Assembly (NCBI RefSeq): GCF_002778275.1
Contig: NZ_NESG01000003.1
Coordinates: 186,001 to 250,000 of the forward strand
Reading direction: 5' to 3'
DNA length: 64,000 nucleotides
Source of the DNA: Limnohabitans sp. G3-2
Lineage (GTDB): Bacteria > Pseudomonadota > Gammaproteobacteria > Burkholderiales > Burkholderiaceae_C
The position numbers and the translations under genes were made by a program. Below the pieces are notes generated by a model that had not been told where the DNA came from, ran no database searches, and saw only the letters and a list, made by a program, of their open reading frames with translations. Shown one piece after another: positions 1 through 64,000 of the stretch; within the stretch, counting starts at the first letter, position 1; every line of letters begins with the position of its first letter.

Positions 1-1
1 A

Positions 2-103
2 GCACTGCTGCGCTTGGAGATCGACGTCGGTGCCGAAGAACTCGAGCAGGCACAAAAAAGCCCCCGAAAGGGCTGGTGGCCGCAGGGGTCAGCCCAGACC
101 TGA
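2..103 (+). other. possible 3' end of an upstream gene (weak)
   Basis: The frame beginning at base 2 stays open from the window edge to a TGA at 101-103. Its first part reads like ordinary protein (RLEIDVGAEELEQAQKS). It could be the tail of a plus-strand gene convergent with the thiolase. Only about 33 codons are visible, the second half overlaps a hairpin that looks like the thiolase terminator, and no family is recognisable. It may be chance. Confidence 0.2.
54..74 (-). terminator. Rho-independent terminator of the thiolase gene
   Basis: On the minus strand a 5-bp stem (AGCCC/GGGCT) with a 6-nt loop is followed directly by a run of six T. It lies about 70 nt downstream of the thiolase stop codon, in the right place and orientation to end that transcript. 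Confidence 0.6.
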
Positions 104-141
104 CGGCAGGGTCACCCCGGACGGGATCCGGGGTCCAGGCC

Positions 142-1344
142 TCAAACGCGCTCGATGATCAAGGCAATGCCTTGACCCACGCCGATGCACATGGTGCACA
201 GGGCGTAGCGACCGCCTGTGCTGTGCAGGCGGTTGATGGCGGTGGTGGCCAAACGCGCACCCGATGCACCCAGCGGATGACCCAGGGCAATGGCGCCGCC
301 CCAGGCGTTCACGCGGGCATCGTCGTCTTTCAGGCCCAACATGCGCAGCACGGCCAGGCCTTGCGCGGCAAAAGCCTCGTTCAATTCGATCACGTCGATC
401 TGCTCCAGCGTCAGGCCTGTTTGGGCCAACACTTTGAGCGTGGCAGGCGCAGGGCCAATGCCCATGACACGCGGGGCCACGCCCGCCGTGGCCATGCCCA
501 CAATGCGGGCCTTGGGGGTCAACCCGTTTTTGGCAGCGGCGGCTTCGTCGGCCAGGAGCAATGCACAAGCGCCATCGTTCACACCCGAGGCGTTGCCCGC
601 GGTCACCGTGCCGTCCGGGCGCACCACGCCTTTGAGCTTGGCCAGCGCTTCCAGACTGGTTGCGCGGGGGTGTTCGTCGGTGTCCACCAAAATGGCATCG
701 CCCTTTTTCTGAGGAATGCTCACGCCCACAATCTCGCGGGCCAGGTGCCCGGCTTGGATGGCGGCCACCGCACGCAGCTGGCTGTTGTAGGCCATCAGGT
801 CTTGCGCTTCGCGCTCGATCTTGTAGTCGGTGGCCACGTTCTCAGCGGTCTCGGGCATCGAATCGACGCCGTACTGGGCCTTCATCAACTTGTTGACGAA
901 ACGCCAGCCAATGGTGGTGTCGTACACCGCGTTGTTGCGGCTGAAGGCCGTTTCGGCTTTGGGCATCACAAACGGGGCGCGGCTCATGCTTTCCACACCA
1001 CCGGCAATCATCAAACCGGCTTCGCCAGCCTTGATGGCGCGGGCCGCGGTGCCAATGGCGTCCAGACCCGAGCCGCACAGGCGGTTGAGGGTGGCACCGG
1101 GCACATCGATCGGCAAGCCCGCCAACAAGCTGCTCATGTGGGCCACATTGCGGTTGTCTTCACCGGCCTGGTTGGCGCAGCCGTACAGCACGTCGCTCAC
1201 TGCCGCCCAGTCCACTTGGGGGTTGCGCGCCATCAAGGCGCGCAGGGGCACGGCACCCAGGTCGTCGGTGCGCACGCTGCTCAAAGCGCCACCGTAACGA
1301 CCAAAAGGGGTACGGATCGCGTCGCAAATGTAGGCTTGGTTCAT
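142..1344 (-). CDS. pcaF: beta-ketoadipyl-CoA thiolase (acetyl-CoA acyltransferase)
   Basis: A 400-aa thiolase that releases an acetyl unit from a 3-oxoacyl-CoA. The best fit is 3-oxoadipyl-CoA to succinyl-CoA plus acetyl-CoA, the last step of the beta-ketoadipate and phenylacetate routes. All thiolase landmarks are present: the acylated Cys90 in NRLCGSG, the His356 motif GHPLGASGAR, and the second catalytic Cys386 in CMCIGVGQG. The length and the opening NQAYICDAIRTPFGRYGGAL are typical of PcaF/PaaJ rather than of PhaA-type acetyl-CoA acetyltransferases. It stands alone here, about 30 kb from the paaGIK block, with a terminator behind it. A general fatty-acid thiolase cannot be fully excluded. 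Confidence 0.82.
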   Translation of the reverse strand: MNQAYICDAIRTPFGRYGGALSSVRTDDLGAVPLRALMARNPQVDWAAVSDVLYGCANQAGEDNRNVAHMSSLLAGLPIDVPGATLNRLCGSGLDAIGTAARAIKAGEAGLMIAGGVESMSRAPFVMPKAETAFSRNNAVYDTTIGWRFVNKLMKAQYGVDSMPETAENVATDYKIEREAQDLMAYNSQLRAVAAIQAGHLAREIVGVSIPQKKGDAILVDTDEHPRATSLEALAKLKGVVRPDGTVTAGNASGVNDGACALLLADEAAAAKNGLTPKARIVGMATAGVAPRVMGIGPAPATLKVLAQTGLTLEQIDVIELNEAFAAQGLAVLRMLGLKDDDARVNAWGGAIALGHPLGASGARLATTAINRLHSTGGRYALCTMCIGVGQGIALIIERV

Positions 1345-1454
1345 GTTTTGAGTCTCCGAATTGGTGTGGCATGCATTTTATTGCATGTTTTGACGTTTCA
1401 CTGGATCAATTCTAGGTGTTGAATCCGCAAGGGTCGTGTGCGGCGCTGCCCGGG

Positions 1455-1618
1455 CTCAGAGGCGCTTCGCTTTGCCACATCGCACGAACAGTGACCGCCT
1501 ATGCTCAAACTGCATGGCGGCTGAATCGACGGCCATGCCTGCGATCGGGCCTGGGGGATGGGGCGATGTGGCAAAGCGAAGCGCCTCTGAGCACCGGCGC
1601 CCAGGCCCGATCGCAGGC
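1455..1618. repeat. two interleaved perfect inverted repeats
   Basis: This fills most of the 1345-1651 gap between the thiolase start and the DUF1841 gene. Arm A (1455-1483, 29 nt) is the exact reverse complement of A' (1563-1591). Arm B (1537-1555, 19 nt) is the exact reverse complement of B' (1600-1618). The order is A-B-A'-B', so the two stems cannot form together except as a pseudoknot. Pairing B-B' puts A' in the loop. No coding sequence is convincing here, and it does not resemble the REP units elsewhere in the window. The promoters of the two flanking divergent genes presumably lie in or beside it. Confidence 0.85.
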
Positions 1619-1651
1619 TACCCCAGGCAGACATGAGGGACAATGACATCC

Positions 1652-2089
1652 ATGCTGATCCAACCTTCACAAGCCGATGTCCGGCGCTTTTTTTGTGGCG
1701 TCTACGCCAAGGCCAAGACCGCTGCCCCACTCGAGCCCATGGAAATGCTGGTCAGCCAATGGATGGATGAACACCCCGAGTACCACGCCGAACTGGCCGA
1801 CGTGGATGCGGCCCTGGCCGCCATGCACCAAGCCGACCCGAACCGGGAAAATCCTTTTTTGCACTTGTCGATGCACCTGTCGATCAGCGAACAATGCAGC
1901 ATCGACCAACCACGGGGCATTCGGCAAGCTGTGGAATTGCTGACACACAGACTCAACTCCCTGCACGATGCCCACCATCAGGCCATGGAATGCCTGGGCC
2001 GCATGGTGCATGAAAGCCAACGCTCGGGGCGCATGCCCGATGGGGAGGCCTACATCGCCTGCGTGCAAAGGCACGCCACGAAAGACTGA
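1652..2089 (+). CDS. DUF1841 family protein
   Basis: A 145-aa soluble protein of the proteobacterial DUF1841 family, function unknown. It shows the family's N-terminal pattern (PSQADVRRFFCGVY), the EMLVSQWMDEHPEYH stretch near residues 32-46, and a conserved ENPFLHLSMHLSI segment near residue 65. I chose the ATG at 1652 because GAGGGA lies 11 nt upstream and family members start just before this motif. An ATG at 1643 would add three residues and sits too close to the same ribosome site. It is convergent with proS, 6 nt away. Confidence 0.75.
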   Translation: MLIQPSQADVRRFFCGVYAKAKTAAPLEPMEMLVSQWMDEHPEYHAELADVDAALAAMHQADPNRENPFLHLSMHLSISEQCSIDQPRGIRQAVELLTHRLNSLHDAHHQAMECLGRMVHESQRSGRMPDGEAYIACVQRHATKD

Positions 2090-2095
2090 GGCGAA

Positions 2096-3841
2096 TCAGG
2101 CCGCCATGCGGCCTTGGATATGCGACAAGATGTCAGAAACGGCCACTTTGGTCGCTTCGGCATCGCGGCGGTGCTGGTATTCGACCAAGCCGTCTTTCAG
2201 GCCCTTGTCACCAATGGTGATGCGGTGCGGGACACCGATCAGCTCCCAATCGGCGAACATGGCGCCGGGTCGCTCGCCACGGTCGTCCAAGATCACGTCC
2301 ACACCGGCGGCGAGCAGGCCGTTGTAAATGCGCTCGGCTTCCAGCTTGACCGCTTCACTGCGGTCCATGCCGATGGGGCAAACCACGGCGGTGAAAGGGG
2401 CAATCGCGTCAGGCCAGATGATGCCGCGCTCGTCGTGGTTTTGCTCGATGGCGGCAGCGGGCAAGCGCGTGATGCCGATGCCGTAGCAGCCCATTTCCAG
2501 AAATTGCGGCTTGCCGGTTTCGTCCAGAAACGTGGCGTTCATGGCCTTGGAGTACTTGGTGCCCAGGTAGAACACATGGCCCACTTCGATGCCGCGCTCG
2601 ATCGCCAGCTCGCCTTGGCCGTCAGGCGACTTGTCGCCCGTCACCACATTGCGGATGTCGGCCACCAAGGCAGGCTCGGGCAGGTCGCGGCCCCAGTTGA
2701 CGCCGGTGATGTGGAAGTCTTCTGCGTTGGCACCGCAGATCCAATCGGCCATCACGGCCACCTCGCGGTCGGCCACCATATGAACCGGCTTCTTCAAATT
2801 CAGCGGACCCAGGTAACCCGGCTTGCAGCCAAAGTGCTCTTCGATCTCGGCCAAGGTGGCAAAGCGGAAACCGCCTTCCATGCCAGGCAATTTGCCGACT
2901 TTGACTTCGTTCATGTCGTGGTCACCACGCAGCAGCAAGAGCCACACTTGCGACTTGACGATCTCGCCTTGCTCGTTCAAGGTGTCGGTGGCCAGCACCA
3001 AGGACTTGACGGTGGTGGACAGCGGCACGTTCAGCAAGGCGGCCACGTCCTCGCAGGTGCTCTTGCCGGGCGTGGGGGTCTTGGTCAAGGCTTGCGTGGC
3101 AGCGCCGCGCGGCTGGCTGGGTGCGAGCGCCTCGGCCTTTTCCATGTTGGCGGCATAGCCGCTGGTGGGGCAGTACACGATGGCGTCTTCACCCGTGGCG
3201 GCAATCACCTGGAACTCTTCGGACAAATCGCCACCGATGGCGCCGCTGTCGGCCGCAACAGCGCGGTAGGTCAGACCAAAGCGGTCAAAAATCTTGCGAT
3301 AGGCCCCGGCCATGACTTGGTAGCTGGCCTTGGCGCTCGCCATGTCGCGGTCAAAGCTGTACGCGTCTTTCATGGTGAATTCACGGCCGCGCATCAGGCC
3401 AAAGCGCGGGCGGCGCTCGTCGCGGAACTTGGTCTGGATCTGGTAGAAGTTTTTGGGCAGCTGTTTGTAACTGCGCACTTCTTGGCGCACCACGTCGGTC
3501 ACCACCTCTTCGCTGGTGGGCTGGATCACGAAATCACGACCATGGCGGTCCTTGATGCGCAAAAGCTCTGGGCCCATCTTGTCAAAGCGCCCCGTTTCCT
3601 GCCACAGCTCGGCCGGTTGCACCACCGGCATGGTCATCTCGATGGCGCCTGCGCGGTTCATCTCTTCGCGCACGATGGCCTCGACCTTGCGGATCACACG
3701 CAGGCCCATGGGCATGTAGTTGTAGATGCCAGCGCCCAATTTTTTGATCAGGCCAGCCCGGGTCATCAGCTTGTGGCTGACCACCTCGGCATCGGCGGGG
3801 GCTTCTTTGAGGGTGGAAATGAGGAACTGGGAGGCTTTCAT
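2096..3841 (-). CDS. proS: prolyl-tRNA synthetase
   Basis: Cytoplasmic class II enzyme that charges tRNA-Pro with proline using ATP. The 581 aa match the bacterial type with an inserted editing domain. Class II motif 1 lies near residues 35-65 and motif 2 is [17 protein letters not shown] near residues 140-157. The INS editing domain runs from about 225 to 400 and clears alanyl-tRNA-Pro. The C-terminal anticodon-binding domain begins near 480. The start [15 protein letters not shown] is the usual one. It is divergent from rppH, with 100 nt between the starts, and has no obvious operon partner downstream. Confidence 0.97.
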
Positions 3842-3941
3842 CGCGTCAAACTAACTCAGGCAGGGGCATCAGGGAAACATCCAAGTGCCAGCGGCGGTGC
3901 GCCGTGCATAATGGACACAATTTAAAAATTTGAGGTTGATT

Positions 3942-4559
3942 ATGCTTGACCGTGAAGGCTTTAGGCCGAACGTCGGCATCATTCTGCTCAACCAGAAAAA
4001 CCAGGTTTTCTGGGGCAAACGCATCCGCACCCACAGTTGGCAGTTTCCGCAGGGTGGCATTGACCGGGGTGAGAGTCCCGAACAGGCCATGTTCCGAGAA
4101 CTGCACGAAGAAGTGGGGCTCCATCCAGAGCATGTGCGCATCGTGGCCCGAACCCGTGACTGGTTGCGCTATGAGGTGCCAGACCGCTTCATCCGCAGGG
4201 ATGCTCGCGGCTTTTACAAGGGCCAGAAACAAATCTGGTACTTGCTGCAAATGGTCACGCACGACCACCACTTGAACCTGCGCGCCACAGACCACCCAGA
4301 ATTTGACGCTTGGCGTTGGAATGACTATTGGGTGCCGCTGGATGTGGTGGTGGAGTTCAAACGCGGCGTCTACGAGATGGCACTGACCGAGTTGGCCCGT
4401 TTTTTGCCACGTCAAGACAGGCAAAACCGCTATTTGCGCGGCGCCAACCGTGGGCCTCGGGACAACCTGGATCCCGATGGCGGCACCCCGGAGATGCAGC
4501 CACCGGTGCACATGGAGCTGCCGCCCGGGGCCAGTTTCGACCCCAATCCGCAAGGCTAA
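3942..4559 (+). CDS. rppH: RNA pyrophosphohydrolase (Nudix)
   Basis: Removes pyrophosphate from triphosphorylated mRNA 5' ends and so triggers RNase E-dependent decay. The 205-aa protein has the RppH signature [18 protein letters not shown], and the Nudix box spans residues 38-60 with catalytic R52, E53, E56 and E57 (RELHEE). The ATG at 3942 is preceded by GAGG at a good distance. A TTG 12 nt upstream adds nothing conserved. The C-terminal tail from about residue 165 is Pro/Gly-rich and probably disordered. It is divergent from proS and convergent with proB across a shared hairpin. Confidence 0.95.
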
Positions 4560-4564
4560 AACAA

Positions 4565-4582
4565 CCCGCCCGCATGGGCGGG
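4565..4582. terminator. bidirectional terminator-like hairpin between rppH and proB
   Basis: A 7-bp all-GC stem (CCCGCCC/GGGCGGG) with a GCAT loop sits between two convergent stop codons. A T-rich stretch follows on the minus strand (TTGTTTT), so it fits proB best. The plus-strand T tract is poor. Confidence 0.55.
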
Positions 4583-4592
4583 CTTGATCGGC

Positions 4593-5729
4593 TCAACGGC
4601 TGAGGATCAGGTTGTCCCGGTGCACCATTTCGGGCTCGGCGGTGTAGCCCAGCAAAGCCTCGTAGTCGTGAGAGGGTTTGCGACAAAGCAAGCGGGCTTC
4701 GGCACTGGCGTAATTGGCCAAGCCCCGAGCGATTTCCGAGCCTTGCTCGTCTTTGATGGCGATCACGTCACCGCGTGAAAAATCACCCGCGACCCCCGTC
4801 ATGCCAATGGGCAACAAGCTCTTGCCCTCCGTCATCACTTTGTGGGCAGCGCCAGCATCGACCGTGACCGAGCCACGCAGTTGCAAATGATCGGCCATCC
4901 ATTGCTTGCGGGCCTGTTGCTTGGCGGTCTGAGCCACCAGCAATGTGCCCATGTTGTCGCCTTGCGCCAAGCGCAGCAGGGCGTCGGGCTCACGGCCCCA
5001 GGCGATCACCGTGGATGCACCGGAGCCCGCAGCCCGTTTGGCCGCCAGGATTTTGGTGATCATGCCGCCCTTACCAATGCTCGAGCCTGCGCCGCCCGCC
5101 ATGGCCTCCAGCGCAGGGTCGCCCGCATGGGCTTCGTGCACAAAAGTAGCCCCAGGGTCTTTGCGCGGATCCGCGCTGTACAGGCCCTTTTGGTCGGTCA
5201 AAATGACCAAGAGGTCGGCCTCAATCAAATTGGCCACCAAGGCACCCAAGGTGTCGTTGTCACCAAATTTGATTTCGTCGTTGACCACCGTGTCGTTTTC
5301 GTTGATCACAGGCAGCACACGGTGTTGCAGCAAGGTCAGCAAGGTCGAGCGGGCATTGAGGTAACGCTCACGATCGGCCAAGTCCGCATGGGTGAGCAAG
5401 ACCTGGGCACTGCCCATGCCGTTTTCGCGCAACTTCGTCTCGTACATTTGGGCCAAACCCATCTGGCCCACCGCGGCAGCGGCTTGCAAAGCGGGCACCT
5501 CCATCGGGCGGGTGGTCCAACCCAAACGTTTCATGCCTTCGGCAATCGCCCCGCTGGACACCATCACCACCTCTTTGCCTTGTGCACTGAGCAGCGCCAT
5601 CTGACGGCACCATTCACCGATCGCGCCTTCGTCCAAGCCGCGGCCCTCGTTGGTCACCAGGCTAGAGCCGACTTTGACAACGATGCGGCGGGCATCACGC
5701 AACAGGGTGGAAACAGCGGCAGAGGTCAT
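4593..5729 (-). CDS. proB: glutamate 5-kinase
   Basis: First enzyme of proline synthesis: ATP-dependent phosphorylation of glutamate to gamma-glutamyl phosphate. The 378 aa carry an N-terminal amino acid kinase domain (about 10-265, starting [16 protein letters not shown], with NENDTV near residue 145) and a C-terminal PUA domain (about 285-365). Proline feedback normally acts on the kinase domain. It lies 58 nt downstream of obgE on the same strand, the classical rplU-rpmA-obg-proB arrangement. Confidence 0.96.
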
Positions 5730-5787
5730 TCAGGGCTAGGGGCTTGGCGTTGAAACAGCTTTTTGTCAGGGACTGGGAACGACCGCG

Positions 5788-6951
<1,164 letters not shown>

Positions 6952-6972
6952 TCACAGGGCCAGAAAAGCAAA

Positions 6973-6993
6973 GAGCCCCGTCTTGCGGGGCTC
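6973..6993 (-). terminator. terminator hairpin after rpmA
   Basis: An 8-bp GC-rich stem (GAGCCCCG/CGGGGCTC) with a 5-nt loop is followed on the minus strand by a T-rich stretch. It sits 25 nt after the rpmA stop and before obgE. It probably attenuates rather than abolishes read-through into obgE-proB. Confidence 0.65.
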
Positions 6994-7017
6994 CTCTTCG
7001 CCATGGGCGCGACAGGC

Positions 7018-7278
7018 TTAAACAGCCGGTGTCACGTTGACCATGTGCTTGCTCAGTTCGCCTTTTGTGGAGAACGACACGTGGCCATCCACCAGGGCAA
7101 ACAAAGTGTGGTCTTTGCCAATGCCGACATTGTTGCCCGCATGGAACTTGGTACCACGTTGACGAACAATGATCGAGCCAGCGCTGATCAGTTCACCACC
7201 GAAAGCCTTGACACCCAGCATCTTTGGCTTGGAATCACGACCGTTGCGCGTAGAGCCGCCGCCTTTTTTCTGTGCCAT
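7018..7278 (-). CDS. rpmA: 50S ribosomal protein L27
   Basis: A small basic 86-aa ribosomal protein near the peptidyl transferase centre. It has the conserved Gly/Lys/Ser-rich N terminus [15 protein letters not shown] and [15 protein letters not shown] in the body. It lies 12 nt downstream of rplU, in one transcription unit with it. Confidence 0.97.
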
Positions 7279-7290
7279 GACCTATTCTCC

Positions 7291-7602
7291 TCAGGCAGAG
7301 ATCGCGCCGATTTGCAGTTCGGTGAACTGCTGGCGGTGACCCTGACGTTTCTGATAGTGCTTACGACGGCGCATCTTGAAGATGTGCACTTTGTCGTGCT
7401 TGCCATGCGCCAAAACTGTGGCTTTGACTGTGGCGCCGGACACCAGGGGCGTGCCGATCTTGAGTTCAGCGCCGGTACCGACGGCCAAAACTTGATCAAT
7501 CACGATTTCCTGGCCAACGTCCGCAGCAATCTGTTCTACTTTAATTTTTTCGCCAGCGACAACACGATACTGTTTGCCACCGGTTTTTATGACCGCGTAC
7601 AT
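7291..7602 (-). CDS. rplU: 50S ribosomal protein L21
   Basis: A 103-aa 23S rRNA-binding protein. The start at 7602 gives the canonical [14 protein letters not shown]. The reading frame stays open further upstream, but that extension is not conserved. [16 protein letters not shown] near the C terminus is the family RNA-binding segment. It is the first gene of the rplU-rpmA unit and has a good promoter about 55 nt upstream. Confidence 0.97.
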
Positions 7603-7655
7603 AAATGACCTCTTTGAATGGAAGTTTCCAAGGGCTAATCCCCAAGGAACCCGAG

Positions 7656-7684
7656 ATTCTAGCACGGACAAGTCCATCCGGCAA
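7656..7684 (-). promoter_or_regulatory. sigma-70 type promoter of rplU-rpmA
   Basis: On the minus strand TTGCCG (-35, 7684-7679) and TAGAAT (-10, 7661-7656) are separated by 17 nt. The predicted start is about 45-50 nt before the rplU ATG. Confidence 0.6.
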
Positions 7685-7713
7685 ATCATTCGGCTCAAGC
7701 GGCCACCTCCAGC

Positions 7714-7741
7714 TTGGGGCGGCAAACACGGTCTCTATAAT
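7714..7741 (+). promoter_or_regulatory. sigma-70 type promoter of ispB
   Basis: TTGGGG (7714-7719) and a perfect TATAAT (7736-7741) are separated by 16 nt, on the plus strand about 75 nt before the ispB start. It lies back to back with the rplU promoter. Confidence 0.6.
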
Positions 7742-7818
7742 GGGTTCAGAATCCAACCACCCCCTTCACTCGCCCTTTTTGGACTTGGCCCAGCCAAGTC
7801 ACCAGCCGGATACCCCAC

Positions 7819-8802
7819 TTGTCTGCCACTGAACACAGCACCGCCGCCGTTCTCGAATTGGTGGCCTCCGACATGGCCGAGGTCGACCGGGTGATCGCCC
7901 ATCGGCTCGATTCTGGCGTGCCCTTGGTGGGCGATGTGGCGCGTTACATCATTTCTGCAGGCGGAAAGCGCCTTCGCCCGGTGCTTTTGCTGCTGACATG
8001 CGGCGCTTTGGGATATGCCGGGACACAACGCCACAACCTGGCGGCCGTGGTGGAGTTCATCCACACGGCCACTTTGCTGCACGACGATGTGGTGGACGAA
8101 TCCACCTTGCGGCGCGGCAGGCCCACGGCCAACGAAAACTTCGGCAATCCGGCCAGCGTGCTGGTGGGCGACTTTTTGTACTCCCGGGCCTTTCAGATGA
8201 TGGTGGATGCCCAAAGCATGCGGGTCATGCAAATCTTGGCCGATGCCACCAATGTGATCGCCGAAGGCGAAGTGCTTCAGTTGATGAACATGCATGACGC
8301 CTCTCTCGACGAAGAGGGCTATTTGCGGGTCATCCGATCCAAAACAGCCAAGCTGTTTGAAGCCAGTGCCCGCCTGGGCGCCATCTTGGCCGCCAGCCCT
8401 GTGGCCATCGAAAACGCTTGTGCAGACTACGGTCAGGCCCTGGGCACAGCATTTCAGGTCATCGACGATGTGCTGGACTACGACGGCAATGCCGCAGAAA
8501 TGGGGAAAAACCTGGGCGATGACTTGCGCGAAGGCAAAGCCACCCTGCCCCTGATTTTGGCCATGCAACGCGGCAACGCGGCCCAGAGCCAAACCGTGCG
8601 CGAGGCGATTGAAACCGGCAGTGTGGACCGGCTCACCGACATCGTGGCCATCGTGCGAGAAACCGGGGCCTTGGAGGCCACACGGGATGCTGCCGCAGCA
8701 GAAGCCCAACGGGCCATCGATGCCGCCATGCAGTTGCCCGACAATGCCCATCGCCAAGCCATGGTGGTGTTGGCCTCACAACTGCTCAAGCGCAGAACCT
8801 GA
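7819..8802 (+). CDS. ispB: polyprenyl (octaprenyl) diphosphate synthase
   Basis: Makes the long isoprenoid side chain of ubiquinone by successive additions of isopentenyl diphosphate. The 327 aa contain both Asp-rich Mg-binding motifs, DDVVD at 89-93 and DDVLDYDG near residue 217, plus GGKRLRP at 48-54. The start used is TTG (7819): the residues after it (SATEHSTA) resemble family N termini and no ATG occurs before codon 19 (7873). Chain length cannot be read from the sequence, although C40 is usual in this group. Confidence 0.92.
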   Translation: MSATEHSTAAVLELVASDMAEVDRVIAHRLDSGVPLVGDVARYIISAGGKRLRPVLLLLTCGALGYAGTQRHNLAAVVEFIHTATLLHDDVVDESTLRRGRPTANENFGNPASVLVGDFLYSRAFQMMVDAQSMRVMQILADATNVIAEGEVLQLMNMHDASLDEEGYLRVIRSKTAKLFEASARLGAILAASPVAIENACADYGQALGTAFQVIDDVLDYDGNAAEMGKNLGDDLREGKATLPLILAMQRGNAAQSQTVREAIETGSVDRLTDIVAIVRETGALEATRDAAAAEAQRAIDAAMQLPDNAHRQAMVVLASQLLKRRT

Positions 8803-8863
8803 TGGCTTTGGGCCTCGTTCGGCAAGCCCTGTCCGGCTCAGTCTCTTTCTCTCCAACCTGAAC

Positions 8864-9265
8864 ATGAAACTCAACCCATTCATCTCTTTGGCAGTTCTGG
8901 TCTGGGCTTGTGGTGTGAGCGCCGGGGTGCATGCCAGCCCCAAGTGGGAGCCCATCATGAACAACCCCGATGGTTTGTTCTACATCGATGCCAAATCCGT
9001 CACCGAGGAAGATGGCATCAAAAAGGTCTGGAGCGCCTTGGATTACAAAAAGCCTCAGAGCACCAGCAATGGCAAAACCTATCTGTCGCTGCAGTCTCAA
9101 GTCCAAGTCAATTGCAAACGCAAGATGGCCCGCGTTCTGCACATGACTTATTACTCCGAAGCCATGCTGAAGGGGGATACGGTGTTCCGCCAAGGCATGC
9201 TGCACGAATGGTTAGAGATCGATCCCAGTTCGCCCATCCACAAGATTGCACGCAAGATTTGCTGA
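8864..9265 (+). CDS. secreted surface-adhesin protein E-like protein
   Basis: A 133-aa exported protein with a signal peptide (MKLNPFISLAVLVWACGVSAGVHA) probably cleaved after residue 24. The mature part (KWEPIMNNPDGLFYIDAKSV, then a central VWSALDYKKPQ) follows the pattern of the small surface-adhesin E-like domain found in many betaproteobacterial periplasmic proteins. Two Cys in the mature region (QVNCKRK and the C-terminal KIC) could form a disulfide. It is 61 nt after ispB and convergent with the acyltransferase. Function unknown. Confidence 0.6.
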   Translation: MKLNPFISLAVLVWACGVSAGVHASPKWEPIMNNPDGLFYIDAKSVTEEDGIKKVWSALDYKKPQSTSNGKTYLSLQSQVQVNCKRKMARVLHMTYYSEAMLKGDTVFRQGMLHEWLEIDPSSPIHKIARKIC

Positions 9266-9273
9266 GGCATGCC

Positions 9274-10053
9274 TCAATGGGGCCACTGAGCATCGCTGGC
9301 ATCGCGCAAACGGATCACATCTTCGCGCAGGTCATGGGCCCAGGTCCGGCGATCACGGCCATCGGCCTGCTGCAAGTCCCCAAAATGAACCACGGCCGTG
9401 ATGCCCGGCGCTTTGAGCGTGCGCCACATGGAGCCAATCAGGGTGTCGTCGCCGATGTAACAGGGCGCTAGGGTGATGTCGCCTGTTTGAGAATCCAAAA
9501 ACTGAAGCGCCATGGGTTGGACCGGCGCTTGGGCTTGGATCGCCGACTGGATCAAGTTGGCGTGGAAAGGCAGCAAATCCAGACCATCGCTGGTGGTTCC
9601 TTCAGGAAAAATAGCCACCACATCGCCTTCTTGCAGGGCATGGGCCATGTCTTTGACCATGCGCAGTGCGTCCTTTCGGTTGGTGCGCTCAATGTAAAGC
9701 GTTCCCGCTCCGGTGGCCAACATGCCAACGAGCGGCCAGTCCCGAATGTCGGACTTGGACACAAAGCGGCAATGCCGCGCCGCATGGATGACCATGATGT
9801 CCAACCAAGAAATGTGGTTGGACACCAACAGCGCCGGGCCACTGCGCACGGGCTGCCCCACCACCTTCAATTGGATGTGCCAAAGCGCCAAAAACTGCAA
9901 GGCCCAAGCTTGCACACGCATCTCTCGCTGCTCGATGCTGAGCTGGGGGAAGCGGACATAAATCGTCCACATGCCGCCAAAGACATGCACCAGTCCTCGC
10001 CAAAATTTCCAAATGGCACGCCAGCTGTGCATCATGTCCTCAGGCTTGGGCAT
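9274..10053 (-). CDS. plsC: 1-acyl-sn-glycerol-3-phosphate acyltransferase (PlsC family)
   Basis: Membrane-associated acyltransferase that makes phosphatidic acid from lysophosphatidic acid, or a related lysolipid acyltransferase. The 259 aa contain the HX4D catalytic motif (SNHISWLD, near residue 78) and the FPEGTTSDG substrate motif near residue 150. A hydrophobic, aromatic N terminus could dip into the membrane. It is 38 nt downstream of pyrC' and is probably the last gene of the yqgE-ruvX-pyrRBC' run. Exact acceptor lipid unknown. Confidence 0.82.
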   Translation of the reverse strand: MPKPEDMMHSWRAIWKFWRGLVHVFGGMWTIYVRFPQLSIEQREMRVQAWALQFLALWHIQLKVVGQPVRSGPALLVSNHISWLDIMVIHAARHCRFVSKSDIRDWPLVGMLATGAGTLYIERTNRKDALRMVKDMAHALQEGDVVAIFPEGTTSDGLDLLPFHANLIQSAIQAQAPVQPMALQFLDSQTGDITLAPCYIGDDTLIGSMWRTLKAPGITAVVHFGDLQQADGRDRRTWAHDLREDVIRLRDASDAQWPH

Positions 10054-10091
10054 GAGGGCAAGGGGACGCGTGAGGTCATGGCTTGAGCACC

Positions 10092-11384
10092 TCAGGCTTC
10101 GAACGCCAAATGGCCGCCCACCACCGTGGCCAAGACACGGCCAGGCAGTTCATAGCCAGAAAACGGCGTGCTCTTGCCTTGGCTGCGCAAAGACTCGGCC
10201 GTCACAGGCCAGTGGTCCTCGGTCGTCAAGACGCACACATCGGCACCCCCCCCCACGGCCAGATGGCCCACCGAGTCTTGCAAGGGGCCCAAGGCAGCGC
10301 CCAGCACCCGCGCAGGGTCGGCGGTGATGCGCGACAGCACCTGCGGCAAAGGCAGTTTGGCCTCTTGACCCCACTTGAGCGCCAAGCTCCAGAGCAATTC
10401 CAAACCCGTGGCACCAGGCTCAGCCTCTGCAAACGGCAGGGCCTTGGCATCGGCGTCAACGGGGGTGTGGTCCGACACCAGCGCGTCGAGCGTGCCATCG
10501 GCCAGACCTGCACGAAGCGCATCGCGGTCGCGTTGTTGGCGCAACACAGGCGTCAGGCGGGCACGGCTGTCGAAGTAGCCCATGTCGGCATCGGTCAGGT
10601 GCAGCGAGTTGATGCTGACGTCGGCGGTGACAGGCAAGCCTTCGGCCTTGGCCTGACGCACCAGCTCGACACCTTGAGCGCTGCTGATGCGGCACAGGTG
10701 CACGCGGGCCCGGGTGCTGCGCACCAACTCAAAAATCGTGTGCAAAGCAATCGTTTCGGCCGCCACCGACACGCCGGACAAGCCCATGCGCGTGGCCAGC
10801 GGGCCACTGGCGGCGACGCCCTTGCCCAAGTGCAGCTCTTGCGGGCGCAGCCAGACGACGAAGCCAAAGGTGCTGGCATATTGCAGCGCGCGTTGCAGCA
10901 CCTGCGTGCTGGCGATCGGCACCTCGGCCTGGGAAAAGCCCACACAGCCAGCGGCGGTGAGCTGGCCCATTTCGCTCAGCACATCCCCCTTCAAACCCAC
11001 GGTGAGTGCACCCAGCGGCAGCACGCGGGCTTGGTGCAGCTTTTCGGCGCGGTAGCGCAGCATCTCGACCAAACCAGGCTCATCCAGAACCGGCTCGGTG
11101 TCTGGCGAGCAGACCAAGCTGGTCACCCCACCCGCCATGGCCGCGGCCATTTCGCTCTCCAGCATGCCCGCGTGTTCCTGGCCAGGCTCACGCAGGCGCG
11201 CTGCCAGGTCGACCAGGCCGGGCGCCACCAGGCAACCTTTGGCGTCGATCACCCGGTCAGGGCTGAAGTCGGCAGGTGCTGCGCCCATCGCCACGATGCG
11301 CCCGGCAGCGATAGCCAGGTCGGCAGTTTGGTCAAAGCCGCTGGCGGGGTCGATGACGCGGCCGTTTTGAATCAGGATTTTCAT
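10092..11384 (-). CDS. pyrC': dihydroorotase-like protein, non-catalytic PyrC' type
   Basis: 430-aa amidohydrolase-fold homologue of dihydroorotase. The metal motif of active enzymes (DxHxHxREPG) is here DLAARLREPG at residues 59-68, so both His ligands are replaced (Ala61, Arg63). The later His pair is also missing in VSINSLHLTDADM, although SDHTP is kept. This is the pattern of the inactive PyrC' that in Pseudomonas binds and stabilises aspartate transcarbamoylase. The gene starts 13 nt after pyrB, consistent with a structural subunit of a PyrB-PyrC' complex. An active dihydroorotase must then be encoded elsewhere. Confidence 0.88.
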   Translation of the reverse strand: MKILIQNGRVIDPASGFDQTADLAIAAGRIVAMGAAPADFSPDRVIDAKGCLVAPGLVDLAARLREPGQEHAGMLESEMAAAMAGGVTSLVCSPDTEPVLDEPGLVEMLRYRAEKLHQARVLPLGALTVGLKGDVLSEMGQLTAAGCVGFSQAEVPIASTQVLQRALQYASTFGFVVWLRPQELHLGKGVAASGPLATRMGLSGVSVAAETIALHTIFELVRSTRARVHLCRISSAQGVELVRQAKAEGLPVTADVSINSLHLTDADMGYFDSRARLTPVLRQQRDRDALRAGLADGTLDALVSDHTPVDADAKALPFAEAEPGATGLELLWSLALKWGQEAKLPLPQVLSRITADPARVLGAALGPLQDSVGHLAVGGGADVCVLTTEDHWPVTAESLRSQGKSTPFSGYELPGRVLATVVGGHLAFEA

Positions 11385-11397
11385 GTTCTTGTTCCCC

Positions 11398-12363
11398 TCA
11401 GGCTTCGTTGCCAGCCACGATGCTCATCACCGCCATGCGCACGGCGATGCCAAAGGTCACCTGCGGCAGGATCACGCTTTGCTGGCCGTCGACCACCGCC
11501 GAGTCGATCTCGACCCCGCGGTTGATCGGGCCGGGGTGCATGACGATGGCATCGGGCTTGGCCAGTTGCAGCTTCTCGGGCGTGAGGCCAAAGCTCTCGA
11601 AGTATTCCTGGCTGGAGGGCAGCAACGCGCCGCTCATGCGCTCGTTTTGCAGGCGCAGCATGATGACCACGTCACAGCCTTGGATGCCTTCTTCCAGCTT
11701 GTTGAAAACGCGCACGCCCATCTGGGCCATGTCTGCGGGCACCAGCGTTTTGGGGCCCACCACACGCACTTCGGCGCAGCCCAGCGTGGTGAGCGCGTGG
11801 ATGTCCGAGCGGGCGACACGCGAGTGCAGCACATCGCCCACGATGGCCACGGTGAGGTTGGCGAAGTCTTTTTTGTAGTGCCGGATGGTGTACATGTCCA
11901 GCAGCGCCTGGGTGGGGTGGGCGTGACGACCGTCACCCGCGTTGACCACATGCACATGGGGCGCCACGTGCTGGGCGATCAGGTAGGGCGCGCCCGACTC
12001 GCTGTGGCGCACCACAAAAATGTCGGCGGCCATGGCGCTGAGGTTGGCAATGGTGTCGAGCAGCGACTCCCCTTTGCTGGCGGAAGAGCGCGCGATGTCG
12101 AGCGTGTAAACGTCGGCTGACAGGCGGGTCGCCGCGATGTCGAAGGTGGTTCGGGTGCGGGTGCTGTTCTCGAAGAACAGGTTGAACACGCTCTTGCCGC
12201 GCAAGAGAGGCACCTTCTTGACCTCGCGGTCGTTGACACTCACAAAGCCCTGCGCGGTGTCGAGGATGTGGGTCAGGATGTCCTTGGACAAGCCTTCGGT
12301 GGAGAGCAGATGGATCAGCTCGCCGTGCTTGTTGAGTTGGGGGTTGTTGCGTTTGTAGAGCAT
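11398..12363 (-). CDS. pyrB: aspartate carbamoyltransferase catalytic subunit
   Basis: Second step of pyrimidine synthesis: carbamoyl phosphate plus aspartate to carbamoyl aspartate. The 321 aa show the carbamoyl phosphate motif STRTRTTF near residue 62, HPTQALLD near 140, and HPGPINRG near 280. The ATG at 12363 gives the usual start before [17 protein letters not shown]. The frame is open upstream into pyrR, but that part is not conserved. It sits between pyrR (16-nt gap) and pyrC' (13-nt gap), and no pyrI regulatory subunit is present. Confidence 0.96.
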
Positions 12364-12379
12364 GTTGTTCTCACCTCGG

Positions 12380-12880
12380 TCAGGCTTTGTTCTCCACTTC
12401 AAAACTGAAACGGCCCTCTGCGTCTCGGGCCAGCGCCAGCGATTGCGTCTCGGGCAGCGCCACGCGGGCTGCGGCGTAGTCGGCTTGCACCGGCAATTGG
12501 CGGCCACCGCGGTCCACCAGCACGGCCAACTGAACACAGGCAGGGCGGCCGTAATCAAACAGTTCGTTGAGCACGGCGCGGATGGTGCGGCCCGTGTAGA
12601 GCACATCGTCAAGAATCAAGATGTCCGCGCCATCGACCTCGAAGGGCAGGCTGGTCTGGCCCCCTGCCGAAAGGCCTCGCTGGGCAAAATCGTCTCGGTG
12701 CATGACCGACGACACCTGCCCGGCTTCACCGCTCAGGCCCAAATCACGTTGCAAACGCTGCGCCAACCAAGCGCCGCCCGAGGTGATGCCCACCAGCCGG
12801 GTGTCCGCCTTGCACAGGCTGCGCACGCCTCGCAACAACTCCAAATACAACGCTTCCGCGTTGAGGGCCAAAGCGCTCAT
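12380..12880 (-). CDS. pyrR: PyrR bifunctional regulator / uracil phosphoribosyltransferase
   Basis: A 166-aa phosphoribosyltransferase-fold protein. The PRPP-binding loop is [16 protein letters not shown] near residues 92-107, and [12 protein letters not shown] lies near residue 32. In Gram-positives PyrR binds pyr mRNA leaders. In proteobacteria its role is less clear and may be mainly UMP salvage. The start overlaps the ruvX stop by 4 nt. I saw no PyrR-type attenuator hairpin in the short gap to pyrB. Confidence 0.9.
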
Positions 12881-13293
12881 GGGATATTCCTTAAAAACTG
12901 TTCCAAGATGATCGCCGCCGCCGCCGCATCGGCGTCTTTGGCGCCCTGCGAATGGGCTTCGGTGGTGGTGTAACGCTCGTCCACCTCGTACACCGAAAGG
13001 CCAAAGCGACCGCGCAGCTGGCGGCCGAACTTGCGGGCACGCAGGGTGTTCTCGTGCTCCCCCCCATCGGGGTGAGTCGGCACGCCAATCACCAGCGCAT
13101 CGGGCTGCCACTCTTGGATACGCTTGGCAATGTGCTCGAACCGCGCATCGCCCTCGGCGGCAATCGTGCCTTGCGGTGTGGCACTTTTCATCAAACGGTT
13201 ACCCACCGCCACGCCTGTGCGTTTGAGGCCGTAGTCAAAGGCCAAAAAGGTTTGCTGGTGGGCTGGAACGAGGTTCTCTGCTGCGCTGCTCAT
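12877..13293 (-). CDS. ruvX: RuvX/YqgF RNase H-like nuclease
   Basis: A 138-aa cytoplasmic protein of the YqgF family, proposed Holliday-junction resolvase and implicated in 16S rRNA 5' processing. The RNase H-fold motifs are intact: FDYGLKRTGVAVG near residue 19, IGVPTHPDGGEHE near 70, DERYTT near 105, and DADAAAAAIIL near the C terminus. It overlaps yqgE by 4 nt upstream and pyrR by 4 nt downstream. Confidence 0.93.
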   Translation of the reverse strand: MSSAAENLVPAHQQTFLAFDYGLKRTGVAVGNRLMKSATPQGTIAAEGDARFEHIAKRIQEWQPDALVIGVPTHPDGGEHENTLRARKFGRQLRGRFGLSVYEVDERYTTTEAHSQGAKDADAAAAAIILEQFLRNIP

Positions 13294-13889
13294 GCGTGCC
13301 CCGCGTCCGGTGACAACATCCAGCTTTTGAGGCCCAGCAGGTCCAAGGCGCGGTCGTAACGCTCAGACATAGGCACTTCAAAAATCACATCGGCAGAGGC
13401 GGGCACGGTGAGCCAAGTGTTCTCGCCCAACTCCGATTCCAGCTGACCTTCCCCCCAAGAAGCGTAACCCAGGGTGATCAACACCCGCCGTGGGCCCACC
13501 CCGGAAGACAGGGCCTCGAGGACATCTCGCGAGGTGGTCATCTCCAGGCCACCCGGCACCACAAGGGTGGAGGCATACACCGACCCACCATCCTCTTGGG
13601 GCTTGTCCATGCGGATCGGATCGTGCAAGACAAATCCCCGCTCGGTTTGCAAGGGGCCGCCGTGGGACACGGCGTTGTTGATCAGGTCTTCCCGGCGCAA
13701 AGGCAGCTCCACTTTGTCAAACAGCAGGCGCATGCTGATGTCGGCGGGCTTGTTGATGATCAGACCCATGGCGCCGCGCTCACTGTGCTCACACATGTAG
13801 ACCACACTGCGGGCGAATGTCTCATCTTCCAACCCGGGCATGGCGATCAGGAAATGATGCTTGAGGTCGATGGAGGCACAATCTGTCAT
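13290..13889 (-). CDS. yqgE: YqgE/AlgH family protein
   Basis: A 199-aa protein of the DUF179/AlgH family, function unclear (linked to alginate regulation in Pseudomonas, without DNA-binding evidence). Family hallmarks are LKHHFLIAMPGLEDETFARSVVY at the start (conserved through FARSVVYMCEHS), GAMGLIINKP near residue 41, and GYASWGEGQLE near residue 142. First gene of the pyr-associated operon, whose promoter should lie in the 97-nt gap to phrB. Confidence 0.92.
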   Translation of the reverse strand: MTDCASIDLKHHFLIAMPGLEDETFARSVVYMCEHSERGAMGLIINKPADISMRLLFDKVELPLRREDLINNAVSHGGPLQTERGFVLHDPIRMDKPQEDGGSVYASTLVVPGGLEMTTSRDVLEALSSGVGPRRVLITLGYASWGEGQLESELGENTWLTVPASADVIFEVPMSERYDRALDLLGLKSWMLSPDAGHA

Positions 13890-13986
13890 GCGCCGATTTT
13901 AACGGTCTGGCCTGGGTTCATCTCCAGCCGACAGCATCCCCCACCGCCCCGACGGGGCAACGATACCCACGGAAACACCCGCTCTC

Positions 13987-15462
13987 ATGGCACCCTCCTT
14001 TTCTTGTGGCCTGGTTTGGCTGCGCCGCGACTTGCGTGCCAGCGACAACGCCGCCCTTCACCAGGCCCTGAAACACTGCCAAAGGGTCCATGTGGCCTTT
14101 GTCTTTGACGACGAGATTTTGAATGCGCTGCCCCGCGCTGACCGCCGGGTCGAGTTCATCCGGGAATCGCTGGTCGAGCTGGACCAAAGATTGCGTGAAC
14201 TGGCAGGACACCCCCAGGCCGGTCTGATCGTGCGACACGGTGTCGCCAAAGACAAAATTGTGAAATTGGCGCAACACCTGCAGGCGCAAGCCGTTTTTGC
14301 CAACCACGATGACGAACCCCACGCACTCGCGCGCGACATTCAGGTGCGGGGCCACTTGGCTGACCACGGCATCGTGCTGCACACCTTCAAAGACCATGTG
14401 GTTTTTGAACGCAACGAGGTGCTGACCCAGATGGCCAAGCCCTTCAGCGTCTTCACGCCCTACAAAAACGCCTGGCTGAAAAAAGTCACGCCGCAAGACT
14501 TGCAGGCTTTTGACGTGTCCCCCTTGGCCCCCCACTTGGCCCCCCGCCCGGATGAGTTGGCGCACCCGGTGCCCAGTCTGGCCGAAATTGGCTTTGAGGC
14601 CACCAACCTGAAGGCGCTGAAAATCCCCACGGGCGAATCGGGGGCCCAAGCCTTGTTGAAAGACTTTTTGACCCGAATCGACGCGTACGAAGACACCCGG
14701 AACTTTCCTGCCGTCAAAGGGCCGAGTTATTTGAGCGTGCATTTGCGCTTTGGCACCGTGTCGATCCGCCAATTGGCTCGCGAGGCGCACCCTCGCATGT
14801 TGGCCGGCAGTGTGGGGGCCAGTGTGTGGCTGTCGGAGTTGATTTGGCGCGATTTTTATGTGCAGGTGTTGCACAACTTCGCCCATGTGGGCCAAGGCAA
14901 GAGCTTCAAGCCCGACTACGACGCCATCCGCTGGGAGCACGGCCCTCACGCCCACAAACTCTTTGATGCCTGGTGCGAAGCGCGCACCGGCTACCCGCTG
15001 GTGGACGCGGCCATGCGCCAACTCAACCAGACTGGCTACATGCACAACCGGCTGCGCATGGTGGTGGCGAGCTTTTTGGTGAAGGATTTGGGCATCGATT
15101 GGCGCTGGGGTGAAAAGTACTTCGCCACGCACCTGAACGACTTTGATTTGTCAGCCAACAACGGCGGTTGGCAATGGGCCAGCTCCAGCGGCTGCGACGC
15201 ACAGCCCTATTTTCGGATCTTCAACCCGATCAGCCAAAGCGAAAAGTTCGATCCGGAGGGCAAGTTCATTCGGCGCTACCTGCCCGAATTGGCGGCCTTG
15301 CCCACCCCAGACTTGCATGCCCCTTGGCTGGCGAAACCCCTGGCTTTGCAGGCAGCAGGTGTGGTGATCGGCAAAACCTACCCGGCACCCGTGGTTGACC
15401 ACGCTCAGGCCCGCGAAAAAACGCTGACCCGCTATGCCGTGGTCAAGAAAACCGCGGACTGA
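13987..15462 (+). CDS. phrB: deoxyribodipyrimidine photolyase
   Basis: Light-driven repair of cyclobutane pyrimidine dimers using FADH and an antenna chromophore. The 491 aa have an N-terminal antenna domain (GLVWLRRDLRASDNAALH) and a C-terminal FAD domain. The FAD domain contains SYLSVHLRFGTVSIRQL near residue 246, the stretch from WASSSGCDAQPYF near 400, and the NPISQSEKFDPEGKFIRRY signature of class I CPD photolyases. It is transcribed away from yqgE, and its stop codon abuts the stop of the convergent rubredoxin gene. Confidence 0.95.
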   Translation: MAPSFSCGLVWLRRDLRASDNAALHQALKHCQRVHVAFVFDDEILNALPRADRRVEFIRESLVELDQRLRELAGHPQAGLIVRHGVAKDKIVKLAQHLQAQAVFANHDDEPHALARDIQVRGHLADHGIVLHTFKDHVVFERNEVLTQMAKPFSVFTPYKNAWLKKVTPQDLQAFDVSPLAPHLAPRPDELAHPVPSLAEIGFEATNLKALKIPTGESGAQALLKDFLTRIDAYEDTRNFPAVKGPSYLSVHLRFGTVSIRQLAREAHPRMLAGSVGASVWLSELIWRDFYVQVLHNFAHVGQGKSFKPDYDAIRWEHGPHAHKLFDAWCEARTGYPLVDAAMRQLNQTGYMHNRLRMVVASFLVKDLGIDWRWGEKYFATHLNDFDLSANNGGWQWASSSGCDAQPYFRIFNPISQSEKFDPEGKFIRRYLPELAALPTPDLHAPWLAKPLALQAAGVVIGKTYPAPVVDHAQAREKTLTRYAVVKKTAD

Positions 15463-15633
15463 TCAGATCGCCACCATCTCAAAGTCTTCTTTGCGCGCTG
15501 CGCACTCAGGGCAAGTCCAGTTCATGGGCACGTCTTCCCATTTGGTGCCGGGTGCCAGGCCGTGCTCAGGGTCGCCCTCGGCTTCGTCGTAGATCCAGCC
15601 GCAAATCAAGCACATCCAGGTTTTGTGTTCCAT
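15463..15633 (-). CDS. rubredoxin
   Basis: A 56-aa one-iron electron carrier. The four Fe ligands occur as CLIC (Cys8, Cys11) and CPEC (Cys41, Cys44), with the typical GWIYDEAEGDPEHGLAPGT and WEDVP between them. It begins MEHKTWMC at 15633 and ends immediately next to the phrB stop, with no intergenic base. The short length makes it easy to miss. Likely partners (alkane hydroxylase or another reductase) are not nearby. No strong ribosome site is visible. Confidence 0.93.
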   Translation of the reverse strand: MEHKTWMCLICGWIYDEAEGDPEHGLAPGTKWEDVPMNWTCPECAARKEDFEMVAI

Positions 15634-15736
15634 CACAGTATCGCAATCAGAGAGTCGAATAGAATGAATTGATTGTATCGGGCACCACCGAGCGCCCGGC
15701 TGAAGACCGTCTGAAGCCCTTCTTCAACCTGCTGTC

Positions 15737-16681
15737 ATGACCGCCCCACACTCCGAAACTGCGCCCGAAACCGATGAAGTTGATGCCGAAGGGTCAGAAG
15801 GCTTGGCTTGTGTGTTGTCCTTCAACGCCAATGACCCCAGTGGCGCCGGTGGCCTGAGTGGCGATGCCACAGCCATGGCATCGGTCGGCGCGCACTGCAT
15901 GCCGGTCTGCACGGGCAGTTATGTCCGTGATACCAGCGGCATCACCGATTTTTTCCCACTCGACGAAGAAGCTGTGCACGACCAGGCTCGGGCCGTGGCC
16001 GAGGATGTGCCGGTTCAAGTCATCAAAGTGGGTTTTGTGGGCACCCCTGAAAGCATCGCCACCATCGCCGAACTGGCCGATGACTACGACGGCGTGCCTG
16101 TGGTGGCCTACATGCCCAATTTGTCTTGGTGGGAAGAGGACAAGATCGACGCCTATCTGGATGCTTTTCGGGAGCTCTTGTTGCCGCAAACCAGCGTTCT
16201 GGTGGGCCATCACAGCACACTGCGCCGCTGGTTGTTGCCCGAGTGGACCGGCGAACGCAACCCTGGCCCCCGGGACATTGCCAAAGCGGCATCCGCGTTG
16301 GGGGTCCCCTATACATTGGTCACGGGCATCCCCTTGCCTGAACAACACATTGACAACGTGCTGGCCTCCCCCGAAACCGTGATGGCACACGAAAAATTCG
16401 AGCGCATCGAAGCGGTTTTTGCCGGTGCCGGAGACACCCTGACCGCCGCACTGGCCGCTTTGCTGGCCACCGGCATGGACTTGCCCGAAGCCAGCAGCGA
16501 AGCACTCCATTACCTGGACCGCTGTCTGGACGAAGGTTTCCGCCCCGGCATGGGCCAAGTCATTCCAGACCGCTTGTTTTGGGCGCTGCCCGAAGGCGAA
16601 GACACCGACACCGAAGAAGGACCCGAGACACTGCCGGGGCCCGACTACTTTGAAATGCCTTTCAACGAAACCAAACATTGA
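15737..16681 (+). CDS. ThiD-like (phospho)hydroxymethylpyrimidine kinase, divergent
   Basis: A 314-aa ribokinase-fold protein resembling HMP/HMP-P kinase of thiamine synthesis. The N-terminal motif, usually GSDPSGGAGIQAD, is here [14 protein letters not shown] (about residues 36-49). The C-terminal anion-hole motif is [18 protein letters not shown] near residue 235. An acidic leader of about 20 residues and a C-terminal acidic tail ([12 protein letters not shown]) are extra. It lies 16 nt before hemL and is probably cotranscribed with it. Substrate may differ from classical ThiD, so I give no symbol. Confidence 0.7.
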
Positions 16682-16697
16682 CACGAGAGACAAAGCC

Positions 16698-17993
16698 ATG
16701 ACCGATCGCAACCAAGCCCTTTTTGACCGCGCCGCCCAAGTGATACCGGGTGGCGTGAATTCGCCTGTGCGCGCTTTTCGCGCGGTGGGCGGCACGCCCC
16801 GCTTTGTGCAGCGTGCACAGGGGGCCTATTTTTGGGACGCCAATGGCCAAAAATACATCGACTACATCGGCTCTTGGGGGCCGATGATCCTGGGACACGG
16901 CCACCCAGCCGTGCTCGAGGCCGTGCAAAAAGCGGCACTGGATGGCTTTTCTTTCGGCGCACCCACCGAGCGGGAAATTGAACTGGCGGAGGAAATTCTG
17001 AAGCACGTCCCCTCCATGGAAATGGTGCGCTTGGTCAGCTCGGGGACCGAAGCGGGCATGAGCGCACTGCGTTTGGCCCGCGGCGCCACAGGCCGCAGCA
17101 AGTTCATCAAATTTGAGGGCTGCTACCACGGCCACGCCGATGCCCTTTTGGTCAAAGCCGGCTCGGGCCTGGCCACCTTTGGCAACCCGACCAGTGCAGG
17201 CGTTCCGCCCGAAGTGGTGCGCGACACCCTGGTGCTCGAGTACAACAACATCGCGGCGCTGGAAGAAGCCTTTGCCCTGCACGGCAAGGACTTGGCCTGC
17301 GTGATGATCGAGCCCATTGCCGGCAATATGAACTTTGTTCGCGCCAGCGTCCCCTTCATGAAGCGCTGCCGGGAGCTGTGCTCTGAGCACGGCGCACTGC
17401 TGGTGTTTGACGAAGTCATGTCCGGCTTTCGCGTGGCTTTGGGCAGCGCGCAAAGCGTTTACGCCAAAGCCATTCCAGGCTTCAAGCCCGACATGACGGT
17501 GCTGGGTAAAGTGATTGGCGGCGGCATGCCCTTGGCGGCCTTTGGAGGCCCGCGGGACATCATGCGGCAATTGGCCCCCACGGGTCCGGTGTACCAAGCT
17601 GGCACGCTCAGCGGCAACCCCGTGGCGACCGCCTGCGGCCTGACCACACTGCGCGAGATCGCCAAACCGGGCTTCTGGGATGCTTTGAGCGCCCGCACCC
17701 AAAGCTTGGTCGATGGCCTGACGGGTGCTGCCGCAGCAGCGGGTGTGCCCTTCAGCGGCGATTGCCAGGGCGGCATGTTCGGCTTTTTCTTGCTGCCCGA
17801 GTTGCCGCAAAACTACGCCAAGGTCATGACCAGCGACAGCCCCAAGTTCAACAAGCTGTTCCACGGCCTGTTGGGCGGTGGCGTGTACATCGCGCCCGCT
17901 TTGTACGAAGCCGGTTTTGTGAGCGCTGCCCACACCGAGGCGGACATCGCCGAAACCGTGCGCGTGGCAGGCGACGTGTTCAAAACCCTCTGA
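16698..17993 (+). CDS. hemL: glutamate-1-semialdehyde 2,1-aminomutase
   Basis: PLP/PMP enzyme of tetrapyrrole synthesis converting glutamate 1-semialdehyde to 5-aminolevulinate. The 431 aa open with [20 protein letters not shown] and carry [15 protein letters not shown] near residue 115 and the PLP Lys271 in VLGKVIGGG. The ATG at 16698 follows a GAGAGA ribosome site. The frame is open for 16 more codons into the previous gene but is not conserved there. Confidence 0.97.
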
Positions 17994-18001
17994 GTCGGGC
18001 C

Positions 18002-18469
18002 ATGAAACAGCTCGCTTGCCTCTTGTGTGCCGGTGTCGCCGGTCTGATGTCGCCCGCCCACGCCCAATTCGATGCCAAGCGCCTGTGGGTCAACGCCGGT
18101 TTTTATTCTGCGCACTTTGACACCGACCAAGGCCTGCGCAATGCGAACCCGGGACTGGGCTTTGAATACCGCCTCGACGACACCTGGAGCGCCACGGCCG
18201 GCCGCTTCATCAACAGCAACAACGCAAACTCCAGCTATGTGGGCGCCTACTACCAGCCGTGGACCTTTGCAGGTGTGAAACTCGGCGTGGTGGCCGGCGC
18301 CTTCAACGGTTACCCCAACGCTTTCAACGGCGGCTGGTTCCCGGCTGTGCTGCCTGTGGCCACGCTGGAGTCGGGCCATTGGGGCTTGAATATCGCTGCC
18401 GTGCCCCCGATGAAAGACCGGCTCTATGGTGCCGTGAGCTTCCAACTGAAGTTCCGGCTCCAAGACTGA
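18002..18469 (+). CDS. small exported beta-barrel-like protein, unknown function
   Basis: A 155-aa protein with a signal peptide (MKQLACLLCAGVAGLMSPAHAQ) and a mature region of alternating aromatic/polar strands rich in Gly, Asn and Tyr (WVNAGFYSAHFD, LGFEYRLDDTWSATAG, YVGAYYQPW, AVSFQLKFRL). This pattern is typical of a small outer-membrane barrel. It starts 8 nt after the hemL stop, so it is probably cotranscribed. I do not recognise a characterised family. Confidence 0.55.
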   Translation: MKQLACLLCAGVAGLMSPAHAQFDAKRLWVNAGFYSAHFDTDQGLRNANPGLGFEYRLDDTWSATAGRFINSNNANSSYVGAYYQPWTFAGVKLGVVAGAFNGYPNAFNGGWFPAVLPVATLESGHWGLNIAAVPPMKDRLYGAVSFQLKFRLQD

Positions 18470-18557
18470 AGCCGACCGGCCATCACCCCAAACCAGCGAT
18501 AATTCCCCCCTGCATTCACGTCCAGACCGGGCGCTTGCCCATTCCCTTGGACCCCTC

Positions 18558-18893
18558 ATGAAAAAGAATTTCCCACTGCAAGCCGAAGGCAAGCACCCCG
18601 ACCGCGTGCTGGAAGCCGTCAAGCACGAAATCCGCAAATACTTCAAGCGCGAGCGCAACCGCGACGTGCCCAAAGGCGTGGACTTTTGGGACTTTGACTG
18701 CAAAGTGGGTTTGACCGCCGACAGCGCCGAAGTGGTGCGGGTGAGCGGCGTGATCGAGGCGGTGGACCTTGCAGCCAAGGCCGGTGCAACGTCGGTCTAT
18801 GTGGAAATTTTGAGCAAGCACGGCGTGCGTGTGATCAAGGCGCAAAACCAAGAGGGGGGTGAAGAGCCCTTCGACGGCGCCCATCCAGGCTGA
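18558..18893 (+). CDS. DUF6172-like small protein
   Basis: A 111-aa basic cytoplasmic protein beginning MKKNFPLQAEGKHPDRVLEA, with KYFKRERNRDVPKGVDFWDF in the middle and a C-terminal VYVEILSKHGVRVIKA. It matches my memory of a conserved proteobacterial family of unknown function (DUF6172). The identification is by pattern only. It has its own short upstream gap of 88 nt and is convergent with the helicase gene. Confidence 0.6.
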   Translation: MKKNFPLQAEGKHPDRVLEAVKHEIRKYFKRERNRDVPKGVDFWDFDCKVGLTADSAEVVRVSGVIEAVDLAAKAGATSVYVEILSKHGVRVIKAQNQEGGEEPFDGAHPG

Positions 18894-18940
18894 TCCGGGT
18901 CTGAGCGGGCTTGGGCCCGATCAGGTGCGCTGACCTGGCG

Positions 18941-20191
18941 TTACTGGGGCCCCAGCGCTGCCGCAGCCGCCGCCCGCAACTTGTCTTTCTTGCTCAAGCG
19001 TGAACCTTTGATGCCGCCGTTGCCGGGTGATGGCGGTGGCGGGGTTTCGGTTGGCTCAAAGCCTGGCACTTGCTCCAAAGCGAGTTCCAGGCTTTCGCGC
19101 TTTTGGATCAGCTGCCAATGCGCGAGCGCGGCGGCCGTGACAAAGCTCACCGCGTCGCCATGCGCACCCGCCCTGCCCGTGCGGCCAATGCGGTGCGTGT
19201 AATCCGTAGCCGAGCGCGGCAGATCGTAGTTGACCACCACGGGCAGCATGGCGATGTCGATGCCGCGTGAGGCCAGATCGGTGGTCACCACCACGTCCCA
19301 GCGACCGGCTTTGAATTCGCTCAAAACCTCTTGGCGCGCGCCTTGGCTCATCTCGCCGTGAAAAGGGGTCGCAAACACGCCCGCCTTGTACAGCTTGTTC
19401 GCCACGTGCTCGCAGGCGTAGCGCGTGGCCACAAACACCAGCACCTGCTTCCAGCCGTTTTCTTGGATCAGGTGGCGCAGCAAGCCCGTGCGGCTTTTTT
19501 CGTCCACGGCAATCGCCCGCTGGGTGATGTCGGGCTTGTGGCCTTCAAAAGCTTCCACCGTGATGCGCAGCGGATCGCGAAGCAACTTGGCCGCCAAAGC
19601 TTCCACCTCGGGCGCAAAGGTGGCCGAAAACAGCAGGGTCTGGCGCTGGGCGGGCAGCAGCGCCAGCACGCGCTGCAATTCATCGGCGAAACCCAAGTCC
19701 AGCAGGCGATCGGCCTCGTCCAGCACCAGATGCTGCACATCGGCCAGGCGCAAGGCGTTCTGGTCGATCAAATCGAGCAAGCGACCGGGTGTCGCGACCA
19801 CGATGTCGGCCCCCCCGCGCAGCGCCATCATTTGCGGGTTGACCGAGACGCCGCCAAACACGGTGTTCACCTTCAGCGACTGCGGCAACTTGTAGGTCAG
19901 ATGGGCCAACACCTCGCCCACTTGCACCGCCAGCTCGCGGGTGGGCACCAACACCAGTGTGCGCACGGGTCGGCGAAAGTTGGTTTGGCGCGGCGTGGCC
20001 AGCAAGTGCTGCAGCAGCGGCAAAGCAAAAGCCAGCGTCTTGCCAGAGCCGGTGGGCGCGGTGGCCCAAACGTCGGCAGATTTCAAGGCCGCAGGAATCG
20101 CCCCGGCTTGGATGGGGGTGGGGGCGTACAAGCCCATGTCACCCACGGCGCGCAAAAGCGCAGGGGTCAAGCCGAGTGAATCAAAGGCCAT
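18941..20191 (-). CDS. rhlE: DEAD-box ATP-dependent RNA helicase (RhlE-like)
   Basis: A 416-aa RNA helicase with all core motifs: Q motif (LYAPTPIQAGAIPAAL near 27-42), Walker A ATAPTGSGKT, PTREL, DEAD, SAT, and motif VI HRIGRTGRAG near residue 335. The C-terminal tail is short and basic, as in RhlE-type helicases of ribosome assembly and RNA decay. Nothing else in the neighbourhood explains a more specific role. Confidence 0.9.
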   Translation of the reverse strand: MAFDSLGLTPALLRAVGDMGLYAPTPIQAGAIPAALKSADVWATAPTGSGKTLAFALPLLQHLLATPRQTNFRRPVRTLVLVPTRELAVQVGEVLAHLTYKLPQSLKVNTVFGGVSVNPQMMALRGGADIVVATPGRLLDLIDQNALRLADVQHLVLDEADRLLDLGFADELQRVLALLPAQRQTLLFSATFAPEVEALAAKLLRDPLRITVEAFEGHKPDITQRAIAVDEKSRTGLLRHLIQENGWKQVLVFVATRYACEHVANKLYKAGVFATPFHGEMSQGARQEVLSEFKAGRWDVVVTTDLASRGIDIAMLPVVVNYDLPRSATDYTHRIGRTGRAGAHGDAVSFVTAAALAHWQLIQKRESLELALEQVPGFEPTETPPPPSPGNGGIKGSRLSKKDKLRAAAAAALGPQ

Positions 20192-20200
20192 CAGGGGCTT

Positions 20201-20276
20201 TCTGTAGGAGGCCGCCCCTGCGGCCGATGAACTCTGACAAAACTCCTGTGCGCGAGCAGGGGCTCGCTTCCTCAGG
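20201..20276. repeat. REPIN: two REP-like hairpins in inverted orientation
   Basis: This lies in the 105-nt gap between the helicase start and the purH stop. The first unit (20201-20230) has a 6-bp stem GGCCGC/GCGGCC around loop CCCT. The second (about 20248-20276) is in reverse orientation, with stem GCGAGC/GCTCGC around AGGG, the complement of CCCT. The flanks (GTAGGAG and CGATGA) match the units at 25.2 and 29.6 kb. Such pairs are normally spread by a RAYT transposase, which is not in this window. Confidence 0.75.
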
Positions 20277-20296
20277 ACATGCCGATGGGTGAGCCA

Positions 20297-21889
20297 TCAA
20301 TGGCGGAAATGGCGCACGCCAGTGAACACCATCGCCACGCCACGCTCGTTGGCCGCATCAATCACTTCCTGATCGCGCATCGAGCCACCGGGTTGGGCCA
20401 CGCAAGTCGCGCCTGCGTCCACCACCACGTCGAGGCCGTCGCGGAAGGGGAAGAAGGCGTCGCTGGCCACCACGGTGTGTTGCAAACTCAACTTCGCCGC
20501 TTCGGCCTTGATGCTGGCGATGCGCGCCGAGTCCAGACGGCTCATTTGGCCTGCGCCCACGCCACGGGTCTGTCCGTTTTTGCAGAACACGATGGCGTTG
20601 GATTTGACGAACTTGGCCACTTTCCAGGCGAAAAGCAGGTCGTTCAGTTCTTCATCGGTGGGTTGTTTGACGGTGACGATCTTCAAGTCAGCCAAAGCCA
20701 ACTCGTGGTTGTCGGCGCTTTGCAGCAACAAGCCCGAGCCCACGCGCTTGGTTTCAAGCGCGTTGCGCACGTCGCCATAGTCGGTGGGCAAGGCGATTTT
20801 CATCAAGCGCACATTGACTTTGCTCTTGAACACTTCCAGCGCTTCGGCGCTGAAGTCGGGCGCCATGAGAACTTCCACAAACTGCTTGCTCACCGCTTCG
20901 GCGGCCGCTTTGTCCACGGGGCGGTTGAAGGCAATGATGCCGCCGAAGGCGCTGGTGGGGTCGGTCTGGAAAGCCTTGCTGTAGGCTTCCAGCGGGTTCG
21001 CGCCCACGGCCACGCCGCAGGGGTTGGCGTGTTTGACGATGACGCAGGCTGTGGTGTCAAAGCTCTTGACACACTCCCATGCTGCGTCGGCGTCAGCGAT
21101 GTTGTTGTAGCTCAGCTCTTTGCCTTGCAACTGCACGCCGGTGGCGAGCGATCCGGCAGCGGGGGCCAGGTCACGGTACCAGGCCGCTTGCTGGTGGCTG
21201 TTTTCGCCGTAACGCAGGTCTTGCACCTTGACGTATTGCTCGTTGAACTGGCCGCTGAACTGGGCGCGCTCGGGCACGTAGGCCTCGCTCAGTTTCTCGG
21301 CTTCAAAGTTCACGCTGGAGAGGTAGTTGCTGATCGCGCCGTCGTACTGGCTGATGCGGTTGAACGCGGCCACCGACAAGGCAAAGCGCAGCTTGTCGCT
21401 GAGTTTGCCGTTGGCTTTGAGTTCAGCCATCACGTCGGCGTATTGGCTGGCATCGGTGACGATGCCCACGTCTTTCCAGTTCTTGGCGGCAGAGCGCACC
21501 ATGGCGGGGCCGCCGATGTCGATGTTCTCGATCGCGTCGGCCAGTGTGCAACCGGGCTTGGCCACGGTGGCTTCAAACGGATACAAGTTGACGATGAGCA
21601 AATCAATGGTGTCGATGCCATGCGCCTGCAAAGCCGCCATGTGCTCGGGCGTGTCACGGCGCGCCAGCAAGCCACCGTGCACTTTGGGGTGCAGGGTTTT
21701 CACACGGCCGTCCAGCATTTCGGGGAAACCGGTGACTTCGGCCACCTCGGTCACGGGCAAGCCCTGTTCGGCCAAGAGTTTGGCGGTGCCGCCCGTGGAG
21801 ATCAGGCCCACGCCCAAGGCGTGCAGTTGTTGGGCCAAATCGACAATGCCGGTTTTGTCAGAGACAGAGATGAGGGCTCTCATGGACAT
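20297..21889 (-). CDS. purH: bifunctional AICAR transformylase / IMP cyclohydrolase
   Basis: Last two steps of IMP synthesis. The N-terminal MGS-like cyclohydrolase domain ([37 protein letters not shown]) is followed by the C-terminal transformylase domain ([38 protein letters not shown]). I chose the ATG at 21889 (MSMRALISV), which has GAAGAAAG just upstream and gives 530 aa. An ATG at 21907 would overlap the fis stop (ATGA) and add six non-conserved residues, and the ATG at 21883 is also possible. It is the last gene of dusB-fis-purH. Confidence 0.95.
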
Positions 21890-21903
21890 ACTTTCTTCAA
21901 AAT

Positions 21904-22143
21904 TCATTTCAGCAAATCGTGTTCAAGCAATTTCTTGCGCAAGGTGTTGCGGTTCAGACCCAACCATTCGGCAGCTCGCGACTGGTTTTGGCCCGATTGG
22001 GTCATCACCACGTCCAGCAGAGGCTTTTCGACCAACTTGACCAGCATGTCGTACAGGCCTGTGGGCTCGGTGCCGTCCAGGTCGCGAAAGTAAATGTCCA
22101 GGTTGTCACGGATGCAGTTTTCGATGGATTGGGATTCACTCAT
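21904..22143 (-). CDS. fis: DNA-binding protein Fis
   Basis: A 79-aa nucleoid protein, homodimeric DNA-bending regulator. The C-terminal helix-turn-helix is [19 protein letters not shown] (about 54-72). The N-terminal part is shorter than in E. coli Fis (98 aa), as is normal for betaproteobacteria. Its start overlaps the dusB stop by 4 nt, and its stop overlaps a possible purH start. The dusB-fis coupling is the same as in E. coli. Confidence 0.93.
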
Positions 22144-23174
22144 GGCGTGGTCTCTAAATCAGGGCAAACCTCCAGCCGTTGGGGCAAGCGCTCCATCTGC
22201 TCGGCCAAGCCGTCCAGATAAGCGGCCACGGCGGCCGTTTGTTGGGCTGCGGTCTCCAGGGTGTTCATGTGTTCACGGAATGTGTCGCCCCCAGGCAGCG
22301 TGCGCACATACCAAGCGATGTGCTTGCGTGCCGAGCGCACCCCGGTGTATTCGCCATACAGGCCATAGTGGTCCTGCAGGTGCGCCAGAAGGGCGCGGCG
22401 CACTTCGGCCAGCAAGGGCGTCGCAAGGTGTTCGCCCGTGGCCAAAAAGTGAGCAATTTCTCGAAAAATCCAGGGACTGCCTTGTGCAGCGCGGCCGATC
22501 ATCACGGCATCGGCCCCGGTGAATTTCAAGACCTCACGGGCTTTCTCGGGCGAATCGATGTCCCCATTGGCCACCACCAGGATGTTCAACGCCGCTTTGA
22601 CAGCCGCCACGGTGTCGTATTCGGCCAAGCCTTTGTAGCCCTGCTCACGCGTGCGGCCATGCACGGTGACCATCTGAACACCCGCGTCTTGCGCGGCGCG
22701 GGCCAGGCTCAGCGCATTTTTTTCAGCCTCGCACCAACCGGTGCGCATTTTCAAGGTCACAGGCACACCATGGGGCAAGGCTGCTTCCACCACCGCGCTG
22801 ATGATGTCCAAGGCCAGCGGTTCGTCTTGCATGAGCGCTGAGCCCGCCCACTTGTTGCACACCTTTTTGGCGGGGCAGCCCATGTTGATGTCGATGATTT
22901 GCGCGCCCCGGTCGATGTTGTAACGCGCGGCATCGGCCATCATCTGCGCTTCGGTGCCAGCGATCTGCACAGCAATCGGACCGGGTTCGCCATCATGGTT
23001 GGCGCGGCGAGAAGTTTTGAGCGAATGCCACAAATCAGGCCGCGAGGTCACCATTTCACTCACGGCGTAGCCCGCCCCGAACTGTCTGCACAGCTGGCGA
23101 AACGGCCGGTCGGTCACCCCCGCCATGGGGGCAACAAACAAGTTGTTCGGCAATAGGTAAGGGCCAATCTGCAT
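22140..23174 (-). CDS. dusB: tRNA-dihydrouridine synthase B
   Basis: FMN enzyme reducing uridine to dihydrouridine in the tRNA D-loop. The 344 aa show the PMAGVTDRPFRQL motif (about 16-28), the catalytic Cys region GCPAKKVCNKWAG near residue 98, VTVHGRTREQGY near 165, and GDIDSPEKA near 205. It leads the dusB-fis-purH operon with a 4-nt overlap into fis. Confidence 0.95.
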   Translation of the reverse strand: MQIGPYLLPNNLFVAPMAGVTDRPFRQLCRQFGAGYAVSEMVTSRPDLWHSLKTSRRANHDGEPGPIAVQIAGTEAQMMADAARYNIDRGAQIIDINMGCPAKKVCNKWAGSALMQDEPLALDIISAVVEAALPHGVPVTLKMRTGWCEAEKNALSLARAAQDAGVQMVTVHGRTREQGYKGLAEYDTVAAVKAALNILVVANGDIDSPEKAREVLKFTGADAVMIGRAAQGSPWIFREIAHFLATGEHLATPLLAEVRRALLAHLQDHYGLYGEYTGVRSARKHIAWYVRTLPGGDTFREHMNTLETAAQQTAAVAAYLDGLAEQMERLPQRLEVCPDLETTP

Positions 23175-23326
23175 GACTGGTAGCGGGGTATTTTGTGGGG
23201 GGAGCCGGTTAGGAAGCGAGATTGTAGTTGCTTAATATTTCAGCACCTGACATGGGAATGTGCTAAGGAAATACGGGGCCAGTCGCTGGCGAGGCGGGGC
23301 GACTGGACAAGCGCTAAACTGCTTTG

Positions 23327-23812
23327 ATGGACATTTGGATGGAACATTTGCTGCAATGGCTGGCGCTGCCTCAACATGGCTTGAGCACCGTGTTTGTTGT
23401 GGCTTTCATCTCGGCGACCTTGCTGCCCATGGGCTCAGAACCGGTGCTGTTTGGCCTGGTCAAACTCAACCCCGAGTTGTTCTGGCCTGCCATTTGGGTG
23501 GCCACAGCGGGCAACACCTTGGGCGGCATGTTCAGCTGGTGGATGGGCTGGGGAACCCACCAGGCGGTCGACCGACTGAGGCCTTCCACCTCTGACCAGC
23601 AAGCCCTGAAATGGCTGCAGAAGTTGGGCCCCAAGGCTTGCCTGCTGTCCTGGCTGCCCGTGGTGGGCGATCCGATTTGTGCCCTCGCGGGTTGGCTCAA
23701 AATGCCGTTTTGGCCTTGCAGCTTGTACATGGCCATTGGCAAATTCTTTCGCTACTTGATCATGACCGCCGCATTGCTGTGGGTTTTCCCTGCGCAATGG
23801 GCATGGATTTGA
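23327..23812 (+). CDS. YqaA/DedA-like inner-membrane protein
   Basis: A 161-aa membrane protein with about four hydrophobic segments. FISATLLPMGSEPVLFGLV near residue 24 and the GNTLGGMFSWWMGWG segment near residue 66 match YqaA, a small relative of DedA/SNARE-associated proteins. WLPVVGDPICALAGWL near residue 111 is the conserved re-entrant-loop-like element. DedA proteins are thought to flip lipids, but the role of YqaA is not established. Start alternatives are the ATGs at 23327 and 23339. Confidence 0.75.
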   Translation: MDIWMEHLLQWLALPQHGLSTVFVVAFISATLLPMGSEPVLFGLVKLNPELFWPAIWVATAGNTLGGMFSWWMGWGTHQAVDRLRPSTSDQQALKWLQKLGPKACLLSWLPVVGDPICALAGWLKMPFWPCSLYMAIGKFFRYLIMTAALLWVFPAQWAWI

Positions 23813-23935
23813 GCCGCGCCATGCGGCGCTGCATTTGGCCCGACCCCACGCGTGCAGACAGTCCAAGAAGCTGACCGCCTGAACATGGCCATGGCCTGTG
23901 GGGCTGCGAAACCAGACGCATGCGCCAGGCATGAA

Positions 23936-23959
23936 AAAACCGCTCCGAGGAGCGGTTTT
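23936..23959 (-). terminator. terminator of ychF
   Basis: A 10-bp stem (AAAACCGCTC/GAGCGGTTTT) with a 4-nt loop gives a T run on the minus strand. It is 21 nt after the ychF stop. It could also end yqaA transcription from the other side. Confidence 0.8.
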
Positions 23960-23979
23960 GGCTTGGGTTTTGGCAGCGG

Positions 23980-25071
23980 TCAGGAGCTGAACAAAAAGTT
24001 CATCACGTCGCCGTCTTTGACCACGTAGTCCTTGCCTTCGGCGCGCATCTTGCCCGCGTCTTTGGCGCCTTGCTCGCCCTTGAAAGCGATGAAGTCGTCA
24101 AACGCGATGGTCTGGGCGCGGATGTAGCCTTTTTCAAAGTCGGTGTGGATCACACCCGCCGCTTGCGGTCCGGTGTCGCCCACATGGATGGTCCAGGCAC
24201 GCACTTCTTTCACCCCTGCAGTGAAGTAAGTTTGCAGGCCCAGCAAGGTGTACGCCGAGCGGATCAGGCGGTTCAGACCCGGCTCATCTTGCCCCAGCTC
24301 CTTCAAGAACTCCAGGCGATCCGCATCTTCCATTTCGGACAACTCGGCTTCGATCTTGGCGCAAATGGCCACCACCGGTGCGTTTTGCTTGGCCGCAAAG
24401 GCCTTGAGGCGGTCGAGGAAAGGGTTGTTCTCGAAGCCGTCTTCCGACACGTTGGCCACGAACATGGCGGGTTTGGCGGTGATGAAGAAAAATTGCTTGA
24501 GTTCCACCCGCTCTTCTTTGCTGAAGTCGATGGTGCGCACCGGCTGGGTGTCGTTCAGGGCGGTCTGGCATTTCTCCAGAATGGCCATTTGCTTGACGGC
24601 TTCTTTGTCGCCAGAGCGGGCAATTTTGCTCACGCGGTGGATGGCTTTTTCCACCGCAGCCAGGTCGGCCAGGCACAGCTCGGTCTGAATGACCTCGATG
24701 TCTGCAATCGGGTCCACCTTGTTGGCCACGTGGATCACGTTGTCGTCTTCGAAGCAGCGCACCACATTGACGATGGCGTCGGTCTCACGGATGTGCGCCA
24801 GAAACTTGTTGCCCAGGCCTTCGCCCGTGCTGGCCCCGGCCACCAGACCGGCAATGTCCACAAATTCCACAATGGCAGGCACGATGCGCTCGGGCGTGAT
24901 GATTTGGGCCAACTGCTGCAGCCGAGGGTCAGGCACCTCGACCACGCCGGTATTGGGCTCAATGGTGCAAAAGGGGTAGTTTTCAGCGGCGATGCCGGCT
25001 TTGGTCAGGGCGTTGAAAAGGGTGGATTTGCCCACATTGGGCAAACCCACGATGCCGCATTTGAGGCTCAT
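23980..25071 (-). CDS. ychF: ribosome-binding ATPase YchF
   Basis: A 363-aa Obg-family P-loop protein that prefers ATP and binds ribosomes, linked to oxidative stress. G1 is [14 protein letters not shown] (8-21). The altered G4 motif NVSE near residue 203 replaces NKxD, as is typical for YchF. A C-terminal TGS domain follows ([16 protein letters not shown] near residue 280). I chose the start MSLKCGIVG at 25071 by conservation. The open frame upstream (12 more residues) is not conserved. Confidence 0.96.
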
Positions 25072-25169
25072 GGGGGAACTTTCGGTGATTCGGGAATTGA
25101 CCGGCAATTTTAACGGGTGGCCTCAGGCCGCACTTGAGCGTCGCGCTGACCGTTATGACGGACGCTTTT

Positions 25170-25247
25170 GTGGGAGCGAGCCCCTGCTCGTGAATGGGAG
25201 GGTCAAGGCAGCGCTGACATTCGGCCGCAGGGGTGGGCTCCCACGAG
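25170..25247. repeat. REPIN: second inverted pair of REP-like hairpins
   Basis: This lies in the 244-nt gap between ychF and the UbiH-like gene, which I otherwise find empty. The forward unit (25170-25195) reads TGTGGGAG then stem CGAGC/GCTCG around CCCT, ending GAATG. The reverse unit (25218-25247) has the complementary loop AGGG and ends in CTCCCAC, with one mismatch and one G-T pair in its stem. Confidence 0.75.
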
Positions 25248-25315
25248 GGGGCCAGCATCGGCGCGGCCATTGGCTTGCAGCCCCACAGTCATTGGGCGGC
25301 CCCTACAATGCGTGC

Positions 25316-26503
25316 ATGGCTTTCAACCCTGATATTTGCATTCGTGGCGCTGGCATTGTGGGTCGGACCTTGGCCCTTTTGCTGGCCCGCGAGCGGCTCA
25401 ACGTGGCCTTGGTGGACTCCCCCCCAACGGGCGGGGCCGATGTGCGCGCCTACTCGCTCAATGGCGCGGCCATGGCCTTGCTGCAAGACCTGCGTTGCTG
25501 GCCCAACAGCCCCACCGTCACGCCTGTGCACCACATGCACATTTTTGGCGACCACGGCGCAAGGCTGAACTTTGGTGCCCGCGAACAAGGCGTGGGGGAA
25601 CTCAACTGGATGGTGGACGTGCCGGTGCTGCAAGCGCTGCTGGCGCAAGCCGTCCAGTTTCAGCCGCACATTGAGGTGGTGACAGCCCCGGTGTCTGCGC
25701 CCCTCACGGTGGTGTGCGAAGGCCGCGCCAGCCAGACCCGGGCTGAGTGGGGCGTGGGGTTTGAGATCACGCATTACGAGCAACACGCGGTGGCCACCCG
25801 CGTGCAATGCGAACGCCCACACGGGGGCATCGCCCGCCAGTGGTTTGGCTGGAGCCCAGTGCCCGGTCTGTCGCAGCAGCAAGCCCATGTGCTGGCCTTG
25901 CTCCCTATGGGCGGTGAAGGCGGGCACGAAGTGGCGCTGGTCTGGTCGGTGCACCCGCTGCGGGCACAAGAATTGATGGCCCTGCCCGCAGACGTTTTTG
26001 CAGCCGACTTGGCCCTCGCCTGCGACCACGCTTTGGGCGGCATGCAACTGTCGGCCGAACGCGCCGTGTGGCCGCTGCAGCTGGCGCGTGCCGAACGCTG
26101 GATTGGCGCCGTGCCCGGCGTGGCCCAGCAATCGTTTGCCTTGGCAGGCGACGCGGCCCACGCCTTGCACCCCCTGGCGGGCCAGGGCCTGAACGTGGGC
26201 TTGGCCGATGTGGCCGAACTCGTGAAAGTGATCCGCGCCAAAGAATTTTGGCGACCCTTGCACGACCTCAAACTGCTGCGCCGCTACGAGCGCGCCCGTC
26301 AAGCCGATGTCAAGGCCATGGGCTTCGTGACCGATGGCTTGCAACGCCTGTTTGCCCAACCCGGCCCCGTTTGGCAAAACCTGCGCAACTGGGGCATGCG
26401 CGGCTTTGACCGCAGCGGCCCTTTGAAACACTGGATGACGCAACGCGCCATGGGCCACAGTGCCGATGGCGCTATGGCCCCATCCCCAGCCGAACCTTCC
26501 TGA
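25316..26503 (+). CDS. UbiH/UbiF/Coq6-family FAD hydroxylase
   Basis: A 395-aa FAD-dependent aromatic hydroxylase, most likely a ring hydroxylase of ubiquinone synthesis. The Rossmann motif GAGIVGRTLALLLARE (11-26) and the FAD-binding GDAAHALHPLAGQGLN motif near residue 279 are intact. The central NADPH/substrate region is less conserved than in E. coli UbiH. The ATG at 25316 gives MAFNPDICIRGAGIVG. It is followed by dsbC, 27 nt away. Which ubiquinone carbon it hydroxylates cannot be decided here. Confidence 0.8.
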   Translation: MAFNPDICIRGAGIVGRTLALLLARERLNVALVDSPPTGGADVRAYSLNGAAMALLQDLRCWPNSPTVTPVHHMHIFGDHGARLNFGAREQGVGELNWMVDVPVLQALLAQAVQFQPHIEVVTAPVSAPLTVVCEGRASQTRAEWGVGFEITHYEQHAVATRVQCERPHGGIARQWFGWSPVPGLSQQQAHVLALLPMGGEGGHEVALVWSVHPLRAQELMALPADVFAADLALACDHALGGMQLSAERAVWPLQLARAERWIGAVPGVAQQSFALAGDAAHALHPLAGQGLNVGLADVAELVKVIRAKEFWRPLHDLKLLRRYERARQADVKAMGFVTDGLQRLFAQPGPVWQNLRNWGMRGFDRSGPLKHWMTQRAMGHSADGAMAPSPAEPS

Positions 26504-26530
26504 ATTTTTTTGAACCCGAAAGCGCGCCCG

Positions 26531-27247
26531 ATGAAGACTGCCCTGTCCAAACTGACCCTGTGGGTGGCCACCGCCGCCTTGTCTGTGAGTGCCGTGATGG
26601 CCCAAGAGGCCACCATCCGCAAAAACCTGAGCGATCGGCTGAGCAACTTGCCCAAGATCGATGAAGTGAGCAAAACACCCATGAACGGTTTGTACGAAAT
26701 CCGCATGGGCAACGAAGTGATGTACAGCGATGCCGAAGGCAACTTCCTGATTCAAGGATCGCTGATCGATGTCAAACAAAAGCGCAACCTGACCGAAGAG
26801 CGCATGGAAAAGCTGTCCTCGATTGCGTTCGACCAATTGCCTATGAAAAGCGCCTTCACCCAAGTGCGCGGCAACGGCAAGCGCAAACTGGCGGTGTTTG
26901 CCGACCCCAATTGTGGCTACTGCAAGCGCTTCGAAAAAGACCTGCAAAAGCTCGACAACGTGACGATTCACCACTTCCTGTACCCCATCTTGGGCGAAGA
27001 CTCGAAAACCAAATCCAAAAACATTTGGTGCGCCAAAGACAAGGCCAAGGTCTGGAACGACTGGATGATCAACGGCACCACCCCGGCCACCGCCAACTGT
27101 GATGCATCGGCTGTGGACACCATCGTGGCCTTTGGCCAAAAGAACCGGATCACCGGCACGCCCATGATCTTGTTCGCCGATGGCACCCGAGTGCCCGGCG
27201 CTGTGTCGATGGCCCAGGTCGAGAAAATGCTGGCTGAAATCAAATGA
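26531..27247 (+). CDS. dsbC: periplasmic disulfide isomerase DsbC
   Basis: A 238-aa secreted thiol-disulfide isomerase. The signal peptide ends near AVMAQ (residue 25). An N-terminal dimerisation domain follows, then a thioredoxin fold with active site CGYC (128-131) in ADPNCGYCKRF and the cis-Pro motif TGTPM near residue 213. A second Cys pair (NIWCAKD, TANCDAS) matches the structural disulfide of DsbC. The end overlaps the DUF3429 gene by 4 nt (ATGA). DsbD would be the electron donor but is not in the window. Confidence 0.92.
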   Translation: MKTALSKLTLWVATAALSVSAVMAQEATIRKNLSDRLSNLPKIDEVSKTPMNGLYEIRMGNEVMYSDAEGNFLIQGSLIDVKQKRNLTEERMEKLSSIAFDQLPMKSAFTQVRGNGKRKLAVFADPNCGYCKRFEKDLQKLDNVTIHHFLYPILGEDSKTKSKNIWCAKDKAKVWNDWMINGTTPATANCDASAVDTIVAFGQKNRITGTPMILFADGTRVPGAVSMAQVEKMLAEIK

Positions 27248-27702
27248 TGAACACCCCCCCAACCGAAGACCCGACCTGGCACCTGATCCGTCGCTTGGGC
27301 TACGCCGGACTGATTCCTTTTGTTTTTTTCGCACTCTGCTTGTGGCTGGTCGGCCCCGACCTGCACCCCTATGTCGCGCTGTCGATGCAGGGCTACGGCG
27401 CGGTGATCGTGTCATTTTTAGGGGGTATCCACTGGGGCGTGGGTTTTCGCAACGCCTTGGTCACGCCCAACGCGCCGCGCATCCATTTCACCTGGGGGGT
27501 GGCGCCCTCTTTGCTGGCTTGGGTGGGCGTGATGATGCCCGCCTTTGCCGGTTTGCCATTGCTGGGCTTTGTGTTGATCGGCTGCTACTTGATGGACCGA
27601 CGCACTTGGCCCGCCGCTGGCCTGGCCCCTTGGCTGCCCATGCGTTTGCAGCTGACCATCGTGGCCAGCCTGAGCTGCTTTTTGGCCGCAGGCGCGACAT
27701 GA
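27244..27702 (+). CDS. DUF3429 inner-membrane protein
   Basis: A 152-aa hydrophobic protein with about four transmembrane segments (around 20-38, 47-65, 86-106 and 118-148). LIPFVFFALCLWLVGPD and a short GYGAVIVSFLGGIHWG segment are characteristic of DUF3429. Function unknown. Translation is coupled to both neighbours by 4-nt overlaps (dsbC stop/start at 27244-27247, next start at 27699-27702), so it is made together with DsbC and the M61 peptidase. Confidence 0.78.
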   Translation: MMNTPPTEDPTWHLIRRLGYAGLIPFVFFALCLWLVGPDLHPYVALSMQGYGAVIVSFLGGIHWGVGFRNALVTPNAPRIHFTWGVAPSLLAWVGVMMPAFAGLPLLGFVLIGCYLMDRRTWPAAGLAPWLPMRLQLTIVASLSCFLAAGAT

Positions 27703-29480
27703 CCGCCATCCTCTACGCCGTTGAAGCGGCCGACCTGCATGCGCATTTGTTTCGGGTCACCCTCACCGTCCCCCAACCGGCAGCGCAGCAAACCGTGTCG
27801 CTGCCGGTGTGGATTCCGGGCAGTTACCTGGTGCGCGAATTTGCAAAAAACCTGCAAAACCTTCAGGCCCGACAAGGCCGCCGCAGCGCCGCCATCCACC
27901 AACGCGACAAATGCACCTGGGCCATCGCTTGCAAGCCAGACCAAGCCCTGGTGCTGAGCTACGAGGTTTACGCCCTTGACAACTCGGTGCGTACCGCCTG
28001 GCTGGACAGCCAGCGCGGCTTTTTCAATGGCACCAGCCTGTGCCTGCGCGTGCACGGCCAAGAAGCCCAGCCGCACCAACTGCAACTCCAAGCTGTCAAG
28101 GGCCAGGCCGACTGGCAAGCCGCCACAGGCCTCACGCCAGTCAAAACCGACCCCCATGGCTTTGGCCTTTACCAAGCCGCCGATTACGACGAGCTGGTCG
28201 ACTGCCCGGTGGAGCTGGGCCATTTTTGGAGTGGCTGCTTTGTGGCCTGTGGCATCCCACACCGCTTTGTGGTGGCCGGGGCTTTGCCTTCATGGGATGG
28301 CGACCGTCTGCTGGCCGACACGCAAAAAATATGCGAAGCCGAAATCCGCTTCTGGCACGGCACAGGCTCCAAAGGCGGCGGCAAGGCGCCGCACACAAAT
28401 TACCTGTTCATGCTCAACGCTGTGCACGAGGGCTACGGCGGGCTGGAACACCGCAACAGCACCGCCCTGATTTGCAACCGCGCCGACCTGCCTCGGCAAA
28501 CCAGCCCACACACCAACGAGGGCTACACCACCTTGCTCGGCCTGATCAGCCACGAGTACTTCCACACCTGGAACGTCAAGCAGCTGCGCCCCGATGCCTT
28601 TTCCCGCTACGACTACACCCAGGAAAATTACACGCAGCTGCTCTGGTTCTTTGAAGGCTTCACCAGCTATTACGACGACCTGCTGCTGCGCCGGGCTGGG
28701 CTGATCGACGACGCGACCTACCTCAAGCTGCTGGGCAAAACCATCGCCCAGGTTCAGCAAACCCCTGGCCGTCATGTGCAAACCGTGGCGCAAGCGAGCT
28801 TCGACGCCTGGGTCAAGTACTACCGACAAGACGAAAACACGCCCAATGCGACGGTGAGTTACTACACCAAAGGTTCTTTGGTGGCGCTGTGCCTGGACTT
28901 GACACTGCGAAATGAATTCAAGGCCGAAGGCCACAGGCTGGATGCGGTGATGCGCGGCTTGTGGAAACGCTGCAAAGCTGGACCGATGCGCGAGCAAGAC
29001 CTGCTGGATGAATTGCAAGCCCTCACGGGCCGCAGCTGGCAAGCGCAAATCCAGGCCTGGGTGCACAGCACCACCGACCTGCCCCTGCGCGAACTGCTGG
29101 CAGGACAAGGCATTGAAGTCAGCGCCGAGCTCGCCAGCATGGCCCAGCGCCTGGGCCTGCGCGTGAGCGAAGCCGGCGGCAGCGTCCAAATCAAGGGCGT
29201 GCTGCGCGGCAGCGCCGCCGAAGCCGCTGGACTGGCGGCAGGCGATGAATGGCTGGGGCTGGATGTGGGTGCAAGCCCTGCAGCGCATGCCCAAGGCGGC
29301 AGCTGGCGTCTGAACAAACTCGACGACCTGCCCGCCCTGCTGGGCAAGGAACACCGGCTGGTGGCGCTGGTCTCACGCGACAAACGCCTGCTGCGCCTGC
29401 CCCTGAAAGTGCCCGAACAGGCCAGCAGCTGGAAACTGGCGATGCGCCCGGGTCGGGAAAAGGGCTGGCCATCGGCCTGA
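27699..29480 (+). CDS. M61 glycyl aminopeptidase-like metalloprotease with PDZ domain
   Basis: A 593-aa zinc peptidase. The HExxH site is HEYFH at 285-289, followed by TWNVKQLRP, with a downstream Glu in WFFEGFTSYYDD as likely third ligand. A PDZ-like domain sits at the C terminus (about 475-560, QIKGVLRGSAAEAAGLAAGDEW). No signal peptide is evident, so a cytoplasmic location is likely. Family M61 enzymes prefer N-terminal Gly or Ala. Translational coupling to DUF3429 and dsbC is the notable context. Confidence 0.88.
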   Translation: MTAILYAVEAADLHAHLFRVTLTVPQPAAQQTVSLPVWIPGSYLVREFAKNLQNLQARQGRRSAAIHQRDKCTWAIACKPDQALVLSYEVYALDNSVRTAWLDSQRGFFNGTSLCLRVHGQEAQPHQLQLQAVKGQADWQAATGLTPVKTDPHGFGLYQAADYDELVDCPVELGHFWSGCFVACGIPHRFVVAGALPSWDGDRLLADTQKICEAEIRFWHGTGSKGGGKAPHTNYLFMLNAVHEGYGGLEHRNSTALICNRADLPRQTSPHTNEGYTTLLGLISHEYFHTWNVKQLRPDAFSRYDYTQENYTQLLWFFEGFTSYYDDLLLRRAGLIDDATYLKLLGKTIAQVQQTPGRHVQTVAQASFDAWVKYYRQDENTPNATVSYYTKGSLVALCLDLTLRNEFKAEGHRLDAVMRGLWKRCKAGPMREQDLLDELQALTGRSWQAQIQAWVHSTTDLPLRELLAGQGIEVSAELASMAQRLGLRVSEAGGSVQIKGVLRGSAAEAAGLAAGDEWLGLDVGASPAAHAQGGSWRLNKLDDLPALLGKEHRLVALVSRDKRLLRLPLKVPEQASSWKLAMRPGREKGWPSA

Positions 29481-29554
29481 TGCCATGCCTTTGGGGAATT
29501 CTGTGGGACCTCGGCCGGTTCTCTGAGACATTCCTGTGGAGTCCCTGTGGGATT

Positions 29555-29598
29555 TCAGTGGGATCTGGGTGGATTCTCAGTGGGACCTGGGTGGGTTC
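29555..29598. repeat. 22-bp tandem duplication in a TGTGGGA-rich gap
   Basis: Two abutting 22-bp units (29555-29576 and 29577-29598, both starting TCAGTGGGA) differ at two positions. The surrounding 29481-29759 gap carries further scattered GTGGGA copies, and no gene is supported in it. Two short GC hairpins at 29705-29722 and just after lie before the paaK stop. Confidence 0.7.
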
Positions 29599-29611
29599 TC
29601 GGCAGGACCCC

Positions 29612-29639
29612 TGTGGGAGGTCGCCCCTGCGACCGAATG
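29612..29639 (+). repeat. single REP-like hairpin
   Basis: It starts TGTGGGAGG, has a 6-bp stem GGTCGC/GCGACC around the CCCT loop, and ends GAATG. It is the cleanest of the units in this window and gives the consensus: TGTGGGAG, variable palindrome, loop CCCT, then GAATG. Confidence 0.75.
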
Positions 29640-29759
29640 CACGCCAAACGGCCAACCACCCTCCGCAAGAAGGCGCCCGCACCGCCACAGCCATGATCAC
29701 CGTTGGCAGGCAAGCGCCTGCCATACCGCCTGTCGCCAGCCCCCTGGCGGTGCAGCGCC

Positions 29760-31061
29760 TCACTTCTTGCGCAAGTCCACCACGCGTTTGGCCTTGCCTT
29801 GGCTGCGCTCGACACCGCCTTCGGCCTTGAGCTCGATCGCCACGCTCGAGCCAATGTAGACCTTGATGTCGTGCTGCAGTTGCTTGGCCGCGGCGCGGGC
29901 TTGAAGGCTTTCCGGAGAAATCCCGGGCTTGGTCTCGATGACCACTTTCAGATCGTCCATCGGTCCTTCACGGGTCAGCACGCACTGGTAGTGCGGGGCC
30001 AGTTCGGCGCGTTTCAAGATCAGCTCTTCGATCTGGCTGGGGAACACGTTCACGCCGCGGATGATCATCATGTCGTCGCTGCGGCCGGTGATCTTTTCCA
30101 TGCGGCGCATGCTGCGGGCGGTGCCGGGCAAGAGGCGCGTGAGGTCGCGCGTGCGGTAGCGGATGATGGGCAGCGCTTCTTTGGTCAGGCTGGTGAAGAC
30201 CAACTCACCCATCTCGCCATCGGCCACGGGTTCGCCCGTTTCGGGGTGGATGATCTCAGGGTAGAAGTGATCTTCCCAAATGGTCGGGCCGTCCTTGGTC
30301 TCGATGCATTCGCTGGCCACGCCCGGGCCCATCACTTCAGACAGACCATAGATGTCGACCGCATCGATGGCCATGCGTTTTTCGATGGCGGCGCGCATGT
30401 CGTTGGTCCAGGGCTCAGCGCCAAAGATGCCGATGCGCAGCGAAGAGGTCTTGGGGTCGATGCCTTGGCGCTCAAATTCGTCGGCAATCGCCAGCATGTA
30501 GCTGGGCGTGACCATGATGATGTTGGACTTGAAATCCTGGATCAGCTGCACCTGGCGCTCGGTCTGGCCACCACCAAAGGGCACCACTGTGAGGCCGAGT
30601 TTCTCTGCACCGTAGTGCGCGCCCATGCCGCCCGTGAACAGGCCATAGCCGTAGCTCACATGCACCATGTCACCGGGCCTGGCCCCGCCTGCCCGGATGC
30701 TGCGCGCCACCACAGTGGACCAGGTGTCGATGTCTTTGAGGGTGTAGCCCACCACCGTGGGTTTGCCGGTGGTGCCACTGGAGGCGTGGATGCGGGCGCA
30801 GTTTTCGCGTGGCACGGCGAACATGCCAAAGGGGTAGCTGTCGCGCAGATCCGACTTGGTGGTGAATGGGAACTTGGCAATGTCGGCCAAGCTCTTGCAA
30901 TCGTCCGGGTGCACGCCGGCGGCATCGAACTTGGCGCGGTACACGGGCGAGTTGGCATAGGCGTGCTGCAAGGTCTGCTGCAGGCGCTTGAGCTGCAAGC
31001 TGCGCAACTCGTCGGTGCTGGCCTTTTCAATCGGCTCCAGGGCAAAGGCTTTTGGGCTCAT
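29760..31061 (-). CDS. paaK: phenylacetate-CoA ligase
   Basis: Activates phenylacetate to phenylacetyl-CoA with ATP, the entry step of aerobic phenylacetate breakdown. The 433 aa belong to the short PaaK branch of adenylate-forming enzymes. The phosphate loop SSGTTGKP is at 94-101, YGLSEVMGPGVASEC lies near residue 237, and a C-terminal AMP_binding-C2-like domain follows. It lies downstream of paaI (58-nt gap) and paaG on the minus strand. The ring-epoxidase genes paaABCDE are not in the window. Confidence 0.94.
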   Translation of the reverse strand: MSPKAFALEPIEKASTDELRSLQLKRLQQTLQHAYANSPVYRAKFDAAGVHPDDCKSLADIAKFPFTTKSDLRDSYPFGMFAVPRENCARIHASSGTTGKPTVVGYTLKDIDTWSTVVARSIRAGGARPGDMVHVSYGYGLFTGGMGAHYGAEKLGLTVVPFGGGQTERQVQLIQDFKSNIIMVTPSYMLAIADEFERQGIDPKTSSLRIGIFGAEPWTNDMRAAIEKRMAIDAVDIYGLSEVMGPGVASECIETKDGPTIWEDHFYPEIIHPETGEPVADGEMGELVFTSLTKEALPIIRYRTRDLTRLLPGTARSMRRMEKITGRSDDMMIIRGVNVFPSQIEELILKRAELAPHYQCVLTREGPMDDLKVVIETKPGISPESLQARAAAKQLQHDIKVYIGSSVAIELKAEGGVERSQGKAKRVVDLRKK

Positions 31062-31119
31062 TCAAAACTCCACTTGATCAGCGGGGACAGGGCGCAAGAC
31101 CTCACCCCCATTCATTGAC

Positions 31120-31554
31120 TTATTCCGGCACCACGGTGCCCGGGATCTGCGCACTCTTGCCACGGAACATGGCCATCACGTCGCCATTCTGGTTGGTGAC
31201 TTTCATGTCGTAGATGCCGTGGCGTCCGCTCAGGGTCTGCTCAACACCTTCGCAGGTCAGCACATCGCCCAGCTTGCCGGGCTTCAAAAACTCAATGCTG
31301 CAACCGGCAGCCACCGCGTTCTTGTTGTAACTGTTGCAGGCAAAAGCGAAGGTCGAATCGGCCAGCGTGAAGATGAATCCGCCGTGGCAAATTTGGTGAC
31401 CGTTCAGGTGCAGTGCTTTGACCGTCATGCGCATCACGGCCCGGCCGGGCTCGCAGGCCAACAATTCCATGCCCATGGTGTCTTTGGAGGCCACGTCGAC
31501 GGCGAACATGGTCTCGCCGACCAACTGGGCCAGTGCTTGGGGGTCGCTCATCAT
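31120..31554 (-). CDS. paaI: hydroxyphenylacetyl-CoA thioesterase PaaI
   Basis: A 144-aa hotdog-fold thioesterase that rescues CoA from dead-end phenylacetate-pathway thioesters. Conserved HLNGHQICHGGFIFTLADS (about 48-66) carries the family catalytic region, with the Asp in LADSTFAF. The start at 31554 overlaps the paaG stop by 4 nt. An ATG three bases later is equivalent. Confidence 0.9.
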   Translation of the reverse strand: MMSDPQALAQLVGETMFAVDVASKDTMGMELLACEPGRAVMRMTVKALHLNGHQICHGGFIFTLADSTFAFACNSYNKNAVAAGCSIEFLKPGKLGDVLTCEGVEQTLSGRHGIYDMKVTNQNGDVMAMFRGKSAQIPGTVVPE

Positions 31555-32351
31555 TCGCCTTTGAATTGGGCTGGACGCTTGTCGAGGAAGGCCTGCACCC
31601 CCTCGAAATAGTCGTGCGTGCGGCCCAAGGCCGACTGGGTGTCGCGCTCTGCATCCAAATGCGCGGAGAGGGTGCGGGTGGTGGCCGACTGGAGCAAGGC
31701 ACGGGTGGCGACCAGTGCTTGGGTGGGCATCTGCGCCAAGCGCTCGGCCATGGCGAGCGCCGCGGCCAAAGCATCGTCGGACACCTCCCAAATCATGCCC
31801 CAGTCCTTGGCCTGCTGCGCACCGAGTTTGTCTCCCGTCATGGCCAATGCCATGGCACGGGCCAAACCCAGACGCTCCACCAGCAGCCAGCTGCCGCCGG
31901 CATCCGGAATCAAACCGATCTTGCTGAACGCCTGAATGAAGCTGGCGTTGGGCGCTGCGATGGCGATGTCACAGGCCATGACCATGGATGCGCCAGCCCC
32001 CGCAGCCACGCCATTGACTGCCGCGATGGTCGGCATGCGCAGCGTCTGCAAACGGCGCGTGCTGGGGTTGAAAGCCTGGTCGATGATGGGGCCCGGATCG
32101 GCACGTTCAACGCGGTTGGGGCCGGGGGTGAAATCAAAGTCTGACAAATCAGCACCGGCGCAAAAGCCACGACCAGCGCCGGTGATGACCGCCGCCCGGA
32201 TGGCCGCATTGGCCTCTGCATGGTCCAGCGCAGCCCACAAATCGTGGTGCATGGCGCGGGTGAAACTGTTGAGGGCTTGCGGGCGGTTCAGGGTGATCAG
32301 CGCCACTGCGCCTCGCTCTTCGTACAACACCGTGGGGGTCGATTCGGTCAT
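31551..32351 (-). CDS. paaG: 2-(1,2-epoxy-1,2-dihydrophenyl)acetyl-CoA isomerase
   Basis: A 266-aa crotonase-fold protein. The oxyanion-hole segments are GRGFCAGADLSDFDF near residue 60 and NGVAAGAGASMVMACD near residue 113. The catalytic Asp region is GLIPDAGGSW near residue 145, matching PaaG rather than a generic hydratase, which would have Glu in that loop. It is first in paaG-paaI-paaK, with AGGAG before the start and a candidate operator about 35 nt upstream. Confidence 0.87.
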   Translation of the reverse strand: MTESTPTVLYEERGAVALITLNRPQALNSFTRAMHHDLWAALDHAEANAAIRAAVITGAGRGFCAGADLSDFDFTPGPNRVERADPGPIIDQAFNPSTRRLQTLRMPTIAAVNGVAAGAGASMVMACDIAIAAPNASFIQAFSKIGLIPDAGGSWLLVERLGLARAMALAMTGDKLGAQQAKDWGMIWEVSDDALAAALAMAERLAQMPTQALVATRALLQSATTRTLSAHLDAERDTQSALGRTHDYFEGVQAFLDKRPAQFKGE

Positions 32352-32385
32352 CTTCGGTCTCCTGGATGCGTGACTGTATCATTAG

Positions 32386-32401
32386 CCGACCGCCCGGTTG
32401 G
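32386..32401. promoter_or_regulatory. candidate operator between paaG and the enoyl-CoA hydratase gene
   Basis: CCGACCGCCCGGTTGG is an imperfect 16-bp palindrome in the 152-nt divergent gap. ACCG/CGGT half-sites are the kind of site used by TetR-type PaaR regulators in Betaproteobacteria, as I remember it. No regulator gene is in the vicinity, so the assignment is tentative. Confidence 0.4.
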
Positions 32402-32503
32402 TGAATGTTTTCCCTATGCAAGCCCCGCGCCAGAGGGACAGGCTGGGCTCAGCGGGCATGGTTATAGTCCTTGCTTGATTTGTCCCCACTGCAGGAGAAA
32501 ACC

Positions 32504-33283
32504 TTGAGTTACGAAAACATCGAAGTCCGCACGGAAGGCGGCCAAGTTGGCATCATCACCCTGAACCGCCCCAAAGCCCTGAACGCGCTCAACGGCGCCC
32601 TGATGGATGAGCTGGGTGTCGCCCTCAAGGCTTTTGACGCCGACGAGGCCATTGGCTGCATCGTGATCACGGGCAGCGAAAAAGCTTTTGCAGCGGGCGC
32701 CGACATTGCCGCCATGGCGAAGTTCACTTTTCATGAGGTCTACAAAAACGACTTCATCACCCGCAATTGGGAAACCATCCGCAGCATTCGCAAGCCCGTG
32801 ATCGCCGCCGTGAGTGGCTTTGCTCTGGGCGGCGGCTGCGAGTTGGCCATGATGTGCGACTTCATCATCGCCGCCGAGAATGCCAAATTCGGTCAACCCG
32901 AGATCAAGATCGGCATCATCCCCGGCGCAGGTGGCACACAGCGACTGCCCCGCGCCATGGGCAAGTCCAAGGCCATGGATTTGGTGCTGACGGGCCGCAT
33001 GATGGACGCCGCAGAAGCCGAACGTGGCGGCCTGGTCAGCCGCGTGGTGCCGCTGGACAAGCTCATGCAAGAGACCCTGGGTGCGGCCTTGATGATTTGC
33101 AGCTACGGCCAACTGGCCACCATGGCCGCCAAGGAAAGCGTCAACCGCGCTTTTGAAAGCGGACTGAGCGACGGCGTGATGTTTGAGCGCCGGCTGTTCC
33201 ATTCCTTGTTTGCAACCGCCGATCAAAAAGAGGGCATGGACGCGTTTTTGAACAAGCGCGCACCGAAGTTTGTGAACGGCTGA
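32504..33283 (+). CDS. enoyl-CoA hydratase
   Basis: A 259-aa crotonase that hydrates trans-2-enoyl-CoA to 3-hydroxyacyl-CoA. The oxyanion hole comes from [13 protein letters not shown] near residue 62 and [15 protein letters not shown] near residue 105. Both catalytic Glu positions are occupied (CELAMM and [19 protein letters not shown], a typical EchA/PaaF arrangement). The start is TTG at 32504, with an AGGAG 6 nt before it and MSYENIEV after it. Divergent from paaG, it may be paaF or a general beta-oxidation enzyme. Confidence 0.85.
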
Positions 33284-33310
33284 GGCAAGACGGCTTGGGC
33301 CCAAAACCAA

Positions 33311-33340
33311 AAAGCCCACAGTCGCAAAACTGTGGGCTTT
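33311..33340. terminator. strong bidirectional terminator between enoyl-CoA hydratase and tRNA-Met
   Basis: A 12-bp perfect stem (AAAGCCCACAGT and its complement) with a 6-nt loop, A-rich on one side and TTT on the other. It ends the hydratase transcript on the plus strand and the tRNA transcript on the minus strand (6 nt past the encoded CCA). Confidence 0.8.
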
Positions 33341-33345
33341 GGGTT

Positions 33346-33422
33346 TGGTGGTGATAGGTGGATTTGAACCACCGACATCAGCATTATGAATGCTGCGCTC
33401 TAACCAACTGAGCTATATCACC
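33346..33422 (-). tRNA. tRNA-Met (CAU), elongator type
   Basis: A 77-nt cloverleaf on the minus strand with a 7-bp acceptor stem (GGTGATA/TATCACC), D-loop AGCTCAGTTGGTTAGAGC, anticodon stem CAGCA/TGCTG with loop TTCATAA, and TTCAAAT in the T arm. Discriminator A and CCA are encoded. The acceptor begins with a G-C pair and lacks the initiator's 1-72 mismatch and G-C anticodon stem. It is therefore elongator Met, although tRNA-Ile2 (lysidine-modified CAU) cannot be wholly excluded by eye. Confidence 0.9.
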
Positions 33423-33483
33423 AAGAACTGGGCACATGCCAACAAACTGCTGGATGTGGGTGACAGGCGTCACCAAGCCAAAA

Positions 33484-33489
33484 ATTATA
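33484..33489 (-). promoter_or_regulatory. possible -10 box for tRNA-Met
   Basis: A perfect TATAAT on the minus strand about 60 nt before the tRNA 5' end. No good -35 at 16-18 nt; a TTGAAA lies too close. Confidence 0.35.
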
Positions 33490-33535
33490 CACAAATTTCA
33501 ATGCATCACCGCTTGAAAAGCGCAACAATTCACAA

Positions 33536-34363
33536 ATGACAACACCGACCAACGCGCCCTTCAGTGACCTCACGGCCAGCCAGCAAGCCGCTCAATGGGT
33601 CTGGGAACAATGGCAATCCGGGCAAGCATGCCCGGCTTTCCCCGAAACCTGCCGACCTTTGAACGCGGTCCAAGGCTACCAAGTGCAGGCCCAATTGCCG
33701 GCGGTGTCGGGGCGCCAGGTCGTCGGTTGGAAAATCGCGGCCACCAGCCGCAATGGGCAAACCCACATCAACGTGAGCGGCCCTTTGGCTGGGCGCTTGT
33801 TGTCTGGCCAGGTGTTTGAGAGCGGTGCCACCGTCCCTTCATCCGGCAACCGGATGCGCGTGGCCGAACCCGAGTTCGCCTTCACCATGGGGCAAGATTT
33901 GCGGCCTCAAAACTCGCCCTTTGGCCTGCCAGAGGTCATGGCCGCCGTGGCCACACTGCACCCGGCCATTGAGGTACCGGACTCACGGCTGGCGCCCTTC
34001 ACTGAGGCGGGAGAGGCACAGTTGTTGGCCGATAACGCCTGCGCACGCCATTTTGTGCTGGGCCCTTCTGCGCCAGAGGGCTGGCGCCAGATGGACTTGA
34101 GCACCCATGCGGTTGAGGCGCAAGTGCAGCAGGGCGACACCGATCGGTACACCCGAACAGGCTCAGGCGCCTGGGTCCTCGGAGACCCCCGCATCGCCCT
34201 GACCTGGCTGGCCAACCAGCTCTCGGGGCTGGGCATCACGCTGGAAAAAGGTCATGTGGTCACCACGGGCACCTGCATGGTTCCGCTGGAATTGGTTCCC
34301 GGTGACACGGCCAAGGCCGACTTCGGCGTGCTGGGTCAAGTCAGCATGCATTTTTCGGCCTAG
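33536..34363 (+). CDS. 2-keto-4-pentenoate hydratase / fumarylacetoacetase-family protein
   Basis: A 275-aa protein of the MhpD-like group, which hydrates 2-oxopent-4-enoate-type products or decarboxylates 4-oxalocrotonate in meta-cleavage routes. Conserved segments are QVVGWKIAATSRNGQ near residue 61, the metal-binding region VAEPEFAFTMGQDL near residue 105, and LHPAIEVPDSR near residue 141 with its Glu. No ring-cleavage dioxygenase is next to it. It is the first gene after the tRNA and is convergent with the MFS gene. Confidence 0.78.
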   Translation: MTTPTNAPFSDLTASQQAAQWVWEQWQSGQACPAFPETCRPLNAVQGYQVQAQLPAVSGRQVVGWKIAATSRNGQTHINVSGPLAGRLLSGQVFESGATVPSSGNRMRVAEPEFAFTMGQDLRPQNSPFGLPEVMAAVATLHPAIEVPDSRLAPFTEAGEAQLLADNACARHFVLGPSAPEGWRQMDLSTHAVEAQVQQGDTDRYTRTGSGAWVLGDPRIALTWLANQLSGLGITLEKGHVVTTGTCMVPLELVPGDTAKADFGVLGQVSMHFSA

Positions 34364-34402
34364 GACCTGTGCAGCCCAAGGCCAGACCAAAACCCCGCCC
34401 GA

Positions 34403-35593
34403 CTACGGGAGCCGCCGAGCGGGCCTTTGCGTCCAGAACAAGACGCTGCCGCTGATGCAGGCCATCACCATCAAACCTACAAAACCCGCACGGTAAGTGC
34501 CGAACAAGCCCGACAAGGCGCCGAACATGGGCGGCCCCAAAACAACGCCCAAAAAAGTGAAGGCCAAAGTCCCACCCGTGGCCATGCTGGCCATGCCTGC
34601 GGGCGCACGGCGAGCCACTTCGGCCAGGTACACCCCGTTCCAGCCGATGGCCGATGCGCCAAAGGCCACCAAAATGCCGATCACCACACCTTGGGGTGTT
34701 TCTGGAGTCAAAAATGCCGCCGCCATTGCCCCCAAAGCCATCATGCTGGCCAGCAACAACAGCATGCGCCTGGCCCCCAACCAACGGTCTGCCACGTAAC
34801 CCCAAGCGACGCGCCCGCCAATGCCGCCCAGCTGCGTCACCGACAAGGCCAAACCTGCGGCCACCAAGCCATACGACAAGTCTTCGTGCAAAAAAGTGAC
34901 CAAATAGGTGGTCAGCGACAACTGAACCATGGAAAACATAAAGGAGCATGAAGCCATGGTGAACAAGGCTCGGTGCGCCAAGACCAGGCGAATGGGCTGA
35001 ACCAAACTGCCCCAGTGAATGGCCGCGCCGGCTTGGCGGTCACTGTCGAGCTCAGCGCGCAATGCCTGTGACACCCCAGCGCACACCAGGCAAAGAACCG
35101 CCACGAACACCATGCTGAGCTGCCAGTCAATGCGCAAGGCCAGCGGTGGCACCACGGCACCGGCCAGCATGCTGCCCAAAGGCACACCGGTTTGCTTGAT
35201 GGAGAAGACCAAGGACATCTGATGCGGGGGTGTGGTGCGGGCGAGCAGGTGTGAACTGGCCGGGGTGATCGGGCCATAACCCAAACCAATGAGCACGGCC
35301 CCCACAAACATGGCCGGCAGCCAAGGCACGGCGCACAAGAGCAAGCCCAAAGCACACAACAACAAGCCCCACTGGCTCACTCGAATGGCCCCCATGCGAG
35401 CCACCGTGGCGCCGCCCATCAAGGTGGCCAGCATGGCCCCGGCATATGTCACCGAAACATACAGGCCCACCAGCGCAGGCGACACATCAAGGGCTTGGGC
35501 CACCACAGGGGCGATGACCGGCAAGGTCAACAAAGCCATGGCCACCATCGCTTGGATGACCAAAGTCAGCAGCAAAGGCCACCAGTTATTCAC
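34403..35593 (-). CDS. MFS transporter
   Basis: A 396-aa integral membrane protein with about 12 hydrophobic segments and the loop motif MGGATVARMGAIRVSQWG between helices 2 and 3. The start is GTG at 35593, chosen because AGGAG lies 8 nt before it. The open frame upstream is not hydrophobic or conserved. It is probably the third gene of a carboxymuconolactone decarboxylase-Bug-MFS unit. The substrate is presumably a small aromatic or organic acid, but the sequence does not say. Confidence 0.85.
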   Translation of the reverse strand: MNNWWPLLLTLVIQAMVAMALLTLPVIAPVVAQALDVSPALVGLYVSVTYAGAMLATLMGGATVARMGAIRVSQWGLLLCALGLLLCAVPWLPAMFVGAVLIGLGYGPITPASSHLLARTTPPHQMSLVFSIKQTGVPLGSMLAGAVVPPLALRIDWQLSMVFVAVLCLVCAGVSQALRAELDSDRQAGAAIHWGSLVQPIRLVLAHRALFTMASCSFMFSMVQLSLTTYLVTFLHEDLSYGLVAAGLALSVTQLGGIGGRVAWGYVADRWLGARRMLLLLASMMALGAMAAAFLTPETPQGVVIGILVAFGASAIGWNGVYLAEVARRAPAGMASMATGGTLAFTFLGVVLGPPMFGALSGLFGTYRAGFVGLMVMACISGSVLFWTQRPARRLP

Positions 35594-35653
35594 GGTTTCA
35601 TCTCCTGAACAAGCGAGACGCACAACCATGGGCCCCTTGTGCTCCAACAAGGC

Positions 35654-36631
35654 TCAATTGGCTTTGACACCCGCTTTGACCAACAAACCGCCCAAGGTGT
35701 CGATTTCATTTTTCAAGTGGGCACGCAGTGCTTCGGGGCTGGCTTGGTCCACGCTCACCGCGGAAATGCCCATGGACTCCAATCGTTGGCGCACCTCTTG
35801 GTCACCCACCGACTTTTGCAAAGCGGCCGTCAACTGAGCCAACACGGGCTTGGGGGTGCCTTTGGGGGCATACAGCCCAAAGGAAATGTTGATGTCAAAA
35901 CCTTCCACGCCCGCATCGGTGATGGCAGGGACCTCGGGCAGTTGCGGCAAACGGGCCTTGCCCGCAGCGGCATAAGCCTTGATCTTGCCGCTCTTGACCG
36001 AAGGCACCGTGCCAGAGGTCTGGTCACACAAGATGTCCACTTGACCGCCCATCAAATCGGTGAGGGCCGGTCCTGTGCCTTTGTAGGGAATCTCGTTGAG
36101 CTTGACGTTCAGGGCATTCATCATCATCAAACCACACAGGTGCGACGCCGATCCCACGCCCGCATGCGCCAAGCTGACCTTGGGGCCATTGGCTTTCACG
36201 TAGGCCACAAATTCATTCAGGTTCTTGGCCGGAAAATCGTTGCGTGTCACGATCACCATGGGTCCACTGGTGGCCCGGCCAATCGGGTCAAAGTCATCCA
36301 CGGGGTGGTAGGGCAAACTTTTGTACATGGCCACATTGGTGGCGTGGCTCACATGGATCATCAGCAAGTTGTAGCCGTCTGGCTTAGAGCGAGCCACTTT
36401 GGCCGTGCCAATCGAGCCCGAAGCCCCTGCGGTGTTGTCCACCACGATCTGCTGGCCCAAATGCTTTTGCATGGCCCCGGCAAATACGCGGGTGATGGTG
36501 TCGCCCGGGCCCCCTGCCGCGTAAGGCATGACCATGGTGATGGTGCGGTTTGGAAAATCTTGTCCCGAAGCTTGCAGTGCAGCGGCGGCCAAAAGCACCC
36601 CGAAGGTGCTGCGCATGAAACGAATGGGCAT
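35654..36631 (-). CDS. Bug-family tripartite tricarboxylate receptor
   Basis: A 325-aa periplasmic binding protein. The signal peptide ends at LQASGQ (about residue 23), followed by the family opening FPNRTITMVMPYAAGGPGDT, then VVDNTAGASGSIG near residue 65 and KPDGYNLLMI near 85. Bug receptors bind carboxylates and related small molecules. The TctA/TctB membrane partners are not in the window. It is encoded between the carboxymuconolactone decarboxylase-like gene and the MFS gene, so it may act as a sensor or scavenger for the same substrate. Confidence 0.9.
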   Translation of the reverse strand: MPIRFMRSTFGVLLAAAALQASGQDFPNRTITMVMPYAAGGPGDTITRVFAGAMQKHLGQQIVVDNTAGASGSIGTAKVARSKPDGYNLLMIHVSHATNVAMYKSLPYHPVDDFDPIGRATSGPMVIVTRNDFPAKNLNEFVAYVKANGPKVSLAHAGVGSASHLCGLMMMNALNVKLNEIPYKGTGPALTDLMGGQVDILCDQTSGTVPSVKSGKIKAYAAAGKARLPQLPEVPAITDAGVEGFDINISFGLYAPKGTPKPVLAQLTAALQKSVGDQEVRQRLESMGISAVSVDQASPEALRAHLKNEIDTLGGLLVKAGVKAN

Positions 36632-36664
36632 GGTTGTCTCTCGGTTATCGATTAAAAAAACCCA

Positions 36665-37255
36665 TCACGCCAACAGACGTTGGCGAATGGTCAAAGGATC
36701 CAACACCTGCAGCGGCTCTGGGCCACCGTTTGGGATGCCCACTTGGGTGGCATTCAACAGCATGGACACCATGACGTAGGTCCCAGACAACACGGTGAGA
36801 TCGACCACCGCCTGCTCACCCATGCTGGTCACGGCCTCTTGCCACAGGTCATCGGGCACGCGGTGGTTCAGCGACAGTTGAATGCAGAAGTCATAGACCA
36901 AGCGTTCATCCTCTTGCATGGCGGTTGGGCGAATGCATTGCTGCAAATCGCGCATCACGGCATCCGACAAACCCGCTTTGCGGGCAATGGTCTCGTGTGC
37001 CCACCACTCATACTGCGCATTGGAAATGCGCGCCTGAATCAAGATGGCGAATTCGTTCAGGCGCTTATGGACCGAGGTTTTAAAACGCAGGTAATCCAAA
37101 AAATCAAAGGCGCGCCGCGCCATCTCAGGGCTGCGGAGCAAGGCGTTGTAAGGCCCCCCCAATGCGGCGCTGGAAACTTTCAAAATGTCATCGGCCAAAG
37201 GCCTGACATCGCTTGGCAAGTCGTCATAAATGATCTGTGACAATCTTTCTGTCAT
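36665..37255 (-). CDS. carboxymuconolactone decarboxylase-family protein
   Basis: A 196-aa all-helical protein of the CMD/AhpD group. The conserved core is KRLNEFAILIQARISNAQYEWWAHE (recognised by EWWAHETIARKAGLS, about 85-99). The CxxC redox motif of AhpD is absent, so a peroxidase role is unlikely. A decarboxylase or lactone role in aromatic acid breakdown fits better. The start at 37255 gives MTERLSQIIYDDLP. It heads the decarboxylase-Bug-MFS unit. Confidence 0.75.
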   Translation of the reverse strand: MTERLSQIIYDDLPSDVRPLADDILKVSSAALGGPYNALLRSPEMARRAFDFLDYLRFKTSVHKRLNEFAILIQARISNAQYEWWAHETIARKAGLSDAVMRDLQQCIRPTAMQEDERLVYDFCIQLSLNHRVPDDLWQEAVTSMGEQAVVDLTVLSGTYVMVSMLLNATQVGIPNGGPEPLQVLDPLTIRQRLLA

Positions 37256-37429
37256 GTGGAAACCCCGGTGGATGCAAGCACTGAAAAATCTGGGGTGAAG
37301 GTAACCACAAGCCCTGGCCAGCACAGTCGCCGAAATGACTGCAAACAAGGACGCACCCCGGCCGAACTCGGTCAAACTCTGGCGCTGATCAGCCGTTCAA
37401 GCCATCACCCCTTAACCCAGGAAACCACC

Positions 37430-38128
37430 ATGCTGAAATTTTTCTTCAACGCCGCCCCCAACCCCATGAAGATTGCCCTGCTGCTCGAAGAGCTGGGCAT
37501 CCCTTTTGAGGCTGTCCCGGTGGACACGCGCAAGGGCGAGCAATTTGCGCCCGCCTTCTTGGCCGTCAACCCCAATGCCAAAGTGCCCGCCATCACCGAT
37601 GGCGATGTCACCGTGTTCGACAGCAACGCCATCTTGCTGTACTTGGCCGATCGCGAGCAGAAGTTCATGCCCGGCATCGCACAGGCCAAGGAGCGCGGCG
37701 CCGCCTTGTCGTGGCTGCTCTTCATCGCCAGTGGCATTGGCCCGTTTTCAGGCCAATCGGTGCACTTTCGCCACGCCGCGCCAGAACCCAAAGAATACGC
37801 CCTGAACCGTTACGACTTTGAAGCCCACCGTCACTGGACCGTGCTGGAAAAGCACTTGGCACACAACACCTACATGCTGGGCGACCACTACAGCGTGGTG
37901 GACATGGCCCTGTGGGGCTGGGCCCGCATGCTCCCCTATGTGCTGGGCACGGGGGAGGCCACCTGGACGCAATACCCCCACATCAAACGCCTGCTCGATC
38001 TGGTCAACGCCCGCCCAGCGGCGCAGCGTGCCGAAGCCTTCAAAACGACATACACCTTCAAAACCGAGATGGACGCCGACGCCAAGAAATTCATGTTCCC
38101 GCAAAACGAACGCCTGAACAAAGCCTGA
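37430..38128 (+). CDS. glutathione S-transferase
   Basis: A 232-aa cytoplasmic GST. The N-terminal thioredoxin-like domain (MLKFFFNAAPNPMKIALLLE) has the NPNAKVPAI cis-Pro loop near residue 48 and the Asp-Ser glutathione-binding pair DSNAILLYLADR near residue 64. The helical C-terminal domain contains HYSVVDMALWGW near residue 150. It is closest in style to Nu-class or YfcG-like enzymes, with disulfide reductase or conjugation activity. The next gene starts 8 nt later. Confidence 0.85.
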   Translation: MLKFFFNAAPNPMKIALLLEELGIPFEAVPVDTRKGEQFAPAFLAVNPNAKVPAITDGDVTVFDSNAILLYLADREQKFMPGIAQAKERGAALSWLLFIASGIGPFSGQSVHFRHAAPEPKEYALNRYDFEAHRHWTVLEKHLAHNTYMLGDHYSVVDMALWGWARMLPYVLGTGEATWTQYPHIKRLLDLVNARPAAQRAEAFKTTYTFKTEMDADAKKFMFPQNERLNKA

Positions 38129-38136
38129 GGCCGAGG

Positions 38137-38913
38137 ATGAATCTGACGGGCGGTTGGCACTGGCATTGGCGCGCCTGGCGTTCGCGAGAACGCTGGGCGC
38201 CTGCTGCGGCTGAAATTGAAGCGTGGCTGCTCGCTCAAACCATGCCACGAGATCAGCTCGTGCTGATCGGTGCGAGTGCAGGCTGGATGCTGCCCTCCGC
38301 TTGGTTGATCCAATTCAAAGAAGTGCATGCTTGGGACATCGACCCTTTGGCTGCGCCTTTGTTTCGCTGGCGGCACGGCCGGGCCTTGCGACAACATGGC
38401 GTCGCCCTGCACCTGCACACGGGTGATGGCTTGGCGGCCTTGACTCGCTGCATACCCCGTCTGCCCAACGCTTTTTATTGGTTTGACAATGTGTTGGGGC
38501 AATTGCGCTTCTCAGGCCAAGACCTGCACAGCGTCGAGCAGCAATTGGGGCATGTGAAGCACCGCATGCGATCCGTGGCGTGGGGCAGCGTGCACGACCG
38601 CATGTCGGGCCGCTGCTCACCCCGTGGTGCCTTGCCACCACCCCAGACGGGTTTGGCGCCTGCGGCCATGGACAGTGCACAGGCCCAAGCTTGGCTCCAC
38701 CGCATGGGGGCGATCAGCCCTTGCTTGGACCACCTGACCGAGCAGGTCTTGCCCGAGGCAACGCCTGTGCAGCACACCGCCTGGGACTTCAAGCCAGGCT
38801 ACGCGCATTGGCTTGAAATGGGCTGGTGCTCCCCCAGCGTTCAGCGCTCAGCGCCCAATCTTCAGCCTTTGGCGGCCATGGCATCCAAAGAAAATCCAGC
38901 GATTTTTTTGTAA
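38137..38913 (+). CDS. methyltransferase-like protein, unknown substrate
   Basis: A 258-aa protein. The segment LVLIGASAGWMLPSAWL (about 45-61) followed by AWDIDPLAAPLFRWRHG looks like motif I/II of a class I SAM-dependent methyltransferase, and FYWFDNVLGQL near residue 110 could be the next strand. The rest is not recognisable. The ATG at 38137 follows GCCGAGG. The last 52 nt overlap the convergent flavin monooxygenase gene, so either this C terminus or that one is read through the other's tail. Confidence 0.55.
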   Translation: MNLTGGWHWHWRAWRSRERWAPAAAEIEAWLLAQTMPRDQLVLIGASAGWMLPSAWLIQFKEVHAWDIDPLAAPLFRWRHGRALRQHGVALHLHTGDGLAALTRCIPRLPNAFYWFDNVLGQLRFSGQDLHSVEQQLGHVKHRMRSVAWGSVHDRMSGRCSPRGALPPPQTGLAPAAMDSAQAQAWLHRMGAISPCLDHLTEQVLPEATPVQHTAWDFKPGYAHWLEMGWCSPSVQRSAPNLQPLAAMASKENPAIFL

Positions 38914-40121
38914 TCGTCCGAGATCTGACGCAGCTCGGCTTGGCTGATCACGTCATCGATGTGGCGAAACGGTTTGCCTTGCGTCAACTCGTCCACCTTG
39001 ATGTTGATGAAATCGGGCGGCGTGCTCCGGTTGGTCAACACCACTTGGGTGGTCAATGGTCTGCGCACAGCCTCATAACGATGCAAGGCCTGCACCCGAT
39101 CAACGCCTGCCGGGACCTGGGCCAATTCGTCGGCCAAAGTGCGGGCATCGACCAAGGCTTGCGCCGAGCCATTCGAGCCACGCGGGTACATGGGGTGCGC
39201 CGCATCGCCCAGCAAGGTCACGCGACCAAAGGTCCATTGAGGAATGGGGTCCTTGTCCACCATCGGGTATTCCAAAATGGATTCGGCCTTGGCGATCAAT
39301 TCGGGCACATCCAGCCAGTCGAAGGTCCAATCCTTGAACAAAGGCAAAACATCTTCCACACGTCCTTGGCGGTTCCAGTCGTTTTGCGACACACCCTCCA
39401 TGCGAATCTCGGCCATCCAATTGACCAACTGCCGCCCTTGCGCGTCCACCTTGTCCACGATGGGGTAAATCACCATCTTGCCGGTCTCAATCGACCCAAT
39501 GCGCATGTAGGTCTTGCCGGTCAAGATCGGCGGGAAATGCGTGACGCCTCGCCAGGTGTTGATGCCCGTGAACACCACCTTTTCATCGGGGTAGAAAAGA
39601 CGGCGAACCGCTGAGTTCACGCCATCGGAGGCGATCAAGACCTGCGCACGAACTTCGGGCCGAGGCTGACCTTCTGGATCGTTGAATTGAATCGACACAT
39701 GGTCATCCCCCTGTGTCAAACCCACGAAACGGTGGCCGGTGTGGATGCGATCAGCGCCCAACCGCTGGACCGCCGCCGCAAACAAAATTTGGTGCAGCTT
39801 GCCACGGTGGATACCGACCTCCGGCACCGCATATCCTGCATGCCGGCCACGCAACTCGCTGTAAATGAATTGACCATGCCGATTGAAAAATGCACTTTCA
39901 TAATTTTCAATCCCTGCCGCTTCCAGTGCGGGCTGCAGGCCAAGGGCGGCCAACTCGCGCATGGCGTGGGGCAAGAGGGTGATCCCGACCCCCAGCTCCC
40001 GCACCTCCGCCACCGCTTCAAAAACCTCACAGGCCACGCCTCTTGCATGCAAGTGCAAAGCCAAGGCCAGGCCACCCACGCCACCGCCCACAATGGCAAT
40101 GCCGCCCATTTGCTTGTTCAT
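38862..40121 (-). CDS. flavin-dependent aromatic monooxygenase
   Basis: A 419-aa class A FAD monooxygenase. The NAD(P)/FAD motifs are IAIVGGGVGGLALALHLH at residues 8-25, ASDGVNSAVRRLFY near 160, and GDAAHPMYPRGSNGSAQA near 305. It resembles PhzS and salicylate or 6-hydroxynicotinate hydroxylases, so ring hydroxylation with or without loss of carboxylate is likely. It is the last gene of the long minus-strand run, 21 nt after a Bug receptor gene. Substrate unknown. Confidence 0.82.
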   Translation of the reverse strand: MNKQMGGIAIVGGGVGGLALALHLHARGVACEVFEAVAEVRELGVGITLLPHAMRELAALGLQPALEAAGIENYESAFFNRHGQFIYSELRGRHAGYAVPEVGIHRGKLHQILFAAAVQRLGADRIHTGHRFVGLTQGDDHVSIQFNDPEGQPRPEVRAQVLIASDGVNSAVRRLFYPDEKVVFTGINTWRGVTHFPPILTGKTYMRIGSIETGKMVIYPIVDKVDAQGRQLVNWMAEIRMEGVSQNDWNRQGRVEDVLPLFKDWTFDWLDVPELIAKAESILEYPMVDKDPIPQWTFGRVTLLGDAAHPMYPRGSNGSAQALVDARTLADELAQVPAGVDRVQALHRYEAVRRPLTTQVVLTNRSTPPDFINIKVDELTQGKPFRHIDDVISQAELRQISDDYKKIAGFSLDAMAAKG

Positions 40122-40142
40122 GATGCGAGTCCTGTGCGCCGC

Positions 40143-41120
40143 TCAATCGGCCGAAATTTGCTTGCTGCGAATCACCGCACCCCAACGCGGATAGTCCTTG
40201 GCGCTGATGGCAGCGAGCTCCGCTGGCGTGGAAGGCACGGCATCCATGCCGGCTTTGCCCAAAATATCTTTCACATCGTTTTGCCGCAAGATGGCCGCCA
40301 TCTCGGTGTTCAAACGTGACACCACAGCGCCGGGTGTTTTGCTGGGCACGAAGAAGGCGTACCAGAGGTCGACATCCACACGCTTGACACCCACCTCATC
40401 GAACGTGGGCACATCCGGCGCGACGGGGTGTCGCTTGGGGCTGCCCACAGCCAAGGCGTTCAAGCGACCATTCTTCACAAAGCCCTGGGCGATGTGAACA
40501 GGCAAGAAACCCACGTTGAGTTCCCCACCCAAAAGGTCCTGGGTGTAACCGGCCGAACCCCGATACGGCACATGCAGCATGAACGTGTTCGACTCCAGCT
40601 TGAACAGCTCCATGGCCATGTGGTGCGGCGTCCCGACGCCCGGCGATCCAAAGCTGATCGAACCGGGGCGGGCTTGCGCTTGCTTGACCAGTTCCGGTAA
40701 AGACTTGATGCCCGTCTTGGGATGGGCGACCAGCATCAGCGAACCATAGGCGGCCATCGAGACAGGCGCGAAATCCTTGATGGGATCGAAGCTGACGCTT
40801 TTGTACATTTGCGACGCCATCAACATGGTGTTCGCACCCATCAAGACGGTGTACCCATCGGGCGCTGACTTGGCCACGGCCTCAGCACCAATGTTCCCGC
40901 TGGCGCCAGGCTGGTTTTGCACCACCACGGCTTGGCCCAAGCGTTCACTCAAACGGGGCGCAACCACCCGTGCAATCGTGTCCATACCGGTCCCCGGCGT
41001 GAACGGGACGATGATTTTGACCGTCTGGCTGGGGTACGCACCTTGAGCCAAAGCCGTGCCCGCAAGGGTGAAGAAGGCGGCCGTCAGTGCCAGAGATTGA
41101 AGTCGGCGAAGGGTGATCAT
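40143..41120 (-). CDS. Bug-family tripartite tricarboxylate receptor
   Basis: A 325-aa exported binding protein with a signal peptide (LTAAFFTLAGTALAQ, cleaved near residue 26). The conserved blocks are YPSQTVKIIVPFTPGTGMDT, VVVQNQPGASGNIGAEAV and KSAPDGYTVLMG. Encoded between the LigW-like decarboxylase (33-nt gap) and the monooxygenase (21-nt gap), it probably recognises the substrate of this gene set. No TctAB components nearby. Confidence 0.9.
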   Translation of the reverse strand: MITLRRLQSLALTAAFFTLAGTALAQGAYPSQTVKIIVPFTPGTGMDTIARVVAPRLSERLGQAVVVQNQPGASGNIGAEAVAKSAPDGYTVLMGANTMLMASQMYKSVSFDPIKDFAPVSMAAYGSLMLVAHPKTGIKSLPELVKQAQARPGSISFGSPGVGTPHHMAMELFKLESNTFMLHVPYRGSAGYTQDLLGGELNVGFLPVHIAQGFVKNGRLNALAVGSPKRHPVAPDVPTFDEVGVKRVDVDLWYAFFVPSKTPGAVVSRLNTEMAAILRQNDVKDILGKAGMDAVPSTPAELAAISAKDYPRWGAVIRSKQISAD

Positions 41121-41153
41121 GCAATTGTCTCCTTGTTGCTTGTATGGGGATTT

Positions 41154-42230
41154 CTAAACTTGACCCGGTGCTTGGACAGGTGGAATTTTGAACAAACGCT
41201 GCGCATTGTCTTGAAAGAAGGCTTTGCGAACTTGCGGGGCCATATCGAGGTTTTCGAGCATGGCCACCTCTTCAGGGACATATTGGTAAGGGTAGTCCAT
41301 GGCGTAGAGCACACGGTCTGGTCCCATGAAGTCTTGTGTGAACTTGAGCGCGGCACCCCATGCCACACCGCTGTTGGTGATGTGGAAGTTCTCTCGCAGG
41401 TAATCACTGGGTTTTCGCTGTGTGGCTTGCACACTGGGGTAGCGCTTGGAGCGCACGGTCGCGGCATGCATGTAATCGAGTCGGTAGGCCCAAAACGGCA
41501 AGGCCTCGCCCATGTGCCCCAAGATGATCTGCAACTTGGGAAAGCGGTCAAAAACGCCTGAGGTGATGAGCCGCAGCGCGTGCAAACCCGTCTCAACGCC
41601 AAATCCATAAATCGCACCATCAAGGCCTGCCTCAATGAAGTGTTGAATCATGCTGGCGGGCATGGCATTGGGGTGCAGGTAAATCGGCGTGTCCATCGCT
41701 TCAGCCGCTTCAAAAATCGGCCAAAATTTGGTGTCAGACAGGTACTCACCCTGGGTGTGCGAGTTGATCACCACCGAGTGCATACCCAGTTGGTTCACGC
41801 CGCGCTGGATTTCTTTGGCCGCGGCAGCCGGGTCTTGCGGCGCCACGGCAATCATGCCCACCAAGCGATCAGGGTGACGGCGCGTGGCAGCGGCCAACAC
41901 ATCGTTCGCCTCTGGGGCAAAGGCGACCGCCGTTTCCTTGTCCATGATCTGCACGCCAGGCGAGGTCAAGCCAATCACCTGAACATCCACACCGGCAGCG
42001 TCCATGTGCTGCAGCCGCAATTCATCCAGATCGACCAAACAGCGCATGATGTGCTGGGCGCGCTCACTGGGGCTGCTCATGTAAAAGCCCATCAGGTGTT
42101 TGAAACCCACATCGACATCGTCTTTGGCCAAGATCCGTTTGTAGATCTCCAGCATTTCGGGCGGAGAAAAAGCTTCTTCGGTGGCAATTCGCCGATAGGG
42201 GCGCTGGGGCAAGTGGTGAGCGGTGGTCAT
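41154..42230 (-). CDS. LigW-like metal-dependent decarboxylase (amidohydrolase superfamily)
   Basis: A 358-aa protein with a TIM-barrel fold. RIATEEAFSPPE at residues 14-25 matches the metal-Glu motif of 5-carboxyvanillate decarboxylase (LigW) rather than the ExH form of gamma-resorcylate decarboxylase. QLGMHSVVINSHTQGEYL, IYLHPNAMPASM, GHMGEALPFWAYRLDYMHA and YAMDYPYQYVPEE supply the other ligands (His in YLHPN and GHMGE, Asp in AMDYP). It likely removes CO2 from a hydroxylated (hetero)aromatic acid. AGGAG precedes the start at 42230. No CxxC or Zn-hydrolase variants are seen. Confidence 0.8.
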   Translation of the reverse strand: MTTAHHLPQRPYRRIATEEAFSPPEMLEIYKRILAKDDVDVGFKHLMGFYMSSPSERAQHIMRCLVDLDELRLQHMDAAGVDVQVIGLTSPGVQIMDKETAVAFAPEANDVLAAATRRHPDRLVGMIAVAPQDPAAAAKEIQRGVNQLGMHSVVINSHTQGEYLSDTKFWPIFEAAEAMDTPIYLHPNAMPASMIQHFIEAGLDGAIYGFGVETGLHALRLITSGVFDRFPKLQIILGHMGEALPFWAYRLDYMHAATVRSKRYPSVQATQRKPSDYLRENFHITNSGVAWGAALKFTQDFMGPDRVLYAMDYPYQYVPEEVAMLENLDMAPQVRKAFFQDNAQRLFKIPPVQAPGQV

Positions 42231-42252
42231 CGTCGGTTCTCCTGAGGTCAAT

Positions 42253-42768
42253 TCAGCGTTGTGGGGTCCGTGGGGGCGCGGCCTGCAAGTCGAGGTTCCA
42301 ATTTTGGCCCACCAATTCGTGGCCAAAAGACCGGTGCTTTTCTTCAGCCACCAAGACAAAACCAGAGGCCTGGTAAATGCGCAGAGCGGCCAGCAAAATG
42401 TCGTTGGTCCACAGCGTCAAGGTCTGGTACCCCTTGGCGCGGGCAAAGGCGATGCATGCCTGCGTCAGGCCCTGACCCAAGCCCTGTCCGCGTGCGTGGG
42501 GTTCGACATACAACAGGCGCAGCTTGGCCACTTGCTCAGAGACCTTGACCAGAAACACCGAGCCCACGATCTGGCCATCGATTTCGGCGATCCATGCGTT
42601 CTCCCAGGCAGGGTCAAAGTTTTGAACAAACTGGGCACCGATCTCTGCCACCAGGGCCTCGAAGGTGCCGTCCCAGCCGTATTCCTGCGCGTACAAAATA
42701 CCTTGCCGATGCGCCACCCATCCGATGTCGCCCACTTGCAGGCCGCGCAATGTCCATGAGGGGGTCAT
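42253..42768 (-). CDS. GNAT family N-acetyltransferase
   Basis: A 171-aa acyltransferase. The acetyl-CoA pyrophosphate loop is RGQGLGQGLTQACIAFA near residue 93, preceded by LRLLYVEPHA. The N-terminal part (WVAHRQGILYAQEYGWDGTF) is typical of a MarR-associated GNAT subgroup. The acceptor is unknown. Its start overlaps the stop of the lyase gene by 4 nt, and it precedes the LigW-like gene by 22 nt. Confidence 0.8.
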   Translation of the reverse strand: MTPSWTLRGLQVGDIGWVAHRQGILYAQEYGWDGTFEALVAEIGAQFVQNFDPAWENAWIAEIDGQIVGSVFLVKVSEQVAKLRLLYVEPHARGQGLGQGLTQACIAFARAKGYQTLTLWTNDILLAALRIYQASGFVLVAEEKHRSFGHELVGQNWNLDLQAAPPRTPQR

Positions 42769-43646
42769 GTGGATTTTCCGTCTTCGTAGCGTTGCCCAAG
42801 GGCCAGCAATTGGGGCGTTTCAATGGCGGCGTTCAGCCCATCGAAGTCCAGCATCTTGTCTTGCCAAGGGCGCGTGGTCTGGTGGGCATGCAAGCTGGCA
42901 TAGTAGCCCTGAAGGGTGTGCAGCACCGCCCTCGCCGTGCCACCGGGAAAAATCACGATCTTGAACCCGCGCTCGCCCAACTCGGCGGCGCTTTGCACCG
43001 GCGTTTTGCCACCTTCGACCATGTTGGCCAACAGGGGCACACGCCCAGCAAACTGGGCGCAGGCGCGGTTCATTTGTTCATCCGAACGCAGTGCTTCGAT
43101 GAACAGCGCATCGACCCCGCATTCCAAATACCGCTCGGCTCGTTCCAACGCCGCGTCCAGTCCTTCCACGGCCACCGCATCGGTGCGGGCCAAGATCAAT
43201 GTGTTGTGGTCATGGCGGGCATCCAGGGCTGCACGCAGCTTGCCTTGCATTTCCGCCACCGGCACCACGCCCTTGCCATCCAGGTGACCGCAACGTTTGG
43301 GGAAAGTCTGGTCTTCGATTTGGATCATGGCAGCCCCTGCCCGCTCGAAATCTCGCACCGTGCGCTGGGTGTTGAGCGCATTGCCAAAGCCGGTGTCGGC
43401 GTCCACGATGACCGGAATGCGCACCCGGTCGGTGATGTGCGCCAAGGTCTGTGCCACTTCGGTGGCGGTGGTCAGACCAATGTCGGAGCGGCCCAGGCGC
43501 GTGTAGGCCACCGAAGCACCCGACAAATAAACCGCCTCAAACCCCGCTTGCTGGGCCACCAGCGCGGTGAGCGCGTCGTAAACACCGGGCGCCAGCAAGG
43601 CCTGCGCTTGCTGCAGGCGCTGCGCCAAATTGTGCGGCTGGTTCAT
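42765..43646 (-). CDS. isocitrate lyase / PEP mutase family lyase
   Basis: A 293-aa TIM-barrel lyase. The Mg site is VDADTGFGN (81-89, Asp82 and Asp84), with Glu111 in QIEDQ and the catalytic Cys loop KRCGH at 117-121. An intact Cys argues for a C-C lyase of the methylisocitrate, citramalate or 2,3-dimethylmalate type, or oxaloacetate decarboxylase, rather than a phosphonate mutase. All of these release pyruvate or a 2-oxoacid. It overlaps its flavoprotein neighbour by 4 nt and the GNAT by 4 nt. The pairing with LeuC/LeuD-like genes upstream suggests it cleaves their 2-hydroxyacid product. Confidence 0.82.
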   Translation of the reverse strand: MNQPHNLAQRLQQAQALLAPGVYDALTALVAQQAGFEAVYLSGASVAYTRLGRSDIGLTTATEVAQTLAHITDRVRIPVIVDADTGFGNALNTQRTVRDFERAGAAMIQIEDQTFPKRCGHLDGKGVVPVAEMQGKLRAALDARHDHNTLILARTDAVAVEGLDAALERAERYLECGVDALFIEALRSDEQMNRACAQFAGRVPLLANMVEGGKTPVQSAAELGERGFKIVIFPGGTARAVLHTLQGYYASLHAHQTTRPWQDKMLDFDGLNAAIETPQLLALGQRYEDGKST

Positions 43647-45046
43647 GCTGCCGAATCCTTCAAAATTTGTTGTGCCGTGTGGGCTGCGATGTGCCCGCCC
43701 GCGATGGCGCTGAGCAGGCCATTGCCCGACAAATAGCCCCACACCGCTGGCCCGGACACGCCCCGCGCTGCGCCGCCTGCGGCCAGCAAGTTGGGCAAGG
43801 GCGTGCCGTCTTGGCGCAGCACACGGGTGTGCGCGTCGATGTCCAAACCGCCCTGGGTGTGGAACAAAGCGCCCGTCACCTTGATGGCATGGAACGGGGC
43901 TTGCAGTGCGCGCTTGAAGGTGCGGCCTGTGGCCGGATCGGTGCCGGTCTGCACCGCGTTCAAGGTGGCTTGCAAAGCGTCTGCTGGGCAGCCGATCAGT
44001 TGGGCCAGGGCCGCCGCATCGCTCGCGTGCTGCACCGCACCCGCGCCTTGCGCCGCCACAAAATCCGGAAAGTCCTGCGCAAAATTCAAAAGCGCATCGT
44101 CCAACACGTTCCAGGCCACACCGCCCGGCTGCGCCAGCACATGCACCGCTGCCTCCGAGTAACCCTGGGTTTCGTCGTGAAAGCGCTGGCCTTGGGCGTT
44201 GATCTGCACACCGCCCTCCATCATCAGCGCCCATGAAATCAAAGCCCCTTGTGGCACAGCCCATGAGCCGTGGCCTTGGTACGCCCCCAAGTCGGCCAGG
44301 CGTGCGCCCAGCTGCTGGCCCCAAGCCAAAGCGCTGCCGTCGTTGCCCACATGGCCCGCATAGGTGGCCTCGGCCATCTCGGGCAGCATCTCTTTCACCA
44401 TGGCCGAAGCGCCACCAAAGCCATTGCAGGCCAGCAGCACGGCGTCGCACCGGATGCGCTCGGTCTGGCCATCGGGCCTGACAAATCCCACACCATGGAT
44501 GCGCTGCGCGCCATCGGCCCACAGCTCTGTGACCTGCGCCTGGGTGAGCACCACCACGCCCAGGGCATCGGCCGCCGCTTGCAGGCGGCTCATCAAGCCT
44601 GCGCCGGTTTTTTCAGGCACGGCGTGCATGCGGTGGGCGCTGTGGCCTGGGTACAAAAAATTGTCCAACACTTGCCAGGGCAGGCCGTGGTGTGCGGCCA
44701 GCGCGTCCATGGCGGGGCCGATGTTTTGGGCATAGGCTTGCACCAAGTGTGGGGCGGCCTGACCGTGGGCCTTGGCCTGGATGTCCGCAGCGAACGCCTC
44801 GACACTGTCGGTGATCCCTTGGGCCTGTTGCACCTGCGTGCCAGGCGCCGGAATGAAACCTGAGGACAAAGCCGTGGAGCCGGCTGCAAACGCATCACGC
44901 TCCAGCACCACACAGTCCACACCCAAGCGGTGCAAGGCCAGCGCGGCAGTGAGACCACAAGCGCCTGCGCCCACGATCACCACGGGGGTGTGGTCCTCGG
45001 CTTGCAAATCAGCAGCCCGGCGAACTTGCGGCAGCGGCACGCGCAT
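43643..45046 (-). CDS. FAD-binding dehydrogenase (fumarate reductase / tricarballylate dehydrogenase-like)
   Basis: A 467-aa flavoprotein of the FAD_binding_2 group. The dinucleotide motif is VVIVGAGACGLTAALALH near residue 22. HTQGGLDID near residue 394 carries the substrate-binding His of the fumarate reductase family. GVSGPAVWGYLSGNGLLSAI at the C terminus caps the FAD. Relatives introduce or reduce a C=C bond beside a carboxylate or ketone. No haem or iron-sulfur partner is encoded next to it. It starts 4 nt after the isochorismatase-fold gene stop. Confidence 0.8.
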   Translation of the reverse strand: MRVPLPQVRRAADLQAEDHTPVVIVGAGACGLTAALALHRLGVDCVVLERDAFAAGSTALSSGFIPAPGTQVQQAQGITDSVEAFAADIQAKAHGQAAPHLVQAYAQNIGPAMDALAAHHGLPWQVLDNFLYPGHSAHRMHAVPEKTGAGLMSRLQAAADALGVVVLTQAQVTELWADGAQRIHGVGFVRPDGQTERIRCDAVLLACNGFGGASAMVKEMLPEMAEATYAGHVGNDGSALAWGQQLGARLADLGAYQGHGSWAVPQGALISWALMMEGGVQINAQGQRFHDETQGYSEAAVHVLAQPGGVAWNVLDDALLNFAQDFPDFVAAQGAGAVQHASDAAALAQLIGCPADALQATLNAVQTGTDPATGRTFKRALQAPFHAIKVTGALFHTQGGLDIDAHTRVLRQDGTPLPNLLAAGGAARGVSGPAVWGYLSGNGLLSAIAGGHIAAHTAQQILKDSAA

Positions 45047-45050
45047 GGTG

Positions 45051-45653
45051 TCAGCCCAGTTGTTGCAAAAAAGTGGCGCTGTCCATCACATCGGCCACCG
45101 AGCCCATGTCGGCCAGTGCCGCTTGGTGCGCGGCTTCGCTGAAGGCGGCACAACCGTCCGACAACACAATGGCGTGGTAGTCGCGCACATGCGCATCGCG
45201 CACCGTGCTCGCCACGCCGCCGTTGGTGACAATGCCGCACACCACCAGGGTGTCGATGCCCGACTTCTTCAGCACCCAATCGAGCTGCGTGTTGAAGAAG
45301 GCCGAATACGCCACCTTGAACACCGACACATCGACCAGCGGTGCCAGCAGGTCCACATTGGCCTGCCCTCGGCTGCCGGGTGCGAAGTCACCCTGGCGCA
45401 AAAATGGACGCCGCTCTTTCAGGTGTGCCGAAATCATCGGCTCGCCCTGCGCGTTGGGCCACAGCGTGAACAGGCTGGCCGTGACCAAACCGCCATGGGC
45501 TTTGATGGCGCGTGCCACCGGGGCCATGCGCTCGGGCAACTTGACCGCCTCGGCGCTCAAGGTGTTGCCCCGGGCATACGCACCATCGGGGGCCAGAAAA
45601 TCGTTTTGCAGGTCCACCATGACCATGCCCAGTTTGGCGGTCTTCAGGTTCAT
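45051..45653 (-). CDS. isochorismatase-fold hydrolase lacking the nucleophilic Cys
   Basis: A 200-aa Rossmann-like hydrolase. Catalytic Asp14 (VMVDLQNDF) and Lys113 (VFKVAYSAFF) are in place. The nucleophile position of cysteine hydrolases (TNxCV) is Gly146 in TNGGVAST. True isochorismatases such as EntB also have Gly there and do not need a Cys. So either it hydrolyses an enol ether or a C-C/C-N bond without a covalent step, or it has lost activity. Cys139 (VVCGI) precedes this and is not the usual nucleophile. It overlaps hyuA by 4 nt. Confidence 0.8.
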   Translation of the reverse strand: MNLKTAKLGMVMVDLQNDFLAPDGAYARGNTLSAEAVKLPERMAPVARAIKAHGGLVTASLFTLWPNAQGEPMISAHLKERRPFLRQGDFAPGSRGQANVDLLAPLVDVSVFKVAYSAFFNTQLDWVLKKSGIDTLVVCGIVTNGGVASTVRDAHVRDYHAIVLSDGCAAFSEAAHQAALADMGSVADVMDSATFLQQLG

Positions 45654-47722
45654 GCGCTGCGCTCCACCAAGAGGTTGCCCAGTTTGTCCACACGGCCTTC
45701 AAAACCGGGTTCGAGCCACACGGTCGTGTCGGGCTGCTCCAAAATCGCCGGGCCCTGCACCACCGTGCCCACGGGCAGGCTCAAGCGCTCGTAGCGCTGC
45801 GCCGTCCACCATTGGCCTTGGTGGTACACCTGCTGATCGCCCACGGGGGTGGTGCGGCCCTCGCCCTGCGGCGCCAGCACCGCCAGGTCGAACTTGGGGC
45901 GCCGGCCAATGCGGGCGTAGCGCAGGTTCATCACGCGAATGACCGGGCCTTGCAGCACACGGCCAAAAGCGTGCTGGTAAGCCGCTTCAAACGCAGCCAA
46001 CAAACCCGCCGCATTCAGAGCTTCGCGCTTGACGGGCACTTGCAAGGTGTGCGTCTGGCCCATGTAGAGCATGTCAAAGCTGATGACTTCGTCCACCCGC
46101 ACAAAGTTGACTCCGGCGGAATCGAGGCGCAACTGGCAAGCTTCGGCCAGGGTGTCCACGCGCTGCAGCAAAGCAGGCCAAGCCACATCGGCCAAAGCCA
46201 CGTTCAGGGTTTGCACCGCGTCGTGGCGCATGTCGGCCATGACGCAACCCAGCGCCGACGTGACGCCTGGGTAACGCGGCACGATGCCGGTGGTCACGCC
46301 CACCTCGCGCATCATGGCGCAGACATGCAATCCGCCGCCGCCGCCAAAGGGCATGTAGGCAAACTGGCGTGGATCGTGGCCGCGCTCAATCGACACCACG
46401 CGGATGGCGCCTGCCATGCGGGCATTGGCCACCGTCAAAATCGCTTCGGCTGCGGCCAGCGCCGTCAAGCCCAAGGGCTCGGCCACATGCTGGGCAATCG
46501 CTTGTTCGGACAAACCTGAGTCGAGCTTTTGCAGCAGACCGCCACCCAAAGGGCGGTCGGCTGCGATGCGGCCCAACAGCACATTGGCATCGGTCACCGT
46601 GGGGCGGGTGTTGCCGCGCCCGTAGCAGGCGGGGCCGGGAATACTGCCCGCCGACTCGGGGCCGACCTGCAACATGCCGCCCGCATCGACCGAGGCGATC
46701 GAGCCGCCGCCGGCACCGATGGTCTCGATCTGGATCATGGGCGAGCGCACCACCAAGCCAAACTCGATGGAGGTTTGCGCAGCGAGTGCCGCTTCGCCTG
46801 CGGCCACCAGCGACACGTCAAACGAGGTGCCGCCGATGTCGCCGGTGATGACGTTTGCAAAACCCGAGGCGCGCGCAATTTCGGCGCAGGCCATCACACC
46901 CGCAGCCGGCCCGGACAGCGCGGTGCGCACCGGCACATCGCAAGCGGTCTGGCGCGACATCACGCCACCATTGCTTTGCACAATGAGCAGCTCTCCGCCA
47001 AAGCCTTGGGCACGCAAATCGCCATCGAGGCGCTGCAAATAGCTGCCCACCACGGGTTGCAAAGCGGCGTTGAGTGTGGCGGTGGAGCAGCGCTCAAACT
47101 CACGGATCTCGGGCAGCACTTCACTGGCCGCGGTCACATAGCTGTTGGGCCACATCTCGCGCACTGCGGCCACCGCAGATTGCTCGTTGCCCGGGTTGGC
47201 ATAGGCGTGCACAAAAAACACGCACACGGCCTCACACCCCTCGGCCAAGAGCGCGCGGGCCTGTTCACGCACCTGGTCCAGATTCACAGGCGTGTGCAAC
47301 TGGCCGTCGGCCAGCACACGCTCGTCCACCTCCAGCCGCCAAGCGCGGGGCACCACCGGGGTGTAGCTGCCGCGCAGGCCCCAGGTTTGGGGTCGGTCGC
47401 GCCGGCGCATTTCCAGCACGTCGCGAAATCCGCGTGTGGTGATGATGCCCGTGCGGGCGATCTTGCGTTCCAGCAAAGCGTTGGTGCCCACCGTGGTGCC
47501 GTGCACGATGGTGGCAATCTCTTGGGCCCCATCGGCTCCGGTGTTGCCGGTCACCTTGGCGATGCCGTTCATGAAGCCTCGGGCTTCTTCGCCCCGGGTC
47601 GAGGGCACTTTCACGATGCGCGCTTGGCCGGTTTTCTCGTCCAGCACAAACAGGTCGGTGAAGGTCCCACCCACATCCACGCCCACCACCCAATGGGGTT
47701 GGTTCAATATTGGCTCACTCAT
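45650..47722 (-). CDS. hydantoinase/oxoprolinase subunit A
   Basis: A 690-aa ATPase subunit of the HyuA/5-oxoprolinase/acetone carboxylase superfamily. The actin-like phosphate loop is VGVDVGGTFTDLFVLDE (residues 13-29). GPAAGVMACAEIARA near 268 and GDIGGTSFDVSLV near 295 are the other nucleotide motifs. With subunit B it normally hydrolyses a cyclic amide (hydantoin, oxoproline) at the cost of ATP, although carboxylase relatives exist. It overlaps hyuB by 4 nt. The substrate cannot be read from sequence. Confidence 0.88.
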   Translation of the reverse strand: MSEPILNQPHWVVGVDVGGTFTDLFVLDEKTGQARIVKVPSTRGEEARGFMNGIAKVTGNTGADGAQEIATIVHGTTVGTNALLERKIARTGIITTRGFRDVLEMRRRDRPQTWGLRGSYTPVVPRAWRLEVDERVLADGQLHTPVNLDQVREQARALLAEGCEAVCVFFVHAYANPGNEQSAVAAVREMWPNSYVTAASEVLPEIREFERCSTATLNAALQPVVGSYLQRLDGDLRAQGFGGELLIVQSNGGVMSRQTACDVPVRTALSGPAAGVMACAEIARASGFANVITGDIGGTSFDVSLVAAGEAALAAQTSIEFGLVVRSPMIQIETIGAGGGSIASVDAGGMLQVGPESAGSIPGPACYGRGNTRPTVTDANVLLGRIAADRPLGGGLLQKLDSGLSEQAIAQHVAEPLGLTALAAAEAILTVANARMAGAIRVVSIERGHDPRQFAYMPFGGGGGLHVCAMMREVGVTTGIVPRYPGVTSALGCVMADMRHDAVQTLNVALADVAWPALLQRVDTLAEACQLRLDSAGVNFVRVDEVISFDMLYMGQTHTLQVPVKREALNAAGLLAAFEAAYQHAFGRVLQGPVIRVMNLRYARIGRRPKFDLAVLAPQGEGRTTPVGDQQVYHQGQWWTAQRYERLSLPVGTVVQGPAILEQPDTTVWLEPGFEGRVDKLGNLLVERSA

Positions 47723-49392
47723 GCTTGTTCCTTGGTGTATCCCAGTGTGGTGTCGCGGGCACGGTCATGTTCTGTGCGCTGCGCCGGTGCACCCCAGCCT
47801 CCGCCACCGGGCGTTTGCAGGCGCACGCGGTCGCCTTTTTTCAGGTGAATGCCCAGCATCTTGGAGACCATGGGCGGTGTTTTCCACTCGCCGTTCTGGC
47901 AGTACTCGAACACATTGGGCAGTGCAGGCTGACCGCCGTGGATGCCCTTGGGGGCCGACTTGCCACGCTCGCCAAAGATGAAGGCCTCGGCGCTGTCTTC
48001 GAGCAACTCGATTTCGTAAATCGCACCCAAACCGCCACGGTGCTGACCGTCGCCACCCGAGCCGGGGCGCAAGGCCCACTGCGTGAAGCGCACCGGGTAG
48101 GCCGCTTCCAGAATTTCCATGGGCGGGATGGTGGCGGTCGAGATCGGTGCGTTGCCGTGCGACAAGCCATCGCCGTCTGAGTGGCCGCCATGTCCGCCGC
48201 CAAAGAAGCTGAACATCACCCAGCGCTGGCCTTGGCGTTTTTCATCGGTGCGATGGCCCGCGATCGACAAGGCGTTGATGGTGCCGTAGGCATGGGCCAC
48301 AGCCCGCTGCGGATCGGCCAAGGCCGTGGCGCTGAAAATCACGTCGATCATGCGCAAAATGGTTTCGGTGTAGCCGCCCACCGGACGCGGACGCGAAGCG
48401 CTGATGACCAGGCCATCGGGGATCACGAAGTCCACCGCATCGAGCACGCCCGCGTTGGCCGGCACATCGGGGAACACATGCTTCAAGGCCACATAGCAAG
48501 CCGCCACCGCTGTGGCGCGCGAGATGTTCACCGGGCCTGCGCACTGCGCCGAGGTGCGGGAAAAGTCCAAGGTCAGACGGTCACCGGCCACGGTCATGTC
48601 CAGCGCAATCGTCAGCAACTCGTCTTTCACGCCGTCGTTGTCCAGCACGTCCTCAAAGCTGTAGCAACCATCGGGCAGGCTGCCGATGTGCGAACGCATC
48701 AAGCGCACAGCGCGGGTGCGCAGCTCCACCAGCGCCTGGGCCACTTTGGTGTCGCCGTATTCATCAAGCAAGCCGTCCAGGCGGCGCGCGCCCAATTCGA
48801 GCGCGGCCAGCTGGCCGTTCAGGTCGCCCCACAGGCTGTCGGGCAAGCGGGTGTTGGCACGCAAGATGGCCAGCACATCGTCGTCCAGCACGCCGCCTCG
48901 CAAGATGCGCACCGGTGGGATCTGCACCGCCTCTTGCCAGCACTCGGTGGCCGCCGGGTTGTAGTTGCCGGGCACCGCGCCGCCCACGTCGTGCCAGTGC
49001 GCAGCCGATGCCAGAAAACAATACAGCTGACCGTTGCGAAAGCAAGGCTTGACCAACTTGAAATCGTTGGCGTGCGTGCCGCCTTCGTAGGGGTCGTTGA
49101 ACAGCCACACATCACCCGGCTGCATGCCGCCGCGCTCAGAGGCCACGCGCATGGCCGCTCGCACGGCAAACGCCATGGCCCCCACAAACACGGGCAGACC
49201 AGACTTGCCCTGGATCAGGGTGTCCCCTGTGAGCGCGTCGTACAAGCCGTGGCACGCGTCGTGCGCCTCGGCAATGATGGGGTTGAAAGCACTTCGGTAC
49301 AGCGTCGCGTCCATCTCGTCGGCGATTTGCTCTAAGCGGCCGCGCAGCACGGCCAAAGTGACCGGGTCCATCACAGGTTCAATCGGGTTCAT
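47719..49392 (-). CDS. hydantoinase/oxoprolinase subunit B
   Basis: A 557-aa catalytic partner of subunit A. Family blocks: PVTLAVLRGRLEQIADEMD at the N terminus, GDVWLFNDPYEGGTHANDF near residue 94, and FFGGGHGGHSDGDGLSHGN near residue 398. The C-terminal PGGGGWGAPAQR is the usual ending of HyuB. It lies between the LeuD-like gene and hyuA with 4-nt overlaps on both sides, so the A/B pair is made in step with the hydro-lyase. Confidence 0.88.
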   Translation of the reverse strand: MNPIEPVMDPVTLAVLRGRLEQIADEMDATLYRSAFNPIIAEAHDACHGLYDALTGDTLIQGKSGLPVFVGAMAFAVRAAMRVASERGGMQPGDVWLFNDPYEGGTHANDFKLVKPCFRNGQLYCFLASAAHWHDVGGAVPGNYNPAATECWQEAVQIPPVRILRGGVLDDDVLAILRANTRLPDSLWGDLNGQLAALELGARRLDGLLDEYGDTKVAQALVELRTRAVRLMRSHIGSLPDGCYSFEDVLDNDGVKDELLTIALDMTVAGDRLTLDFSRTSAQCAGPVNISRATAVAACYVALKHVFPDVPANAGVLDAVDFVIPDGLVISASRPRPVGGYTETILRMIDVIFSATALADPQRAVAHAYGTINALSIAGHRTDEKRQGQRWVMFSFFGGGHGGHSDGDGLSHGNAPISTATIPPMEILEAAYPVRFTQWALRPGSGGDGQHRGGLGAIYEIELLEDSAEAFIFGERGKSAPKGIHGGQPALPNVFEYCQNGEWKTPPMVSKMLGIHLKKGDRVRLQTPGGGGWGAPAQRTEHDRARDTTLGYTKEQA

Positions 49393-49892
49393 GCAGACTT
49401 TCTTTGTTTGAGCAGCGGCAACAAGCCACCGGCATCGACCATGTCCATCAAAAAATCAGGGATCGGCGCACAGGCCAAGCGTTGACCATTGGCGCGAATC
49501 ACCACCGGGGTCTCGCCTTCAAACGACACCCCCACACGCTCACCCTCTTCGATCAGATCGGCTTGTGGGCATGTCAACAGCAACAGCCCCAAGTTGAAGG
49601 CGTTGCGGAAATACAGGCCGCTGTAAGACGGTGCGACCACCGCAGCCAAGCCCAAATGCCGCAGCACACCGGCAGCCTGCTCGCGGGAAGAGCCAATGCC
49701 AAAATTGGCCCCGGCCACGATCACATCGCCCTCGCGCACCCCGGATGCGAAGTCGCTGCGCACCGCTTCCAGGCAATGCCAGCCAATCACTTCCAGCCCA
49801 TGCTTCATGTAGGCACCTGGGGCCAAGGCATCGGTGTCCACATCGGCACCCAGACGCCACACCCTGGCCTTGTCCAATGTGCGCTGTGTCAT
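49389..49892 (-). CDS. LeuD-like hydro-lyase small subunit
   Basis: A 167-aa swivel-domain subunit of the aconitase superfamily. The key motif is GANFGIGSSREQAAG near residue 62, whose GSSRE supplies substrate-carboxylate contacts. ADVDTDALAPGAYMK lies near residue 15. The length matches the small two-subunit type (isopropylmalate, homoaconitate, citraconate or dimethylmaleate hydratases). It overlaps the large subunit by 4 nt and hyuB by 4 nt. It is placed in a catabolic operon, not with leuB or leuA, so leucine synthesis is unlikely. Confidence 0.85.
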   Translation of the reverse strand: MTQRTLDKARVWRLGADVDTDALAPGAYMKHGLEVIGWHCLEAVRSDFASGVREGDVIVAGANFGIGSSREQAAGVLRHLGLAAVVAPSYSGLYFRNAFNLGLLLLTCPQADLIEEGERVGVSFEGETPVVIRANGQRLACAPIPDFLMDMVDAGGLLPLLKQRKSA

Positions 49893-51175
49893 GCCAGCAC
49901 CTCGCGTGCATCGCTGATGCGCCCGCGCAAAGCCGAGGCTGCCACGGTGTAGGGCGAGGCCAAATACACATTCACGCTGGCCGGACCCATGCGGCCTTTG
50001 AAGTTGCGGGCAGTGGTCGAGATCACGGTGGCGCCTTCCGGGAAAGTGGCACCGTAACCGGCACACGCACCGCAGCTGTTGGGCAGCACCGTGGCCCCCG
50101 CGTCCAGCAAGGTTTGCATCACACCTTCTTGTGTGGCCTGTGCTTGCTCGCGGGCGCTGGCGGGCGCCACCATGAGCTGCACCCCTGAGGCCACACGCTG
50201 GCCTTTGAGCACGGATGCGGCGGCCCGCAGGTCTTCCAATTTGGCACCGGTGCAGGCGCCGATGTAGGCAATGGAGGGCATCACCTCCGAAAAATCGGCC
50301 ACGTCCCGCGTGTTGGCGGGGCTGTGCGGCGCGGCCACTTGGGGGCTGAGGGTGCTGGCATCAAAGCTGTGCTGTTCAAACTCAGCGTCTTCATCGGTGT
50401 GACAAGGCTCGGACCCCGACCCATGCGCCGGCTCCACGCCCACACCCCGCAGGTAGTTCAAAGTGGTCTCGTCCGCCGCGATCAAACCCGCCTGCGCGCC
50501 CATCTCGGCGCTCATATTGGACAGCGTCATGCGTTCGGCCATGGACAGGGCCTGCACCGCTGGCCCTGCAAACTCCACCGCCTGGTATTGACCGCCGTTC
50601 ATGCCAAAGCGCCCCACCATGTGCAGCATCATGTCTTTGGCCGAGACGCCGCGGCGCAAGCGCCCTGACCAGTGCATGCGCAAAGTGCGCGGCACCTGGA
50701 CCCAGATCTGACCGGTGACGCAAACGCCCAGCATTTCGGTGGCGCCAATGCCGAACATGTAGCAACCAAAAGCGCCCCCCGTGGGCGAATGCGAATCGCC
50801 GCCCACACAAAACATGCCGGGCTTCAAATGGCCCCGCTCTGGCAGCACCACATGGCAAATGCCTTCGCTGTCGATCACATGCGGCAGCTTCCACTGCTTG
50901 GCCGTGTCGCGCGTCATCTGGATGATTTTTTGCGCGTCGGCATCTTGTGCGGGCACATAGTGGTCCAGCACCAGCACCACTTTGTTTTTGTCCCAAATCT
51001 CGGCCCCCAACTCGTCGAGCATGGGCTTCAAACGCCTGGGCCCGGAAGAGTCGTGGAACATGGCCAGGTCAACCTTGCAGGTGACCACCTCGCCCACGGC
51101 CACATGGCTGCGCCCTGCAGCACGGGCAATCAACTTTTGAGCCAGGGTTTGAGGCTGAAGTGCGGTGGTGCTCAT
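49889..51175 (-). CDS. LeuC-like hydro-lyase large subunit
   Basis: A 428-aa [4Fe-4S] subunit of the short aconitase/isopropylmalate isomerase type. The cluster Cys are in IGACTGAKLEDL near residue 299 and NSCGACAGYG near residue 362. FCVGGDSHSPTGGAFGCY near residue 120 is the conserved active-site block and GRSHVAVGEVV lies at the N terminus. With the LeuD-like subunit it should add or remove water across a C=C next to a carboxylate. Maleate, citraconate or dimethylmaleate hydratases share this architecture. It overlaps the Bug gene by 4 nt. Confidence 0.86.
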   Translation of the reverse strand: MSTTALQPQTLAQKLIARAAGRSHVAVGEVVTCKVDLAMFHDSSGPRRLKPMLDELGAEIWDKNKVVLVLDHYVPAQDADAQKIIQMTRDTAKQWKLPHVIDSEGICHVVLPERGHLKPGMFCVGGDSHSPTGGAFGCYMFGIGATEMLGVCVTGQIWVQVPRTLRMHWSGRLRRGVSAKDMMLHMVGRFGMNGGQYQAVEFAGPAVQALSMAERMTLSNMSAEMGAQAGLIAADETTLNYLRGVGVEPAHGSGSEPCHTDEDAEFEQHSFDASTLSPQVAAPHSPANTRDVADFSEVMPSIAYIGACTGAKLEDLRAAASVLKGQRVASGVQLMVAPASAREQAQATQEGVMQTLLDAGATVLPNSCGACAGYGATFPEGATVISTTARNFKGRMGPASVNVYLASPYTVAASALRGRISDAREVLA

Positions 51176-52149
51176 TCGGGTTTGGCTCCGGCGTACTGGA
51201 CCACCGCGCGCCAGCGCACGATCTCGCTGTCCACAAAGCGGGCGAACTCTTCTGGGCTGTTGCCCACGGGCGTCGCGCCCTCGTGTTCGATGCGGCGCCT
51301 GACTTCGGGTGACTGCACCGCAGCGCGGGCGGCATCGGCCAATCGGCGGGTCAATTCGGGGCTCATGCGGCCCGGGCCAAACAAACCAAACCAGGCGCTC
51401 GACTCGTAACCCGGCAAGCTCTCACCAATGGTGGGCACCTGGGGAAATGCCGCCAAACGCTTGGCACTGGTCACCCCCAGGGCCTTGAGCTTGCCCGCCT
51501 TGATGTGCGACTGCACATTGCCAATGGCCGCGAACATCAACTCCACCTGCCCGGCCAAAACGTCTTGGACGGCAGGGGCTGTGCCGCGGTAGGGGATGTT
51601 GAGGATGTAGGCGCCCGACTTCATCTTGAATGCGTCACCCGCCATGTGCAAGGACGAGCCCAGTGCGCCAATCGCAAAATTCAATTGGCCCGGCTTGGAC
51701 TTGGCCAGCGCGATCAATTCCTGCACATTGTTGGCCGCCACCTTGGGGTGCGCGACCAGCACAGAGGGCGACGTGGACACCATGGTCAGTGGCGTGAAGT
51801 CCTTCACCGGATCAAAAGGCAAACTGGGATACAGCGAAGCGTTGATGGCATGGCTGGTAAAGCTCATGAGCAGCGTGTTGCCATCGGGAGCGGCCTTGGC
51901 CACGGCGTCGGCGGCCAGATTGCCACCCGCGCCGGGCTTGTTCTCGACCACCACAGTGCGGCCCAGCTGCGTGCCCATGACCTGCGCCAACGTGCGGGCC
52001 ATGGTGTCGGTGGTGCCGCCTGCGGGGGCGCCCACCAAGATTTTGATGGGCTGCTGTGAGGGGGTCTGGGCCCAGCCATGCGTGGCCAGACAGACCACGG
52101 CCGAGCTCCAAACCCAAGCGCGGCGTGAAATCATCGGGGTGCGTCTCAT
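51172..52149 (-). CDS. Bug-family tripartite tricarboxylate receptor
   Basis: A 325-aa exported receptor. The signal peptide starts MRRTPMISRRAWVWSSAVV and is cut near WAQ (residue 28). It is followed by IKILVGAPAGGTTDT, VVVENKPGAGGNLAAD and KAAPDGNTLLM. The start at 52149 has GAGGA 6 nt upstream. The frame is open further but not conserved. Its stop overlaps the LeuC-like start, so the receptor is translated together with the hydro-lyase. A 107-nt gap, the largest in the run, separates it from livF. Confidence 0.9.
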   Translation of the reverse strand: MRRTPMISRRAWVWSSAVVCLATHGWAQTPSQQPIKILVGAPAGGTTDTMARTLAQVMGTQLGRTVVVENKPGAGGNLAADAVAKAAPDGNTLLMSFTSHAINASLYPSLPFDPVKDFTPLTMVSTSPSVLVAHPKVAANNVQELIALAKSKPGQLNFAIGALGSSLHMAGDAFKMKSGAYILNIPYRGTAPAVQDVLAGQVELMFAAIGNVQSHIKAGKLKALGVTSAKRLAAFPQVPTIGESLPGYESSAWFGLFGPGRMSPELTRRLADAARAAVQSPEVRRRIEHEGATPVGNSPEEFARFVDSEIVRWRAVVQYAGAKPE

Positions 52150-52256
52150 CCAAATTCCTCTGTGTCCCATAGTCAAACAGGCTGCTCGTTTCCAATCGCT
52201 GGCCCGCTCATGGCCGGCTGCGCACCAGGGCCTGCAGCCAGCGCAGTCGATGCGCC

Positions 52257-52967
52257 TCACATGCCCAAATAAGCCTGCCTGAGCGTGTCACTCGCCAGCA
52301 ACTCGGCCGGTGTGCCCGTGAACCGAATCTGTCCGTTTTCCATCACATAAGCGCGGTCGGCAATGTCCAGCGACTGCCCGACGTTTTGCTCGACCAACAA
52401 GACCGCCAAACCACTGCTGCGCAACTGCGCAATGAGGCCAAACATTTCTTCCACCAGCAAAGGCGACAAGCCGAGCGATGGCTCATCCAAAATCAGCAAA
52501 CGCGGCTCGGCCATCAATCCCCTGCCAATGGCCAGCATTTGCTGCTCACCACCGCTCAAAGTGCCTGCCAACTGGGCCACGCGCTCTTTCAAGCGCGGGA
52601 AGGTGTCGTAAACCTTGGCCAGGTTCTGGGCGCGGCGTTCGCGTCCGCGGGTGAAGGCCCCCAACTCCAAGTTTTCATGAACACTCAAGTTGGGGAAAAC
52701 CTTGCGGCCCTCGGGCACCTGAATCAAACCTTGTTTGACCACCTCTTGGCTGTGCAGGCCGGTGATGTTCTGCCCGTCAAATTCCACCTGACCCGCGCGT
52801 GTGACCACGAGACCACTGAGGGTGTGGTTGAGGGTGGTCTTGCCTGCACCGTTGCTGCCCAAGAGCGCCACCAACTCGCCCGGCATGACCTGCAGGTCCA
52901 CGCCCCGCAAGACCTCGACCACGCCGTAGCCGGACTTGAGGCCCTGCACTTTCAACAAAGCGTTCAT
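52257..52967 (-). CDS. livF: branched-chain-type ABC transporter ATPase LivF
   Basis: A 236-aa cytoplasmic ATPase of a HAAT-family importer. Walker A GSNGAGKTT, signature LSGGEQQMLAIGRGL, Walker B RLLILDEPSLGL and the switch His region QNVGQSLDIADR are all present. Its partner livG overlaps by 4 nt. Such systems import branched amino acids, but in catabolic operons often aromatic or dicarboxylic acids. Confidence 0.93.
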   Translation of the reverse strand: MNALLKVQGLKSGYGVVEVLRGVDLQVMPGELVALLGSNGAGKTTLNHTLSGLVVTRAGQVEFDGQNITGLHSQEVVKQGLIQVPEGRKVFPNLSVHENLELGAFTRGRERRAQNLAKVYDTFPRLKERVAQLAGTLSGGEQQMLAIGRGLMAEPRLLILDEPSLGLSPLLVEEMFGLIAQLRSSGLAVLLVEQNVGQSLDIADRAYVMENGQIRFTGTPAELLASDTLRQAYLGM

Positions 52968-53740
52968 GCCTGTGCCTCCTGCGCTGTTTTGGCTTGGGCC
53001 ACGTTCTTTTGCAAGCGCTCGGCCGTGCCATGACCCAGATAAGCCTCCACCACGGCTTTGTTGTTGGTCACTTCAGCGGGGCTGCCTTGGGCAATCAGCT
53101 GCCCCTGCGCCAGCACCCAGACCTCTTGCGCCAAGCTCATGACCGCTTGCATGACGTGCTCGATCATCAGCACCGTCACGCCACTTTGGGCAATGCCTTG
53201 CACCACCGGAATCATCTCGGCAATCTCTTGCGGGTTAAGGCCTGCCAGCACCTCGTCCAGCAGCAGCAAACGGGGGCGCGTGGCCAGCGCACGGGCCAGC
53301 TCCAGGCGTTTGCGTCCTGCCACCGTGAGGTCGCTGGCCAGTTTGTCCAGTTGCGGACTCAGGCCCACTTGCTGCGCCACCGACTCGGCAAATTCCAGCG
53401 CTTGGGCGCGGCGCGGCAAATGCAGGTGCGCGCCCACCGCGATGTTTTCGCGCACCGTTTGCGCAGCAAAAGGCTGCACGATCTGGAAGGTGCGCGTCAG
53501 GCCCATGCGGGCGTTCAGGTGGGGTGCCTGGCCCGTGATGTCCTGGTCCGCGTACACCACACGGCCGGTGTCGGGCATGAGAAAGCCCGACATGAGTGCG
53601 AACAGGGTTGTTTTGCCCGCACCGTTGGGGCCAATCAAGGCACTCAGACGCCCCTCGGTCACCGACAGACTCACGTTTTGCACGGCCTTCAAGCCACCAA
53701 AGGACTTGCCCACGCCCTCGATCTGCAGCAGCGTGCTCAT
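52964..53740 (-). CDS. livG: branched-chain-type ABC transporter ATPase LivG
   Basis: A 258-aa ATPase with Walker A GPNGAGKTT near residue 38, the LivG-specific DITGQAPHLNARMGLTRTFQ stretch near 67, and Walker B RLLLLDEVLAGLNP. The signature is LTVAGRKRLELARAL instead of LSGGQ, as in one common LivG subgroup. The ATG at 53740 overlaps the livM stop by 4 nt. A tail rich in Ala, Gln and Glu follows the LivG core. Confidence 0.93.
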   Translation of the reverse strand: MSTLLQIEGVGKSFGGLKAVQNVSLSVTEGRLSALIGPNGAGKTTLFALMSGFLMPDTGRVVYADQDITGQAPHLNARMGLTRTFQIVQPFAAQTVRENIAVGAHLHLPRRAQALEFAESVAQQVGLSPQLDKLASDLTVAGRKRLELARALATRPRLLLLDEVLAGLNPQEIAEMIPVVQGIAQSGVTVLMIEHVMQAVMSLAQEVWVLAQGQLIAQGSPAEVTNNKAVVEAYLGHGTAERLQKNVAQAKTAQEAQA

Positions 53741-54714
53741 GATTTTTCTCCATCCGACTTGCTGCCGCGCAGCCATTGCATCGGTGTGATGGTGCCCAGC
53801 CCGGCAATGCCACGCGGCAAGAACATCACGATCACGATCAGCACCACGCCATAGATGACCATGTTGATGCCGGGCAGTTGCCCAAACAAATTGCGCGTCA
53901 GGTCGGCCAGAATGTGCAGGCTCACGGCGCCCAAAAGCGGCCCCCACAGCGTGCCCAAGCCCCCCACAATCGCGCCCACCAAGGCCTCGACCGAAGTGTG
54001 CGAACCAAAGGCGATACCCGGGTCGATGTACTGGAACACCTGCACATAAAACGCACCGCCAGCGCCCATCAAGCCGCCAGAGATCACCGTGGCCATCAAC
54101 TTGACGCTGAAAGGATTCACGCCAATGGCGCGGGCCGCGTCTTCGTTGTCTCGCACCGCCTGCAGGTAAGCGCCAAAACGGGAGTGGCGCAGCCAAGCGG
54201 TGATGCACAGCGCCAAGGTGACCAGCGCCAGCATGAGCCAGATGAAGCCAGCGCGGTTGCCAAACTGCATGTTGGCCGCAGACTCTTTGAGCGGCAGCAT
54301 CAGCCCCACGCCTGCACCGGTGAAAGGCACCGAAGTGGCCAGAATGCGGAACACCTCGGCAAAGGCCAAGGTGACCAGCGCGAAATAAGAACCCTTGAGG
54401 CCATAACGGAACGAGGCTGCGCCCACAAACGCCCCCACGCCCGCCGCGAAAGCCATGGCCAGCGGCAATGCCACCCAGGGGCTCAGGCCCCACTGCATTT
54501 GCGCAATGGCCTGGACATAAGCACCCGTGCCAAAGAACAGGGCGTGGCCGAAGGAGAACTGCCCACCAAATCCGCCCAACACGTTCCAGGCTTGTGAGAG
54601 CAAACAGGCGTAGAGCGCCGTCATGACGAAATTGAGCGCAACGCCCGACTGCGTGAACAAGGGCACGGCCCCCACCAGCAGCACAAACAGCGCAATGTGG
54701 CGAAAGTCTTTCAT
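53737..54714 (-). CDS. livM: branched-chain-type ABC transporter permease LivM
   Basis: A 325-aa inner-membrane permease with about 8-10 hydrophobic segments. It has the LivM core (GGFGGQFSFGHALFFGTGAY near residue 47) and VGAIVGGLGTLWGPLLGA near the C terminus. It overlaps livH and livG by 4 nt each, giving a strictly ordered H-M-G-F block. Confidence 0.92.
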   Translation of the reverse strand: MKDFRHIALFVLLVGAVPLFTQSGVALNFVMTALYACLLSQAWNVLGGFGGQFSFGHALFFGTGAYVQAIAQMQWGLSPWVALPLAMAFAAGVGAFVGAASFRYGLKGSYFALVTLAFAEVFRILATSVPFTGAGVGLMLPLKESAANMQFGNRAGFIWLMLALVTLALCITAWLRHSRFGAYLQAVRDNEDAARAIGVNPFSVKLMATVISGGLMGAGGAFYVQVFQYIDPGIAFGSHTSVEALVGAIVGGLGTLWGPLLGAVSLHILADLTRNLFGQLPGINMVIYGVVLIVIVMFLPRGIAGLGTITPMQWLRGSKSDGEKS

Positions 54715-55583
54715 GCCTTCGCTCCAAAAAATCCTTGCGGCCTGAACATGAGCACCACAATGAAAATCACAAAAATACCCACTTGACCCAGCGACTCACC
54801 CAGCAGCAAGCCCCCGAGCGATTCGACAACGCCAATGAGCAAGCCGCCCAGCAAAGCGCCGGCAAAGCTGCCCATGCCGCCGAGCACCACAATCGTGAAA
54901 GCCACCAGCACAAAGCCGTTGCCCACTTGCGGGTTGACGTAATAGGCGGGCATCAAGAAACAAGCCGCCGCGCCCAGACTGGCCAGGCCCAAACCAAAGC
55001 ACATGGCATAAACATGGTCCACATCAATGCCCATCAAACGCGCACCTTGCTTTTCTTTGGACACCGCGCGGATGGCGCGGCCCAAATCGGTTTTTTGCAC
55101 GATGAGCAGCAGCACGGCTGACACCACCAAGGCACCGGCAAAAGACACCAACTTGGGCAGCGCAATGAAGGCGGGCCCGATCTCGACGGTCGTCAAGGTG
55201 TAGGCGGTCTCGATGGTGCGGGTGTCGGACTTGAAGAACAAAAGCGCCAGGTTTTCCAGCACGATGGAAATGCCCAGCGTGACCAGCAGGATGTTTTCAT
55301 CCTTGCCGTGACTGGCGCGGTTGATCACACCACGCTGCAGGGCATAACCCAGCACAAACATGGCGGGCACCATGATGGGCAGGGCCATGTAGGGGTCGAC
55401 CCCGAAGTGTTGCTTCAGCATGTAAACGCCATACAGCGCCACCATCAAAGACGCGCCGTGCGCGAAATTGATGATGTGCAGCACGCCATAGATCAGCGTG
55501 AGGCCCAGCGCGATCAGCGCATACACGGCACCGGTAGTGATGCCGTTGAGCACCGAAGGAAACAGGATGTTGAAGTCCAGCAT
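54711..55583 (-). CDS. livH: branched-chain-type ABC transporter permease LivH
   Basis: A 290-aa permease with about 8 transmembrane segments. Diagnostic stretches are NGITTGAVYALIALGLTLIY near residue 13 and YGVLHIINFAHGASLMV near 32, then FVLVAFTIVVLGGMGSFAGA near residue 225. It is 24 nt downstream of the binding-protein gene and overlaps livM by 4 nt. Confidence 0.93.
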   Translation of the reverse strand: MLDFNILFPSVLNGITTGAVYALIALGLTLIYGVLHIINFAHGASLMVALYGVYMLKQHFGVDPYMALPIMVPAMFVLGYALQRGVINRASHGKDENILLVTLGISIVLENLALLFFKSDTRTIETAYTLTTVEIGPAFIALPKLVSFAGALVVSAVLLLIVQKTDLGRAIRAVSKEKQGARLMGIDVDHVYAMCFGLGLASLGAAACFLMPAYYVNPQVGNGFVLVAFTIVVLGGMGSFAGALLGGLLIGVVESLGGLLLGESLGQVGIFVIFIVVLMFRPQGFFGAKA

Positions 55584-55607
55584 CGGGGTCTTTCAGGTCA
55601 GCGCAGA

Positions 55608-56810
55608 TCAGCCCTTGAGCGGGAACACGGGTTCCACTTCGCGGTAGTCGCGTGGCACGATCACCTTGATGTCGCCTTTGGTGACTTGGGTCATCAAAGG
55701 CTGTGCGCCCATGTTCTGGCCATTGACGAACTGCGTCGGGCCGTAGGGCATGATGTGGTTCGCAAATTTGCTCGAAGCCAATGCGTCCGTGATGGCAGCG
55801 CGGTCGGGCGACTTGGCGCGTTCAATCGCATCGGCCAACAGCATCATGGCGGTGTAGGTCATGAACACTTCGTAGCTGAAGAACTGGCCTTGTGCTTCGA
55901 CGCGCTTTTTGAGTTCGGCCGAACGCTTGTCCTTGGGATTGAACCAGTGGTTGCAGTCAATGATGCCGTTGGCCGCTTCTGGAAATTCCTTGACGAACTT
56001 GTAGCTCGATGCCGCGCCACCCAACACCGAGTAGATGGCTTTGGGTGTGATTTTTTGCTGTTGCAAAGTGCGCACCAACAAGGCGTATTCGTTGTAGTAG
56101 TTGGCCGGAATCAGGATGTCTGGGTTGACCTGCTTGATGCGCAGCGCGATGTTGTTGAAGTCACGCGTGGGGTTGGCGTGCTTGATGATCTCTTTGACTT
56201 CGTAGCCGTAACCGGGCAGCTCTTTGGCCAGCAAGTTGGCCGTGCCTGTGCCAAACAGCGACTCTTCGTGCACGATCATCACGGTGCGGGCGGGTTTGCC
56301 AGCGGCGGTGTTGAGGGCGTGCAGGCTGGCAACAGCCACTTCAGCGCACTTCTTGTAACCCGGACCAAAGCGGAAGGTGTTTTTCAGGCCGCGCTCGACG
56401 ATCTGATCGGCCACGCCGACGTCCACCACATGGGGCAGGTTGTATTTGGCCGCAGCCTGTGTGGTGGCCAGGCAGATGGCGGATGCAAAGGCACCCACGA
56501 CGGCGCTCACGCCCGCTTCGTTCATTTTCTCGATCTCGGCCGTACCGGCTTGCGGGCTGGACTGCGCATCACCCAACATGGCTTCGATCTTGGCGCCACC
56601 GAGCGACTTGATGCCACCGGCCTTGTTGATGTCCTCAATCGCCATCAAAGCGCCCATGCGGCACTGCTGACCCGAATAAGCCAGGGCACCGGTCACGGGG
56701 TGCAAAACACCCACTTTGACAGGCTTGGGTTGAGCCCCACCCACCAGTGGAAACGCGAGCGCCGAGGCCGCAGCAGCGGACTGGCCCATGAAAGTGCGAC
56801 GTGAGGTCAT
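55608..56810 (-). CDS. ABC transporter substrate-binding protein (LivK-like)
   Basis: A 400-aa periplasmic receptor of the HAAT type. The N terminus is SRRTFMGQSAAAASALAF, a twin-arginine signal (SRRTFM), followed by VKVGVLHPVTGALAYSG. The Tat signal is unusual for LivK. The length and style are those of urea/amide or aromatic acid receptors, not leucine-specific ones. AAAGGA lies 5-8 nt before the ATG at 56810. It directly follows the gntR gene (20-nt gap) and supplies the ligand specificity of the importer. Confidence 0.88.
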   Translation of the reverse strand: MTSRRTFMGQSAAAASALAFPLVGGAQPKPVKVGVLHPVTGALAYSGQQCRMGALMAIEDINKAGGIKSLGGAKIEAMLGDAQSSPQAGTAEIEKMNEAGVSAVVGAFASAICLATTQAAAKYNLPHVVDVGVADQIVERGLKNTFRFGPGYKKCAEVAVASLHALNTAAGKPARTVMIVHEESLFGTGTANLLAKELPGYGYEVKEIIKHANPTRDFNNIALRIKQVNPDILIPANYYNEYALLVRTLQQQKITPKAIYSVLGGAASSYKFVKEFPEAANGIIDCNHWFNPKDKRSAELKKRVEAQGQFFSYEVFMTYTAMMLLADAIERAKSPDRAAITDALASSKFANHIMPYGPTQFVNGQNMGAQPLMTQVTKGDIKVIVPRDYREVEPVFPLKG

Positions 56811-56830
56811 GAAAACATCCTTTAAGTAGG

Positions 56831-57643
56831 TCAATGAAAGTTAGCGGACAACTCTTGGCTTACCCACACCTTGGCATCGATGCTGCCAACGCGGGATAAC
56901 TGCATCTGGTATTCGTACCGGTCCGGTCGGTACAAGCCATGCAGCCATTGGACGGGACGGTCGTCCTCGTCATAAATCAAACGCCGCACCGCCAACAAGG
57001 CCGATCCGACGGACACATCCAAATGCTGGGCCATGCCCACATCGGCCAGTCGGGCCGAAATGGTTTGCTCGGCCCGCCCCACCTTGACACCCGACTCCTC
57101 GAGCAGCACCAAAATGGGTTTTTGCGCCAACTCTCGCTTGCCAAAGCCAGCAGAAATCGAATGGGGCACCCACGTGGTGATGTGCGACAAAGGGCCCTCG
57201 GGCGTGCTGCGCACGCGCTCGGCTTTTTGGACCGTGGTCATGGCGGGCAACTTGAGCGCTGCAGCGACGTCCACCGGTGCACGCATGTGCTCCACACTGA
57301 GCACTTTGACCTTGGTGCGCATGCCCATGGTGACCAGGTTTTCCAGCAAACCCGTCAAGCGCGCCTGCTGGCCCGTGGCCATGGTGGAGGCCTGCATCTG
57401 CACCTGCTGCGAACGTGCCGACACAGGCCGCGTCCCGCGTCCAGGCTCTCGCTGAATCAGACCCTCTTCGGCCAGTTGCGACAGGGCCCGGCGCACCGTG
57501 ACGCGGGCCACACCAAACTGCCCCATCAAGGCCATCTCACCGGGCAAGCCCTCGTCAAACCGCCCCTCGCGCAATTGCTCGCGCAGCACCAGATAGACCT
57601 GGTGGTATTTGGGCAAAGGCAGATGGGCATCCATGACCTGCAT
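56831..57643 (-). CDS. GntR/HutC-family (UTRA) transcriptional regulator
   Basis: A 270-aa regulator. The N-terminal winged helix-turn-helix has GEMALMGQFGVARVTVRRAL near residues 35-54, and the C-terminal UTRA ligand-binding domain includes KAERVRSTPEGPLSHI near residue 140. I set the start at the ATG 57643, with an ATG at 57634 as alternative. A TTG at 57670 would put a perfect operator inside the gene. Two palindromes upstream suggest autorepression. It opens the 18-gene run, and UTRA effectors are usually pathway substrates or intermediates. Confidence 0.85.
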   Translation of the reverse strand: MQVMDAHLPLPKYHQVYLVLREQLREGRFDEGLPGEMALMGQFGVARVTVRRALSQLAEEGLIQREPGRGTRPVSARSQQVQMQASTMATGQQARLTGLLENLVTMGMRTKVKVLSVEHMRAPVDVAAALKLPAMTTVQKAERVRSTPEGPLSHITTWVPHSISAGFGKRELAQKPILVLLEESGVKVGRAEQTISARLADVGMAQHLDVSVGSALLAVRRLIYDEDDRPVQWLHGLYRPDRYEYQMQLSRVGSIDAKVWVSQELSANFH

Positions 57644-57660
57644 CGTGGAACAGTCCCATT

Positions 57661-57698
57661 GTCCTGTCAATAGGACATTCAGGTCTTATGCATAGGAC
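57661..57698. promoter_or_regulatory. two 16-bp palindromic operators for the GntR regulator
   Basis: GTCCTGTCAATAGGAC (57661-57676) and GTCTTATGCATAGGAC (57683-57698) share GTC[CT]T...ATAGGAC, with start-to-start spacing of 22 bp (two helical turns). They lie between the upstream acyl-CoA ligase stop and the regulator start. Both are therefore placed to repress the regulator and the operon behind it. No clear -10 or -35 box is visible in the overlap. Confidence 0.65.
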
Positions 57699-57781
57699 AT
57701 TTCATCAGGGATTTCCCTTGGTGCTGGATTTGTATGGGTATCGGCCTCGCTCCGCTTCTTTCAAAGCCTTGACCCGCGTCC

Positions 57782-59344
57782 TCAAGACGCGTAGCGCACC
57801 CGCAAATCCCGCTTGAGCAGTTTGCCACTCGGGTTCTTGGGCAGGGTGTCGGTGAAGACCACGCGCTTGGGGCACTTGAAGCCGGCCATGTGCTGGGCAC
57901 AGTGGGCGATCACGGCCGCCTCGTCCAGCGTCTGCCCGGCCTTGACCACCACCACCGCGGTCACCGCCTCGACCCACTTGGGGTCGGGCAAACCAATCAC
58001 CGCCACTTCGCTGACCTGGGGCAGGCGGTAGATCATTTCCTCCACCTCGCGGCTGGCCACGTTTTCACCGCCGGACTTGATCATGTCCTTCTTGCGGTCC
58101 ACCACGGTGATGTAGCCTTCCTCGTCGATGAGCCCCAAATCGCCGCTGTGGAACCAGTCCCCTTCAAACGAAGCCTGGGTGCGCTCGTCGTCATGGAAGT
58201 AGCCCAGCATCAGGTGCGGCGAACGGTGCACGATCTCACCCACCTCGCCCACGGCCACGTCCTGCATGGCGTCGTTGACCACGCGCGTTTCGACGTTGCG
58301 CACGGCCTTGCCACACGAGCCCGGTTTGCGCAGCTGGTCGTCGGGGCCGAGCAGGGTGGCCAGCGGTGCGATCTCGGTCTGGCCATACAAATTCCACAAG
58401 CGCACTTGGGGCAGGCGCGCGGCCAGCTCTTTGAGCACCTCGACCGGCATGATGGACGCGCCGTAGTAGCCCTTGGCCAATTTGGAGAGCTTGCCTGCAT
58501 CCATCAGCGGCGAGCGCAGCAGCGCAATCCACACGGTTGGGGGCGCAAAGAAGCTGGTGATGCCGAACTTCTCGAGCATGGGCAGCAGGTTGTCGGGCGT
58601 GGGCTTGGCGGTGATCACATTGGTGCTGCCCATGTAAATGGCCGGGCCAAAGAACACATCGAGCTGGGCGCAGTGGTACAGCGGCAGCGCGTGCAGGGCC
58701 ACGTCCTGCTCGGCGATCTCGGCGTCGATCACGCAGCTGACGTATTGCCACATCACCGCATCGTGCGTGAGCTGTGCGCCCTTGGGGCTCGACTCGGTGC
58801 CGCTGGTGTAGACGATCTGCGCCACGTCGTAGCTGCCCAAGCGCAAATCGGGCAAGGGGTCGGTGCAAGCGGCCAGCACATCCAAGCTGTGCATGCCCGC
58901 CACAGGCTGGCTCGGGTCTTCGGACGGCAGCCAGATGAACTGCTCGACTTGCGTGTCCAGTTGGGAGGCCGACTGCGCCAGCTCGGCCAGGCCGCTGTCG
59001 GTGGCCAGCGTTTTGGCGCCGGCGTGCCGCAGGATGTAAGCCACTTCTTCCGCTTTGAGCATGAAGTTGATCGGCACCATGACCGCGCCCCGGCGCGCCA
59101 GCGCAAAGCGCAGCGCCGCAAAGCCGTGCGAATTGCGCGCCAGCACCGCCACCTTGTCTCCCTCGGCCACGCCGATGCGGGCCAGGCCTGCGGCCAGGCG
59201 CGTCACCAGGGCATCGAACTCGGCATAGGTCCAGGTGGTGGCACCGCACACGATGCCGGTTTTGCCAGGCAAACGGATCGCCGTGCGGCGCAGGGCATCG
59301 GCAATGGTCTGACGGCGAACGGCGGGGTGGATGGCGGTGGACAT
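57782..59344 (-). CDS. acyl-CoA synthetase (AMP-forming)
   Basis: A 520-aa adenylate-forming ligase. The core motifs are YTSGTESSPKGAQLTH near residue 177, NLYGQTEIAP near 315, GDWFHSGDLGLIDEEGY near 395, and PKNPSGKLLKRDLR at the C terminus with the catalytic Lys. No N-terminal carrier or fusion. It activates an unknown fatty or aromatic acid. GGAG lies before the start at 59344. It lies 138 nt upstream of the gntR start and may belong to the same regulon. Confidence 0.85.
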   Translation of the reverse strand: MSTAIHPAVRRQTIADALRRTAIRLPGKTGIVCGATTWTYAEFDALVTRLAAGLARIGVAEGDKVAVLARNSHGFAALRFALARRGAVMVPINFMLKAEEVAYILRHAGAKTLATDSGLAELAQSASQLDTQVEQFIWLPSEDPSQPVAGMHSLDVLAACTDPLPDLRLGSYDVAQIVYTSGTESSPKGAQLTHDAVMWQYVSCVIDAEIAEQDVALHALPLYHCAQLDVFFGPAIYMGSTNVITAKPTPDNLLPMLEKFGITSFFAPPTVWIALLRSPLMDAGKLSKLAKGYYGASIMPVEVLKELAARLPQVRLWNLYGQTEIAPLATLLGPDDQLRKPGSCGKAVRNVETRVVNDAMQDVAVGEVGEIVHRSPHLMLGYFHDDERTQASFEGDWFHSGDLGLIDEEGYITVVDRKKDMIKSGGENVASREVEEMIYRLPQVSEVAVIGLPDPKWVEAVTAVVVVKAGQTLDEAAVIAHCAQHMAGFKCPKRVVFTDTLPKNPSGKLLKRDLRVRYAS

Positions 59345-59365
59345 GTGGAGGGCTCCTGCATCGAT

Positions 59366-59989
59366 ATGATCCACACATTGAACATCAGACCCGCGAGATT
59401 TCCATTGGCACTTCCACCACCCTCCCCCCGAAAACTGTCACATACGCGAACCGTGGTGTACCAAGGCTTTGACCGCGAAGACGGTCTGTGGGACATCGAA
59501 GCCGAACTGACCGATGTGAAAACTTACGGCTTCATGGTGCCCAACGAGCGGCCTTTTCCGGCCAACGAGCCGATCCACGGGCTGAAAATCCGCGTCACGC
59601 TCAACAACAAGATGGTCATCCAGGACATCGCCACCGCGATGGACGACATCCCTCACCCCGAATGCGCCGGCGCCCCACACGGCATGCACAAACTGATTGG
59701 CCAAACCATGGGCCCGGGCTGGCGCAAGATCATCAACGAACACATCGGCGGCACCGAAGGCTGCACCCACTTGCGTGAACTGCTGTTCAACATGGCGACT
59801 GCCGCCTACCAGACCCTGCCCGCCGGCCAATGGCAGCGCCGCGAACAAGCCGGCCAGCCCCACCCCGACATCACAAAACCGCCCTACCACTTGGGCCAAT
59901 GCCACAGCTGGGCCTATGACAGCCCCACGGTGCAAAGGGCGTATCCGATGTTTTTCAAGCCGAAGGCCGCTGAGGGTGCGGAAAACTGA
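59366..59989 (+). CDS. DUF2889 family protein
   Basis: A 207-aa soluble protein. HTRTVVYQGFDREDGLWDIE near residue 26 and LTDVKTYGFMVPNERPF near 47 are the conserved opening of DUF2889. HECAG-like and Cys-containing segments (HPECAGAPHGMHKLIGQTMG) follow near residue 92. Function unknown. Its start is only 21 nt from the start of the divergent acyl-CoA ligase, so their promoters must overlap or reach into each other's leader. DUF2889 genes often neighbour acyl-CoA metabolism genes. Confidence 0.72.
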   Translation: MIHTLNIRPARFPLALPPPSPRKLSHTRTVVYQGFDREDGLWDIEAELTDVKTYGFMVPNERPFPANEPIHGLKIRVTLNNKMVIQDIATAMDDIPHPECAGAPHGMHKLIGQTMGPGWRKIINEHIGGTEGCTHLRELLFNMATAAYQTLPAGQWQRREQAGQPHPDITKPPYHLGQCHSWAYDSPTVQRAYPMFFKPKAAEGAEN

Positions 59990-60023
59990 GCTGGGGCCCG
60001 CCTGCGATAATCTGTACCTCCTG

Positions 60024-60046
60024 AAGCGCATTCGCGCTTTTCTTTT
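60024..60046 (+). terminator. terminator-like hairpin in the miaB leader
   Basis: A 6-bp stem (AAGCGC/GCGCTT) with an ATTC loop is followed by TTCTTTTT. It is 35 nt after the DUF2889 stop and just before the miaB leader ORF, so it may end DUF2889 transcription. A GATAAT box at 60006-60011 upstream would place it inside a short miaB leader as a possible attenuator. Confidence 0.5.
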
Positions 60047-60068
60047 TCACAGCCTCTGGATCGACACC

Positions 60069-60155
60069 ATGAACCGCTGCACTTTGGCCCCTCGTGGGCT
60101 TGCTTTGCTTTGCCTTGACTTCATCACCTCCCTTGAATCCGTGGAGGCCGCATGA
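60069..60155 (+). CDS. 28-codon leader ORF overlapping miaB
   Basis: A small open frame beginning [10 protein letters not shown] and ending in VEAA, with its TGA overlapping the miaB ATG (ATGA at 60152-60155). It is rich in CTT and TTG leucine codons (LALLCLD), unlike the GC-rich codons of its neighbours. The miaB ribosome site (GGAGG) lies inside its last codons, so translating it would couple to or mask miaB initiation. It may be a real leader peptide or a chance frame; too short for family recognition. Confidence 0.45.
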
Positions 60156-61489
60156 GCAAGAAGGTCTTCATCAAAACCTTTGGCTGCCAGATGAACGAGT
60201 ACGACTCGGACAAGATGGCCGATGTGCTGGGCGCGGCCCAAGGCTACGAGCCCACGCAGGACGTGGACGAGGCCGATCTGATTTTGTTCAACACCTGCTC
60301 GGTGCGTGAGAAGGCGCAAGAAAAAGTGTTCAGCGATCTGGGCCGGGTGCAGCACCTCAAAGCCAAGGGCGTGCTGATTGGCGTGGGCGGCTGCGTGGCC
60401 AGCCAGGAAGGCGCCGAGATCATCAAGCGTGCGCCCTATGTGGACGTGGTGTTTGGCCCGCAAACCCTGCACCGCCTGCCCGAATTGCTGGCCGAGCGCG
60501 AGCGCAAGCAGCGCCCGCAGGTGGACATCAGCTTTCCCGAGATTGAAAAGTTTGACCACTTGCCGCCCGCCAAGGTGGAAGGCGCCACCGCTTTTGTCTC
60601 GATCATGGAAGGCTGCAGCAAATACTGCAGCTATTGCGTGGTGCCCTACACCCGAGGCGAAGAAGTCTCGCGCCCGTTTGACGATGTGCTGGTCGAGGTG
60701 GCGGGGCTGGCCGCGCAGGGCGTGAAAGAGATCACCCTGCTGGGCCAGAACGTGAACGCTTACCGGGGCAAGATGGGCAGCACCGCAGACATTGCCGACT
60801 TTGCACTGCTGCTGGAATACGTGGCCGACATGCCGGGCATCGAGCGCATCCGCTACGTGACCAGCCACCCCAACGAGTTCACCCAGCGCCTGATCGACGC
60901 TTACGAAAAGATCCCCAAACTGGTGAGCCACCTGCACCTGCCGGTGCAACACGGCTCGGACCGCATCTTGATGGCCATGAAACGCGGCTACACCGCCATG
61001 GAATACAAGAGCACGATCCGCAAGCTGCGGGCGATCCGCCCCGACATGTCGCTCAGCAGCGATTTCATCGTGGGCTTTCCCGGCGAGACCGAGGACGACT
61101 TCAACAAGATGATGAAGCTGATCACCGATGTGGGTTTTGACACCAGCTTCAGCTTCATCTTCAGCCCCCGCCCGGGCACCCCTGCGGCCAATTTGCACGA
61201 CGACACGCCACACGCCGAAAAATTGCGCCGCCTGCACCACCTGCAAGCGACCATCGAAGAGAATGTGCAGCGCATTGGCGACAGCCGCGTGGGCACCGTG
61301 CAGCGCATCTTGGTGGAGCGCCCATCACGCAAAGACGCCACCGAGCTGGCCGGCCGCACCGAGTGCAACCGGGTGGTCAACTTCCCTGGTGGCCCCCACA
61401 TGGACCGCCTGATCGGTCAGATGGCCGATGTGCGCATCACCCAAGGCCTGTCGCATTCGCTGCGCGGCGAGTTGGTGGTCAAGGACTGA
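60152..61489 (+). CDS. miaB: tRNA-2-methylthio-N6-dimethylallyladenosine synthase
   Basis: A 445-aa radical-SAM methylthiotransferase that adds the ms2 group to i6A37 of tRNAs reading UNN codons. The auxiliary cluster Cys are C12 ([11 protein letters not shown]), C49 (NTCSVREKA) and C81 (GGCVASQ). The radical-SAM cluster is C155, C159 and C162 (GCSKYCSYC). A C-terminal TRAM domain ends the protein. A Shine-Dalgarno-like GGAGG lies just before the ATG. It is convergent with the cyclotransferase gene 12 nt later. Confidence 0.97.
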
Positions 61490-61501
61490 TCCGCTGGGTT
61501 T

Positions 61502-61897
61502 TCAGGATTCACGCCCGACTTCGCGGATGTAGCGGCGGTAGTCGCCGTGCGGGATGGGCGTGCAGCCTTGCACTGGGCGGTTATAGACATAGGTCTGCAC
61601 AGAGCGGCCATGCAGCGGGCCGCCCACCACCGTGACCTCCTCGCGCCAGTATTGTGAGGCGGCGCGGTCCCCGAGCACCATGGCTTCGACCACGTCCAGC
61701 CGCGCCAGGTGCGCGTCATCGACTTCATAGACCTCGCCGGTGACTTGGCCTTCGCCCAGCAGCAGACCGGGGTAGCGGCCCACATCGACCAAGCGACCCG
61801 GCACCTGGGCGGCCCCGATCCATCGGGCGCCGTGCATTTCGGCCTCAAGTCGCAAACCGGGCATCAGGGTGCCGTAGATGAACAGAGCATTTGTCAT
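61502..61897 (-). CDS. gamma-glutamylcyclotransferase-like (AIG2/GGCT) protein
   Basis: A 131-aa small beta-barrel protein. It has the YGTL motif IYGTLMPG near residues 7-14 and VTGEVYEVDDAHLARLD near residue 52, which contains the acidic catalytic position (Glu71 region, LDVVEAM). GGCT-like enzymes release 5-oxoproline from gamma-glutamyl compounds. Coupling to the hydantoinase/oxoprolinase genes is possible but they are 14 kb away. Probably a housekeeping gene. Confidence 0.8.
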   Translation of the reverse strand: MTNALFIYGTLMPGLRLEAEMHGARWIGAAQVPGRLVDVGRYPGLLLGEGQVTGEVYEVDDAHLARLDVVEAMVLGDRAASQYWREEVTVVGGPLHGRSVQTYVYNRPVQGCTPIPHGDYRRYIREVGRES

Positions 61898-62086
61898 GCG
61901 CCTGATTTTGCGTCAACAAGGTCCATGTTGTCTGCCGCGCATTGGACAGCCATCCACACCCCTCTGCCCTGTCGCCTGTTGGCGGCAAGCACCCACGGCG
62001 GCCGTATAAACTGCCCTCCAGAGACTGGGCATCCCTCCCGCACCGAGGTCGACGCCCAACCACAGACACAAGGCACAGAGGCGCCC

Positions 62087-63478
62087 ATGAAAGCAGAGCA
62101 AAACGAGTTGATCACCCGCATCGGGCCCGGCACGCCCTGCGGCGCGGTCATGCGCCACTACTGGCAGCCCGTGGCCCTGGTGGACGAGTTCAACCCCGCG
62201 CTCGATCCGCGCATGGCGATTCGCCCCGTCAAAGCCGTGCGCATTCTGGGACAGGACCTGGTGCTGTTTCGCAACGCGCTGGGCGAGTACGGTTTGCTCG
62301 ATCGCGACTGCCCGCACCGTGGCGCGGACCTGGCCTATGGGCGCAACGAAGGCGATGGCCTGCGCTGCCCCTTTCATGGCTGGAAGTTCGACGTGACGGG
62401 CCAATGCATCGAAACGCCTGCCGAGCCCACGGGCAGCGCACTGTGCAAGCGGGTGCGCCAGCGCAGTTACCCGGTCATGGAGCGCAGTGGCATCCTTTTT
62501 GGCTGGTTCGGCCCCGAAGGCCAGACGCCCCCGCCCTTGCCGGGCATCGACGCCTTCAGCGCCCCGGCAACGCACACCTTTGCTTTCAAAGGGCTGTGGC
62601 ATTGCAACTGGCTGCAGGCCTTTGAGGTGGGCATTGACCCGGCGCACGCTTCGTACTTGCACCGTTTTTTCCAAGACGAATCGCTCGAAGGCAGTTATGG
62701 CCGCCAGTTCCGGGGCGCGAGCGCGGGCGATGTGCAAGGCGAGCGTTGGCCCATGACGCGCGTGATGCGTGAACTGGACCAGCCCGAGATTTCATTTGAG
62801 CCCACCGATGCGGGCATGCGCCTGACGGCGCTGCGCCCGATCCACGAGGCGCTGACCCATGTGCGGGTGACCCACGCGCTGTTCCCGCACACTTTTGTGA
62901 TTCCGCTGTCCGAGACCATGACCATCACGCAGATGCATGTGCCGGTGGACGACACGCACACCTATTGGTATTCGGTGTTCACCAGCTTTGACAGCCCGGT
63001 TGACAAAGAAGCCATGCGCCAGCAGCGCCTGCCCTCGGTCACCCTGCCGGACTACATCCCCAAGGCGGGCCGACACAACCACTGGGGCTTCAACCCCGAA
63101 GAGCAAGTGGCGCGCACTTACCTTGGCATGGGCGAGGACGACATCAATGTGCACGACCAGTGGGCCTGCGAAAGCATGGGGGCGATCCAGGACCGCACCC
63201 GCGAGCACCTGGGCACCAGCGACAAGGTGATCATGGCCCATCGGCGCATGCTGCTCAAAGCCATCGAGGTGGTGCAAGCCGGGGGCTCGCCACCCGGCTT
63301 TGCGCAAGCGGCTGTGGCCAGCCAGCGCGTGGGCCCCGACACGGTGGACGGCATCGCCCCCAGCGGACAGTGGCCGCAGTGGTGGCGCCAGGCGTGTGAT
63401 GCCAAGCGCAGCGGCGCACCGTGGGACGCGGCACTGCCGGGCCCTGTGGCCGCTTCAGCCGACACGGGTGCGGCATGA
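62087..63478 (+). CDS. Rieske ring-hydroxylating oxygenase, phthalate-dioxygenase type
   Basis: A 463-aa alpha subunit. The Rieske [2Fe-2S] ligands are Cys75 and His77 (CPHRGAD) with Cys94 and His97 (CPFHGW), 16 residues apart. The mononuclear iron site is EVGIDPAHASYLHRF near residue 185, with His from HASYLH. This single-component type (like phthalate 4,5-dioxygenase or vanillate demethylase VanA) needs a separate reductase, not seen here. A weak TATAAA lies at 62005-62010. Its stop overlaps the start of the glutamine-synthetase-like gene by 4 nt. Confidence 0.86.
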   Translation: MKAEQNELITRIGPGTPCGAVMRHYWQPVALVDEFNPALDPRMAIRPVKAVRILGQDLVLFRNALGEYGLLDRDCPHRGADLAYGRNEGDGLRCPFHGWKFDVTGQCIETPAEPTGSALCKRVRQRSYPVMERSGILFGWFGPEGQTPPPLPGIDAFSAPATHTFAFKGLWHCNWLQAFEVGIDPAHASYLHRFFQDESLEGSYGRQFRGASAGDVQGERWPMTRVMRELDQPEISFEPTDAGMRLTALRPIHEALTHVRVTHALFPHTFVIPLSETMTITQMHVPVDDTHTYWYSVFTSFDSPVDKEAMRQQRLPSVTLPDYIPKAGRHNHWGFNPEEQVARTYLGMGEDDINVHDQWACESMGAIQDRTREHLGTSDKVIMAHRRMLLKAIEVVQAGGSPPGFAQAAVASQRVGPDTVDGIAPSGQWPQWWRQACDAKRSGAPWDAALPGPVAASADTGAA

Positions 63479-64000
63479 GTTTCGCTGAACGCTGCGGCCT
63501 GCAAACCCGCGAACGGCAAGCCGCTTGCGAGCACTTGCTCCGGCAGGTGCAAGCCTCGGGCATCGAGCTGATCCGCCTGGGATGGTGCGACCTGCACGGC
63601 GTGGTGCGCGGCAAAACCATTGTGTCTTCGCAGCTGCGCCAGGCCTTGAGCCAGGGCATCGGCATGGTCAGCACCTTGCTGCTCAAAGACAGTTCAGACC
63701 GTACCGCCTTCAAGGTGTTCGAGCCAGGCATCGAAGAGACCCTGCCCGGCTTTGCCGGGGCCAGCAACCTCACGCTCATGCCCGACCCGGCCAGCTGGCA
63801 TGTGCTGCCTTGGACCGAAAAAACCGGCTGGCTGCAGTGCCAACCCTATTTGGCGGATGGCCGCATCGTGCCGCTCGATTCGCGCCATGTGCTGCAGCAA
63901 GCCGTGCAGCGACTGGCCGAGCGCGGCTGGCAAATGCGCTGCGGGCTCGAGATCGAGTTCCACATCTACCGCCTCAAAGACCCGCTGCACGGCCAGGATC
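63475..64000 (+). CDS. glutamine synthetase-family protein (partial, 3' end beyond window)
   Basis: The visible 175 codons (MSFAERCGLQTRERQAACEH) include the N-terminal beta-grasp domain with LIRLGWCDLHGVVRGKTI near residue 33, as in GlnA relatives. LEIEFHIYRLKDP, with metal-ligand Glu159 and Glu161, lies at the right edge. The fold catalyses ATP-dependent amide formation, with glutamate or another acid as acceptor. Relatives in catabolic operons (TdnQ/AtdA1 for aniline, IpuC for isopropylamine) make gamma-glutamyl amides. Translation is coupled to the Rieske gene by a 4-nt overlap. Confidence 0.82.
   Translation, partial: MSFAERCGLQTRERQAACEHLLRQVQASGIELIRLGWCDLHGVVRGKTIVSSQLRQALSQGIGMVSTLLLKDSSDRTAFKVFEPGIEETLPGFAGASNLTLMPDPASWHVLPWTEKTGWLQCQPYLADGRIVPLDSRHVLQQAVQRLAERGWQMRCGLEIEFHIYRLKDPLHGQD

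Follow-up and report, generated by a model that had tools for sequence, protein, structure and literature searches.

We report that a 64,000-nucleotide stretch of DNA from Limnohabitans sp. G3-2 (NZ_NESG01000003.1, positions 186,001 to 250,000; hereafter the window) carries a conserved core of 14 genes, not one 18-gene unit, which we read, with a probability of about one half, as an operon sufficient by itself to break down a substituted cyclic imide or a closely related cyclic amide. The core encodes a GntR regulator, a Liv importer, a variable Bug protein, a LeuCD-like hydratase, HyuBA, an isochorismatase-fold protein, a flavoprotein and a PrpB-like lyase. From gene content, synteny, slot replacement and a conserved operator-like site, all established by computation, we infer the repression, the substrate and every chemical step. 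The Liv transporter would import the imide, HyuBA would open its ring at the expense of ATP, aided by the Gly-type isochorismatase-fold protein, and the flavoprotein would desaturate the substituted succinate, or else the ring before its opening. The LeuCD-like hydratase would turn the maleate-type acid into a substituted malate, and the PrpB-like lyase would cleave this in a retro-aldol reaction, releasing an alpha-keto acid together with a carboxylic acid. A preliminary description of this DNA had proposed a single catabolic module under its own regulator; synteny bears this out, with imides as the best substrate class, but the last four genes of the run lie outside the core.

All 18 open reading frames are on the minus strand, and Pfam gives them the families first proposed, with NCBIfam support for 13 of the 18. 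The GntR/HutC-type regulator (GntR plus UTRA by Pfam; 56831..57634, start from promoter geometry) is followed by the Liv-type periplasmic binding protein (55608..56810; Pfam, NCBIfam) and, all assigned by Pfam, the permeases LivH (54711..55583) and LivM (53737..54714), the ATPases LivG (52964..53740) and LivF (52257..52967), and Bug1, a TctC-type binding protein that only some relatives have (51172..52149). Then come the LeuC-like large subunit of an aconitase-type hydratase (49889..51175; hacA/IPMI_arch type by NCBIfam models), its LeuD/DmdB-type small subunit (49389..49892; TIGR02087), HyuB (47719..49392), HyuA (45650..47722) and the isochorismatase-fold protein (45051..45653), the last three by Pfam, an FAD_binding_2 flavoprotein that is a probable dehydrogenase (43643..45046; Pfam, PDB neighbours), and the PrpB-like lyase of the ICL/PEP-mutase superfamily (42765..43646; family models, alignment). 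The variable tail comprises a GNAT acetyltransferase (42253..42768; Pfam), a LigW-like (5-carboxyvanillate decarboxylase-like) amidohydrolase (41154..42230; 410 bits to 4inf), Bug2/TctC (40143..41120; Pfam) and an FAD monooxygenase of the PRK07538 type (38862..40121; 561 bits, cut-off 400) whose best PDB match is 2rgj/3c96.

Counted from the chosen start codons, 10 of the 17 junctions are 4-nt overlaps, the preliminary description having said most, and seven are gaps of 4-107 nt. These measure 20 nt (GntR to binding protein, assuming that the latter starts at ATG 56810; the alternative TTG 56834 gives a 4-nt overlap), 24 nt (binding protein to LivH), 107 nt (LivF to Bug1, the largest, the same figure on recount), 4 nt (isochorismatase-fold protein to flavoprotein), 22 nt (GNAT to LigW), 33 nt (LigW to Bug2) and 21 nt (Bug2 to monooxygenase). 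A sequence scan found no promoter-like or terminator-like site in the 107-nt gap, but since promoter and terminator sites were no more frequent than in shuffles (2 vs 3.1 and 16 vs 20.6) and the GntR promoter was not flagged, the scan is weak evidence either way. An AMP-forming acyl-CoA ligase (57782..59374, minus strand, by family model) lies outside the operon and adjoins it in many Limnohabitans loci; one guess is that it might activate an acid product of the pathway. GC-rich antisense open reading frames (for example clusters c28 and c30) appear artefactual.

The two operators announced at the head of the run are real as operator-like repeats. The main operator, TGTCCTATTGACAGGACA (57660..57677, minus strand), and an upstream near-palindrome, TGTCCTATGCATAAGACC (57682..57699, minus strand), have centres 22 bp apart, and palindromes occupy the matching place of the upstream repeat in loci L064 (GTCCTATCAATAGGAC), L061 (GTCCTATCGATAGGAC) and L062 (GTCCTACCGATAGGAC). 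With at most 2 mismatches the 18-bp main operator was found in 20 of 23 carrier genomes (once in 19, twice in G565, not at all in three), against 0 of 23 for the reversed pattern; its chance expectation within the window is 0.02 at up to 3 mismatches. It stands upstream of GntR at all 18 comparable sites (21 sites in total), 14-21 nt before the start, and looks like a one-site regulon. A -35-like TTGACA (57665-57670, minus strand) sits inside this operator, so that GntR bound there would cover the -35 box and repress. The -10-like element CACGAT (57642..57647, minus strand), proposed from aligned upstream contexts, lies 17 nt after TTGACA and matches the consensus at 3 of 6 positions; its counterparts in L161, L163 and L154 are TATGAT, TACGAT or TAATAT-like. 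Because this element overlaps ATG 57643, we prefer ATG 57634, at which GntR may start on a leaderless mRNA.

Adjacency of the HyuAB, LeuCD-like and ICL-like genes with the GntR gene, put forward as a check on the module, is kept in many genera, and the core is complete without the tail genes in many genera. The lyase is present in 50 of the 59 HyuA/HyuB loci of the named collection, the other nine ending no more than 650 bp from their last module gene; Bug1 was not detected in 15 of the 59, some of which are cut. LeuCD or HyuAB without the lyase in relatives had been named as a finding that would refute the proposal. This occurs for LeuCD alone, in four loci (L030, L031, L036 and L160, lyase not detected in the stretch read), and was not seen for HyuAB among 100 Comamonadaceae-centred loci, but in Acidiphilium (L127), which has both HyuAB and LeuCD, 25 kb of sequence hold no ICL-type lyase. 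Module parts recur in changed order in Azospirillum, Sulfitobacter, Roseomonas and Paraburkholderia. In more distant clusters the place of the ICL-type lyase is taken by a CoA transferase accompanied by an HMG-CoA-lyase-like or CitE-like gene (Haloferax, Rhodococcus, Halomarina and Acidiphilium), and that of LeuCD by MmgE/PrpD (Roseomonas and Tistrella). These exchanges argue for the imide reading. The four loci with LeuCD and no lyase, the Paraburkholderia locus L128, where no flavoprotein gene was found within 25 kb, and the unclean LeuCD/PrpD exchange (Neorhizobium L135 and Haloferax L139 carry both) argue against it. An AtuA/DUF4387 cassette is left unaccounted for by an imide pathway.

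Leucine biosynthesis was rejected as the role of the hydratase, since its large subunit reaches only 242.8 bits with the leuC model TIGR00170 (cut-off 560.25) and the genome has a canonical leuC (757.5 bits) on another contig, C23. The same subunit passes TIGR01343 (413.1 bits, cut-off 385.7), TIGR02086 (416.4, cut-off 410.15) and NF001614, and the small subunit passes the LeuD/DmdB model TIGR02087 (146.1, cut-off 108.95). KKCGH or KRCGH is the catalytic loop of lyases of the ICL/PEP-mutase superfamily. The lyase of the module has KRCGH, with K, R and C in 75 of 75 aligned sequences and G and H in 74 of 75, a loop that would fit a 2,3-dimethylmalate or dialkylmalate lyase. PrpB prefers methyl, and the lyase scores 294.2 bits with the PrpB 2-methylisocitrate lyase equivalog (cut-off 354.4). 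The nearest PDB chains of the flavoprotein are urocanate reductase and flavocytochrome c. It keeps the His of HHTxGG as FHTQGG; in an alignment read by eye it does not keep the two Arg that serve substrate binding and catalysis in fumarate reductases, which counts against the imide reading. The dehydrogenase-hydratase-lyase logic and the PrpB-like lyase recall the end of the methylcitrate cycle (PrpD/AcnD plus PrpB) and tricarballylate catabolism (TcuA), but operon context differs, and membership of either system was rejected because model cut-offs are not reached: besides the PrpB shortfall, the flavoprotein has 115 bits with TcuA (cut-off 369) and also misses the flavocytochrome c cut-off.

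The ring-opening slot of the core varies. HyuA and HyuB carry the Hydant_A_N and Hydantoinase_A and the Hydantoinase_B domains, respectively, which places them in the HyuAB/oxoprolinase family; their best NCBIfam models are caprolactamase alpha (520.3 bits) and beta (273.5 bits), both below the cut-off of 1000, and acetophenone carboxylase is also among the matches below cut-off. Relatives of HyuAB also include oxoprolinases, hydantoinases and carboxylases, which weighs against the imide reading. HyuAB is not a fixed component of the module: other ring-opening enzymes take its slot. In other Comamonadaceae a 494-aa allantoinase/hydantoinase-type amidohydrolase holds the place of HyuBA and of the isochorismatase-fold gene, which is then absent from the slot; the two types occur together in 0 of 100 loci, and on the tree of LeuC and flavoprotein 7 cassette changes are needed, against a minimum of 3. 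In L027, L032 and L034, direct tblastn showed that the allantoinase-type gene follows LeuD and precedes the flavoprotein; a long antisense open reading frame overlies it in two of the three, L027 and L034. The enzyme scores 187 and 183 bits with hydantoin-5-propionate amidohydrolase models, below cut-off. A third variant has two PuuE-like proteins (Burkholderia plantarii, Acidiphilium and genome G126), those of B. plantarii with 128-142 bits to the PuuE model (cut-off 424.6). One operator is common to the HyuBA-type and allantoinase-type modules.

PMC9304392 presents PuuE as the characterised protein nearest to a group with cyclic imidases among its members, and ring opening of an imide by HxnM of Aspergillus nidulans as proposed from mutant metabolites. 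The PuuE-like variant of the module resembles the group of HxnM, and this likeness, the replacement of HyuBA and its partner by an allantoinase/hydantoinase-type enzyme in the same slot and the sharing of one operator all favour the imide reading. In the cyclic imide pathway and the HxnM/HxnN route, as that paper has them, the imide is likewise opened, then deamidated. Unlike the imidase and half-amidase pathway, the module would rely for ring opening mainly on HyuBA, with ATP, or on an allantoinase-like enzyme, and would go on to cleave a substituted malate.

The isochorismatase-fold protein has Gly146 at the position of the catalytic Cys, in a TNGGV motif, and retains Asp14 and Lys113; Gly, Asp and Lys are present in 57 of 57 aligned sequences, whereas the matching motif keeps Cys in L124, L127, L129, L137 and L139. 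Without this Cys it does not belong with the cysteine amidohydrolases RutB, biuret hydrolase and N-carbamoylsarcosine amidase, although RutB is its best NCBIfam match (69.9 bits, cut-off 377.95). Hydrolysis of the second C-N bond is thereby unaccounted for, a point against the imide reading. The substitution also bears on an unlikely alternative, in which an N-carbamoyl acid would arise from a 5-substituted hydantoin opened by HyuBA, the isochorismatase-fold protein would strip off its carbamoyl group, and flavoprotein, hydratase and lyase would process the carbon skeleton. Both the HyuAB and the allantoinase/hydantoinase families act on hydantoins, and the below-cut-off matches to RutB and to hydantoin-5-propionate amidohydrolase point the same way; yet the carbamoyl-hydrolase Cys is Gly throughout the alignment, for which reason creatinine or hydantoin with a carbamoyl hydrolase was put down, and an amino acid product would need neither an aconitase-type hydratase nor an ICL-type lyase.

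True isochorismatases, which hydrolyse a vinyl ether, have Gly where the amidases of this fold have Cys. A lactam or enamide ring, opened to an enamine that the Gly-type protein would hydrolyse ahead of dimethylmaleate-type hydration and lyase cleavage, would suit this residue, the LeuD/DmdB match and the nearness of HyuA to caprolactamase. It is nonetheless improbable, given that the other steps of nicotinate fermentation have no counterpart among the 18 genes and that the module variants put allantoinase- and imidase-like enzymes at the ring-opening step. Eubacterium barkeri reportedly uses dimethylmaleate hydratase and 2,3-dimethylmalate lyase in that fermentation. Its LeuCD-type hydratase and ICL/PEP-mutase-superfamily lyase, acting on 2,3-disubstituted maleate and malate, resemble those of the module. 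The differences, relative to the pathway as commonly described, are an aerobic freshwater host, the Liv importer, the HyuBA or imidase-like opening and the flavoprotein, and its B12 mutase steps are not represented among the 18 genes.

We give little credence to a substituted-succinate or tricarballylate-like pathway in which HyuBA would be an ATP-dependent carboxylase making the dicarboxylate: the acetophenone carboxylase and TcuA matches that suggest it are both below cut-off, hydrolase-like proteins replace HyuBA in the same slot, its best model is caprolactamase, and the flavoprotein lacks the fumarate-reductase arginines.

The unbroken 18-gene run is correctly counted for this strain, but only about 14 of its genes form the conserved unit. 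The GNAT-LigW-Bug2-monooxygenase tail differs between strains: among 25 close loci that reach the lyase, most of which end 1.5-2.9 kb past it and so limit the view of the tail, GNAT occurs in 14, Bug2 in 9, the monooxygenase in 8 and LigW in 4, seven have none of the four, and GNAT and LigW are never together. The four genes are thus better seen as a variable tail than as the pathway members they were taken for. That all 18 genes form one aromatic or N-heteroaromatic pathway, with the monooxygenase and the LigW-like decarboxylase as entry steps, is very unlikely and was rejected because of this variation, despite the co-directional, tight spacing here and the 410-bit match of LigW to 5-carboxyvanillate decarboxylase.

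For the imide pathway, the neighbourhood hints at a substrate. The genes gcdR, gcdG and gcdH are those of glutarate catabolism. Glutaryl-CoA dehydrogenase (GcdH) is encoded no more than 1.2 kb from GntR in 3 of 35 carrier genomes, where chance would give 0.23 within 5 kb (P of at least three, 0.0018), and a fourth has it 8.4 kb from the flavoprotein; on a Burkholderia plantarii plasmid it stands by the module with ETF and a succinate-glutarate-type CoA transferase, and in some lineages a LysR gene and a CoA transferase accompany it. GcdH near the module was not seen in the other 31 of the 35 (one without a GcdH match, several too fragmented), including this genome, where it is on another contig; GcdR-GcdG-GcdH would be a downstream route. 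An acyl-CoA dehydrogenase control covered 18 of the 35 genomes and is only partly usable. Among its matches listed, at least one non-GcdH acyl-CoA dehydrogenase (G748, contig C68) lies within 12 kb of a module, and the GcdH genes adjoining the modules of G042, G064 and G689 are absent.

GcdH adjacency in some carriers favours the imide reading and may point to glutarate as a product, and hence to a methyl/carboxyethyl imide. Hematinic acid, a tetrapyrrole fragment whose dihydro form occurs in chlorins, is such an imide. We tentatively suggest that, with R1 = CH3 and R2 = CH2CH2COOH, hematinic acid or its dihydro form would yield pyruvate and glutarate. PMC7318184 cites hematinic acid and maleimides as present in senescent leaves and lake sediments, which also favours an imide substrate. 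A convergent ferrochelatase gene (cluster c13) accompanies the module in one clade (L097, L104, L109, L112 and L118; confirmed in L109); it is the only tetrapyrrole gene noticed, incidentally, near the module, and is probably an ordinary neighbour that lends no support to a tetrapyrrole substrate.

Titles and abstract openings among the literature matches listed held no description of the operon. It is possible, though doubtful, that it represents the first known dedicated pathway mineralising the monopyrrole imides of chlorophyll, haem and bilins, within a modular family of interchangeable ring-opening, hydration and cleavage cassettes in Proteobacteria that has more loosely related members in Actinomycetota and haloarchaea. 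Such conservation and an apparent one-site regulon make it probable that the module acts on a compound common in the environment, and PMC7318184 puts the yearly making and degradation of chlorophyll at the 10^12 kg scale. If the tetrapyrrole reading were true, it would show by what route bacteria use up the last chlorophyll fragments. Even if only the imide reading holds, many proteins whose current annotation is 3-isopropylmalate dehydratase, hydantoinase/oxoprolinase or isocitrate lyase/PEP mutase family would gain a testable role and a list of substrates.

The run of 18 minus-strand genes at 38862..57643 that the preliminary description had proposed was confirmed, with 4-nt overlaps at 10 of its 17 junctions, in a genome of 3.25 Mb on 25 contigs. 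It comprises a module (a GntR regulator, a Liv importer with its binding protein SBP, the Bug protein Bug1, a LeuCD-like hydratase, HyuBA, an isochorismatase-fold protein, a flavoprotein and a PrpB-like lyase) and, after the lyase gene, a tail encoding GNAT, LigW-like, Bug2 and FAD monooxygenase proteins. Our leading reading of the module is catabolism of a cyclic imide (or cyclic amide). All its protein families are already known, though not all their functions; we found no description of the gene combination, its modular spread or its regulation in the open-access literature, which omits most subscription papers. The minus strand also encodes one more TctC/Bug binding protein downstream of the run (35654-36631), and two extra HyuA-type genes are present elsewhere in the genome (C1:279914 and C1:409835).

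The positions of the 18 genes were mapped by tblastn across 100 loci. Eighty of these were named loci, the best of 292 relatives picked by LeuC, and the other 20 were stretches of same-family genomes. The genes are usually arranged as GntR-SBP-LivH-M-G-F-(Bug1)-LeuC-LeuD-[ring-opening cassette]-flavoprotein-lyase. The nearest LeuC loci, from Limnohabitans and other freshwater Comamonadaceae, number 29 among the 80 named loci and share 88-94% identity. HyuA/HyuB occur in 59 of these 80, and LeuC and LeuD accompany them in all 59 because the loci were picked by LeuC. Among the 59, the flavoprotein is missing in 7 and the lyase in 9, each such locus ending within 650 bp of the final module gene, and tblastn detected no Bug1 in 15. 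The tail is variable. In the 25 of 29 close loci that extend to the lyase we counted GNAT in 14, LigW in 4, Bug2 in 9 and the monooxygenase in 8, all lower bounds since most close loci stop 1.5-2.9 kb beyond the lyase; none of the four was seen in 7 of the 25, GNAT and LigW never occurred together, and the complete tail of the window was not seen in any.

The inferred chemistry rests on the relatives of each enzyme. Caprolactamase alpha is the nearest match to HyuA (520 bits against a cut-off of 1000), LeuCD falls in the homoaconitase/IPMI_arch/DmdB group, and the flavoprotein is nearest to urocanate reductase and flavocytochrome c, although alignments to these two show that the two fumarate-reductase arginines are not kept. 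In a PDB search the lyase matched CPEP mutase and PrpB (193-187 bits), petal death protein (183) and, lower, 2,3-dimethylmalate lyase (159) and isocitrate lyase (about 53); it reached no equivalog cut-off. In all 57 aligned sequences of the isochorismatase-fold protein (45051-45653), glycine (Gly146) replaces the amidase Cys, and Asp14 and Lys113 are kept. This Gly-type 'cysteine hydrolase' subfamily was found only adjoining HyuBA among the 100 loci, whereas isochorismatase-fold proteins beside PuuE-like or archaeal amidohydrolases carry Cys in the matching motif (SGCVRA or SGCVRS), a difference suggesting that the HyuBA type may finish ring opening in another way.

In other Comamonadaceae a 494-aa protein of the Amidohydro_1 family fills the slot between LeuD and the flavoprotein. 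Its top-scoring model is the allantoinase AllB (230.9 bits, below the cut-off of 357.85), and the solved structures most similar to it are those of allantoinases and hydantoinases. Six of the 100 loci have this protein, and none of the six has HyuBA as well; three later stretches (L150, L152 and L153) encode it too. AtuA lies upstream of GntR in 16 of the 100 loci, accompanied by DUF4387 and SDR in 13, and 10 of the 16 have, in divergent orientation, genes for PuuE-like (68 bits, cut-off 424.6) and MmgE/PrpD proteins. AtuA and DUF4387 (Pfam names) accompany the module in a second clade (L026, L102, L105, L107, L108, L110, L111, L113-L116, L121 and L122). A LeuC and flavoprotein tree was built by a quick method from 64 of the 86 labelled loci, near-copies being removed; 18 of its 61 inner branches are weak. 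On this tree the cassette label (four states) changes 7 times versus a minimum of 3, and the allantoinase type by itself requires four or more changes on branches with good support. Our chief argument that the cassettes share a function is this recurrent exchange at a single position.

Allowing 2 mismatches at most, we searched for a putative operator, TGTCCTATTGACAGGACA, in 23 of the 35 same-family genomes that carry the flavoprotein. It was single in 19, double in one (G565) and not found in three (G130, G587 and G714); the reversed pattern, used as a control, matched in none of the 23. Eighteen of the 21 sites could be compared to a mapped GntR (the others being G630, G749 and the window's own), and every one of the 18 is on the GntR strand, 14-21 nt before the start; the window's own site is placed likewise, at 17 nt. 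Sites occur in genomes of the allantoinase type (G042, G059, G097, G565, G698 and G762) and of the HyuBA type (e.g. G000, which is the window's genome, G543, G553, G628 and G689). No such boxes were found upstream of GntR in AtuA-type loci, where GntR sits inside the operon. The second G565 site (C4, L160) precedes a GntR-LeuC-LeuD set without the remaining module genes. In several loci TTGACA falls within the site, a -10-like hexamer follows 16-17 nt on, and the start codon 6-8 nt further; from this spacing we infer that the GntR operon has a conserved leaderless mRNA and that the predicted repressor covers the -35. This geometry was found in the window (57634-57677), where the GntR start would be ATG 57634 and the -10-like element is weak (CACGAT, unflagged by a promoter scan), and in L142, L154, L159, L161 and L163.

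The module functions recur, reordered, on annotated plasmids of other organisms. Azospirillum oryzae has GntR-Liv-lyase-HyuB-HyuA-Isoch-flavoprotein-LeuC-LeuD (Isoch being the isochorismatase-fold protein), and two Sulfitobacter combine the functions with a TRAP importer. Within the stretches read, Roseomonas has MmgE/PrpD and no LeuCD, Neorhizobium has both, and Paraburkholderia has HyuBA, Isoch and the lyase without a flavoprotein gene; the Burkholderia plantarii and Acidiphilium clusters have two PuuE-like proteins each. Distant clusters in Haloferax, Halomarina and Rhodococcus carry a CoA transferase and an HMG-CoA-lyase-like or CitE-like gene, with no ICL-type lyase within the stretches, and are analogues rather than proven relatives because their flavoproteins share just 38-42% identity with that of the window. 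The Halomarina stretch (L137) holds three amidohydrolase and isochorismatase-fold pairs in 25 kb, plus AtuA/DUF4387 and CoA transferase/CitE-like genes. Plasmid pJE1 of Sphingomonas sp. JE1 (L141) carries TonB receptor-linked HyuAB, MmgE/PrpD, a HapK-like protein and a flavoprotein 38% identical, perhaps another N-heterocycle pathway. The lyase was not detected in the stretches read of four LeuCD loci (L030, L031, L036 and L160); in L066, L091, L115, L116, L120 and L121 it is missing too, but these sequences break off close to LeuD or the flavoprotein. Six others (L069, L070, L033, L035, L037 and L119) have LeuCD and the lyase without flavoprotein or HyuBA. Sub-modules therefore exist, which counts against the main reading, and may serve other diacids.

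If the lyase releases R2-CH2-COOH, genes adjoining the module may reveal R2. After the B. plantarii operon come ETF, glutaryl-CoA dehydrogenase (GcdH; 735 bits to 3gnc) and a CoA transferase that scores best with the succinate-glutarate model (542 bits, cut-off 750). GcdH is present in 34 of the 35 carrier genomes. Its distance from GntR is 0.65 kb in G064 and about 1.1 kb in both G042 and G689; in G748 it lies 8.4 kb from a second, distant flavoprotein (49%). In G689, probably one genome with L081, GntR and GcdH are separated by a LysR gene, and next comes a CoA transferase (54%, L143); L075 has the same arrangement, and the G042 gap also holds a LysR-like ORF. Within 5 kb of the module we saw 3 GcdH genes versus 0.23 expected (P≥3 0.0018), and within 12 kb 4 versus 0.37 (P≥4 0.0006; 35 genomes). 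Since the null model assumes that genomes are independent and contigs complete, and since a cluster already seen prompted the test, the adjacency gives moderate support to glutarate as a product. In the window's genome GcdH lies on another contig, as does a CoA transferase that scores similarly (511.6 bits). A convergent ferrochelatase gene just downstream of the lyase in one clade (L097, L104, L109, L112 and L118; L109 was scanned) is probably an ordinary neighbour, though a tetrapyrrole gene.

Hematinic acid is the imide derived from propionate-bearing tetrapyrrole rings. With R2 = CH2CH2COOH and a PrpB-like preference for methyl at C2, the predicted diacid is the one derived from hematinic acid, which the pathway would then degrade to pyruvate and glutarate; its dihydro form as substrate would account for the flavoprotein. 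Maleimides and hematinic acid are cited as present in senescent leaves and lake sediments (PMC7318184), and the leaf analysis of that article itself found hematinic acid and not maleimides. Among carriers of the flavoprotein, 34 of 35 genomes also have the lyase (E ≤ 1e-80). As the flavoprotein itself occurs, in this separate sample, in 35 of 399 same-family genomes (E ≤ 1e-100), 3 of the 6 same-genus genomes among them, it represents an accessory trait.
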